DNA from: a virus
DNA length: 36,217 bases
Direction: 5' to 3' (one strand)
Virus record (IMG/VR): IMGVR_UViG_3300050030_000049
Coordinates: 1 to 36,217 of that record
The notes below the pieces were generated by a model. That model was not told the DNA's origin, did no database searches, and saw nothing but the letters and a program-made list of their open reading frames with translations. Both the position numbers and the translations under genes were made by a program. The stretch's first letter is position 1. The number at the start of each line of letters is the position of its first letter. Positions 1 through 36,217 of the stretch are shown one piece after another.

Positions 1-1
1 A

Positions 2-547
2 TTTACATATACTTTTGCTTATAATCCACCATCACCTTATCAATTTGGTACAACAGTTTATGATAGTAATACAACTGACATGTTTGGTGCTAATGCATAC
101 TTTTATGAAAATCATAACCAACAATGGTTATTCTTCGGTATAAGCAGAAATAAAGCAACTGGATTGGTTTTTCGTAAAGTTTATACTACGTCAACATTAA
201 TCAATGCATATACTGGTAGTACCAATACTAATGGTATGCGTGATGGTGGTGCACCAGTAAATTTTTATGTAGGTTGTGGTAGAGGACGTGGTGTACAAGC
301 AACTTATAGAAGTCATATAAATGCTTTAGGTTATTGGAATCGTGCATTAACTCCAAGTGAAATTATTGCGGTTTGGAATGGTGGTGCAGGACTTAGTTAT
401 GCAAACTTGACTTCCGGACAAAAAACAAATTTAACTGCTTGGTATGATTGTGATGCCTTGAATGGCAGTAATGGAATAAATGATAAACATACTAATGGTT
501 ACAACTTAACAAAATATAATACGAACATTTCAATAGTATCAGTTTAA
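2..547 (+). CDS. LamG-like (concanavalin A fold) phage fibre protein, 5'-truncated by the window edge
   Basis: The frame is open to the left edge, so the gene start is missing; the first internal ATG at 80 is not the real start. About 180 C-terminal residues are visible. The stretch YWNRALTPSEIIAVWNGGAG is typical of the end of LamG/laminin-G-like jelly-roll domains of phage fibres, which commonly bind surface glycans. A further 50 or so residues follow it (WYDCDALNGSNG and beyond). The gene at 35360-36085 is a second protein of the same general type, so this phage probably carries two LamG fibre genes in tandem. The receptor-binding role is inferred. Confidence 0.75.
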   Translation, partial: FTYTFAYNPPSPYQFGTTVYDSNTTDMFGANAYFYENHNQQWLFFGISRNKATGLVFRKVYTTSTLINAYTGSTNTNGMRDGGAPVNFYVGCGRGRGVQATYRSHINALGYWNRALTPSEIIAVWNGGAGLSYANLTSGQKTNLTAWYDCDALNGSNGINDKHTNGYNLTKYNTNISIVSV

Positions 548-549
548 TT

Positions 550-666
550 ATGAGACTAACAAAACAACAACGACAAGTTGTCAACGAAGTTTGGCAACTA
601 CAGACAAAGCAAAAAATAACTCAGAACATCCGTGAATGGATTGAGAGAAACACAGATAAACTCTAA
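550..666 (+). CDS. Small 38-residue hypothetical protein
   Basis: A short charged ORF starts with ATG at 550, two bases after the LamG stop, and ends TAA at 664-666. Translation begins MRLTKQQRQVVNEVWQLQ and looks helical. I do not recognise a family. Most of it lies in the 110-bp sequence repeated at the end of the window, where its ATG is absent. That suggests the copy here is the natural arrangement. The spacing fits the tight packing of the neighbouring genes. Confidence 0.45.
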   Translation: MRLTKQQRQVVNEVWQLQTKQKITQNIREWIERNTDKL

Positions 667-687
667 TGAGCAATGAACGCAACAACA
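578..687 (+). repeat. 110-bp direct repeat, left copy (identical to 36108-36217)
   Basis: Bases 578-687 are identical to the last 110 bases of the window; homology starts at TTGTCAACGAAG and runs to the window end. Here the repeat lies inside the 38-residue ORF and the start of the next gene. Because it is not at the left end, this is not a simple terminal redundancy of the contig. It shows the genome is circular or circularly permuted in assembly, with two different sequences joining the same point. Confidence 0.9.
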
Positions 688-1038
688 GGTAATACAGTAT
701 TTAAAAAGGCATTTAAAGCCATTGTGACATTTTCAGCAGTCTTTGGCTTTGCTGCAAGTATTTGGCTTGTGAGTGCTTATTTCACAAAGAAAGACAGTAG
801 TGCTGTAGTTGTCAGTGATAAGGTTGAGATAGTAATTAAGAATCAAAAAGACGATAGAATTATTGTAGATACTATTTTGCTTAAATTAAATGGTTTGCAG
901 GTATTACAATCAAACATGGATAAACTCAATAGAAATCAACAAAACTTAACTAATGCAGTTGAAAATTTTATAAGAAATAATCGTTTGGCTACGAAGGAAG
1001 ACCTTGATAATTTTGTACAAGAATTAAAAAAAAAGTAG
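673..1038 (+). CDS. Small single-span membrane protein with coiled-coil tail
   Basis: 121 residues. A hydrophobic segment at about residues 15-37 (AIVTFSAVFGFAASIWLVSAYF) follows a basic N-terminus. A polar, helical C-terminal region rich in N, Q, K and L then looks like a coiled coil. The next two genes also encode coiled-coil and membrane proteins, including a holin candidate. A role in lysis or in anchoring at the envelope is therefore possible, but no family is recognised. Start chosen at ATG 673; the ATG at 666 runs into a stop after eight codons. Confidence 0.65.
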   Translation: MNATTGNTVFKKAFKAIVTFSAVFGFAASIWLVSAYFTKKDSSAVVVSDKVEIVIKNQKDDRIIVDTILLKLNGLQVLQSNMDKLNRNQQNLTNAVENFIRNNRLATKEDLDNFVQELKKK

Positions 1039-1059
1039 TTGATACGACAAAACATAATT

Positions 1060-1073
1060 TCAATATAATAGTA
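1060..1073 (+). promoter_or_regulatory. Degenerate copy of the phage late-promoter-like motif
   Basis: TCAATATAATAGTA matches the 14-base motif GTGTTATATTAGTA at 9 of 14 positions, including the final TAGTA. It is exactly 10 bases before the ATG at 1084, the same distance as the perfect copy before the portal gene. It could be a weak promoter of the same class or chance in AT-rich DNA. Confidence 0.3.
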
Positions 1074-1083
1074 ATCAAACACA

Positions 1084-1515
1084 ATGACAGCAAAAAAGAC
1101 AGTACAGGAATTAATCAGTAATCCAACCATGAGTGAAAAGGCTTTGAGTGGTGTAACATTTTCATCAGATGACAGACAATTTCTTAAAAGAGAATTTGAT
1201 GGTGTACTTGGCTATATGAAATCTGATGTATCTTCAAAAATAACTGAGACACAAAGATTTCTTGCTGAAATACTGATTGACACTCATAAGACTTTCAACC
1301 AGAAAATGGATACTTTAATGGAAGCCATGTTGGAGATTAAAAGAGATGTCAAAGAAATTCGTATTGAAATGAAGGAATTAAAATTAGACATCAAAAGCAT
1401 TAACTTGGACTTGTTAGTAATACACAAAGAATTACTTGCACATGATAAAAGAATAAAAGATGTTGAAAATAAATTAAAAAATAATGAAAGACAATTGGTT
1501 AAAAAGACTACATAA
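1084..1515 (+). CDS. Coiled-coil hypothetical protein
   Basis: 143 residues, strongly helical. From about residue 50 onward it shows a heptad-like pattern of I, L and M with K and E (for example LEIKRDVKEIRIEMKELKL), so it is predicted to be a long coiled coil. There is no membrane segment and no recognised family. Its 3' end overlaps the holin candidate (1484) by 32 bases. It may be structural or lysis-associated. Confidence 0.7.
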   Translation: MTAKKTVQELISNPTMSEKALSGVTFSSDDRQFLKREFDGVLGYMKSDVSSKITETQRFLAEILIDTHKTFNQKMDTLMEAMLEIKRDVKEIRIEMKELKLDIKSINLDLLVIHKELLAHDKRIKDVENKLKNNERQLVKKTT

Positions 1516-1726
1516 ATTCTTCCTGTGCTTCTTGCAAGACAATTGCGAATACTCAATTAAAAAGGCATTGGTGGTTATTTTCACTTGTCTTGCAATATAT
1601 TTGGCGGTCTTCACTATGAAGGCAGATTTCTTCTTCGAAACTCTGACATTCATTGCAGTACTACTTGGTTTAAGAACATGGGAAAGGCGTAACATCATAG
1701 CAAAACCCAACGAAAATAAAGAATAA
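1484..1726 (+). CDS. Holin candidate (small membrane protein)
   Basis: 80 residues with a basic N-terminus, two likely membrane segments at about residues 27-44 (ALVVIFTCLAIYLAVF) and 48-66 (FFFETLTFIAVLLGLRTW), and a short charged tail. This size and topology fit two-span phage holins, which let the lysin reach the cell wall. It overlaps the previous gene and lies next to other small envelope-type genes. No lysin is adjacent; the best candidate lytic enzyme is the DUF5675 gene at 9426-9824. The call rests on topology, not on a diagnostic motif. Confidence 0.55.
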   Translation: MKDNWLKRLHKFFLCFLQDNCEYSIKKALVVIFTCLAIYLAVFTMKADFFFETLTFIAVLLGLRTWERRNIIAKPNENKE

Positions 1727-1740
1727 GTGTTATATTAGTA
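1727..1740 (+). promoter_or_regulatory. Late-promoter-like motif before the portal gene
   Basis: A perfect copy of GTGTTATATTAGTA ends exactly 10 bases before the portal ATG. It lies in the gap after the holin gene, a natural site for a promoter of the portal-connector unit. Confidence 0.75.
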
Positions 1741-1750
1741 AAACAACAAC

Positions 1751-3049
1751 ATGACAGAAAAAACAAAAGAATCAACTGTAACCTTTAGAACTGTTGTTAT
1801 TAACAAAGAAAATTTCTTGAGAGTGATTAACCCCGACCAGCAGGTACAAGAGACCAGTGGTTATATGGCTTATCACGCAGGAATTTATGGTAATAAAACA
1901 GATAATGGTTTCTTTGATTTATGTATCGACCTTTACACCAACGGTGCAGGAGCACATCAAAACTTGGTGAATTTAAAGGCAAACTTAATACTTGGAAATA
2001 ATCTCCAAGCAGAAGACAACAATGATGAAAGCAAAGTTGACCCATTCATTGCAAAACGTAATAAAGCCGGAGAAAACCTCAAAGTAGTTTATGCTCGTTT
2101 GGCTAAAGACTTTGCGTTATTCAATGGCTGTGTGCTACAAGTAGTATTCAATCGTGAAGGAAAAATAGCAGAATGCTATCATGTGCCAATGCAGAATTTC
2201 AGACTTGGTAAACAGAATAAATACGGACGATTCGAATACGGTTATATTTCACAGCAATGGAGTATAATTCAGAATAGTCGTGTAAATAAAGGTGTTAAAG
2301 ACATGGTTAAGATTAGACTCTTTGACCCAACCGACTATCAAAAGCACCCAGTACAATTACTATACTTGAAAGACTACAGTTACACACCCTACGCAGTACC
2401 AAGTTATACGTCAGCAATAAATTGGATACTGGTTTCAAGAGAAATTTCAGACTTTCACTTGAATAACATCAAATCAAATTTCTTCTTAGGTGGTATGTTG
2501 ACTATTCCAAAGAACGGTATGTCACCAGAGCAAATTGAAGAAAATGCACAACAGATAGAACGCATTTACAAAGGTGGAACTGGTATGAAATTACTTTTAC
2601 AGTACACCGATGACATGACTAATGGTAAAGGAGAATTCGAGAAATTCAGTCCGGACGACCAGGATAAAATGTGGGACATCCTTGCACAACAGAGTTTTCA
2701 GCAAATAGTCACAGCACATCAATCATACCCCATGTTGGCGGGAGCAGACAATAAAGGCAGTGGAGCAGACCTTGGTGGTGATGCAAACAAACTCATAACA
2801 ACTTTGGCAAGTTTCAACTCATTGGTAACAGAAGGTTATAAGCAAATAATTGTTGATGGAATAAATCGTATTATGGAAATAAACGAATTACCACCAGTAA
2901 TTGTAATAACTGAAATGCCTAAGATTACTCAGCCAAAAGATAATGGAGTTTTGACAGTTAATGAAATCCGTGAAATGCTTTATGGTTTACCGGAAATCGA
3001 CTCAAGTGTAAATAATGTCGCACCGACTAACACTATTCCGGCAGTATAA
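1751..3049 (+). CDS. Phage portal protein
   Basis: 432 residues, within the usual portal range. The portal forms the dodecameric ring at the capsid vertex through which DNA is packaged and ejected. The order of features is portal-like: a wing/clip region, the segment around SREISDFHLNNIKSNFFLGG, a helical stem, and near the C-terminus VLTVNEIREMLYGLPEID, which resembles the 'ltvNEiRe..Gl' signature of portals in many Bacteroidetes and Gram-positive phages. It is followed with a one-base overlap (TAATG) by a connector-like gene. The portal is far from terL (12443) and from the capsid gene (26607), an unusual order. Confidence 0.85.
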   Translation: MTEKTKESTVTFRTVVINKENFLRVINPDQQVQETSGYMAYHAGIYGNKTDNGFFDLCIDLYTNGAGAHQNLVNLKANLILGNNLQAEDNNDESKVDPFIAKRNKAGENLKVVYARLAKDFALFNGCVLQVVFNREGKIAECYHVPMQNFRLGKQNKYGRFEYGYISQQWSIIQNSRVNKGVKDMVKIRLFDPTDYQKHPVQLLYLKDYSYTPYAVPSYTSAINWILVSREISDFHLNNIKSNFFLGGMLTIPKNGMSPEQIEENAQQIERIYKGGTGMKLLLQYTDDMTNGKGEFEKFSPDDQDKMWDILAQQSFQQIVTAHQSYPMLAGADNKGSGADLGGDANKLITTLASFNSLVTEGYKQIIVDGINRIMEINELPPVIVITEMPKITQPKDNGVLTVNEIREMLYGLPEIDSSVNNVAPTNTIPAV

Positions 3050-3600
3050 TGGAAAGTACAATCGTAAACACAGAACAAGCAAAAAAATTGACAAGTTTGA
3101 GTCAGAACATTGACCCGGAACTTATCGAGAATCACTTGCTTATAAGCCAGCAATTATATGTTGCACCAGTGCTTGGTACGGCTTTATATGATGACATAGT
3201 AAGTCGTTATGATAACCAAGCATTAACCGGAGATAGTGGATTTCTATATGAGGAATACATCATACCTGCCGTTTGTTTTGGAGCATGGTATAGTGCAGCA
3301 CCATTCTTAAATTACCGTACTCAAAGAGCCGGAATTCAGACTTTAGCCTCACCTGACAATGTTGCTGTTACCCCGGAAGAATTTAACATATATGTATCGA
3401 GAGTGCAGAACTTAAAAGATTTTTATTGTCAACGCCTTAACGATTATCTAATTAAAGACAAGTATCAAAAATTCCCACTTTTCCGCAGTGATGACACACC
3501 TGTTGAATCGAATCGTGGCAGCAGTTTATATTTAGGATTCGGTAGACGTACTCCAAAAAAATCACCATGTTGTGATGATGACTGGATGTATGGCAGATAA
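3049..3600 (+). CDS. Head-tail connector/adaptor-like protein
   Basis: 183 residues. The N-terminal half (LSQNIDPELIENHLLISQQL, then YVAPVLGTALYDDI) resembles the DUF6712-type head-tail adaptor proteins that follow portal genes in Bacteroidetes phages. These dock under the portal and connect it to the neck. The helical middle segment IIPAVCFGAWYSAAPFLNYR fits. The C-terminus carries a short Cys-Asp-rich tail (SPCCDDDWMYG). It overlaps the portal stop by one base, so it is probably translationally coupled. Family assignment is from recall and position. Confidence 0.65.
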   Translation: MESTIVNTEQAKKLTSLSQNIDPELIENHLLISQQLYVAPVLGTALYDDIVSRYDNQALTGDSGFLYEEYIIPAVCFGAWYSAAPFLNYRTQRAGIQTLASPDNVAVTPEEFNIYVSRVQNLKDFYCQRLNDYLIKDKYQKFPLFRSDDTPVESNRGSSLYLGFGRRTPKKSPCCDDDWMYGR

Positions 3601-3605
3601 AAACG

Positions 3606-3639
3606 AAAAGACCGTGGCACAATACCACGGTCTTTTTTT
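3606..3639. terminator. Bidirectional Rho-independent terminator between convergent operons
   Basis: A 12-bp perfect stem (AAAAGACCGTGG with CCACGGTCTTTT), a 7-base loop and T/A runs on both sides. It lies between the plus-strand connector stop (3600) and the minus-strand methyltransferase stop (3683), so it can end transcription in both directions. Confidence 0.9.
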
Positions 3640-3682
3640 AAAACCAAAACCTAAAAAAATGAATCACCAGTACAAATATAGT

Positions 3683-4369
3683 TTATTCCTTTGGAACTTC
3701 CAAGGCTTTACGTCTGAGTAAATAAAATCTTTTTTCACTTGGGAATTGTACGTCAGTAACTTTACCATTTTCATTAACTTGTATGCCGGAAATCCAATAA
3801 TTAACTTGTATGCCGGAAATCCAATAAATAACTTCCCAGTTTGGGAACTCTTGAATTTTTGACAATACTTCACGTGGATGCATGTGTGGTGCTAAAGGCA
3901 AGCCATCAGTAGTAAACTGACTATTAGTATCTGTACTATAAATGATAATGTATTTACCACAGAACTTGTTGAACAGCAAATCACACATGTCCAAGAAATC
4001 CTTATCAGAGGTTTGATGAAACCACACGTCAAGACATAACATCAAGTGTGACGATAATTCTAAATTCTTTAAGTCAGAAGTAAATTCATACTTGAGACTA
4101 TTTGGTATTTTACGGGTCTTTTCCTTGCAAATTTCAATTGCTTTTGGACTAATGTCATAACCACTATAAGCAATGGGTATTTTATACATCAGTAGATTTG
4201 CACCATCCCCACAACCAAATTCCGAAATTGTACGAATGCCAAATTGTTGTACCCAATGATTTATTATTGTTGCTTTCATAAGTGCTTCTTGACCATAACT
4301 GCCTGCTCCGGACGACCCCCCATTTACATACCTTGAATTCCAGTATTCTGCTAAATTAAATGTTTCCAT
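3683..4369 (-). CDS. Class I SAM-dependent methyltransferase
   Basis: 228 residues. Residues about 48-57 (ISEFGCGDGANLL) form the glycine-rich motif I that binds S-adenosylmethionine. SGYDISPKAIEICKEK is the usual motif II region with the acidic ribose-binding residue, and LMLCLDVWFHQT is a post-motif region. There is no DNA-methyltransferase catalytic motif (DPPY/NPPF or PC), so a small molecule, sugar or protein substrate is more likely. It is the last gene of a minus-strand operon with two glycosyltransferase-like genes, so glycan methylation is one reasonable guess. It contains a 27-bp in-frame tandem duplication (YWISGIQVN twice). Start at 4369 overlaps the HNH gene end by 14 bases. Confidence 0.8.
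   Translation of the reverse strand: METFNLAEYWNSRYVNGGSSGAGSYGQEALMKATIINHWVQQFGIRTISEFGCGDGANLLMYKIPIAYSGYDISPKAIEICKEKTRKIPNSLKYEFTSDLKNLELSSHLMLCLDVWFHQTSDKDFLDMCDLLFNKFCGKYIIIYSTDTNSQFTTDGLPLAPHMHPREVLSKIQEFPNWEVIYWISGIQVNYWISGIQVNENGKVTDVQFPSEKRFYLLRRKALEVPKE
3773..3827. repeat. Perfect 27-bp tandem duplication inside the methyltransferase gene
   Basis: Two adjacent identical 27-base units (3773-3799 and 3800-3826) encode YWISGIQVN twice in a row near the C-terminus. The absence of any mismatch suggests a recent slippage event. Confidence 0.95.
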
Positions 4370-4883
4370 AAGTTTCTTTTTTATAATTTCTATTATTTAT
4401 TACGCCATCAATTGTTTCTCTGCATACGCCAAATTTTATTGCAAATTCTTTACGTGATGTTTTACCTATTGATGAACGTATTTCTTTTACTTGTTGAGTT
4501 GATAGTTTATGAAGATGATTAGCATTCATTAAACCAGTACGAAATGCATGTTGTTTATTCTCTTTTGAAGTACACCATTCAAGATTATCAACACAACAAT
4601 TTGTTTTAATACCATCTTTATGATTAACCTCTGGTAAATTAAGTGGATTAGGTATAAATGCTTTTGCTACCATTACATGAATTCTAAATCGTCTTGCAAC
4701 TTTATCTTTTGATAATTTGGTTGAAAGATAACCATTAGTATCTACATTATTAGTAAGAATTCTTTCTGGTTGTAAATAAGTAACTTTAGCATTATTTCTA
4801 AATTTAGCAAGTGATTTTACTTCACCACATTCGTTAATTTGATAACGACCCTCATACTCTTCAATGTCTTTCCAGATTTCCAT
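4356..4883 (-). CDS. NUMOD4-HNH free-standing homing endonuclease (copy 1)
   Basis: 175 residues. The N-terminus EIWKDIEEYEGRYQINECG is a NUMOD4 DNA-binding motif. RIHVMVAKAFIPNP, then PEVNHKDG and NLEWCTSKEN, form the HNH_3-type nuclease core. The C-terminal part (LSTQQVKEIRSS... CRETIDGVINNRNY) looks like a helix-turn-helix specificity domain. Such enzymes nick DNA and promote copying of their own gene. The start overlaps the upstream gene's stop as TAATG, and the end overlaps the methyltransferase start, so this copy is fully woven into the operon. Two relatives lie at 18645 and 24387. Confidence 0.92.
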   Translation of the reverse strand: MEIWKDIEEYEGRYQINECGEVKSLAKFRNNAKVTYLQPERILTNNVDTNGYLSTKLSKDKVARRFRIHVMVAKAFIPNPLNLPEVNHKDGIKTNCCVDNLEWCTSKENKQHAFRTGLMNANHLHKLSTQQVKEIRSSIGKTSRKEFAIKFGVCRETIDGVINNRNYKKETYGNI

Positions 4884-5602
4884 TATTTTAATTGTTTGAA
4901 GCCGTAAATAATAAAAGTGGTTTGTATAATGTCTGCGTTTGGTTTTAAGGCGTATTCATTAAAAACATAGTATTCATCAGGAAGTTGCTCTTTATGTCGG
5001 ATGTAACCTTCTTCATGTGCAAGAACAACTCTTTTAATACCTGCCTTTTTCATGTTGTAACTGACATATAAATCATCCATTGAAACATTACCACATTGAT
5101 TGTACCATTCTGAATAATCCTTAAACCATTCACGTTTCCAGAGACTTCCGCAGTTAGATGCAATGTCAACTTCAATGTTACCTATGACTTCTTTAAGTCC
5201 ACGAAAGACTGTCCGGTCACGATAATAAGATTGAATCAAACCTTGATTAAGCACTACTCCGTGCAATGAAACCATTGCTTGAAAATCCTCACAACCTCTG
5301 ATAAGATAGGCAAGAAAATCTGGTGGGTATAGAATGTCATTATCAACGAGACAAATATAAGGATTTTTGCCATCGGCTAAGTATTGTAACTTGGAATTAC
5401 TTCCTTTAGCATTGTCACCACGATAGATAGTAATCCTATCATCACTACTTAATTCTCGTTGAACATACTCAAATTGGTCTTCAGTATAGTTATTCAATGT
5501 CAATGTAGCAGTGCCAAATTCTGGCTGAAATCTCAGACTGTTGATTGTCTGAACTTCGAAGCCATGTCGCCAGATACATGCACAATAGATGTCAACTTTC
5601 AT
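4883..5602 (-). CDS. GT-A type glycosyltransferase-like protein
   Basis: 239 residues from the chosen start. MKVDIYCACIWRHGFEVQTI begins a Rossmann-like strand. Around residues 75-100, SKLQYLADGKNPYICLVDND shows the DxD-type metal and nucleotide-sugar site (DND) of family 2-like enzymes. A Trp- and Asp-rich acceptor region follows (WFKDYSEWYNQCGNVSMDDL). The start at 5602 is chosen because it makes an ATGA overlap with the upstream gene; an in-frame ATG at 5629 is the alternative. With the second such enzyme at 5946-6554 it suggests sugar decoration of the virion or host surface. The substrate cannot be told. Confidence 0.75.
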   Translation of the reverse strand: MKVDIYCACIWRHGFEVQTINSLRFQPEFGTATLTLNNYTEDQFEYVQRELSSDDRITIYRGDNAKGSNSKLQYLADGKNPYICLVDNDILYPPDFLAYLIRGCEDFQAMVSLHGVVLNQGLIQSYYRDRTVFRGLKEVIGNIEVDIASNCGSLWKREWFKDYSEWYNQCGNVSMDDLYVSYNMKKAGIKRVVLAHEEGYIRHKEQLPDEYYVFNEYALKPNADIIQTTFIIYGFKQLK

Positions 5603-5796
5603 TGGTATAACTGTGTTAATTTCTTCCATTCTCTGGTCAAGCCATAGATGTATTGTATGTCTTCACCTGCTGAGTTTATGGCATATACTAATTCATTTTT
5701 ACTGCAATTTAAGGTTAAGTAATCACCTTCAATGCTGAAATGTAATTCAAGTGCCTCAAGCAAAATTCTCATTTCAAGTGTGTTATTTACTGTCAT
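5599..5796 (-). CDS. Small hypothetical protein (65 residues)
   Basis: A short ORF (MTVNNTLEMRILLEALEL...) with a helical N-terminal half and a mixed C-terminus ending LTREWKKLTQLYQ. No membrane segment, no recognised family. It is accepted as real because it fills the space between two operon genes with the usual short overlaps: ATGA with the downstream glycosyltransferase and 14 bases with the upstream small gene. Confidence 0.6.
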   Translation of the reverse strand: MTVNNTLEMRILLEALELHFSIEGDYLTLNCSKNELVYAINSAGEDIQYIYGLTREWKKLTQLYQ

Positions 5797-5968
5797 TTTC
5801 TTTTAATTGTTTATTAATTTTTTTTATTGCTTCCTCATCATAAAATACAGCATAAAATTCTCTATCAAAATTATCTCTTACAAGATACATTCTTCCTGCT
5901 TCAATAGTTTCAACAGATTCTAAAAATTTTATGTTAAATCTTTCATTAGAGTCCATAATTATTTCCAT
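5783..5968 (-). CDS. Small hypothetical protein (61 residues)
   Basis: Translation begins MEIIMDSNERFNIKFLESVE. It is acidic, probably alpha/beta, and ends in a charged helix (EEAIKKINKQLKEND). It overlaps the end of the glycosyltransferase gene (5946) by 23 bases if the first ATG is used; a second ATG at 5956 would shorten this. No family recognised. Accepted on operon context. Confidence 0.55.
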   Translation of the reverse strand: MEIIMDSNERFNIKFLESVETIEAGRMYLVRDNFDREFYAVFYDEEAIKKINKQLKENDSK

Positions 5969-6554
5969 GTGGTCCTTTCTGAGTTTTAGTTAATACTTTA
6001 TCAATCCATTTTAATTCCAGACCTTTTGCTTCAAGTTGTTTTCCTACACGATAATCTCCCATTGAAAATCTCCCCCAATCTACAGGATTGTGTTTTGAAT
6101 GATACATAAATCCTATGCCACTAAAATCACAGGCAGTAATTGCTTTGCCAAAACTATGTGAAGGCACACTCCAATTTGGAAGTATCTGTACTTTCCAGAT
6201 AAGTAGTTGGTCTTCATGGTCAATGTTATCAACAATTGTCTGTAGACTATTTTCATCAACAAAAGCATCATCGTCATCAATTGCAAGACACCATTCTTGA
6301 GTGCAACTATTAGCCAAATCATTAAGTAATAAGTTGTGTGGCGCATAATAATGTCCTTGTGGAACAACCAAATTATCCGGTCTGGTCTCAAGTTTCAGTG
6401 GTCTGGCAAAACGATAATACTCGCATGGTACATCACTACCAACTATAAAAGCAAAGTTTGGATAGGATTGTTTCATGACTGATTGATAACAGACCTTGAA
6501 CATGTCTTCTCGATTGTGAGTGCGACAGAGTATATTTATGATTGGCTTAGTCAT
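5946..6554 (-). CDS. Family 2-like glycosyltransferase
   Basis: 202 residues from the chosen start. The N-terminus KPIINILCRTHNREDMFKVC and SVMKQSYPNFAFIVGSD match the opening of GT2 enzymes. WCLAIDDDDAFVDENSLQ supplies the acidic DxD metal site, and the C-terminus has a W-rich acceptor segment. It would transfer a sugar from a nucleotide sugar. The ATG at 6554 is preferred over 6581 because ATGACTAA gives an 8-base overlap with the upstream stop, typical of this operon. The acceptor is unknown. Confidence 0.78.
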   Translation of the reverse strand: MTKPIINILCRTHNREDMFKVCYQSVMKQSYPNFAFIVGSDVPCEYYRFARPLKLETRPDNLVVPQGHYYAPHNLLLNDLANSCTQEWCLAIDDDDAFVDENSLQTIVDNIDHEDQLLIWKVQILPNWSVPSHSFGKAITACDFSGIGFMYHSKHNPVDWGRFSMGDYRVGKQLEAKGLELKWIDKVLTKTQKGPHGNNYGL

Positions 6555-6843
6555 CGTCTGCACAAGTAAAGAGATTGTCAAGGTCTGTTAATGTTGGCTT
6601 ATCACCGACAAGCATTTCTTCAAGTGCTTCTTGTGAAGTCAACCATTGGAAGTATTCATCCGGTTGCATTTCGGCTATTCTTGTAGCCATGAACATTTCT
6701 GAGGATTTACTCATTGATTGCGAGTTTATGTAAGAGTTTATTTGCTTTGCAAGGCTTTCCATCTTGATGTGCTTGTATTTCAACTGCGTAAAGTACATGC
6801 ATTGTCTCTTGGAATCCCAAGCGGTCTTTTTGTAAATAGTCAT
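6547..6843 (-). CDS. Hypothetical protein (98 residues)
   Basis: A soluble, mostly helical protein (LKYKHIKMESLAKQINSYI, then RIAEMQPDEYFQWLTSQ) with a very acidic C-terminus ending CADDD. No family recognised. It is the second gene of the minus-strand operon, 42 bases after the first, and its stop overlaps the glycosyltransferase start. Function cannot be inferred. Confidence 0.65.
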   Translation of the reverse strand: MTIYKKTAWDSKRQCMYFTQLKYKHIKMESLAKQINSYINSQSMSKSSEMFMATRIAEMQPDEYFQWLTSQEALEEMLVGDKPTLTDLDNLFTCADDD

Positions 6844-6885
6844 ATAGACTAATCCACGATTGATGATTTGCTGGTGGTTTTCTCA

Positions 6886-7362
6886 TTAGAATGAATTGAA
6901 TAAGTCGGTTAATTCTTGAAAGTTTACACCTTTTAATTCACGTGCATATACCATACGTGAAGTCTTGTAGCAACCGTCATGTCTAAACCAAGCCATTTCC
7001 GGTACTTGAATCTCATTACGTAAGAATTGTATTCCGGCTTGAGTTAATCTCCAGTCACCTTTACTACGGAACTTCTGTTTTGATTCATTATGATTTTCGA
7101 TTAACCACCAAGGATTATCAGACATGCAACCGTATGCAGTTAATAACATCGGTTTCCATTTACCGTCAACCCATTTACCAAAGTGCTTGGCAACTAAATC
7201 CTGCACTTCTCTATAGTTGACCCAGTTGTTTTCATTGGCTTTGTCATACTTACCTATATGACCAAGTGCCATTAACCATATAAGATTTCTCTTAGTCAAG
7301 GTTACTTTGTAATCAACAATTGGCTGACAACATGTTTCGCAATAAATTTGATTGTTTACCAT
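6886..7362 (-). CDS. Hypothetical early protein with N-terminal Cys pair
   Basis: 158 residues from ATG 7362. The N-terminus VNNQIYCETCCQPIV carries a CxxCC cluster that could bind a metal, but no second pair is obvious. The middle (LIWLMALGHIGKYDKANEN, then YREVQDLVAKHFGKWVDGKW) and DWRLTQAGIQFLRNEI look like a winged-helix-type fold. The longer start at 7413 is rejected because it would overlap the promoter at 7383-7414. As the first gene behind a strong host-type promoter it may be an early regulatory or host-takeover protein; this is a guess. Confidence 0.7.
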   Translation of the reverse strand: MVNNQIYCETCCQPIVDYKVTLTKRNLIWLMALGHIGKYDKANENNWVNYREVQDLVAKHFGKWVDGKWKPMLLTAYGCMSDNPWWLIENHNESKQKFRSKGDWRLTQAGIQFLRNEIQVPEMAWFRHDGCYKTSRMVYARELKGVNFQELTDLFNSF

Positions 7363-7382
7363 AATTTCTGAATTTGTTTCTG

Positions 7383-7414
7383 CAAATATACGAAGGATAA
7401 TTTTAATTAGCAAA
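7383..7414 (-). promoter_or_regulatory. Bacteroidetes-type promoter for the minus-strand operon
   Basis: On the minus strand, TTTG (7411-7414), a 20-base spacer, then TATATTTG (7383-7390), a perfect match to the Bacteroidetes TTTG/TAnnTTTG consensus. The predicted transcript start near 7379 leaves a leader of about 17 bases before the ATG at 7362. Confidence 0.85.
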
Positions 7415-7434
7415 CAAAAATAAAGATTAATTTA

Positions 7435-7466
7435 TTTGCATATAAGAAAAATAGTCCGTATCTTGC
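7435..7466 (+). promoter_or_regulatory. Bacteroidetes-type promoter for the replication unit
   Basis: TTTG at 7435-7438, a 20-base spacer, then TATCTTGC at 7459-7466, one step from the TAnnTTTG consensus. It points to the ATG at 7489 and is divergent from the promoter at 7383-7414; the 20 bases between the two TTTG elements could hold a shared operator. Confidence 0.75.
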
Positions 7467-7488
7467 ACGAAATTTAAAACTTGAAATT

Positions 7489-8115
7489 ATGTTAAAACCA
7501 AATTATTTTCAGATTAGTATCTCACACTATAATAGTGTAGAGGCACTTTCGGTACGACAGAAGTACCAATGGGCAGGTTATGGATTATACTTAGCCATCA
7601 TGCAAATACTTGCCAATGCACCGGATAGAATTCTTCCGTTAAGCAAACTGAGTCAGTTAGCATACGAGTTACGTATCAGTGAGGAAGTGCTTACTGACAT
7701 AGTAAGGAGTTATTTTGAAATTGTTGATGATTATTTCTACTCACAAGAGTTGGAAAATGGTGTCAGTGCCTATATTAAGAAAGTATCTACACTTAATCCA
7801 AGTAATGGTGGTAAGGCAAGTGCAGCAAGTATGACTGCGGAAGAACGTATTGAACGTAGTAAGAAAGCACTTGCTGCTAAAGCAAGCAAACGACTTGCTA
7901 AGAGTATTGTACCGGATAGTAACGGATTGGATAGTAGTGTAGAGAAAAGTATCGTAGTGGACAGTATAGTAAAGGATAGTATAGTACCGAGTCAGCAAGC
8001 AGACTCTAACAGTATCAGTAAGCAAGTGCTCACTGTGCCAGCAAGCAACTTGCAAAAACAACTAACTGATTCAGCAAGCAAAGATTTTAATTCTGATGTT
8101 ATTGAATTTGATTAA
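7489..8115 (+). CDS. DUF4373-like phage replication-associated protein
   Basis: 208 residues. Residues 1-95 (FQISISHYNSVEALSVRQKYQWAGYGLY... IMQILANAPD... LPLSKLSQLAYELRISEEVL) resemble the DUF4373/Lin1244-like N-terminal domain, a winged-helix fold found in phage replication and initiator proteins. The C-terminal half is low complexity: an alanine/lysine-rich helix, then pentapeptide repeats of the type SIVxD (about residues 139-168), then a Ser/Gln-rich tail. The repeats coincide with six 15-bp DNA units that could serve as iterons. First gene after a host-type promoter, so early. Replication initiation is inferred. Confidence 0.7.
   Translation: MLKPNYFQISISHYNSVEALSVRQKYQWAGYGLYLAIMQILANAPDRILPLSKLSQLAYELRISEEVLTDIVRSYFEIVDDYFYSQELENGVSAYIKKVSTLNPSNGGKASAASMTAEERIERSKKALAAKASKRLAKSIVPDSNGLDSSVEKSIVVDSIVKDSIVPSQQADSNSISKQVLTVPASNLQKQLTDSASKDFNSDVIEFD
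7903..7992 (+). repeat. Six degenerate 15-bp tandem units (possible iterons) in the DUF4373-like gene
   Basis: Units start at 7903, 7918, 7933, 7948, 7963 and 7978. Each begins AGTA, and most end in GGAT or a close variant. They encode the SIVxD pentapeptide repeats. Iterons inside an initiator gene are known from lambdoid phages, so an origin is possible. Confidence 0.6.
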
Positions 8116-8125
8116 TCCAATTCCA

Positions 8126-8560
8126 ATGGTTATAATTGAAATTATCAATCTCAATGAAAAAGAAGTTTATGATTATGGTATGACACCAAGTCAGTGTAAC
8201 TTCTTAGAATTGCTTTGTAAGAAGAATGGTTATGCAAGTGCATTCAATAGGTATGTACTTATGGATGGTTATGAAAAGTCTTGTTATCATCTTACCAAGT
8301 CAATGGCAAGGATGTGGATAGATGCATTGGTTGAGAAGAAAGAATTTAAACTCGTTACACCTAATACTCCAAATAAGATTAAAGTACCAATCTTAACTCC
8401 AATTGATAATCCGTACTTCCAATGGACAGGTGAAGTTTTTATAGGTGTTGATTTAGCAGAAATGGAATCCAAGATGATTGACCCGGATGTCGTAGAAGTA
8501 TCGGACATTATGAAACAAGTAATAGCAATGAGAAAATCTAATATAACATTCAATGAATAA
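8126..8560 (+). CDS. Hypothetical early protein (144 residues)
   Basis: Start taken at ATG 8126 (MVIIEIINLNEKEVYDYG), which leaves a 10-base gap after the previous stop; the track start at 8096 would force an overlap. The protein is alpha/beta, with a helical middle (LTKSMARMWIDALVEKKEF) that looks like a winged-helix element followed by beta-rich residues. No family is recognised. The position between the replication-type gene and a small basic gene suggests an early role. Confidence 0.65.
   Translation: MVIIEIINLNEKEVYDYGMTPSQCNFLELLCKKNGYASAFNRYVLMDGYEKSCYHLTKSMARMWIDALVEKKEFKLVTPNTPNKIKVPILTPIDNPYFQWTGEVFIGVDLAEMESKMIDPDVVEVSDIMKQVIAMRKSNITFNE
8538..8548 (-). promoter_or_regulatory. Minus-strand copy of the late motif core
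   Basis: On the minus strand this reads TGTTATATTAG, lacking only the first G of the 12-base core. It is within the 3' end of the upstream gene and would point antisense into early genes. It may be chance or a weak antisense promoter. Confidence 0.3.
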
Positions 8561-8825
8561 ACAATTAAAGAAAGCCGTTAAGAAATACGGTAAGATGTGT
8601 GATGTATTCACAAACCCAAAGCATGAAGAACGTAAAGCCGAGAGATTGAAATGGAAAGACAAGGATTTAGATGCTGACCCAAAACCAATTGGTGTTAAAG
8701 CACTCCAAGCAGAGGTAAAAAAGTATGCTGATTTGTCAAGTCCATTCAAGTTGAAAAATGACCGTGCAACTCCAAGTTATTATGCTAATGATAAACCAAT
8801 ACCAAGATTTGAAAAAAATAATTGA
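8553..8825 (+). CDS. Small basic hypothetical protein (90 residues)
   Basis: Lys-rich throughout (MNKQLKKAVKKYGKMCDV, KHEERKAERLKWKDKD), with a Pro- and Tyr-containing C-terminus. No membrane segment or recognised family. It overlaps the previous gene by 8 bases (ATGAATAA), a coupling arrangement seen repeatedly in this genome. The charge suggests nucleic acid binding, but nothing diagnostic is present. Confidence 0.6.
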   Translation: MNKQLKKAVKKYGKMCDVFTNPKHEERKAERLKWKDKDLDADPKPIGVKALQAEVKKYADLSSPFKLKNDRATPSYYANDKPIPRFEKNN

Positions 8826-8865
8826 TGTTTTATGTAACATTATCCAATCTCAAACGTATAATGTG

Positions 8866-9058
8866 TATAATCTCCGGTAAAATTGAGTTGAGTAATCCTC
8901 AAGTGGTGTGACAAGCATCATCCAACTGGGAGTAGTTTTGAAAGGTAGGACATGGCAAGTATACATTGCAGAGTTGTCTGAGAGATAGAAAGTGCAACTC
9001 CAACCACACCGGAGATTTCCTTTAAAGCCAATGCCACCATACATTGGCTTTATTTTTT
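8866..9058 (+). ncRNA. Candidate structured RNA in the intergenic region, ended by a terminator
   Basis: No plus-strand gene occupies 8826-9091. AATCTCCGGT (8869-8878) is perfectly complementary to ACCGGAGATT (9008-9017), closing about 150 nt. Inside it GGTGTG (8905-8910) pairs with CACACC (9005-9010), either stacking on a 7-bp form of the first helix or competing with its last 3 pairs. Local hairpins are possible at 8888-8902 (TTGAG/CTCAA), 8953-8970 (bulged) and 8971-9000 (GAGTTG/CAACTC). A Rho-independent terminator follows directly. No known riboswitch class is recognised, and no clear promoter precedes it, so it may be the 3' part of the upstream mRNA or an independent RNA. Confidence 0.55.
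9023..9058 (+). terminator. Rho-independent terminator
   Basis: Perfect 11-bp stem TAAAGCCAATG/CATTGGCTTTA (9023-9033 and 9042-9052), an 8-base loop, then six T. It separates the replication unit and structured RNA from the next promoter, which starts two bases later. Confidence 0.9.
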
Positions 9059-9059
9059 C

Positions 9060-9090
9060 TTGACATTCTCATTCCAATTGACTATCTTTG
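9060..9090 (+). promoter_or_regulatory. Bacteroidetes-type promoter for the second early unit
   Basis: TTG at 9060-9062, 20 bases, then TATCTTTG at 9083-9090, a perfect -7 element. Start codons lie at 9092 and 9095, so the transcript would begin at or next to the ATG and be leaderless. Confidence 0.8.
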
Positions 9091-9091
9091 C

Positions 9092-9445
9092 ATGATGAAA
9101 CCACAATCAGCCAAAGCCAAAGGTCGTTTACTCCAACAACGAATCCGTGACATGATTCTTCAAGAATTTCCGGAGTTACAAGAAGATGATGTTACATCAA
9201 GGTCAATGGGAGCAGCAGGTGTAGATGTACTACTAAGTCCAAAAGCACAAAAAGTATTTCCATTTTCAATTGAAGCAAAAAACCAACAAGCATTGAATGT
9301 CTGGTCAGCCATGAAACAGGCAGAAAGCAATGCAAAAAATAATATACCTCTCTTGGTATTTCATCGTAATCATTCAAGTATTTATGCATGTCTACCAATT
9401 GAGGACTTGTTTAAAATACTCAAGAATGAAACTAAAACTACGTAG
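9092..9445 (+). CDS. Putative PD-(D/E)XK endonuclease (Holliday junction resolvase-like)
   Basis: 117 residues. The core is GAAGVDVLLSPKA... FPFSIEAKNQ: an Asp in VDV, then Glu-x-Lys in the next strand (EAK), the catalytic D-ExK pattern of this nuclease superfamily. LLVFHRNHSSIYACLPIEDL supplies the following strands. Phage proteins of this type are annotated as PDDEXK endonucleases or resolvases and act on recombination or packaging intermediates. The start is 9092 or 9095 because the promoter -7 element ends at 9090; the upstream ATG at 9044 lies in the terminator. It overlaps the next gene by 20 bases. Confidence 0.8.
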   Translation: MMKPQSAKAKGRLLQQRIRDMILQEFPELQEDDVTSRSMGAAGVDVLLSPKAQKVFPFSIEAKNQQALNVWSAMKQAESNAKNNIPLLVFHRNHSSIYACLPIEDLFKILKNETKTT

Positions 9446-9824
9446 GGTTTATCGTGGTCCAACTTATACAATCGGACACCTTTACATCAATGACAAATAC
9501 TTCTGTGACACCTTAGAGGATACTTGCAGAATTGTATCTGGTGATTGCTCACAGAAGATTTATGCCCGTACAGCCATTCCGGAAGGCTTGTACAAGGTAG
9601 AAATACTTTGGTGGGATAAACACCAAGACTATTATCCACACATCATCAACGTGCCTTGCTTTGAAGGAATTCTTATTCATGGTGGGATTGATGAAAATGA
9701 CACAGAAGGCTGTGTACTTCTTGGAGAAAATAAAACCAAAGGACACCTAACCAATTGCTTGACGTATGTACGACAATTGGTTATTTTGTTAAAAGGACAG
9801 CAAGCAACAATCGAAATACTATGA
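9426..9824 (+). CDS. DUF5675 family protein, possible wall-active enzyme
   Basis: 132 residues from ATG 9426. It matches the recalled pattern of DUF5675: an N-terminal strand pair, CDTLEDTCR, then TAIPEGLYKVEI, PHIINVPCFEGILIHGG and NDTEGCVLLG. The His (about 85) followed some ten residues later by T-x-G-C (Cys about 96) resembles the HG...SxGC active site of L,D-transpeptidase (YkuD) folds. That suggests action on peptidoglycan, which would make this the missing lysin partner of the holin candidate. The longer ORF start at 9330 is rejected because it overlaps the nuclease gene. Family call fair; enzymatic role is inference. Confidence 0.7.
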   Translation: MKLKLRRVYRGPTYTIGHLYINDKYFCDTLEDTCRIVSGDCSQKIYARTAIPEGLYKVEILWWDKHQDYYPHIINVPCFEGILIHGGIDENDTEGCVLLGENKTKGHLTNCLTYVRQLVILLKGQQATIEIL

Positions 9825-10135
9825 TACTAATGTTACTTCAATTAATAGGTGCAGCAGTATTGGCATGTTTCATAGCATACCAAAGTACTGTTGTGCAAAA
9901 AATAAAAACACTATGCGGTCTTGGAGAATTACAACATCCAAGACAGTGGAAATGGTGGGTAATGCCAATCGTATTGCTTTGGGATGAATTACGGGAATTA
10001 CTTAATTGTCCGTATTGTTTGAGTTTTTGGCTCGGTTTTGTAGTTGCATTGCAATACTATACTTTGGGACAGGCAGTATTTATAGCACCATTGGCAATAG
10101 TATTTGTGGAACTCTATAGAAAATTAACTTTATAA
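9821..10135 (+). CDS. DUF1360-like membrane protein
   Basis: 104 residues starting at the ATGA overlap with the previous gene. N-terminal hydrophobic segment (MLLQLIGAAVLACFIAYQ), a Trp-rich middle (WKWWVMPIVLLWDEL), then LNCPYCLSFWLGFVVAL and a final hydrophobic segment. The CPYC...FWLG signature is characteristic of DUF1360-type integral membrane proteins. Role unknown; location after the wall-enzyme candidate allows a link to lysis or superinfection exclusion, but the sequence does not show it. Confidence 0.65.
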   Translation: MILMLLQLIGAAVLACFIAYQSTVVQKIKTLCGLGELQHPRQWKWWVMPIVLLWDELRELLNCPYCLSFWLGFVVALQYYTLGQAVFIAPLAIVFVELYRKLTL

Positions 10136-10945
10136 ATGACTGGTGATACTAAAGTACTTGAATTTAATCAATTTTTTGTCGGCAATTATAAACACCTACT
10201 TGGCTTTGTCAATCTATTCCGAAAGGAAGAATACGCAGAGGACATTCTTCATGATGTCTTTATCAAGTGCTACAAAGCCATTAGTTTTAGTGGATACTCA
10301 GGCAATAGTTATCTAAGTTACACCAAGAGAGCAATAGGTAACACAAGGACCAATCATTTTCGTAATGCCAAGAATAGCGTTGATTTACTATCTCCGGTTG
10401 ATTATCTTCCGGCAGAATTTAATGACACCTATGAAAGTGAAGCAGAGTTAAAACTTCTGCAACAACAGCAAGATGAATTGTTGGAAGTAGATAGGCAGAA
10501 TGATGTAAACTTCAAACATACTATGGCATTCGAGTACGTGGATAAGTACTTCTCAGAGAAAGACCGGATGGTATTCAAGACTTATTATGTGTTGAAGCAC
10601 AAACATCTTAATTATAAACAACTGTCGATTGCAACATCAATGAGCCAATCAACAGTCTCAAACATAATCAAAAACATTAAGAAAGAATTGAGAATCAATC
10701 TTGAGTGTTATATTAGTACTAACATGAATCTTATGGAATTAACGGAGAAAGTACAGAAAGTCGAAGCATTACTGCAAAAAGACCTACGACATAACTTAGG
10801 TGAATATAAAGCATGGTATTTACAAGTCTTTGGTAAATCGTGGTCAGGATGCGGGTGCAACTTGAATCAAATCCGTGAAAGTCTCAAGGCATGGCATGCG
10901 AAAAATCGGGCAATCTTAGCAGAACAATCAAAAATTATACAATAA
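10136..10945 (+). CDS. Phage-encoded sigma-70 family (ECF-like) sigma factor
   Basis: 269 residues. Region 2 spans about residues 8-78: EEYAEDILHDVFIKCYKAIS is the conserved core-binding helix, and SYTKRAIGNTRTNHFRNAK the -10-recognition helix. Region 4 spans about 138-188, with helix-turn-helix YKQLSIATSMSQSTVSNIIK for the -35. The domain order is that of ECF sigma factors. It differs from them in a C-terminal extension of about 75 residues starting at an internal Met (197). A perfect late-motif copy lies in the coding sequence just after region 4. It sits in an early unit and is the obvious candidate to drive the GTGTTATATTAG promoters of the virion genes. Confidence 0.88.
   Translation: MTGDTKVLEFNQFFVGNYKHLLGFVNLFRKEEYAEDILHDVFIKCYKAISFSGYSGNSYLSYTKRAIGNTRTNHFRNAKNSVDLLSPVDYLPAEFNDTYESEAELKLLQQQQDELLEVDRQNDVNFKHTMAFEYVDKYFSEKDRMVFKTYYVLKHKHLNYKQLSIATSMSQSTVSNIIKNIKKELRINLECYISTNMNLMELTEKVQKVEALLQKDLRHNLGEYKAWYLQVFGKSWSGCGCNLNQIRESLKAWHAKNRAILAEQSKIIQ
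10705..10718 (+). promoter_or_regulatory. Late-promoter-like motif inside the sigma factor gene
   Basis: Perfect GTGTTATATTAGTA, five bases before an in-frame ATG (10724) that would give a separate 73-residue protein covering the sigma C-terminal extension. It encodes Glu-Cys-Tyr-Ile-Ser-Thr of the full-length protein. It could drive the downstream genes (small ORFs, terminase) late in infection. Confidence 0.65.
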
Positions 10946-10950
10946 ATCCA

Positions 10951-11430
10951 ATGACAAGACAAGAATTACATCAGATTAAAGAAATCTACGACATGCTTGA
11001 GAAAGGTTTGACACATCCTCTCAAAGCAACAGCAGCCTTTGCAATTATACAACCCGGTGCATCAGCAGATACACCAATGAGAGTTAAGCATAATGCAATC
11101 CAACGTTTCATGATGCTCAGTTATCGTGACGAGTATGATGCAATGACAAGACAAGAGAAAGTCGATGCAATACTACCACCACTGGAAGATAGTATTGGTA
11201 CAATTGAAAACCTTAAACAACAAAGTCACAAGGAAAGTGCTAATGATGACTTGGCTACTCGTGACCATGATGACATCAAGAATTTCTTAACCAAGTCGGA
11301 GAAAGATAATCTTGCAAGTGATGACAGTGGTACAACTTTAATAATTGACAAAGATGGTCAAAAGAAAAGGACAAGAAGTCCCAACGGTACACATAAAGCA
11401 CGGACGAAAGTCGTTATCGAAAAAAGATAA
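10951..11430 (+). CDS. Hypothetical protein with helical core and basic tail
   Basis: 159 residues from ATG 10951 (MTRQELHQIKEIYDMLEKG), five bases after the sigma stop. The first 75 residues are helical; the middle is acidic and Ser/Asp-rich; the C-terminus is strongly basic (KKRTRSPNGTHKARTK). The alternative ORF start at 10891 would overlap the sigma gene by 55 bases and is not used. No family recognised. Position just before the terminase genes allows a packaging or scaffolding role, without direct evidence. Confidence 0.65.
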   Translation: MTRQELHQIKEIYDMLEKGLTHPLKATAAFAIIQPGASADTPMRVKHNAIQRFMMLSYRDEYDAMTRQEKVDAILPPLEDSIGTIENLKQQSHKESANDDLATRDHDDIKNFLTKSEKDNLASDDSGTTLIIDKDGQKKRTRSPNGTHKARTKVVIEKR

Positions 11431-11578
11431 ACTGCGGGACTTGCAGAAACGTGTTAAACACCTTGAATACGACATTATCGACATTAGGTTGAAACTTAAA
11501 CCAATCCAAGAGCCAAAGCAGATTGGTTTTATTCAGCATGTGAATCTGCATAGTGAAAATGAATACGACAATGAATAA
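11345..11578 (+). CDS. Small basic coiled-coil protein
   Basis: 77 residues in a different frame from the previous gene, overlapping it by 86 bases, then alone for about 140 bases. DKLRDLQKRVKHLEYDIIDI has a heptad-like pattern. The start is uncertain: ATG at 11345 or 11354, or a TTG near 11440. It is accepted because it fills a gap and ends with an 8-base ATGAATAA overlap with the next gene. No family known. Confidence 0.5.
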   Translation: MTKMVKRKGQEVPTVHIKHGRKSLSKKDKLRDLQKRVKHLEYDIIDIRLKLKPIQEPKQIGFIQHVNLHSENEYDNE

Positions 11579-12017
11579 GAAAAATCAATTGGTAAAAAAG
11601 CCGGTAAGTGTATTGGTAAGCAAACAACGTGTGGTTGAAGTTGCTGCAATGTTATTAAATTTTAAAAGTCGCAGGTATATTATTGATGAACTCACAAGTA
11701 AGTATGGCATTGCACAAAGAAGTTGTGATGCAATAATTACTCGTGCTTACCAATACATCAAAGACAACTATAAAACAGACCGGGAATCTGTCATCATTAC
11801 TCACCTGGAATTCTACTATGACCTGGCTCAAGAATGGAAGACCGTAGACCCACGAGCATCGTTAAAAGCATTAGAACAAATAGAGAAATTACTGAAACTG
11901 CACCAAGACGTACCACTTATTCAACAAAATACTTTAAACTTGAATTTCGAAAAGATTAGTACTGAGGAACTTCTGAAGGCAATTGACAATATAAAGCAAG
12001 GTAAAAAGGATGCGTAA
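11571..12017 (+). CDS. Terminase small subunit-like protein
   Basis: 148 residues from ATG 11571. An N-terminal helix-turn-helix region (VEVAAMLLNFKSRRYIIDEL, SKYGIAQRSCDAIITRAYQY) is followed by a long helical section and a C-terminal oligomerisation-like helix. This layout is typical of TerS proteins, which recognise phage DNA and hand it to TerL. It lies two genes before terL. The start at 11571 gives an ATGAATAA overlap with the previous gene; GTG 11553 and ATG 11559 are alternatives. The TerS call comes from layout and position. Confidence 0.65.
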   Translation: MNKKNQLVKKPVSVLVSKQRVVEVAAMLLNFKSRRYIIDELTSKYGIAQRSCDAIITRAYQYIKDNYKTDRESVIITHLEFYYDLAQEWKTVDPRASLKALEQIEKLLKLHQDVPLIQQNTLNLNFEKISTEELLKAIDNIKQGKKDA

Positions 12018-12465
12018 TCTAACGGATTATAACGACCAGTGGTGGATTGACAATGGTTTTCTTACGAAGAAATGGGATACTCAGAGTTATTATTGGATAA
12101 TAGCAATGACACCAAAACTCCGGGCAGTTGTTGACACAATCTTTCGTGAACGTGGTGTAAAAGAAATTATAACAATTTCTGACATTATGGACAAGATAGA
12201 AAATTTTGACATTGATGAAATAATCGCAACTGAAAAAAAGTTGAAAGCCAAAGCACAACATCGTAAAGAAATTATAAGGGACTTAGATGATACGCCAACT
12301 CTGCCAATTAAGAGAGTCAATCGTAATCGTAAGACTGAGTATGATAAAGTCCGTAAACTACGTCCGGAAGGTTATTTAACTGTAAAGGAACGCAAGGTAA
12401 TCGAAGATAAGAAGAGAGAAGAAAAAAGACTGAGGAAATTAAATGCAAATAACGGAATTAAATGA
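12010..12465 (+). CDS. Hypothetical protein between terminase genes
   Basis: 151 residues. Trp-rich N-terminus (TDYNDQWWIDNGFLTKKWD), a helical middle (IMDKIENFDIDEIIATEKKL) and a very basic, charged C-terminal helix (VKERKVIEDKKREEKRLRKL). It overlaps TerS by 8 bases (ATGCGTAA) and terL by 23. No family recognised; it could be a second packaging component. Coding is supported by tight coupling on both sides. Confidence 0.65.
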   Translation: MRNLTDYNDQWWIDNGFLTKKWDTQSYYWIIAMTPKLRAVVDTIFRERGVKEIITISDIMDKIENFDIDEIIATEKKLKAKAQHRKEIIRDLDDTPTLPIKRVNRNRKTEYDKVRKLRPEGYLTVKERKVIEDKKREEKRLRKLNANNGIK

Positions 12466-13888
12466 GAAACAATTATTGGTTACGTTGGAAGCCGAACTCG
12501 GTAAGAGAAGTCTTTATGAGTTTTTTAAAATGGCTACGGGTATTCTTTATCCTTCTGTTAAGTGGGATTATAATTGGCATTTTCAGTATATTGCTGGTCT
12601 TCTGCAGGCAGAAGTGCAGAGAATCATTGACGGACAACCAAAAGACCGGGACTTCATTATAAACCTGCCTTTCAGAAGTGGTAAGTCAATTTTGATTTCA
12701 ATTATATTTCCGGTTTGGATTCACATTAAACAAGCATCGTTATCAATTATTTCAGTGAGTGCAACTGATGCACTTGCAACTAAATTCACACACCAATCCA
12801 AGATACTTATTGAATCTGAATGGTTTCAGCAACGTTGGGGTAACTTGTTTCAGATACGATTTGACCAACATGCCAAAGGAAACTACATGAATAACTCCGG
12901 TGGTCGTAGAGAAAGTTTCGGGATAAATTCGGGAATTATAGGGTCAGGAAGTGACATAATGTTACTCGATGACATACAAAGTCCAGACAATGTGTCAGCA
13001 ATTGGCTTGAAGAATACTATTGAAAGTTTTACTGATGTATTGTATTCACGATTAAATAACCCCGATGTCAGTATAAGAATCTGTTTGCAACAAAGAGTCC
13101 ATGAAAACGACATCAGTGGTTATTTGATGCGTACTAATCCACTAAAGTATTATCATATATGCATACCTGCAATACTCTCACAAGACTTGCATCCATCAGA
13201 CTTGGCAATTCATTATATTGACAAACTCTTTTGGCAAAGTCGTTTCAGTCAAAAGGTCATGGAAGATTTTCGCACGACTATGCGACCAGCACCTTATGCC
13301 GGGCAGCTGCTACAAAGACCTGTACCAGAGGAAGGTGACATGATTCGCAGAAGTTGGTTTACTTATATGAAACTCTCAGAAGTACTGCCTTTAAATCTTC
13401 AATGGCAACTGGTACTTGATAGTGCTTTTACGAAGAAGACCACTAATGACCCATCAGGCTGGCTTATAGTTGCCAAGCATGGCAATAATTTAATCATTCG
13501 ACATGCAGGTAGAGGTTGGTTGGAATTTAATGATTTGATTGAGAAAATAAAAGAATTACGACAGCAATTTGGTTGGCAGAAGGTGTGGGTAGAAATGAAG
13601 GCTTCAGGACCTTCGATTACTCAAGAGTTGAAACGACTGACAAATTATAGTGTAATGGAATTACATCCAAAGTCCAAGGACAAAATTGAGAGGGTTAAGT
13701 CTGCACAGCCTTCATTGTCAGCCAAACGTGTTATATTAGTACAAGACGATTCGGGGTGGCAGGAAATGCTACTTAGTGAATGTGCAAGTTTTCCTTTCAG
13801 TGTACATGATGATTTAGTGGATTGTTTGAGTTATTCAGTAATGCAATTCTTAAACCAAGCAGGCACAACAGTATTTAAATCTTTTTAA
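12443..13888 (+). CDS. terL: Terminase large subunit (TerL)
   Basis: 481 residues. ATPase: Walker A-type LPFRSGKS at 75-82, Walker B IMLLDD at 172-177, coupling region around LQQRVHENDISG. RNase H-like nuclease: LVLDSAF with Asp 326, WVEMKASG with Glu 384, and HDDLVDCLSYS with Asp 456, 457 and 460. It cuts concatemers and pumps DNA through the portal. Full length, no damage. A perfect late-motif copy lies inside its 3' end at 13728. Confidence 0.95.
   Translation: MQITELNEKQLLVTLEAELGKRSLYEFFKMATGILYPSVKWDYNWHFQYIAGLLQAEVQRIIDGQPKDRDFIINLPFRSGKSILISIIFPVWIHIKQASLSIISVSATDALATKFTHQSKILIESEWFQQRWGNLFQIRFDQHAKGNYMNNSGGRRESFGINSGIIGSGSDIMLLDDIQSPDNVSAIGLKNTIESFTDVLYSRLNNPDVSIRICLQQRVHENDISGYLMRTNPLKYYHICIPAILSQDLHPSDLAIHYIDKLFWQSRFSQKVMEDFRTTMRPAPYAGQLLQRPVPEEGDMIRRSWFTYMKLSEVLPLNLQWQLVLDSAFTKKTTNDPSGWLIVAKHGNNLIIRHAGRGWLEFNDLIEKIKELRQQFGWQKVWVEMKASGPSITQELKRLTNYSVMELHPKSKDKIERVKSAQPSLSAKRVILVQDDSGWQEMLLSECASFPFSVHDDLVDCLSYSVMQFLNQAGTTVFKSF
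13728..13741 (+). promoter_or_regulatory. Late-promoter-like motif inside the 3' end of terL
   Basis: Perfect GTGTTATATTAGTA within the TerL reading frame, 150 bases before the ATG at 13891. It could start a transcript for the membrane protein and chaperone-like genes downstream, separating them from the early terminase transcript. Confidence 0.6.
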
Positions 13889-13890
13889 TT

Positions 13891-14487
13891 ATGATAGCAA
13901 CAATTTTAGCATTTCTTAAAGCAAAAAAACTGATTATCTATGTGGTAATCATCTTAGCATTAATTGGACTTGGATTGTACTTTGGTGCAAAACTATGGCG
14001 TGGCGAAATGAAACGCATGGAGAATAACTATTTGGCAGCACTTGAGCAATTACGTGGTGAGAATAAAGAAAACATGCGTGTGCTTCAATTAAGTGTTGGA
14101 GAAGTAAAGCAACAGTATCCGGAAATCAAACAACAACTAAAGGACATGGACATTAAACTAAAGAATGTTGAAACTGTCCAGAATGTCAATAGTGTAACGA
14201 CTAATCATGTCAATACAGTTTTGAGGGATAGTACCATTAACGATACGATAGTGGCTAAGATTGCTTCCTACAAGGATAAATGGATTGATTTTAAGTTAAT
14301 CAACATCAAAGACAGTATTCGCACAACTATTGTCACTAAAGATTCAATTTTTATTGCATTAAGCAAAGTACGTAGAAATCTTTGGCAATGGTTGACAGCA
14401 CAACCACGTGAAGTTACATCAAAGGTAAAGAATTATAATCCAAATAGCCAAATTACATTTAATCGTTTAATAAAAATAGGAAAATGA
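13891..14487 (+). CDS. Membrane-anchored coiled-coil protein (DUF6549-like)
   Basis: 198 residues. One membrane segment at about residues 13-33 (KLIIYVVIILALIGLGLYFG), then a long helical region (EQLRGENKENMRVLQLSVGE, KQQYPEIKQQLKDMDIKL), then a beta-rich C-terminus ending NPNSQITFNRLIKIGK. This layout resembles the DUF6549-type proteins of Bacteroidetes phages and, in general form, an inner-membrane spanin. Role not shown. It ends with an ATGA overlap with the next gene. Confidence 0.65.
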   Translation: MIATILAFLKAKKLIIYVVIILALIGLGLYFGAKLWRGEMKRMENNYLAALEQLRGENKENMRVLQLSVGEVKQQYPEIKQQLKDMDIKLKNVETVQNVNSVTTNHVNTVLRDSTINDTIVAKIASYKDKWIDFKLINIKDSIRTTIVTKDSIFIALSKVRRNLWQWLTAQPREVTSKVKNYNPNSQITFNRLIKIGK

Positions 14488-15284
14488 AGCAGATAAAATT
14501 TGACGGTAAACTTTATAATATACCAGAGTCTTGGCAAGATGTCACAGTAGGCATGTTAATAAAGTCAGCAGAATTATCGGAGTTACTTGAAGATGCTCCA
14601 ATAATAGCAATTATCAGTGCATATACCGGAATTCCGGTTAAAGACTTGAGACTACAACAAAGGGATGCAGTATTGGAAATTACATCAATCATGGCATTTC
14701 TCAGTGAACCTTATGTACCAATTGCAAAGACAAGTTTCCAGTTTAATGGTGAAACCTATGCATGTGAAGATGACCTAAATAATCAGAATTTCGAAGACTT
14801 TGTAAGTATTCAGACTGCAACATATAATCATCGTGATGAACCTTACAGAGCATTGCCAAAACTGATTGCTATTTATTGTAAGAAGTCCAGAGAAACACTT
14901 AATGACTTCAATCTTACAGAAAGGTCGAAGTTAATGGAAGCAATACCAATGACGGATGCTAAAGACATTGAGGCTTTTTTTTTATCCAGTTTAATCGCAG
15001 CCAAAAGCATTGGGTGGTTATCTTCAACCCAAGACGTGCAAAAAAGCATACTGTTGCACAAAATTCAAGAATTGCGAAATACAATGAAGAAATCCAAGGA
15101 GCGAATTGGTATGTTTTCGCCTACGAGATTGCAGATTGGTCTTTTTCGAATCTACCTATGGTTATGGCAAAAAGATGTGGTGAAGTATTTCAATTCGCCA
15201 CTTACAAAATCCTCAAAGAAAACCTTCAAGCAGACCTTGAAGAACTTGCTTTCGAAGAAGCCAAAAAGAAAAAGTAATGTGTAA
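14484..15284 (+). CDS. Tail assembly chaperone-like protein with possible -1 frameshift
   Basis: 266 residues. N-terminus KFDGKLYNIPESWQDVTVGM, a helical core, and IPMTDAKDIEAFFLSSLIAA resemble Bacteroidetes phage tail assembly chaperones, which hold the tape measure before tube polymerisation. Codons at 14973-14984 hold nine T in a row (14975-14983), a slippery T TTT TTT. The -1 frame has a stop at 14969-14971, then stays open for about 100 codons to 15277, giving an alternative C-terminus nearly the same length. Both C-termini are basic. The position differs from the classical one just before the tape measure. Confidence 0.6.
   Translation: MKQIKFDGKLYNIPESWQDVTVGMLIKSAELSELLEDAPIIAIISAYTGIPVKDLRLQQRDAVLEITSIMAFLSEPYVPIAKTSFQFNGETYACEDDLNNQNFEDFVSIQTATYNHRDEPYRALPKLIAIYCKKSRETLNDFNLTERSKLMEAIPMTDAKDIEAFFLSSLIAAKSIGWLSSTQDVQKSILLHKIQELRNTMKKSKERIGMFSPTRLQIGLFRIYLWLWQKDVVKYFNSPLTKSSKKTFKQTLKNLLSKKPKRKSNV
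14972..15277 (+). CDS. Possible -1 frame extension reached from the T9 slippery site
   Basis: The frame opens right after TGA at 14969-14971, three bases before the T9 run, and ends with TAA at 15275-15277. It encodes about 101 residues, including NWYVFAYEIADWSFSNLPMV and a Lys/Glu-rich helical end (LQADLEELAFEEAKKKK). If ribosomes slip by -1, a fusion with the first ~165 residues of the chaperone-like protein would form. It could equally be a chance open frame, or mean that the T-run length is miscalled. Confidence 0.4.
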   Translation, partial: GFFFIQFNRSQKHWVVIFNPRRAKKHTVAQNSRIAKYNEEIQGANWYVFAYEIADWSFSNLPMVMAKRCGEVFQFATYKILKENLQADLEELAFEEAKKKK

Positions 15285-15336
15285 GCACGAATGCAATAAA
15301 AATAAAAATGTTACAATAAACACCAAGATTCTTTAA

Positions 15337-15350
15337 GTGTTATATTAGAA
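15337..15350 (+). promoter_or_regulatory. Late-promoter-like motif before the tail completion operon
   Basis: GTGTTATATTAGAA (12-base core perfect) lies nine bases before the ATG at 15360, in the 75-base gap after the chaperone-like gene. Confidence 0.75.
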
Positions 15351-15359
15351 AACAATCCA

Positions 15360-15809
15360 ATGAACATACAAGAACTAACGGATAGGATAAAAGAAATTTG
15401 TCTTAACGAAGAAGACATCAAGTCATTCCATGTGGGGAATACCTGGGACATGAGTGCATCAAAGTCTTCAGACATTTACCCAGCAGTTTGGATAGAGTTT
15501 CCTATACTGATTACCTATGAGGCAAAAGATAAAGTCTATACATTTTCAATGGATGTACTTATGCTTCCAAAGCAAGATGATGTATGGGATGAACTTAATA
15601 AACAAAGCCAAGCAGAAGCAATTGCTGACATCTTATTACAGGTATTCAAGTTGAAGATTAAGAATTTAAGTGTGAATACTGCTGATGGTTTAACAGTAAA
15701 AAACCTAAACTCTGACATTGCATGTGGAGTACGAGTTGATTTGAAATTTATTGTAGGCAGAGAATGTGACCCACTTGCACACTTTAATGAAACAATGGAT
15801 AGATTATAA
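15360..15809 (+). CDS. Tail completion/terminator-like protein
   Basis: 149 residues, alpha/beta. YPAVWIEFPILITYEAKDKV and TFSMDVLMLPKQDD followed by a helix (QAEAIADILLQVFKLK) and the closing strand GVRVDLKFIVGRECDP resemble the tail terminator or neck-type proteins of Bacteroidetes siphoviruses. These cap the tail tube and join it to the head. TAATG coupling with the next gene. The family call is by resemblance and context. Confidence 0.6.
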   Translation: MNIQELTDRIKEICLNEEDIKSFHVGNTWDMSASKSSDIYPAVWIEFPILITYEAKDKVYTFSMDVLMLPKQDDVWDELNKQSQAEAIADILLQVFKLKIKNLSVNTADGLTVKNLNSDIACGVRVDLKFIVGRECDPLAHFNETMDRL

Positions 15810-16246
15810 TGGTTGAAATAACTATAACTAAATCACTCTTGCAGGAACTTTCTTTAGCAACACAGAAAATCCTGGCATTATACAAACTTCAAAGGTCTGA
15901 CCTTTACAAGTCAATTGAGTTTGTGTATAAGAACGACTTGTTTATTCTCTTAGCCAATGATTACTTTCAAGCAGTTGCTTATGGCAGACCAAAACATGCA
16001 AGACTTGTGCCTGCAGAAGACTTGATAAAGTGGATGAAGAAGAAAGGTATTGCACCAAGAAATGGGACTTACAATTCTGTAGCATACTTGATTCAACAAA
16101 GCATTTACCGTAATGGAATAAAAGCACGAAACTTTAATCAGCCAATAATTGATACAACAACAGACATAATCTCAGAAGACCTTGCAACTACTTTAAGTGA
16201 AGAAATTGCTACGGAAATCGCCAATGATTTAACAATAACAATATAA
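15809..16246 (+). CDS. HK97 gp10-like tail completion protein
   Basis: 145 residues. Helical start, a beta-strand region (FILLANDYFQAVAYGRPKHA), then LVPAEDLIKWMKKKGIAP and YLIQQSIYRNGIKARNFNQP, the pattern of gp10-like head-tail joining or minor tail proteins in which a basic amphipathic helix follows 'ikWv..kgi'. An Ile/Thr-rich C-terminus ends the protein. TAATG overlaps tie it to both neighbours. It probably acts at the head-tail interface. Confidence 0.6.
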   Translation: MVEITITKSLLQELSLATQKILALYKLQRSDLYKSIEFVYKNDLFILLANDYFQAVAYGRPKHARLVPAEDLIKWMKKKGIAPRNGTYNSVAYLIQQSIYRNGIKARNFNQPIIDTTTDIISEDLATTLSEEIATEIANDLTITI

Positions 16247-18642
16247 TGTCACAAACTAAACAATACGCATTTTGTAACTACTCGATACTGAGTGGTGTTA
16301 CAGTAACCTTAGATGTATGTTGCCCATTCGTAACAGATTGGGATTGGGTACTATTTGGTACTCCTATGGCACACTTCCATAATGAAATGAATGTACTGAC
16401 AATAAGTGTACCTTCGGCATTGCCATCAGACTTGAGAGTTTATGTCAGCAGTTATTCCAAGATAGTTGATAAAGGTATAACGACATGGGATGGCAGAAGT
16501 ACTGTAGGTTATTTACTTCCTGCAGGACAAACAGTATTGACATTCTCTGCAATGACTTATTCAACATTGCTCTCACCACCGGGAATCCTACCAAGTAATC
16601 CAAGTTATCTTAATCTTTATGAATGGCAGAGTGGAACGACATTGGAAAATCAACAAAGTCTTCCTAATGCCTGCGGTGGTCAGCCAACTGGTTGTAGTAT
16701 TACTACCTTATCAACACTTATTACAGCACCAAGTGTTAGGGGTGCTAATGATGGCACAATTTTATTTAGTGTTACTGGTAATACGGGTACGACATTAATT
16801 TGGAAAATAAATGGTGTACCTACATATACCGGAAATACACCATATACATTTACGGGACTTACTGCGGGTTATTACAGTGTTATTGCCTATGAAGGATTTT
16901 GCTTCGCACAAGAAGAAGATTTGGTTATGCCAGACGGACAATTCTTCACAAATAATTTCATAACCGGAAGTCCGGCACAACTTACATGTGCTAATAATCC
17001 AATAATTTTTCAATTGGAAACAGCAATAAATAATCCAAATCCACAACCTGCTAAAGCAAGAATTCATGTTGTTGGAAATGTATTAAATGATACAACAATT
17101 ACTTTTAACATCAATTATCCACAAGTATATTCAGCAACATTTACAGCCAAAGGTTATCCGGATAAGAATACTTATTTCCTTGCAAGTGGCTTAACTGACC
17201 AGAACGGTGTAAATGTCGGCTACAACTATGCTGATGAAATTGCTACTTCAATAGCAGAATGTATTCAACAAGATGTAGTACTCAGGAGATTATATTACAT
17301 AACTAATGATGGTGATTATGTTATCTTGGTTGCAAGAGAAAATACACCAAACTTAAACTTAACAACAGCACAAGTAAAAATCTCACAAATTAGTATTGCT
17401 TTAATCACTGACCAGTATGGAGTTTCAGCCTTTGACGGTCAACTCACTGGAGACTACAGTCTTTATACAGAAGTTTATATTGACCCAACATTGGAATTTG
17501 GTGGTACACCTGTTGCACAGAATTTCATAAGGATTGGCGAATTACAAATACCTTTTCAGAAAGATAACGTACATAAATTTCAAGTCGAACCATTATTAAA
17601 GAATTACGTGCAAAGTACTCCACCTAACTTCCAAAGTACAGGATTTACAAACATTCCAGATTATGACTGTGCTTATTTCTTGAAGTATGGTGAGTTATTT
17701 CCATTAATTGCCAATAGTCAAACAAAGAAGAAACGTTATAAAGGCAAAACAGGATACTTAACTGCATGTAATGCAAGTTTAGATTTTGAAGATAATAATG
17801 ACATGAGTCCATACTTAGGTACGTTATTAACAGGATTAACACCAACTAATGGTAGTTATCCCAGAAGTGGTGTTACGTGGCTTACACACTCTCCACAGAC
17901 ATTGTACGTGCAAAGAGACTCAAAGCAATACCTGTCATTTATCCTGCAGAGTTTTTATGCCAGTAGTGGACGTACACTTGATTGTCGTGGAAACATATAT
18001 TTTTATAATGGACAAGTTACTACAGGTGTGACTTTCTTCAACATTGCAAGTGGAACTACTACTAACTTTGGTGGTATGACTATGCTTGCTGTGGGTTATG
18101 ATGCACTTGGACTTGCTACTTATGAAAATAGTGGTAATACTAAAGTCCGCAGAGTTGACTTTGCTGTATGGCAAACTGATGCCAATGGTAGTTATCCTCT
18201 TACTGAGATTAAGACATTCTTATATGAAATTGACGAAGCACCAACAAGATTTGGCACATGTTTCCTCAATCGTTTTGGTACATGGGATGTCTTTGACTTT
18301 GTTGGTGAGGTTATACAAGACGAAAATGTAACCAGAGAGTATTACCAAGTGCCAAGAGAAATTGGTAAATCTGGTGCTTCACCAGTTGGCTTCATAAGTA
18401 ATAGTGTTTATAATACACAATATACGAAAAAATGGACACTGAACTCTGGCACAATTGATAGTGATACTTATCAATGGTTGCAGGAAATGTTACAGAGTAA
18501 TAGGATTTATAATTATAATACTACACATCAAAATTTCTTAATGGTAGATAGTTTTCAAGCAAATAAAAGCACAAACGTTAATGAGTATACTTTACAAGTG
18601 ACAGTTATTGAAACCATTTTTGAAAATTCTGTTAGTGTATAA
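16246..18642 (+). CDS. Large tail/baseplate structural protein
   Basis: 798 residues, beta-rich with many Thr, Asn and Tyr. An Ig-like module is visible at about residues 150-230 (DGTILFSVTGNTGTTLIWKI, FTGLTAGYYSVIAYEGFC), a type also present late in the 1351-residue fibre protein. The C-terminal part (ATRFGTCFLNRFGTWDVFDF... WTLNSGTIDSDTYQWLQEML) resembles recurring virion proteins of Bacteroidetes phages. No enzymatic motif. It precedes another baseplate-like gene and the tape measure, so a tail-tip or tube-associated role is likely. Confidence 0.7.
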   Translation: MSQTKQYAFCNYSILSGVTVTLDVCCPFVTDWDWVLFGTPMAHFHNEMNVLTISVPSALPSDLRVYVSSYSKIVDKGITTWDGRSTVGYLLPAGQTVLTFSAMTYSTLLSPPGILPSNPSYLNLYEWQSGTTLENQQSLPNACGGQPTGCSITTLSTLITAPSVRGANDGTILFSVTGNTGTTLIWKINGVPTYTGNTPYTFTGLTAGYYSVIAYEGFCFAQEEDLVMPDGQFFTNNFITGSPAQLTCANNPIIFQLETAINNPNPQPAKARIHVVGNVLNDTTITFNINYPQVYSATFTAKGYPDKNTYFLASGLTDQNGVNVGYNYADEIATSIAECIQQDVVLRRLYYITNDGDYVILVARENTPNLNLTTAQVKISQISIALITDQYGVSAFDGQLTGDYSLYTEVYIDPTLEFGGTPVAQNFIRIGELQIPFQKDNVHKFQVEPLLKNYVQSTPPNFQSTGFTNIPDYDCAYFLKYGELFPLIANSQTKKKRYKGKTGYLTACNASLDFEDNNDMSPYLGTLLTGLTPTNGSYPRSGVTWLTHSPQTLYVQRDSKQYLSFILQSFYASSGRTLDCRGNIYFYNGQVTTGVTFFNIASGTTTNFGGMTMLAVGYDALGLATYENSGNTKVRRVDFAVWQTDANGSYPLTEIKTFLYEIDEAPTRFGTCFLNRFGTWDVFDFVGEVIQDENVTREYYQVPREIGKSGASPVGFISNSVYNTQYTKKWTLNSGTIDSDTYQWLQEMLQSNRIYNYNTTHQNFLMVDSFQANKSTNVNEYTLQVTVIETIFENSVSV

Positions 18643-18644
18643 AG

Positions 18645-19163
18645 TTACCATTTCTTATTATTTTGAATGTTTGAAATGTGTCCTTGAGATAAATTAAAGG
18701 TTTTGGCGATTTCCTTTTGAGTTAAAATGCCACGAAGTTCTTTGATTTTTTTGACTTGAGATTCAGTAAGTTTGGCTTGACCGTTATTTTCACCAGTATT
18801 ATTAATTAATCCTGTACGATAAGCATGTTCATTATTTTCAACACTGGTTGACCATTCTAATGAAGAAACTCGATTGTCTTTTTTGTCGCCCCAGACATGA
18901 TTCACTTGTGATTTATTTTCTGGATTTTCAATGAAGGCAATTGCAACTAATTGGTGAATGAATTTATTATGACCTTTATTATTTTTACATAATCTAACAA
19001 TAAAGTATCCATTACCATCATCAATTGGTTTAAGTATTCTTTCTTTAACAAAACGTTTACCACGCCAATGATTAACAAATCTTGCAAGTGATTTTACACG
19101 ACCATAGTTGGATACTTGATACAATCCTTCAAAATCGAAAACATCACGCCAAATTTCTTTCAT
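18645..19163 (-). CDS. NUMOD4-HNH free-standing homing endonuclease (copy 2)
   Basis: 172 residues from ATG 19163. NUMOD4 at the N-terminus (EIWRDVFDFEGLYQVSNYG), HNH core IHQLVAIAFIENP... QVNHVWGDKKDN... SSLEWSTSVEN, and a C-terminal helix-turn-helix (TQKEIAKTFNLSQGHISNI). It is on the minus strand between two plus-strand tail genes; its stop is two bases from the upstream gene's stop. The downstream tail gene starts with GTG, perhaps because the insertion removed its ATG. It appears to have its own host-type promoter (19182-19212). The ORF start at 19184 is rejected because it lies in that promoter. Confidence 0.92.
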   Translation of the reverse strand: MKEIWRDVFDFEGLYQVSNYGRVKSLARFVNHWRGKRFVKERILKPIDDGNGYFIVRLCKNNKGHNKFIHQLVAIAFIENPENKSQVNHVWGDKKDNRVSSLEWSTSVENNEHAYRTGLINNTGENNGQAKLTESQVKKIKELRGILTQKEIAKTFNLSQGHISNIQNNKKW

Positions 19164-19181
19164 GTCAATAAAATTAAAAAA

Positions 19182-19212
19182 CAAAGATAAATGAATTTAT
19201 TTAATAAACAAT
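19182..19212 (-). promoter_or_regulatory. Bacteroidetes-type promoter for HNH copy 2
   Basis: On the minus strand, ATTG (19209-19212), 19 bases, then a perfect TATCTTTG (19182-19189). Predicted start near 19178, about 15 bases before the ATG at 19163. It lets the HNH gene be expressed independently of the late promoters. Confidence 0.65.
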
Positions 19213-19220
19213 AGCAGCCT

Positions 19221-21311
19221 GTGGAAACTTCAAATATAAGAATCATTACCAGTCTTGGTGACTTGGCATATAAAAGTGCTGCAGACCTTGGTATACAACT
19301 ATCGAGAATTGTTGACGATTTTCAAGACCCCGGAAATCGTTTTCAAGACTTTAGTTATGATTTTGAATTGCCATACATTAAGCAGAACAGTTTGGTGTTT
19401 GGTGCACCGGAAAGTCTTGGCAGTAAGAACTACTTTCCAATTAACCAAAGCATACCTTGCCAAGTTTATTTGAATAATCAGCAATTACTTGACGGTTTAA
19501 TCAACTTGGAATTGCTTACACCTACGGGTTACAAGTGCAAATTCTATAGTAAATTTAAGGAGTTGATTGATGAATTGAATAAACCTAATGCTGATGGTAG
19601 TGATAAGACTTTACGTAATTTAAAGTTTCCGGTTATTACTGGTTGGAGTTATGAAGACAGTATTGTACAACACATGGCAATTTATGGTTTAACAGGTACA
19701 TCAGACCAGACCTTTTATCAATTTCCATTATGTAAATACAGTACTTTTTACACTGAAGCAAATCTTTACGGTGGAGTCTCAGGACAAACTATGTGGGAAA
19801 ATGAAACTCGCAGACCAGTGAGTTATCCTATGAGAGTTGACAGTGCTCCACAAAACTTCTACATACTAATCAATTCAAACTTAACTAACAATACAAGTTA
19901 TACAGGCATTTCAACAACCGGACATAGTTATTATCAACGAATTTATATTCATCAAGTGCCACCTGCAATTTATCTCGTGTCAATTGTCAAACAAATACTC
20001 AGTGATGCAGGTTGGCAACTTGGTGGACAATTCTTTAATAACAAAGACTTGAAACGAATTATCTATACCTATGCAGGTGACGAAGACATCTATGACCAGG
20101 CTACCGAACAAATCAGTGGCAGTACTGATGTTAACTTGCAAATTGCTAAGTTTTTACCAGAAGATAATCAAGGTGATTTCTTGAAGAATGTCTGCAACAT
20201 GTTTAACTTATACATAAAAGTTGATGTAGCAAATAAGATTTGTACTTTTGAAACTTATAATGTACTCTTCGGTGACAACTACGACCCATACGACATTACG
20301 CAGAAGATTGACAAAAAGACTATGGAGTTTAGTTATAATTTGAAGAATAATCCCAGTATTAAGTTTGAGAAAGCCAACAATCAAAACATCATGGGTGATA
20401 ATTACGTCATGGTCGGTCAGAATAATAATGCAACAACTCAAGTTTGGACAAAAGCATCAAAGGCTAATTACAATTCTTTCATGAATAAGATTGGCACTGA
20501 TGATAAGATTGACATTGGATTTTCAGAGCCAAATATATGCAGACAATTTATTTACAATGACGTTACGCAGGATGGTCCTTGGACTTACGAGCATTTCTCT
20601 ACAATGTATCTGCCATGTTTGACCAAGCAAAGTCCAACTGATAATGACTCAAAGAAGTTTAATAAGGCTACGGGTGATACTTACTTATTCAATACGGAAG
20701 ATACGATTAAGTTTGCGGGTAAAGGCTCAATGATGTTTTATTACGGCAGACCAATTGGTCAATGGGAACAGAAGACTGGCAAAGGCAATCTTAGTCGTTA
20801 TATGTATTATAACATGTTTACGGCAACCGGGACAACATTGAATAAGGTAATCATTCCGGTTGTTAGTCCAATGCAATTATTTAACTACAGAGTGAATGTA
20901 GACCAATGGTTGGCACAGGTACATCCAAATTATATTACGGGAACATCATTTTTTCAAAGCAATGTTGAAGACCGTAGAACAACTATTGCAACATACTTGC
21001 AGGCATTATGGCAATTGATGGGACAATCAAATAATATAGCCAATAGCATTACGACTGATTTTTCACTTGTATTTGATGACAGTGGTTATTTTCATGAGAC
21101 ACTATGGACCAAGTTTCATAAGTTGAAATACGATAGGTATAAGTACTCAGAAATGTTAACAGCAACTATGCGTATGAATGCCTACGATTGGCAGGAAATG
21201 CAGATTGAAAGACCAATAATGTATAATTCGGAAATCTATAACATAGTCAGCATTGAAGGATACGACCCAATAATGAAGACTTGTACAATTAAATTAATAA
21301 AGAAACTATAA
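19221..21311 (+). CDS. Baseplate-like tail protein
   Basis: 696 residues, starting at GTG 19221, since no in-frame ATG exists upstream before a stop. The N-terminus IGIQLSRIVDDFQDPGNR-like region, DFELPYIKQNSLVFGAPES and IPCQVYLNNQQLLDGLINLE resemble Bacteroidetes phage baseplate or tail-associated proteins that begin with a beta-sandwich. IVKQILSDAGWQLGG and FLKNVCNMFNLYIKVDVANK are also recurrent there. No lytic motif is seen. Only one base separates it from the tape measure gene, so it is probably a distal tail or hub component. Confidence 0.65.
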   Translation: METSNIRIITSLGDLAYKSAADLGIQLSRIVDDFQDPGNRFQDFSYDFELPYIKQNSLVFGAPESLGSKNYFPINQSIPCQVYLNNQQLLDGLINLELLTPTGYKCKFYSKFKELIDELNKPNADGSDKTLRNLKFPVITGWSYEDSIVQHMAIYGLTGTSDQTFYQFPLCKYSTFYTEANLYGGVSGQTMWENETRRPVSYPMRVDSAPQNFYILINSNLTNNTSYTGISTTGHSYYQRIYIHQVPPAIYLVSIVKQILSDAGWQLGGQFFNNKDLKRIIYTYAGDEDIYDQATEQISGSTDVNLQIAKFLPEDNQGDFLKNVCNMFNLYIKVDVANKICTFETYNVLFGDNYDPYDITQKIDKKTMEFSYNLKNNPSIKFEKANNQNIMGDNYVMVGQNNNATTQVWTKASKANYNSFMNKIGTDDKIDIGFSEPNICRQFIYNDVTQDGPWTYEHFSTMYLPCLTKQSPTDNDSKKFNKATGDTYLFNTEDTIKFAGKGSMMFYYGRPIGQWEQKTGKGNLSRYMYYNMFTATGTTLNKVIIPVVSPMQLFNYRVNVDQWLAQVHPNYITGTSFFQSNVEDRRTTIATYLQALWQLMGQSNNIANSITTDFSLVFDDSGYFHETLWTKFHKLKYDRYKYSEMLTATMRMNAYDWQEMQIERPIMYNSEIYNIVSIEGYDPIMKTCTIKLIKKL

Positions 21312-21312
21312 C

Positions 21313-24300
21313 ATGGCAACAAAACAAGCCACCATTATTATTGATGTTGATGACAAATCATTAGTTGAATTAAACGATGAAATTAAGTCATTAGAGACAT
21401 CAATGCAGAAGTTGAAGGTTGGCACACAAGAATGGATGAAAGCCAATCAGCAACTTGGAACATTAAAAACACAATTTGCCAATGCAACTACTGCTGCACA
21501 AAACATGCAGAAAGTTGTTGAAAAAGTCAGTGGTGCAGAACAACTACGTAGTGTTGCCAAACTTGGTACTGGTATGGTAGGTGCGTTTGGTGCTGTTTCA
21601 AACTCTCTTACTCTTATTAGTGGTAATAAAGCATTCGATGAAATCGCAGCAAAGGCAACAAACTTCCTTGCTATCATGGGTGGTTTAAATCAGATAACAG
21701 AAACTTTTAGTGCACAAAATTTAAAAGGATTGAAGAATGTCGGACAAGGTTTTGGTACACTTGTACGTAGTGTTAAGACTGCTTCTTTAGGCATGAAGAC
21801 AGCATTAATTTCAACAGGTATTGGTGCATTGGTAGTTGGGGTTGGATTATTAATTGCTAATTTTGATAAGATAACCGGAAAGTACAAACAAGCAGCAAAA
21901 ATTGCTGATGACCAATATAAACTCAGTGAAGAAACAGTTAAGTCACAAGAAGCATTAGTTGCAACACAGCAAAAAGGTTTGGAACTTGCTAAGATGACTA
22001 AAACTGATGCTAAAGATACTTTTGCTTTAAAAGCAGAAACAGCAAAACTCGCAGAAGAAGAATTGACTCTTGCTAATCAACGTATAATTGCACAAAGAGA
22101 TTATACGACAAAACTCAAAGCAGACCTTCTTGCAGCCAAAGATAGTGAGCAAGCAGCACTTCAAATTCAAATAAATGCAAGTGAAGAAAAAGAAAAGCAA
22201 TTGGATTATGAAGCCAAGATTGCTGCAATCAAAAAAGTCCAGGCAGATAATGACCAACATACTGCTGTTGCTATGGATAAACTTAATAATGCTTTGGAAG
22301 AAACTGAAATACGTTTAATACGAGTTAACAAGGAACGTTACAAAGAACAGAAAACTTTTGAAGCAAATCTTCAGAATTTAAATGAACAGATAAAAATTAT
22401 CAAAGCAACTACGACTTATGACATGTCTGCACGTGCTGAAAATGAGAAAAAATTAAAGATACTCGCAGCACAAAAAGAAGTATTAATTGCACAAGAAGAT
22501 ACTCGCAAAAAGCAATTGGCTATAGACATTCAAGCAATTAGTGTTGATAATGCAAGAGCAAAAGTTGCCGGAGAATACAATCAGAGTATACAAGAATCCA
22601 ATAAACTTATTCAAGAGATTCTTGATGCTGCACAACAGCAAAACTATGTGTATGAGAAACGTGTTAGATTAACTGAATTAGTAAATAAAGGACTTGAAGA
22701 AGGTAAAAAAGTCCAAGATGACATAGTTAATTTCGACATCAGACGTAATAAAATTATTGAAGACCGTACATCAAACTTATTACCTTCCGAACAAAAGGTA
22801 ACAAAGGAAATGTTTTTGATGATTAGCCGTTATATTAACACCTACAAAGACTTTGGTAAATTACAGATTGATACTTTCGATAAGACTGGTGCAGCAATTA
22901 AAGTTACTGTAAATTCAGTTGAAGATTTCGGTAAGGCTTTAGATGGTTTATATTTGAGCACACGTAAAGATTTGGAAACACAAGCAGGACTTACTAAAAA
23001 TTATGAAGACCGTAGTAGGATTGGCAAGGAAACTCTTGATAGAGCAACCCAAGAATTAATAATGGTCAAAGTAAATGCAAGCATAACCAAGCAGACTTTA
23101 GAAGAACAACGACTGTCGTTAGTTAAACAACGAATTGTTACTGATGACCTTCTTGAAGCAAACATCAAAATGAAAGCAATTCTTGCACAGCAATTTGCAC
23201 CAATTAATGACAGACTTAAAAAACTCAAAGAAGAAGAAGAAGTATTGAAAAAATCCGGTGCAAACGAAGAAGAACGTTATGCTAAACTCGAAGAAATTAA
23301 TAAACTTCAATCAGACTTAAATGGTTTGACTGATGAATATAACAATACTAATGCAGACATTAATACTGGTTTGCAACAGCAAGCAGAAACTTCTCAGAAG
23401 ATAAATGACATTGATTATCAAATTACTGAGAATGTCAATGCTACAGGTGTAGCACAAGAACGTATTGGTGTTGAATTGGAAAACCAACTTACATTAACAC
23501 AAAAACTTCAAGACTTCACTAAGAAATACGCAGAAGAAATTGATGTCAGTAGACAAGTAATTGGACAGACTTTTGAACTCATGGCTACACTGCAAGACAA
23601 CAGAGCCAAGAAAATGCAGAAAGACATCGACAGTGCACAGAAGCAACTTGATGACATTATGGAACAAGAATCTGACCGTAAAGATAGACTCTTAGAGTAT
23701 GAAAAATTGCTTGAGGATGCTAATGGTGAAAGGTACGATGAAATTCTTGCTAAGATTAACGAAGAAAAGGCTGCACATGTAGAAGCACAAAAACAATACG
23801 ATGCAGAAGAACAGAAAAGATTAGATGCTGTTGCAGCACGTAATAAAGCAGAAAAGAAGGCTGCACAATGGCGTAAAGCCGCAGCAATTATTGATGCAAT
23901 TATTGCGGGTGCATTGGCTGTTGTAAAAGCATTGCCTAACGTATTCAAAGCAGTTGCCGTTGGTATATTATCAGCAGCAGCAGTAGGAACAATTATTGCT
24001 CAGAAGATTCCAGAACCACCTGCAGAAGAAGCAACCAAACCACTGCCAAAGATGGCAAAAGGTGGAGTATCACCGGGTGGCTTAACAATGGTTGGAGAAG
24101 AAGGTCTGGAACTCGCAGACCTATCTCCGGGCACACGTGTGTATAATCATGCTGACTCAATGAGAATGTTAGCCAGTGGTGTTGATTTACGTGGTGGTAT
24201 GGCAAGTGGTGGAGTTGTACCTGCAACATCAACAGGTAGTCAGAGTTTTATTGACTATGATAGGCTTATACAAGGTATAGCAAGTGCTAACAGATTACTT

Positions 24301-24390
24301 CCTGCACCAGTTGTACAAGTACAGAAAATCACGACTGCTCAAAATGAAGTCAGCATGACTAAACAACTTGCTGGATTTTCAAGAAGTTAA
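21313..24390 (+). CDS. Tail tape measure protein
   Basis: 1025 residues, the longest helical protein here. Long coiled-coil stretches rich in K, E, Q and A flank hydrophobic segments at about 155-190 (LISTGIGALVVGVGLLIANF) and 868-905 (AIIDAIIAGALAVVKALPNV). The C-terminus has the phage tail signature MAKGGVSPGGLTMVGEEGLE. It sets tail length; at roughly 0.15 nm per residue a tail near 150 nm is expected (rule of thumb). No peptidase motif seen. Its stop codon overlaps the antisense HNH stop through a shared TTAA. Confidence 0.92.
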   Translation: MATKQATIIIDVDDKSLVELNDEIKSLETSMQKLKVGTQEWMKANQQLGTLKTQFANATTAAQNMQKVVEKVSGAEQLRSVAKLGTGMVGAFGAVSNSLTLISGNKAFDEIAAKATNFLAIMGGLNQITETFSAQNLKGLKNVGQGFGTLVRSVKTASLGMKTALISTGIGALVVGVGLLIANFDKITGKYKQAAKIADDQYKLSEETVKSQEALVATQQKGLELAKMTKTDAKDTFALKAETAKLAEEELTLANQRIIAQRDYTTKLKADLLAAKDSEQAALQIQINASEEKEKQLDYEAKIAAIKKVQADNDQHTAVAMDKLNNALEETEIRLIRVNKERYKEQKTFEANLQNLNEQIKIIKATTTYDMSARAENEKKLKILAAQKEVLIAQEDTRKKQLAIDIQAISVDNARAKVAGEYNQSIQESNKLIQEILDAAQQQNYVYEKRVRLTELVNKGLEEGKKVQDDIVNFDIRRNKIIEDRTSNLLPSEQKVTKEMFLMISRYINTYKDFGKLQIDTFDKTGAAIKVTVNSVEDFGKALDGLYLSTRKDLETQAGLTKNYEDRSRIGKETLDRATQELIMVKVNASITKQTLEEQRLSLVKQRIVTDDLLEANIKMKAILAQQFAPINDRLKKLKEEEEVLKKSGANEEERYAKLEEINKLQSDLNGLTDEYNNTNADINTGLQQQAETSQKINDIDYQITENVNATGVAQERIGVELENQLTLTQKLQDFTKKYAEEIDVSRQVIGQTFELMATLQDNRAKKMQKDIDSAQKQLDDIMEQESDRKDRLLEYEKLLEDANGERYDEILAKINEEKAAHVEAQKQYDAEEQKRLDAVAARNKAEKKAAQWRKAAAIIDAIIAGALAVVKALPNVFKAVAVGILSAAAVGTIIAQKIPEPPAEEATKPLPKMAKGGVSPGGLTMVGEEGLELADLSPGTRVYNHADSMRMLASGVDLRGGMASGGVVPATSTGSQSFIDYDRLIQGIASANRLLPAPVVQVQKITTAQNEVSMTKQLAGFSRS

Positions 24391-24881
24391 GTCCATTGTT
24401 GATTATGTATGATACGTCCAATTTGTCTTTGTGAAACACCATATTCTTTGGCTAATCGAACTTGACCATAAATGCGTGGTATATGTTTTAAACGAATTTC
24501 TTTGACTTGAGTTTCAGTTAATACTGCACGACCATTGGCTTCACCAATTGAGTCACGAAGTCCTGTTTTAATTGCATGGTCAGTATTATTTTTTGAGGAA
24601 CTCCATTCTAAATTCCAATCATTGTTATTTTTCTTGTTACCGTCTAAATGGTTTACTTCGGGAAGATTCAAAGGATTTGGAATAAATGCAATAGCAACTA
24701 AACGATGAATTTTCGGTGTTTTTTGAGTAGTGCATTTACGTAAATGTACTGACAAATACCCAAGCATGTTACATGGAGTAAGTATTTTATATGGTGATTT
24801 AACACGACCTTTTGTAGATACTTGATAGTATTCATTACAGTTTTCAATTATCTCCCAAACTTCTTTATTAAATTTTTTCAT
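24387..24881 (-). CDS. NUMOD4-HNH free-standing homing endonuclease (copy 3)
   Basis: 164 residues. NUMOD4-like N-terminus (EVWEIIENCNEYYQVSTKG), HNH core KIHRLVAIAFIPNP, PEVNHLDGNKKN and NLEWSSSKNNT, and a C-terminal helix-turn-helix (LAKEYGVSQRQIGRIIHNQ). The stretch AFIPNPLNLPEVNH is identical in copy 1, so the two are close relatives. Antisense in the gap between the tape measure and prohead protease genes, with its stop overlapping the tape measure stop. Its promoter (24908-24938) is interleaved with the late motif of the protease gene. Confidence 0.92.
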   Translation of the reverse strand: MKKFNKEVWEIIENCNEYYQVSTKGRVKSPYKILTPCNMLGYLSVHLRKCTTQKTPKIHRLVAIAFIPNPLNLPEVNHLDGNKKNNNDWNLEWSSSKNNTDHAIKTGLRDSIGEANGRAVLTETQVKEIRLKHIPRIYGQVRLAKEYGVSQRQIGRIIHNQQWT

Positions 24882-24888
24882 GTTGTAG

Positions 24889-24902
24889 GTGTTATATTAG
24901 TA
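24889..24902 (+). promoter_or_regulatory. Late-promoter-like motif before the prohead protease gene
   Basis: Perfect GTGTTATATTAGTA. It ends 38 bases before the ATG at 24941, a longer leader than most copies. The opposed HNH promoter lies within that leader. Confidence 0.75.
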
Positions 24903-24907
24903 AGACG

Positions 24908-24938
24908 TAAAGATAATTAAATTACTTAAATAAGCAAA
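24908..24938 (-). promoter_or_regulatory. Bacteroidetes-type promoter for HNH copy 3
   Basis: On the minus strand, TTTG (24935-24938), a 19-base spacer, then TATCTTTA (24908-24915). Predicted start near 24904, about 22 bases before the HNH ATG at 24881. It faces the plus-strand late motif at 24889-24902. Confidence 0.6.
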
Positions 24939-24940
24939 TT

Positions 24941-26542
24941 ATGAAATTAAAATTGCCAGTCTATGAGTTTCTTATTGATGAAACTGTCGAATCAGGAGTT
25001 AAATGTATTTCAATTGTAGGTGACCCGGCTTTTGGTAGTAAAGCAGTATTCTTCGAAAAACACAAACCAAAATATATTGCTTTAGGTGATGTTAAGAAAC
25101 AAATTATTGCTGGACTTTCATTAATACCGAATGTTTTAGTTTATCGTATTGACCCAGAAACCCAAGAAGAATATAATGGGTATTTTTCAGCAGAAACAAT
25201 TGAACAAATAGTGAATAAATTTCATGATGAACAACAAGGTAAAAATGTTAATCTTGAACATAATTCAAACCTGCCAGTTAATGCTTATTTATTGGAAGAT
25301 TATATTGTTAATTCACCAGAAAGAGTGGCAGATTTAAAAGCAAAAGGTATTGAACATCCTAACATCATGGGTGCATGGTATGTTTCTTACAAGATAAAAG
25401 ACCCAAAAGTATTTGAAACGATAATTAATAGTGAAATTGATTCTATTGGATTTTCCGTGGAAAGTTATCTCGATAAAGTACTTACGGATTTTAACCAAGA
25501 GGTAATTAATCAAATAATTAATAAACAAATTAAAGTAGAAATGACAAAAGTAAATAAAAGTTTAAAAGAAAAAATACTTGCGATTTTCACAGAAGTAGAA
25601 AATTTTCAACGTGCACTTGTACCGGAATTGGCATTCGACATCGAATGGGGTAAGGTAGGCGAACCAGTTAGTAAAATAATTACTAACGAGAATGGCATCG
25701 AAACTTCCACACCAGTTGGTACGGGCGAATTTTCAACTGAGAAAGGGATTATCGTAGTAGATGCATCTTCCAACTTAGCAGAAGTACGTCCTTTACCTGC
25801 ACAACCTGCAGAGAAAGCACCAGAAGTACCAGCAAGTGGTAGCACATCAGGAACAACAAGTGGAACTACAGCAGTTAGTGGTGCAACAGCAATTGTTGAT
25901 GCACAACCTTCAGCACCTGCTCCTTCAGGCGTTACAGACAATACAATGCCAATGATACCAAGTGGCACTACAAGTGGTGACACAAACATGGCTGCCTATC
26001 CTTGGAGTCAATGTATAAGTGACCAATTGGCAAAAGGCATTAGTCAAAGTGGTGCAGAGAAAATCTGTGGTTGGATTAAAGCAAACAATTCTTCTGAATT
26101 AAGTGATGCACAACTTGCAGAACTTGATGAAGCAGACAGATTGGCTTGTAAAAAGAAAAAAATGGATGACGAAATTCCTTTGGCAAGTGGTAGTACAAGT
26201 GGTACAACAGCAACAACTGATGGACTTAATAAGACCATTAAAGAATTGTGTCCGGTTGCCGGAGATTATATTATCCAAGTTTGTGTTGATGACACTGGCA
26301 CTATAACAGAAGCAAGTGTGACATCACAAAAAGACTTACTTCCTCAAGCACAAGATAGTGGTATGGATGGTGGTTTTTCAGCAAGAGTAAAGAAAGCATT
26401 CGCAAGACTTACTGAACTTGAAGCAAAAATGAAAGAACCAATTTCAGACCCAATTTTAGCACCGGAGAAGAAAGCCTTGACACAAGACGAATTTAACAAA
26501 CTTACTCCTTTTGAGAAAATCAAATACAATAGGGGTTGGTAA
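24941..26542 (+). CDS. XkdF-like prohead protease with scaffold-like C-terminus
   Basis: 533 residues. N-terminal domain (1-190): SLIPNVLVYRIDPETQEEYN and GYFSAETIEQIVNKFHDEQ, then NLEHNSNLPVNAYLLEDYI (His about 107) and IDSIGFSVESYLDK (Ser about 168 or 172), the layout of XkdF-type serine prohead proteases. A Thr/Ser/Gly linker with SGTTSGTT repeats (about 295-345) is followed by PWSQCISDQLAKGISQSGAE and a helical end, as in fused protease-scaffold proteins. It would guide capsid assembly and cleave the scaffold. It lies directly before the capsid gene, the usual order. Confidence 0.82.
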   Translation: MKLKLPVYEFLIDETVESGVKCISIVGDPAFGSKAVFFEKHKPKYIALGDVKKQIIAGLSLIPNVLVYRIDPETQEEYNGYFSAETIEQIVNKFHDEQQGKNVNLEHNSNLPVNAYLLEDYIVNSPERVADLKAKGIEHPNIMGAWYVSYKIKDPKVFETIINSEIDSIGFSVESYLDKVLTDFNQEVINQIINKQIKVEMTKVNKSLKEKILAIFTEVENFQRALVPELAFDIEWGKVGEPVSKIITNENGIETSTPVGTGEFSTEKGIIVVDASSNLAEVRPLPAQPAEKAPEVPASGSTSGTTSGTTAVSGATAIVDAQPSAPAPSGVTDNTMPMIPSGTTSGDTNMAAYPWSQCISDQLAKGISQSGAEKICGWIKANNSSELSDAQLAELDEADRLACKKKKMDDEIPLASGSTSGTTATTDGLNKTIKELCPVAGDYIIQVCVDDTGTITEASVTSQKDLLPQAQDSGMDGGFSARVKKAFARLTELEAKMKEPISDPILAPEKKALTQDEFNKLTPFEKIKYNRGW

Positions 26543-26558
26543 AAAAATAACTGGCTTA

Positions 26559-26572
26559 GTGTTATATTAGTA
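26559..26572 (+). promoter_or_regulatory. Late-promoter-like motif before the major capsid gene
   Basis: Perfect GTGTTATATTAGTA, 34 bases before the capsid ATG at 26607. A dedicated promoter fits the high demand for capsid protein. Confidence 0.78.
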
Positions 26573-26606
26573 AGACTAAGTATTAAAATTAAATAAAAAT
26601 AAACAC

Positions 26607-27512
26607 ATGAAAGCAAAAAAATTAGACTTCGCAACAACTTTGAACGAAACTCAGAGTTATATTGGTGAACCTGCTTTACCATACATCACCGAAGCATTTA
26701 CTAAAAACCGTACAGTTGATTCTGGCGTTAGAATAGTAGAAGACATTATCAAATACGCATACGTTGCAAAACTTACTGGCAGTGGCTTAGTACAAGTTGG
26801 ACAAAATTGTGACTTCAATGCAGACGGAACATTAAAAGCAACCGAAGTGAAACTTGCTCCTTGTACCTTACACATCGACATCGAACTTTGCTACAAAGAC
26901 CTCGAAGCACTTTGGAATGGTATTTCAAGTGGAAACTTGAATACTCAAGACCCAGGTGCAGACTTCCAAGCAGCACTTCAGAAAGTTTTGATTGATGCAA
27001 TGCATAAGGATTTCGAAAACAAACTTTGGAACTACACTGGTAGCACTGGTTGTACAATCACAGGTTTGACAAAACAAATCACCAACAAAGTAACGGGAAC
27101 TACTGGCTTAACAGCAGGTAACATCGTTGCTGCAGTTGATGCATTGGTTGCAAAACTTCCTTCAAACGTACTTGAAGATGTAACTGGACTTAAACTTTAC
27201 ATGAATCCTAAATCAGCATTAATGTACAAACAAGCATTAATGAAACTCGGACTTAACACTCCGGCTGACATGCCGCCACAGACCTATGCAGGTTTGGAAA
27301 TCTACACAATCGCACAGATTGCAGATAACGTAATGGTAGTAATACAACCACAGAACATCGTAGTTGGTGTTGGTGCTGCAGATAACTTCACACAACTTGT
27401 TATTAAAGACATGAGAGAAAGCACTCTTGATAACAAAGTACGTATGAAAATCCAAGGTAGTGTCGACGTAAAAGTCATCTATCCGGCAGAGGCAGCAATT
27501 TGGGCACTTTAA
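26607..27512 (+). CDS. Major capsid protein (HK97 fold)
   Basis: 301 residues. An N-arm and helix (ETQSYIGEPALPYITEAF) leads to the P domain and the recurring ending seen in Bacteroidetes phage capsids: PPQTYAGLEIYTIAQIADNV, then VIKDMRESTLDNKVRMKIQG and DVKVIYPAEAAIWAL. Its position straight after the protease/scaffold, its own late motif and its own strong terminator all fit the most abundant virion protein. The N-arm may or may not be cleaved; no site is obvious. Confidence 0.87.
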   Translation: MKAKKLDFATTLNETQSYIGEPALPYITEAFTKNRTVDSGVRIVEDIIKYAYVAKLTGSGLVQVGQNCDFNADGTLKATEVKLAPCTLHIDIELCYKDLEALWNGISSGNLNTQDPGADFQAALQKVLIDAMHKDFENKLWNYTGSTGCTITGLTKQITNKVTGTTGLTAGNIVAAVDALVAKLPSNVLEDVTGLKLYMNPKSALMYKQALMKLGLNTPADMPPQTYAGLEIYTIAQIADNVMVVIQPQNIVVGVGAADNFTQLVIKDMRESTLDNKVRMKIQGSVDVKVIYPAEAAIWAL

Positions 27513-27523
27513 AAAATACTGAA

Positions 27524-27556
27524 CTGTGGGAGTCTTCGGACTCCTATGGTTTTTTT
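27524..27556 (+). terminator. Rho-independent terminator with UUCG tetraloop after the capsid gene
   Basis: Stem GGAGTC/GACTCC capped by the very stable TTCG loop and extended outward with wobble pairs to about 11 bp, followed by seven T. It should end most capsid transcripts, with partial read-through into the tail tube gene, which has no motif copy of its own. Confidence 0.88.
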
Positions 27557-27591
27557 AAAAATAATTTTATCACAATTAATACATTAACAAA

Positions 27592-28110
27592 ATGGGATGT
27601 GAATTAGTAGCAGGTTTGGCTGGTGTTTGCGCATATAGTGCATCAGGCGTTGAAAGACTCTGGGTTGCAAACAAGAGTGAAATTAGCGGTTTAACATATA
27701 ACTCAGGTGGGGAACTTACCGGAATTACTTGGACGACAACTGGTGGAACTTTTTTTGAAATCGTACCAGCACTCGACAGTGCGACTTTCCAAGATGACTT
27801 ACAAGTCAACGGTAGTCGTAGAAATTTTTTACAGACAGTAAACTTTGGTGTAGCAGCAATTTCTGCAAGCACTTTAGCAACACTTGAGACAATCGGTTTA
27901 GCCAATTTAGTGGCAATCGTAAAAACAGCAGAAGGCGACTTCAGAGCACTTGGAATTAAAGGCGCTGGACTTCGTACAACCGTTATGACAGAAACCAGTG
28001 GAACTGCTGCTGGAAATGATGGAGCAATCGCAGTAACAATTGCCGGTAATGCCAAGGGCAAAGCCAGTTTCGTTACAGCAGGTTTCATGGCAACAGAAGG
28101 TCTGATTTAA
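27592..28110 (+). CDS. Major tail tube protein
   Basis: 172 residues, alpha/beta with many small residues. FFEIVPALDSATFQDDLQVN, FLQTVNFGVAAISASTLATL and ANLVAIVKTAEGDFRALGIK, then GAGLRTTVMTETSGTAAGND, resemble Bacteroidetes phage tail tube proteins, which end in a Gly-rich strand pair. It forms the stacked hexamers around the tape measure. It lies between two terminators and has no late motif upstream, so it is probably transcribed by read-through past the UUCG terminator, which may set a capsid-to-tube ratio. Confidence 0.75.
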   Translation: MGCELVAGLAGVCAYSASGVERLWVANKSEISGLTYNSGGELTGITWTTTGGTFFEIVPALDSATFQDDLQVNGSRRNFLQTVNFGVAAISASTLATLETIGLANLVAIVKTAEGDFRALGIKGAGLRTTVMTETSGTAAGNDGAIAVTIAGNAKGKASFVTAGFMATEGLI

Positions 28111-28144
28111 GACTTCTTTCTTTCTTCATATAAATTTTCCTTTT

Positions 28145-28187
28145 AAACCGCAAGGTGATTTAACTATCATCTTGCGGTTTTGCTTTG
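28145..28187 (+). terminator. Terminator after the tail tube gene
   Basis: 14-bp stem, AAACCGCAAGGTGA with TCATCTTGCGGTTT (one G-T pair), an 8-base loop, then a T-rich run broken by GC. It separates the capsid/tube unit from the fibre unit that starts at the motif at 28200. Confidence 0.85.
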
Positions 28188-28199
28188 TAAGGATGTCGG

Positions 28200-28213
28200 G
28201 TGTTATATTAGAA
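28200..28213 (+). promoter_or_regulatory. Late-promoter-like motif before the large fibre gene
   Basis: GTGTTATATTAGAA (12-base core perfect) ends 11 bases before the ATG at 28225, directly after the tail tube terminator. Confidence 0.78.
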
Positions 28214-28224
28214 AAGAATAGAGT

Positions 28225-31200
28225 ATGGCATTCACAGCATCAATTGGTAACCAAGGTAGTAATTGTACAAACGTATATGCACAAGGAACAATTTATCATA
28301 ATACCGGAATTGTTGATACTTATGGAATTGAAATAAATGGTGTTAAAACACAAAAAGGTACAACTCCACCAGTTGGCTATACTTATTTTAATCACAATTT
28401 TACTGGAAGTTATGGTACTACATATACCATGCGTACTTATGGACATGTTTATGGTGGTAGTTATTTTTATAGTGGCTATGTTTCAGTAACTCCAGTTAAT
28501 ACTCCACCAAGTCTTACTACAACAACTCCAACCGGAATAGCTGCATTTAACGCAGTTGGTATTGGTAATGTAACTTCTGCAGGTTGTCATGCTGTAACAT
28601 CAAGAGGATTATGTTGGAGTACAAGTGCAAATCCAACAACTGCAGACCCACATGTAAATGTCAGTGGTACGACCGGAAGTTTTACTGGTGCAATAACCGG
28701 ACTTTTACCAACAACATTATACCATGTACGTGCTTTCGCAATGGGAAGCAGTATGTCTTATGGTAATGATGTGACTTTTACAACTAAAACTCCACCAACA
28801 GTTACAATAACAACAATAACGGATGCAACCGATGTACTGATGTTGATTACTGCCAATGTAACATTATCTGGAAGTGGTGCAGTTAGTGCAAGAGGTATAT
28901 GTTGGGGAAGTATAGCAAATCCAACAATCAGTGGAAATCATACAACTAATGGTAGTGGACTTGGTGCATTTACCGGAACAATAACTGGACTTACTTATCC
29001 TCAAATTTATTTTGTACGTGCTTATGCAACAAATAGTTATAGTACTGCATATAGTCAACAAAAGACTGTAATGGCATTAGCAGGTGAAGTAATTTATAGT
29101 GGTTATACATCAAGCGGAACATTGGTTATACCAACGGGAAAAAACTTTACAAATTATCTTATTGTCGGTGGTGGTGCAGGTGGTGGAAATGCTAAAGGTA
29201 GTCCACCTTTTGCTGGTGCTTATGCAGGTGGTGGTGGTGGTGGTGGATTGCTTTCGGGCATAAAACATCTTTCTACTACTGGTGGAACATTCGCAGTTGT
29301 TGTTGGTAATGGTGGAGCACCTAATGCAGGTGGTGGAGTAGGAGCAGGTGGTGGACAATCAAGCGTATTTGGATTAATTGCTTATGGTGGTGGAGCAGGT
29401 GCATGTAGTGGTGACATTTATGGATTTCCTTGGGAAGATGGATTTAATGGTGCAAACGGTGGTGGTGGTGGTAGTTATACTACTATTGGTGAAACTTTTG
29501 GTGGAAATGCAGTACATGGACCACAAGGACATGATGGTGGTGATGGCTCATTAAGTTATCCATTCGAACATGGTGGTGGTGGTGGTGGTTATTTAACTGC
29601 AGGTAGTTTTGATGCAGGAAGTGGAATAACATTAAATTATAGTGGACAATTAATACTATATTCAAGGGGTGGAACTGGTATTAGTCATACAGCCAACGGT
29701 GCAAGTGGATTAACAAATAGTGGACAAGGTGGTGGTGGTGCAGGACAATACGTAACAATTTCAATACCCGGACAATTATATTATGGTGGTGCAGGTGGAA
29801 AAGGTGTAATTTATACTCTTGCTGGATTCAATCCGTGGTTGATGGATACTCCAACATTTACAATAATTAATATATTAAGTGGTTGTACATTATATGCAAA
29901 AGCAACAATAGATTTACCAAACTTTCATAATGTTGGTTATTATCGTCTTGAAAGAAGTACTACCAGTGGTGGAACATATACAGTAGTTGCAACTGGCTCA
30001 ACGGGTGGAACTCAGATTATTTATGACCAAACTCCAGTTTATGGCAGTACTTATTGGTATAAAGTTGTTGCCGTTAATCAATATATGACAGAAGATAGTG
30101 CTGTAACAAATCTTCAATCAACAGTTAGTTTGCCAAACGCACCAGTTTTAAATGCAGTATTGAATGTAAGTGCAGTTGATTTGTCTTGGACTGATGCTAA
30201 TTTATTTCATAATAAACATCAAGTTTATCGTAGAGATTTACCTTCTGTAACATATAATCTTAAAGCAACAGTAACCGGAAATACTTATACTGATTCTACA
30301 ATCACTTATGGTCATGAATACCGATACAAAATTCGTGAAGAAATTGATTGTTTTGCACCAACATACATTTACAGTCCTTATAGCAATGAAGCAAACATTT
30401 ATATTAATGCTTTACTTATTGCACCTACGGGAATTTCAACAGTAATTACTTGTACCGGAGTAACAATAAATTGGGTAAATAATAACGTCAGTGGTCAGAC
30501 TGGTAATTATATTAAAGAATGGAATGGTACTGGTTATACAATAATTGCTACACTTTCAAGTGGTAGTAGTACTTATCACATAACTGGATTAACACCAATT
30601 TCTTCTTACATTTATATTGTTGCAGCATATAATAGCAGTCAAATGGCAAACTCTGCCGACATAAATGTTACAACACAAGACCCAACACCATTCAATATAA
30701 ATGTCGGTGTTAGTTATTTAACTGCACCTGTAACTTGGAGCATTAACGACCCACCTTATGGTACAGCAATTCGTCCGGAAATTCGTGTAAGTGGAGATAC
30801 TTCATGGACAACTAAACCATTGCTTGTAAAAAATGCCGTTTCATATACCTATACCGGACTTAGTTTTAACACTAATTATGAAGGTAGATTGGTACGTATT
30901 GGTACTGAGTATCCATCAATAATCTTTGGATTTCCTACGACAACATTTTTAGCACCAGATAATCTCATAATTACTTCTGTCGGAGATAAACAAATTTGTT
31001 TACAATGGCAAAATCATAGTGTAAATGACAATATAGGTGTATGGTATAGAAAAGAAGCAGAAGTATGGCAACTTTATCAAACTATTACTAATACCAATAC
31101 TACTATTTGTGTGACCGGACTTTCAATGCAGACACTTTATACGTTTGCAGTATTAAATAATTACGGAATTTATAGTCTTAGCAGTAATCAAGTACAAGCA

Positions 31201-32280
31201 ACAACTACTGTTGCTTTCTTACCACCTTTCTGTGAAGCAGGTGGACAATTTAGTATAACCGGAGCAACTTGTGGAAACTCTGATGGTATTATTGCTATGG
31301 CAGAAGATTATACAATTTTTTATAATTTCACGTTAGAAGATGCTTTTGGAACTTTTTATACATTAACAGATTACTATTGGACTGGCTTAACTGCAGGTTG
31401 GTATAAGATAACTGCAACAGTCAAACCACAATGGTATACTCATTATGGTAATGATGATTGTATAATAGATTGGATTGCTTTACCAGATACAAATACTACA
31501 CTTTCATTGTTTGATACTAAAATCAAAAATGCTGTTTGTGGTGGATTTGGTAGTGGTAAAGGTAGAATTGTTTATCAGTTTTATGATAGTGATACCGGAA
31601 ATACTATTTGGGATTTTATATTATTCAATAATGCACATCAAATAGTAAATACGCAAAGTGGATTATCTGGAATTACTGCTATACAATATAGTGCACAACC
31701 GGATGATTATTATGGCATGATTCAGAATCAAGATGGTTGTAGACTACTTTTTGGATTAACACAAGTTGGTGCTGAGAAACTTTGGACCGTAGAGGGCATT
31801 CAGAGGCTATTTCTGACACCCTGGTCAGCAAGCACATCTTATGATTACTATGATAATACAAGTGATGATTGGTATGTCGCAGGCATCGACACACAACAAT
31901 TCACATCAACCAAGATAGCAAGGTATAATAATCTTTCGGACTTTTGGTATGAAATACGTTTACAGACAGCCGTAATGACTTATGGACAATCTCTGCAGAA
32001 AGGTAGTAATGGCTTGACTTACCAAGAAACCATCAATATAAGCATACCACATGCAGACAATGCTAAATGGAAACAATTAGTAAATGTACTAAGTCAAAGG
32101 TATATTATAGTTTTTCAAGATAACAATGGAAATTGGTGGACAAGTTTTTATCGTAATGGTGCAGAAGTAAAGGCTTATCAACTCAGTGAAAACCAATACA
32201 ACATCACTTTTCAACATCCAAGTGTAAATAAAATGTTAACGGCAATTGACTATGCTTATGTGAAATTAAATATACTATAA
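28225..32280 (+). CDS. Large multidomain fibre/baseplate adhesin with FN3-like and Gly-rich regions
   Basis: 1351 residues. Order: N-terminal beta domain; two repeats of a Bacteroidetes type (VTSRGLCWSTSANPT at about 125-140 and VSARGICWGSIANPT at about 220-235); a Gly-rich domain (about 315-530) of GGG-containing turns as in phage fibre tips; fibronectin III-like modules (about 560-1000, e.g. NITGLTPISSYIYIVAAYNS-type strands); an Ig-like module (about 1010-1090); and a C-terminal domain (EGIQRLFLTPWSASTSYDYY, then LQKGSNGLTYQETINISIP) of the kind found at the ends of Bacteroidetes baseplate proteins. Probably a tail-tip adhesin. No enzymatic motif seen. Confidence 0.8.
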   Translation: MAFTASIGNQGSNCTNVYAQGTIYHNTGIVDTYGIEINGVKTQKGTTPPVGYTYFNHNFTGSYGTTYTMRTYGHVYGGSYFYSGYVSVTPVNTPPSLTTTTPTGIAAFNAVGIGNVTSAGCHAVTSRGLCWSTSANPTTADPHVNVSGTTGSFTGAITGLLPTTLYHVRAFAMGSSMSYGNDVTFTTKTPPTVTITTITDATDVLMLITANVTLSGSGAVSARGICWGSIANPTISGNHTTNGSGLGAFTGTITGLTYPQIYFVRAYATNSYSTAYSQQKTVMALAGEVIYSGYTSSGTLVIPTGKNFTNYLIVGGGAGGGNAKGSPPFAGAYAGGGGGGGLLSGIKHLSTTGGTFAVVVGNGGAPNAGGGVGAGGGQSSVFGLIAYGGGAGACSGDIYGFPWEDGFNGANGGGGGSYTTIGETFGGNAVHGPQGHDGGDGSLSYPFEHGGGGGGYLTAGSFDAGSGITLNYSGQLILYSRGGTGISHTANGASGLTNSGQGGGGAGQYVTISIPGQLYYGGAGGKGVIYTLAGFNPWLMDTPTFTIINILSGCTLYAKATIDLPNFHNVGYYRLERSTTSGGTYTVVATGSTGGTQIIYDQTPVYGSTYWYKVVAVNQYMTEDSAVTNLQSTVSLPNAPVLNAVLNVSAVDLSWTDANLFHNKHQVYRRDLPSVTYNLKATVTGNTYTDSTITYGHEYRYKIREEIDCFAPTYIYSPYSNEANIYINALLIAPTGISTVITCTGVTINWVNNNVSGQTGNYIKEWNGTGYTIIATLSSGSSTYHITGLTPISSYIYIVAAYNSSQMANSADINVTTQDPTPFNINVGVSYLTAPVTWSINDPPYGTAIRPEIRVSGDTSWTTKPLLVKNAVSYTYTGLSFNTNYEGRLVRIGTEYPSIIFGFPTTTFLAPDNLIITSVGDKQICLQWQNHSVNDNIGVWYRKEAEVWQLYQTITNTNTTICVTGLSMQTLYTFAVLNNYGIYSLSSNQVQATTTVAFLPPFCEAGGQFSITGATCGNSDGIIAMAEDYTIFYNFTLEDAFGTFYTLTDYYWTGLTAGWYKITATVKPQWYTHYGNDDCIIDWIALPDTNTTLSLFDTKIKNAVCGGFGSGKGRIVYQFYDSDTGNTIWDFILFNNAHQIVNTQSGLSGITAIQYSAQPDDYYGMIQNQDGCRLLFGLTQVGAEKLWTVEGIQRLFLTPWSASTSYDYYDNTSDDWYVAGIDTQQFTSTKIARYNNLSDFWYEIRLQTAVMTYGQSLQKGSNGLTYQETINISIPHADNAKWKQLVNVLSQRYIIVFQDNNGNWWTSFYRNGAEVKAYQLSENQYNITFQHPSVNKMLTAIDYAYVKLNIL
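29221..29590 (+). repeat. GGT-rich low-complexity tracts in the fibre gene
   Basis: Runs of five to seven GGT codons occur near 29226-29246, 29458-29475 and 29572-29589. They encode poly-Gly turns. Such runs are prone to slippage, always in steps of three, so the gene stays in frame. Confidence 0.8.
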
Positions 32281-32846
32281 TGGCAATACAGATTCTCGAC
32301 AACTGCACCTTTGATTGCAGTAAAATTCAGACCTTATGGGTTGGCAGTCGTTTGATTGACGGCAATCCTATTGTCCATCCGATTCAATACTTGACAATAA
32401 GTGGTAGTAGTGACTCAATAATTCGTGTTGAAGCATGGGACACAATTAACGACATTGTGACAATTGGTGGACAACAGATAGTTGTGAATAAAATCACAAA
32501 CTTAGGTGACAATTTGACTTTTGGTGAAGAACTACGTATTGACCAAAACGGCAAGGTATATGTCAAAAGCATTAGTTTTATTATACCAAGTCTTACTTTA
32601 TTCTTGATTAATCAACTCAAGGAATTCACTGTAACATCGAATGGTTTAGCACAACTTGCACCAACAATTGCATTCTTGGTTGATGAAAATGACCAGACAT
32701 TAGTTGTCGGACATGACAAACCACTTTATTTGGATAGCACTGATTTTAAGATTGGTGATACGAATGATGTGACACTTGGTTATTCTTCAAGAAGTTATTC
32801 AAGAGCACGTGCGTATCAAATTCAGCCAATAATAATACCACATTAA
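32280..32846 (+). CDS. Tail/baseplate-associated structural protein
   Basis: 188 residues, mostly beta-strand (YLTISGSSDSIIRVEAWDTI, TIGGQQIVVNKITNLGDNLT) with a Tyr/Arg-rich end. I recognise no family. It overlaps the fibre gene stop by one base (TAATG), so it is probably co-translated and part of the same tail-tip structure. It is followed by a late-motif copy. Confidence 0.6.
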   Translation: MAIQILDNCTFDCSKIQTLWVGSRLIDGNPIVHPIQYLTISGSSDSIIRVEAWDTINDIVTIGGQQIVVNKITNLGDNLTFGEELRIDQNGKVYVKSISFIIPSLTLFLINQLKEFTVTSNGLAQLAPTIAFLVDENDQTLVVGHDKPLYLDSTDFKIGDTNDVTLGYSSRSYSRARAYQIQPIIIPH

Positions 32847-32859
32847 AATCTGACCTTGC

Positions 32860-32873
32860 GTGTTATATTAGTA
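32860..32873 (+). promoter_or_regulatory. Late-promoter-like motif before the second fibre unit
   Basis: Perfect GTGTTATATTAGTA, 12 bases before the ATG at 32886. It decides the start of the next gene, because the earlier TTG start at 32856 would put the motif inside the coding sequence. Confidence 0.75.
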
Positions 32874-32885
32874 AACACAATTATT

Positions 32886-33260
32886 ATGGAAAAACAATTA
32901 GACCTTTTCACCGCCAGTGAGTATGACTTGATTGTCGGTAAGGACAGAACTCTATTATCAAATATAACATGTACCTACTTAGATGTTACGGGTGGTACAC
33001 AATTTTTTGACTTTAGTGGCTATACGGGTGGAACTCTCGTAGTAAAGAACAGTGCCGGAACAATCTTAATGGTATTCGCAACTGGTAGTGGATTAACTCT
33101 TGGACTTGGTGGAGTATTCACTCTTGCCAAGACATCAGCAGAAATGGATACAATACGTGCAGGTCAATACAATTACGACATGTACATAAGTAGTGTTGTA
33201 CAACCTAAGAGAGCATTTCTCAAAGGTAAAATAAACTTTGTACAAAATATAGCCAACTAA
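32886..33260 (+). CDS. Small baseplate/fibre-attachment protein
   Basis: 124 residues from ATG 32886. LIVGKDRTLLSNITCTYLDV, FDFSGYTGGTLVVKNSAGTI, FTLAKTSAEMDTIRAGQYNY and AFLKGKINFVQ follow the BppU-type N-terminal module pattern of a beta sandwich with 'dtl..G.Y.yDi' near the end, which anchors receptor-binding proteins to the baseplate. It directly precedes the collagen-like fibre gene. One base separates the two genes. Confidence 0.65.
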   Translation: MEKQLDLFTASEYDLIVGKDRTLLSNITCTYLDVTGGTQFFDFSGYTGGTLVVKNSAGTILMVFATGSGLTLGLGGVFTLAKTSAEMDTIRAGQYNYDMYISSVVQPKRAFLKGKINFVQNIAN

Positions 33261-33261
33261 G

Positions 33262-35358
33262 ATGCCACTTAATTTAAACTCCGACAAATTAATTGTTGTC
33301 GTTAAACCGGAACAAAATCCTGTAATTTATACGGGTTATACCAAAACTACTTTAATTGGTAGTGGTGCAACTACTGTGAATAACATTAGTGGTGCAACAT
33401 GGATAGTATCTTCAGCATTATCTGGACTTAGTACTACACTTATTGGCAGTGGTGTTACAGTTGTTACAAATACAAGTGGTACAACATGGAATGTTTATAC
33501 TCCTGCTGTTGCAGGACCATCGGGAGCAACTGGTGCTTCAGGCTTAACACCAACACTTATATTTCTTGGAAGTGGTAGTACTATTGTTACTACAAATAAA
33601 ACTGGAACTACTTATCAAATCAGTATCTATGCACCAAGTGGTGCTACAGGCGCAAGTGGTTTAACTGTTGTAGGACCACAAGGACCATCAGGTTTAACTG
33701 TTGTAGGACCACAAGGACCAAGTGGTTTAACTGTAATTGGACCTTCGGGTGCAACACCTACTTTAACATTTACTGGCAGTGGTAGTACTGTTGTTAATAC
33801 TAATAAAATTGGCAATGCTTATACTATTCACATTTATAGTCCAAGTGGTAAAACAGGTGCGAGTGGACATACGGTTGTCGGACCTTCGGGAGCAACACCA
33901 ACATTAACATTTTTAGGTAGTGGTGGCACACAAGTTTATCAATCACAAACCGGAACTACTTATGAAATTTTTGTATTGGCACAAAGTGGTGCTACAGGTC
34001 CACAAGGAATTAGTGGAAATACTGTTGTTGGACCTCAAGGACCGTCAGGCTTAACTGTTGTCGGACCTTCGGGTTTAACACCAACAGTATTATTTATTGG
34101 CAGTGGTGGCACACAAGTTTATCAATCACAAACCGGAACTACTTATGAAATTTTTGTTTTGGCACAAAGTGGTGCAACCGGACCTATCGGACCTTCGGGT
34201 TTAACTGTTGTAGGACCACAAGGACCATCAGGATTAACTGTTGTTAATTATTATACTTTTCATCAAAGTGGTGCTACTGTTATACAATCAGTAGGTGCAG
34301 GAACAAATCCTATTACAATTTATACACCAATTCATGTACATGATACATGGGCACAAATAACCTCAAAACCTTCATGGTTATCTGGCACAACTATTGGAGC
34401 ATTCGAAAGTGCTCATGTGCATTCACAGTATTTGACAGGAATTACATTAGTTACTTGGACAAATTTAACTTTAAAACCTTCATGGTTAAGTGGAACTACA
34501 TTAAGTGCATTTCAATTAGGACACACGCATGCACAATATAGTCAAACTGGTCATACACATACTGAATCTCAAGTAATAAATCTTGTCTCAGACTTGGCAA
34601 GTAAGAGTGGAACTGGTCATACACATACATGGGCAGTTATAACTACCAAACCATCATGGTTAAGTGGAACTACTATTGGTGCATTCGAAAGTGCACATAG
34701 TCACAGTCAATACTTAACTGGACAAACAGCACCAAGTTGGTCATCAGTGACAAGTAAACCTGCATGGTTAAGTGGTACAACTCTTGGTGCTTTTGAAGCA
34801 CAACACAGTCACAGTAGTCTTTATTTTCCAAAGGCAAATACTGTTACTGGTGCTACTTCAATGGGCGGTACTTCAATACTTCATGGTACACCTGTAAGTG
34901 CAAATAAGATTCAATTAAAAGGACTCTCAGGTGGCACTAATGTTACTATTAATAGTGGAACATTAGTTGATACAATTCAGATACCTTATTTGAGTGGTGT
35001 TACATCAGCAGTACAAACACAATTGAATGCCAAAGTACCAACTATTGCAGTTATTGCTACAAAGACTGGAACAACTTATACTGCACTTAGTACTGACATA
35101 GGAAAAATAATTGAATTTACAGCCACAGGTGCTACAACTATTACACTGCCTACTGGTTTGACAACTGGTTATCAAATAACTATTGTGAATTATGGAAATG
35201 GTACTGTTGGTGGAGTAAGGACTTTTGCAGCAGGTAGTGGTGCAAGTATAAAGTCAAAAAGTGGTAATCTTAAACTTAGTACTGTCTTTGATGCTGCTAC
35301 TGCTTATTATCGTGGTAGTAATGTCTGGGTAGTATTTGGTGACTTAACTGCAACTTAA
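33262..35358 (+). CDS. Collagen-like tail fibre protein with His-rich repeats
   Basis: 698 residues. Part 1 (about 75-325) has collagen-like Gly-x-y stretches (GPQGPSGLTVVGPQGPSG) alternating with beta modules. Part 2 (about 355-530) has repeats of 'TKPSWLSGTTIGAFESAHSH', a Trp-Leu-Ser module with HxH turns typical of phage fibre shafts. Part 3 (about 560-698) is a beta-helix/jelly-roll end (FTATGATTITLPTGLTTG). Collagen-like trimers are common in tail fibres. It contains a 56-bp exact duplication (33919-33974 and 34102-34157), a likely recombination site. Confidence 0.85.
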   Translation: MPLNLNSDKLIVVVKPEQNPVIYTGYTKTTLIGSGATTVNNISGATWIVSSALSGLSTTLIGSGVTVVTNTSGTTWNVYTPAVAGPSGATGASGLTPTLIFLGSGSTIVTTNKTGTTYQISIYAPSGATGASGLTVVGPQGPSGLTVVGPQGPSGLTVIGPSGATPTLTFTGSGSTVVNTNKIGNAYTIHIYSPSGKTGASGHTVVGPSGATPTLTFLGSGGTQVYQSQTGTTYEIFVLAQSGATGPQGISGNTVVGPQGPSGLTVVGPSGLTPTVLFIGSGGTQVYQSQTGTTYEIFVLAQSGATGPIGPSGLTVVGPQGPSGLTVVNYYTFHQSGATVIQSVGAGTNPITIYTPIHVHDTWAQITSKPSWLSGTTIGAFESAHVHSQYLTGITLVTWTNLTLKPSWLSGTTLSAFQLGHTHAQYSQTGHTHTESQVINLVSDLASKSGTGHTHTWAVITTKPSWLSGTTIGAFESAHSHSQYLTGQTAPSWSSVTSKPAWLSGTTLGAFEAQHSHSSLYFPKANTVTGATSMGGTSILHGTPVSANKIQLKGLSGGTNVTINSGTLVDTIQIPYLSGVTSAVQTQLNAKVPTIAVIATKTGTTYTALSTDIGKIIEFTATGATTITLPTGLTTGYQITIVNYGNGTVGGVRTFAAGSGASIKSKSGNLKLSTVFDAATAYYRGSNVWVVFGDLTAT
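33919..33974 (+). repeat. 56-bp exact direct repeat, copy 1 (with 34102-34157)
   Basis: Identical to 34102-34157, 183 bp apart, and the match continues with one mismatch for about 15 more bases. It encodes the module SGGTQVYQSQTGTTYEIF. Recombination would delete or add 61 residues in frame. Confidence 0.9.
34102..34157 (+). repeat. 56-bp exact direct repeat, copy 2
   Basis: Second copy of the repeat at 33919-33974, in the same reading frame. Confidence 0.9.
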
Positions 35359-35359
35359 A

Positions 35360-36085
35360 ATGTACATACAGAGAATTGGTATATTATCACAGACGCAAGG
35401 TGTTACTCCAAATCCTATTTGGAATAATTTAACTAATTACTGGGCATTTTCAGAGACCAGTGGAACTACTGTTGCAGATTTAAAAGGAAATTCTACAGGT
35501 ACATTAACTAATGCTGGAGCAAGAAGTGCAAGTGGTAAAAGAGGTTATTGTTTTACAAATAATGGTGGTTATAATTGTGGTTATACTGGTGCATATAATT
35601 ATACTTATGCTCAAAAATATAGTGTAAGTTTTTGGTTTAAAGATGTTACTGGTTATCCAGTAGTACCAATTTTATGTAATTTTGATAGTAATACAACTGG
35701 TTGGATTGACATATATTTAAATGGACAAACTATTTTTTTTGCATTATTTTATAACAATTATAGTGGAAGATGTTTTGTTACTGCTGCTAATGTTATACCT
35801 GATACTACAAATTGGCATCATGTATTATGTACATATAATGGAGATAAAAATGCAAATAACATGAAAATTTATATTGATGGTGGTAATAATGTTGCTGCAG
35901 TTGCTACAAATAGTTTGACATATACTGGTACACTTGGAACTACTACAATATACACAAATAAGCGTAATGTTACAAGCTATAATAATAATGCACTTGTTGA
36001 TGAAATAGCATTATTTAATGGTACAGTACTTTCACAAGCTGACGCAGCAACACTTTATAACTCAGGAGCAGGATTATTTTATTAA
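35360..36085 (+). CDS. LamG-like fibre protein (complete)
   Basis: 241 residues. A short linker (residues 1-20), then a LamG/concanavalin A-like domain: NLTNYWAFSETSGTTVADLK at its start, YSVSFWFKDVTGYP, NWHHVLCTYNGDKNANNMKI, and the final strand LVDEIALFNGTVLSQADAA followed by NSGAGLFY. This fold often binds sugars, so it is a candidate receptor-binding or decoration protein. One base separates it from the collagen-like gene. The partial gene at 2-547 is a second protein of this type. Confidence 0.82.
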   Translation: MYIQRIGILSQTQGVTPNPIWNNLTNYWAFSETSGTTVADLKGNSTGTLTNAGARSASGKRGYCFTNNGGYNCGYTGAYNYTYAQKYSVSFWFKDVTGYPVVPILCNFDSNTTGWIDIYLNGQTIFFALFYNNYSGRCFVTAANVIPDTTNWHHVLCTYNGDKNANNMKIYIDGGNNVAAVATNSLTYTGTLGTTTIYTNKRNVTSYNNNALVDEIALFNGTVLSQADAATLYNSGAGLFY

Positions 36086-36099
36086 TAATTTTTATAACA

Positions 36100-36165
36100 A
36101 TGGCAGATTGTCAACGAAGTTTGGCAACTACAGACAAAGCAAAAAATAACTCAGAACATCCGTGA
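36100..36165 (+). pseudogene. Possible 5' end of another gene joined to the 110-bp repeat
   Basis: ATGGCAGATTG begins an ORF 14 bases after the LamG stop and continues into the repeat, giving only 21 codons before TGA, in a frame not used by the left copy. It looks like the start of a gene (perhaps the LamG gene whose end is at 2-547) cut off by the join. Confidence 0.35.
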
Positions 36166-36217
36166 ATGGATTGAGAGAAACACAGATAAACTCTAATGAG
36201 CAATGAACGCAACAACA
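36108..36217 (+). repeat. 110-bp direct repeat, right copy (identical to 578-687)
   Basis: The last 110 bases equal 578-687. Upstream of the copies the sequences differ completely. If the circle is closed through this repeat it is 35,530 bp and lacks the LamG segment at 1-577. Confidence 0.9.

Follow-up and report, generated by a model that had tools for sequence, protein, structure and literature searches.

What reads the 12-mer GTGTTATATTAG, which recurs through the late region of this phage genome, and is the sigma factor encoded by the same genome its reader? The stretch analyzed here, referred to as the window, comprises an entire IMG/VR record (36,217 bases) from a bacterial virus, in which end repeats are absent.

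Copies of the 12-mer and their gene context

The eight copies counted in the preliminary description were confirmed: all are exact and lie on the plus strand, starting at positions 1727, 10705, 13728, 15337, 24889, 26559, 28200 and 32860. Dinucleotide shuffles of the window (n = 100) contained 0.03 copies on average and one at most, and an order-3 Markov model predicts 0.002 copies on the plus strand. One-mismatch copies were not found on the plus strand of the window; the only one on the minus strand is intragenic. The copies open the late gene blocks on the plus strand, and no early block is opened by one. The features to which the text refers are the following.

1727–1738, plus strand: copy 1, before the portal gene (1751–3049), with AAC 20 nt before the G of GTTA, which is the −35 spacing of the clade described below
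7414–7383, minus strand: host-type promoter TTTG-N20-TATATTTG of the leftward early unit
10136–10720, plus strand: ECF-type sigma factor, with sigma2 at about residues 2–81 and sigma4 at about 119–195, the last gene of what looks like a rightward early unit
10705–10716, plus strand: copy 2, inside the sigma ORF towards its 3′ end, at the head of the packaging unit (small genes and the large terminase gene, 12443–13888)
10721–10945, plus strand: in-frame C-terminal extension of the sigma ORF, before which the sigmas of relatives end
13728–13739, plus strand: copy 3, within the large terminase gene, preceding a DUF6549 gene at 13891
15337–15348, plus strand: copy 4, before the gene at 15360 and the tail genes, with AAC at the clade −35 spacing
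24889–24900, plus strand: copy 5, before the XkdF-like protease gene (24941–26542)
26559–26570, plus strand: copy 6, before the capsid gene (26607–27512)
28145–28180, plus strand: terminator-like hairpin (stem of 15 pairs) that closes the capsid unit and lies 20 nt ahead of copy 7
28200–28211, plus strand: copy 7, before the fn3/glycine-rich fibre gene (28225–32280)
32860–32871, plus strand: copy 8, before a gene with its ATG at 32886, followed by fibre genes

Six copies had been placed before virion genes or operons; as a correction, the copies at 10705 and 13728 are intragenic, one in the sigma ORF and one in the gene for the large terminase. Behind copy 2 the next starts are the ATGs at 10724 and 10733, in frame within the sigma ORF; at the corresponding place in the relative P12024S a promoter stands just before a small Cys-rich gene at 21280. 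In the relatives G003 and G006 the element directly follows the terminase gene, which is comparable to the position of copy 3. The membrane gene behind copy 3 looks like an Rz-type spanin. Gene starts follow the 12-mer at distances of about 17 to 160 nt. Terminator-like sites are in general not commoner in the window than in shuffles. A minus-strand gene at 24387–24881, which starts 8 nt from copy 5, has the look of an HNH-like, homing-endonuclease-type gene, as have two further minus-strand genes at 18645–19184 and 4356–4883.

Plus-strand genes without a close upstream copy of GTGTTATATTAG are found at 7489–10135 (a replication-initiation-like gene, a RusA-like resolvase and small genes) and are followed by the sigma gene, an arrangement that looks like a rightward early unit. 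The earlier assignment of a TTTG/TAnnTTTG host promoter to the early genes applies to the leftward unit; the rightward one has a weak match at best. In P12024S (L139) the word TATTAACGGAAA occurs three times, where late promoters on the plus strand face TATATTTG-like host-type boxes on the minus strand (near 5411 on the minus strand, with 13 others by word), and host and phage promoters may overlap there back to back. A methyltransferase-like ORF of the window (3683–4369, minus strand) contains a tandem duplication (NYWISGIQVNYWISGIQVN) that may be recent.

The sigma factor of the window

The ORF at 10136–10945 matches the family phrog_1740 (RNA polymerase sigma factor) over residues 6–190 with an E value of 9e-8, and also Sigma70_r2 and Sigma70_r4, the latter two under the Pfam cut-offs. 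When a profile of 17 family members was compared with the PDB, ECF sigmas were matched over both domains (SigW at 2.4e-6, SigE, SigL and SigH). The predicted model of residues 1–195 has a mean pLDDT of 77 and a pTM of 0.40, so that the relative placing of its domains is uncertain. It aligns with region 2 of SigR (Z 10.6, rmsd 1.7 over 73 residues), with region 4 of sigmaE bound to −35 DNA (Z 9.0, rmsd 2.8 over 69) and with both domains of SigH (Z 10.9), and the best rows of the fold search are sigma factors. Both profile and model contain only the sigma2 and sigma4 domains, separated by nothing but a weakly predicted linker (about 38–45 residues between the aligned parts; pLDDT below 50 for residues 79–99). 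In ECF sigmas this linker is shorter than 50 residues. Known hallmarks of ECF sigmas are AAC at −35, CGT at −10 and the possession of sigma2 and sigma4 only, and positive autoregulation is listed as a hallmark with exceptions (PMC8103513). As to autoregulation in the window, no plus-strand copy of GTGTTATATTAG lies between 1739 and the start of the sigma gene at 10136.

Profile and predicted fold thus bear out the ECF-like nature of the protein, which had been noted from the sequence, but the boundaries given for it (10136–10945) include some 75 C-terminal residues that are missing from the sigmas of relatives. Residues 196–269 have no counterpart there, and copy 2 lies at the junction. The segment 10721–10945 possibly encodes a separate small protein that would start at 10724 or 10733 and be expressed from copy 2. 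Its homology to the small Cys-rich protein of the relatives was not borne out by a profile test, which was negative, and this reading was dropped. A co-transcribed anti-sigma factor is a further hallmark of ECF sigmas; the neighboring genes at 9821–10132 and 10948–11427 gave no informative family match.

Relatives and co-occurrence of the sigma gene

Direct kin of the window sigma were found neither by tblastn in the phage collection nor with peptide patterns in IMG/VR, because the sigmas are too diverged, and the capsid provided the way in. A capsid search led to the Nonlabens phages P12024S and P12024L, through which at least 582 IMG/VR stretches were reached, along with three Bacteroidota MAG contigs. 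By its capsid sequence, the window belongs to a large and mostly uncultured clade of Bacteroidota phages, of which the Nonlabens phages are the isolates. Terminase searches returned a near-copy of the window and distant kin only, and no sigma match was obtained in the terminase relatives tested. The 14-mer GTGTTATATTAGTA was also tried as a route to kin and was abandoned, as it occurs in at least 120 IMG/VR stretches, nearly all single-copy and unrelated. Among the matches listed, the set of copies was shared only by a near-copy contig of the window, which is 99.8–99.9% identical and therefore provides no independent evidence. In the unrelated phage contig L009 the 14-mer is found twice on the minus strand (155–168 and 417–430), inside sigma-70-like promoters of the form TTGACA-N17-TATATT with a conserved upstream block, probably by convergence on an extended −10.

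The co-occurrence of sigma and promoters was examined in 24 large clade records, comprising 21 IMG/VR contigs, P12024S, P12024L and the window. A homologous sigma was detected by family profile in 20 of these, the window included, usually just before the terminase genes; G001 is the 21st, matched by phrog_1740 only. The recurrent gene order is sigma, small Cys-rich protein, small terminase, large terminase and late genes. Two records, G019 and G015, yielded no sigma and no small Cys-rich gene, and these fragments probably do not extend to the sigma region. G015 is the sole large contig that has a promoter site but no sigma match; it is a fragment in which the gene normally following the sigma is undetected too. 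Clear examples of the motif in the absence of a sigma gene were not encountered among the large clade records. G017 (L278, L279; 8049–11331, minus strand) keeps the small Cys-rich gene with no detectable sigma before it and has no GTTA promoters. Its regulator may have been replaced or may have diverged strongly, and a short ORF at 8201–8449 of this contig looks HTH-like by eye. Three Bacteroidota phages of other kinds (phi17:1, P2559Y and P2559S) contained neither the sigma nor the small Cys-rich gene. In most relatives the Cys-rich protein, with DCGC and ESC motifs, is encoded between the terminase genes and the sigma gene, immediately behind the latter (L164:1211–1645, L165:4462–4836, L139:21280–21639, L260:896–1309) and is possibly a partner of the sigma or of packaging. 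The preliminary description had suggested a search for this co-occurrence, and its outcome is positive: a homologous sigma adjoins the terminase genes, and the late genes carry a related element, AAC-N17/18-GTTA.

A two-box element before late genes

Words enriched upstream of clade genes include terminator tails, words around ATATGCCTAATAA, and CGTTATA, GTTATAT and AGTTATA. When 112 non-redundant GTTA instances were aligned, AAC started 20–21 nt before the G in 38 of them, against 0–8 at most other positions, and in the same alignment an ATG followed exactly 11 nt after the G in 38 instances. The full pattern, AAC-N17/18-GTTA with ATG 10–11 nt after the G, is present at 59 of 1292 gene starts and in 38 of 101 clade loci. 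In shuffled upstream regions its mean was 1.0 and its maximum 3. In control contigs, a non-random sample drawn mostly by a shared 14-mer and with a GC content of 0.38 (0.35 in the clade), it was found at 1 of 1500 gene starts, and at none of 184 in four Bacteroidota phage records outside the clade that lack the sigma. Permuted words of the same letters gave 0–4 matches, except for ACA/GTTA with 17, which is probably the AACA box in the neighboring register. With each downstream N-terminus counted once the pattern remains at 36 of 935 starts, and near-copies alone therefore do not make the result. In the large records the capsid strand carries all 33 two-box sites. Under the strict pattern, about half of the large contigs are without a site, some of them with other −10 words or evident variants. 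Repeated exact 12-mers in P12024S gave nothing clear as a route to the motif, and the two-box element emerged only on aligned gene starts.

The sites of individual phages are similar in form but not in wording. P12024S has seven of the type AAAACA...CGTTAATA..ATG, none of which is in its replication genes. G013 has four (TGTAACAAAA...TAGTTTTAATTAT followed by ATG, and alike) and G029 three (AACAATAAA...TCGTTTTTAATAT followed by ATG, and alike). From these examples, AACA and the spacing therefore appear to be kept, while the −10 word (GTTA, GTTT, ATTA) varies phage by phage. Since the ATG is placed 11 nt after the G of GTTA, transcription in the relatives is predicted to start at the ATG itself, and their late mRNAs would be leaderless.

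The often exact distance of 11 nt from GTTA to ATG in the relatives could also suggest that the element works at the mRNA level, signalling translation from the start codon behind it. However, in the window the distance to the gene start is variable, the AAC box is paired with GTTA at a fixed DNA spacing, and only part of the gene starts, all of them on the late strand, carry the element; we regard a role in translation as extremely unlikely.

The host housekeeping sigma might alternatively read GTGTTATATTAG, either as a variant −7 box (TATATTAG instead of TAnnTTTG) or as an extended −10 (TGnTATATT), perhaps with the help of a phage activator. TATATTAG is only one base off TAnnTTTG, and in the unrelated contig L009 the same 14-mer is twice part of a sigma-70-like promoter. 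Yet the TTTG −33 box is absent at the window copies, and what the relatives keep is AAC-N17/18-GTTA and not TATATTAG, an element that is absent from phages without the sigma. Recognition by the housekeeping sigma is thus unlikely.

The element in the window

The window version deviates from the clade pattern. Aligned on the G of GTTA, the eight copies share GTGTTATATTAG, followed by T in six and then by A in all eight; upstream of the 12-mer no invariant base was found across them. The −10 word is GTGTTA, where the relatives have [C]GTTA. The base 11 nt after the G is an A in every copy, at a local A frequency of 0.51. The absence of a conserved −35 element, as described earlier, holds as a rule, although two of the eight copies (1727 and 15337) have AAC at exactly the clade −35 spacing, for which the chance expectation is about 0.014. 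With a start at the A 11 nt after the G, predicted leaders measure about 6–39 nt at seven copies; the exception is copy 3, whose predicted start lies about 150 nt ahead of the gene at 13891. The elements of L189 (GTTATATTAATATG) and L178 (GTTATAATAGTATG) are close in sequence to the window version. The 12-mer would then be the −10 element of the clade lengthened to 12 invariant bases, with the −35 mostly lost and leaders that are mostly short. The earlier guess of an extended −10 fits this.

The preliminary description had also mentioned an operator. In that case GTGTTATATTAG would bind another phage protein that controls the late genes, and the sigma would serve other promoters. In favor of this, an invariant stretch of twelve bases is long for a −10 box, and a conserved −35 is missing from the window. 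Against this, GTGTTATATTAG is non-palindromic and used in a single orientation throughout, and the element of the relatives is bipartite, its boxes spaced much as in ECF promoters and set at a constant distance from the ATG; we regard an operator as very unlikely.

Proposed late transcription and comparison with known systems

In view of the above, GTGTTATATTAG is most likely the −10 part of late promoters recognized by host core RNA polymerase carrying the ECF-type sigma of the phage (10136–10720). The host sigma would read the early genes first, and the phage sigma gene comes last in the rightward early unit. The newly made phage sigma would then direct the polymerase to the eight copies of GTGTTATATTAG, each of which would open a late unit (packaging, head, tail, fibre or the spanin-like gene), with transcription starting at the A that follows the G of GTTA by 11 nt. 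The early and late timing is deduced from the sequence. A switch from host to phage sigma for the late genes, as proposed earlier, is supported by clade-wide co-occurrence, ECF-like geometry and gene order, from which we also infer the link between sigma and sites. Several points speak against this explanation: sigma sequences are just 10–20% identical, the window deviates from its relatives, with AAC in two of eight copies and leaders where these are predicted to have none, about half of the large contigs are without a strict site, and G017 has the gene that usually comes after the sigma but no detectable sigma.

The use of phage sigmas to switch on late genes is a known strategy (phiEco32, 7-11, T4); new are the clade and the variant. 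In T4, late transcription employs the phage sigma gp55 and the sequence TATAAATA, in late promoters reduced to a −10 element, and gp55 has no sigma4 and needs the sliding clamp. The window shares with T4 a phage sigma and −10-only late promoters but differs in that its sigma has a sigma4 domain. Closer parallels are phiEco32 (TAATGTATA, experimental) and Salmonella phage 7-11 (TGTGATGTTATA, predicted), which have long −10-like motifs with no reported −35 (PMC4331800). These systems also combine a phage sigma, late genes behind several near-identical long −10-like motifs and host promoters for the early genes, and the window likewise has a phage sigma gene and a phage-specific motif confined to late units, here known from sequence. 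In contrast to the window clade with its Bacteroidota hosts, phiEco32 and 7-11 infect Enterobacteriaceae and encode an anti-sigma; the relatives of the window, for their part, combine a true AAC box at −35 with late mRNAs that are predicted to be leaderless.

The isolates P12024S and P12024L (Inhavirus; hosts Nonlabens/Persicivirga) resemble the window as capsid relatives with a sigma (gp33 and gp35, respectively) before the terminase genes, annotated merely as a hypothetical protein with Sigma-70 region 2. Each has seven late sites, AAAAC-N17/18-CGTTA and then ATG. They differ from the window by full two-box promoters without room for a leader, and their capsid is only about 23% identical to that of the window. 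With the bacterial ECF sigmas SigH, SigR, sigmaE and SigW the window sigma shares the sigma2 and sigma4 architecture and fold, and the AAC and GTT-type boxes are present in its relatives. Unlike them it is phage-encoded, adjoins the terminase genes and has no motif copy upstream of its gene. A description of a sigma-driven late-gene switch in Bacteroidota phages was not found in the open-licence papers searched. The promoters of Bacteroidota themselves differ from those of other bacteria.

Significance

For the clade as a whole, we consider it reasonably likely that a phage ECF sigma reads the late genes, that its promoter recognition has drifted apart between individual phages (GTTA, GTTT or ATTA, with AACA kept), and that the late mRNAs are leaderless and begin with the A of ATG, in contrast to the mostly leadered mRNAs of hosts such as Flavobacterium. 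In Flavobacterium johnsoniae, 87% of predicted transcripts have leaders longer than 10 nt (PMC6847099). The window phage would be a derived case, in which the −35 is mostly lost, the −10 is a fixed 12-base word and leaders are present. If this is true, the transcription programme of a whole clade, including early and late genes and the starts of units, could be read from sequence. The naturally diverged pairs of sigma and promoter would serve for the study of specificity change in ECF sigmas and as orthogonal expression tools in Bacteroidota, and the late genes would offer a clear test of leaderless translation in hosts without Shine-Dalgarno sequences.

Follow-up and report, generated by a model that had tools for sequence, protein, structure and literature searches.

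A possible orphan small RNA with paired ends in the longest intergenic gap of a virulent-looking phage with a predicted Bacteroidota host

The window analyzed here is a single virus record of 36,217 bases, which encodes a terminase (phrog_38, E = 2e-78) and a portal protein, with structural genes oriented rightward. Glycosyltransferase-like, methyltransferase-like and HNH genes are found in a leftward block at 3683-7413, and the rightward early block begins at 7489. No integrase or repressor was recognized among the proteins scanned in the window, and the phage looks virulent. Shine-Dalgarno sequences are absent from 26 of the 27 genes checked. Two early blocks are headed by perfect matches to TTG-N20-TAnnTTTG, the Bacteroides promoter consensus, a pattern whose whole-set count is not enriched over shuffles when one mismatch is allowed. 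The top terminase matches are to Chryseobacterium and Croceibacter phages, with Cellulophaga phages close behind. In combination, the expression signals and the terminase matches point to a Bacteroidota bacterium as the most likely host. Near both ends of the record lies a 122-bp direct repeat (566-687 and 36096-36217, 97% identical), representing either an imperfectly joined circular assembly or the duplication of a segment among the tail genes.

The motif GTGTTATATTAG occurs in eight exact copies on the plus strand of the window and in none on the minus strand, and the copies sit mostly just upstream of structural genes (Table 1). This motif is probably the late promoter of the phage and is perhaps read by the sigma-like protein encoded at 10136-10945. 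As an exact motif, it is absent from the relative with 52% terminase identity that is described below.

The feature under study lies in the longest intergenic gap of the genome, between two early genes (Table 1). The N-terminus, and hence the start, of the downstream nuclease is common to a relative that is 49% identical. The promoter-like site of the next transcription unit starts directly after the terminator that closes the feature. This site (TTGACA-17-TATCTTTG, within 9060-9097 of the window) ends one base ahead of the first ATG of the nuclease gene, pointing to an mRNA that is leaderless or nearly so. Within the gap, a 64-aa frame on the minus strand and two small frames on the plus strand were found, none of which has a PHROG match, and a tRNA/tmRNA search returned none. 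The GC content of the core is 43%, in comparison to 36% for the genome.

Table 1. Features in and around the gap, with copies of the candidate late promoter motif (window coordinates).
Feature	Position	Strand	Details
Longest intergenic gap of the phage genome	8826..9091	.	266 nt, next longest 125 nt; from the gene and gap list
Upstream early gene	8553..8825	+	90 aa, no family; last in the rep-8096-8553 unit
Candidate promoter GTAACA-17-TATAAT	8834..8862	+	10/12 consensus matches; start expected near 8869
Proposed RNA, ends paired, terminator-closed	8869..9058	+	about 190 nt; fold z = -3.1; predicted start and end
Closing helix, 5' arm, AATCTCCGGT	8869..8878	+	
Best-supported interior hairpin	8903..8921	+	7 bp including G-U pairs; 8903-8909/8915-8921, probability 0.70
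Closing helix, 3' arm, ACCGGAGATT	9008..9017	+	
Intrinsic terminator	9023..9058	+	11-bp stem 9023-9052, loop 8, T6 (TTTTTT)
Bacteroidota-type promoter-like site of the next transcription unit	9060..9090	+	TTGACA...TATCTTTG, perfect TTG-N20-TAnnTTTG match
Downstream early gene, RusA-like / PDDEXK nuclease	9092..9445	+	phrog_244, E = 1.6e-17; PF24608, E = 8e-7
GTGTTATATTAG copies	1727, 10705, 13728, 15337, 24889, 26559, 28200, 32860	+	exact match

An earlier note on this DNA had described a perfect 10-bp long-range helix closing about 150 nt and an immediate terminator, and both were recovered. The helix is formed by a perfect inverted repeat with 129 nt between its arms, giving a span of 149 nt, and its pairing probability in the fold ensemble is 0.94. 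The terminator, which begins 5 nt past the 3' arm, has a probability of 0.98. In folds of the growing chain, the closing helix is absent at 9010 and present by 9020. On the other side of the element, the TATAAT of the candidate promoter (8857-8862) ends 6 nt upstream of the 5' arm. A consensus scan found 15 promoter-like sites in the region against 9.5 expected, while a TATAAT is expected to fall inside the 5-nt placement window about 0.5% of the time. This candidate promoter does not conform to the TTG/TAnnTTTG type of Bacteroidota.

A perfect helix of at least 10 bp closing 80-170 nt arises in 1.1% of shuffles of the gap, and seven inverted repeats of this kind are present in the 36-kb window, six of them inside genes. 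On its own, the 10-bp repeat is modest evidence and only nominally significant. What is notable is its placement between a TATAAT box and a terminator within the largest intergenic gap. This placement adds to the modest evidence of the repeat, as does the distance from the last stop codon to the terminator, which is 197 nt here and 9, 15 and 36 nt at the three other terminators checked. Elsewhere in the window, a perfect 14-bp inverted repeat (11609-11622 / 11744-11757) with the same span of 149 nt falls inside a coding frame a short way upstream of the terminase genes; it may serve in packaging or regulation, or be due to chance.

Compared with dinucleotide shuffles, the whole element is more stable (z of about -3.1 to -3.2), and without the terminator its z is -2.3. 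The interior (8879-9007) has a z of 0.03, its stability being equaled or exceeded by 237 of 500 shuffles, and the structure signal stems almost entirely from the closing helix and the terminator. At least three local hairpins had also been proposed. In the ensemble, the best-supported one (Table 1) is followed by 8955-8958/8966-8969 (probability 0.62) and 8888-8892/8898-8902 (probability 0.45), within an interior that is weaker than had been described.

The earlier note recognized no known RNA class here, in agreement with a search of the window against Rfam 15 at the gathering threshold, which gave no match. At a lax threshold, the best candidate was STnc430 (RF02053), which shares a terminator hairpin and a similar 3' end with the element. 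With 20.4 bits against a gathering score of 47 (E = 1.2), this match was rejected as probably a chance, terminator-driven one. Covariance models of 6S (RF00013) and 6S-Flavo (RF01685) gave no match at E <= 10; the 6S control exceeded the cut-off in four known genomes and the 6S-Flavo control in none, making the 6S-Flavo negative the weaker of the two. Searches with blastn against phages and plasmids returned short chance matches only, or none. The exact helix pattern had 10 matches in viral contigs, in line with or under a rough chance estimate, and all were unrelated DNA on inspection.

Protein-guided searches were likewise negative. Scans with neighboring proteins yielded 24 loci for DUF5675, in which synteny was absent, and four for the nuclease, in which the RNA was absent, while those for 8096 and rep yielded no loci. 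Terminase alignments led to relatives at 39-40% identity and one at 52%, none of which carries the RNA. With a covariance model built from the single sequence, neither the 395 sampled Bacteroidota genomes nor the 76 phage records gave a hit. A DNA search of the same 395 genomes gave 13 short matches; the four examined are short local likenesses, and the best spans 47 columns at 81%, apparently in an ftsH-like host gene. No homologue from which covariation could be read was found in the collections searched. At the depth searched, and in collections that may omit very near records, the element appears to be specific to this phage.

The closest relative found, G444 (35,603 bases), was reached via a clade-specific terminase alignment and has the same layout, with 52% identity in the terminase, 55% in the portal and 38% in the sigma-like protein. 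Its equivalent place, from the early gene to the sigma-like gene, holds a 198-aa reading frame and not an RNA. Between its divergent early blocks (L244 9140-9382, minus strand), G444 has two hairpins resembling terminators, separated by about 190 nt. The sequence they enclose is somewhat more stable than its shuffles (z = -2.3) and shows no obvious likeness to the present element by eye; it may be a separate small RNA gene.

The best single reading, which is plausible, unproven and tentative, is that 8869-9058 on the plus strand specifies a non-coding RNA, specific to this phage and about 190 nt long, which is made from its own promoter or released from the 3' end of the early operon. A phage-made small RNA had been one half of the earlier suggestion, and it is favored because an end-pairing helix is combined with a terminator, an Rfam search without a match, the lack of a recognized coding signal and an unusually long gap. 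The well-supported helix and terminator, the stability of the whole element, the placement of the TATAAT box, the 197-nt distance, the elevated GC content and the absence of a recognized protein in the largest gap of a compact genome all speak for this reading. Against it stand the unremarkable interior, the frequency of such a repeat in shuffles, a promoter that is not of the Bacteroidota type, the lack of a homologue and the protein gene found instead in G444. Transcription would start at the TATAAT box (8857), or the RNA may be released by cutting from the 3' end of the rep-8096-8553 transcript. Through the 10-bp repeat, the predicted 5' end would pair with the bases immediately preceding the terminator, and ends zipped in this manner may confer stability. 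The loosely structured interior would then act in trans early in infection, through base pairing or by binding a protein. Also counting against this reading, the best duplex in a search for antisense pairing with the phage's own translation starts was no better than those of shuffles, 90 of 150 being as good.

The second reading comes close behind, and the departure of the candidate promoter from the Bacteroidota type makes it nearly as likely. In this reading, the early operon (rep, 8096, 8553) ends in a long 3' UTR with a terminator, and the repeat is due to chance or serves as a minor stabilizer of the 3' end. The upstream unit needs a terminator, and the first one that follows it is that at 9023-9058; the part of the gap before 8869 lacks a Bacteroidota-type promoter, the window holds seven comparable repeats and the interior is unstructured. 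However, an untranslated tail of 197 nt is atypical for this genome, and the repeat exactly frames the stretch from TATAAT box to terminator.

An element acting at the DNA level, such as a replication origin or an operator near the replication genes with the repeat as protein sites, is unlikely. Its position would suit such a role, as it lies between transcription units and just downstream of a gene weakly resembling those for replication initiation. Nonetheless, there are no direct-repeat arrays but only two short two-copy families, no clear composition-skew switch occurs here beyond the effect of gene direction, and the repeat arms are 129 nt apart.

The other half of the earlier suggestion, a regulatory switch, did not hold. 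It was based on a second helix (8905-8910/9005-9010) proposed to stack on the closing helix or compete with it, and in a riboswitch or attenuator such competition could in principle govern the terminator and the nuclease gene, given that one leader-like stretch contains the terminator, a long-range helix and a 6-bp alternative to it. The second helix has bases 9008-9010 in common with the closing helix, and forcing it costs 5.4 kcal/mol (-49.4 against -54.8). Its pairing probability is about 0, and it is seen only if the 5' arm is held unpaired or the helix is forced. The terminator probability is 0.98 in every fold made, and mutually exclusive helices of similar stability were not found, so that the attenuator was rejected on energies. 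Furthermore, since the nuclease gene is preceded by a promoter-like site of its own that follows the terminator, a cis-acting switch on this gene is very improbable. Equally improbable is a 6S-like RNA, which would bind RNA polymerase by imitating an open promoter. The element resembles 6S RNA in its length near 190 nt and its helix-closed ends, and a rod form of it, in which a 6-bp inner helix (8885-8890/8995-9000) is accompanied by a 6x7 internal loop, lies 1.8 kcal/mol above the minimum. However, that inner helix is weak in the ensemble, neither 6S model was matched at E <= 10 and, unlike 6S and 6S-Flavo RNAs, the element is without a well-defined central bubble and apical stem.

For the small RNA reading, a broader claim may be considered, namely that the element represents a new, narrowly distributed class of end-zipped phage RNAs that act in trans, early in infection, on a Bacteroidota host, and this we regard as doubtful. 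As long as it remains a lone orphan sequence offering one good helix plus a terminator, it opens no question that is testable by comparison. If the RNA is made and needed, it would provide a concrete entry point to the small RNAs of Bacteroidota phages. To our knowledge, functional small RNAs of phages infecting Bacteroidota have been little studied.

Phage-encoded intergenic small RNAs, among them OOP, PreS, 24B_1 and VpdS, have been reviewed elsewhere (PMC12197685). No sequence relation between these RNAs and the present element was found, and the host group differs. In contrast to phage small RNA systems, a lysogeny module was not seen in this phage. Additionally, with regard to expression, a link to Hfq and a target, the element is, unlike members of that class, known from its sequence alone. 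In common with OOP, PreS, 24B_1 and VpdS, it is a short non-coding stretch in a phage genome, and it is by analogy with such phage small RNAs that the element is assumed to act in trans.
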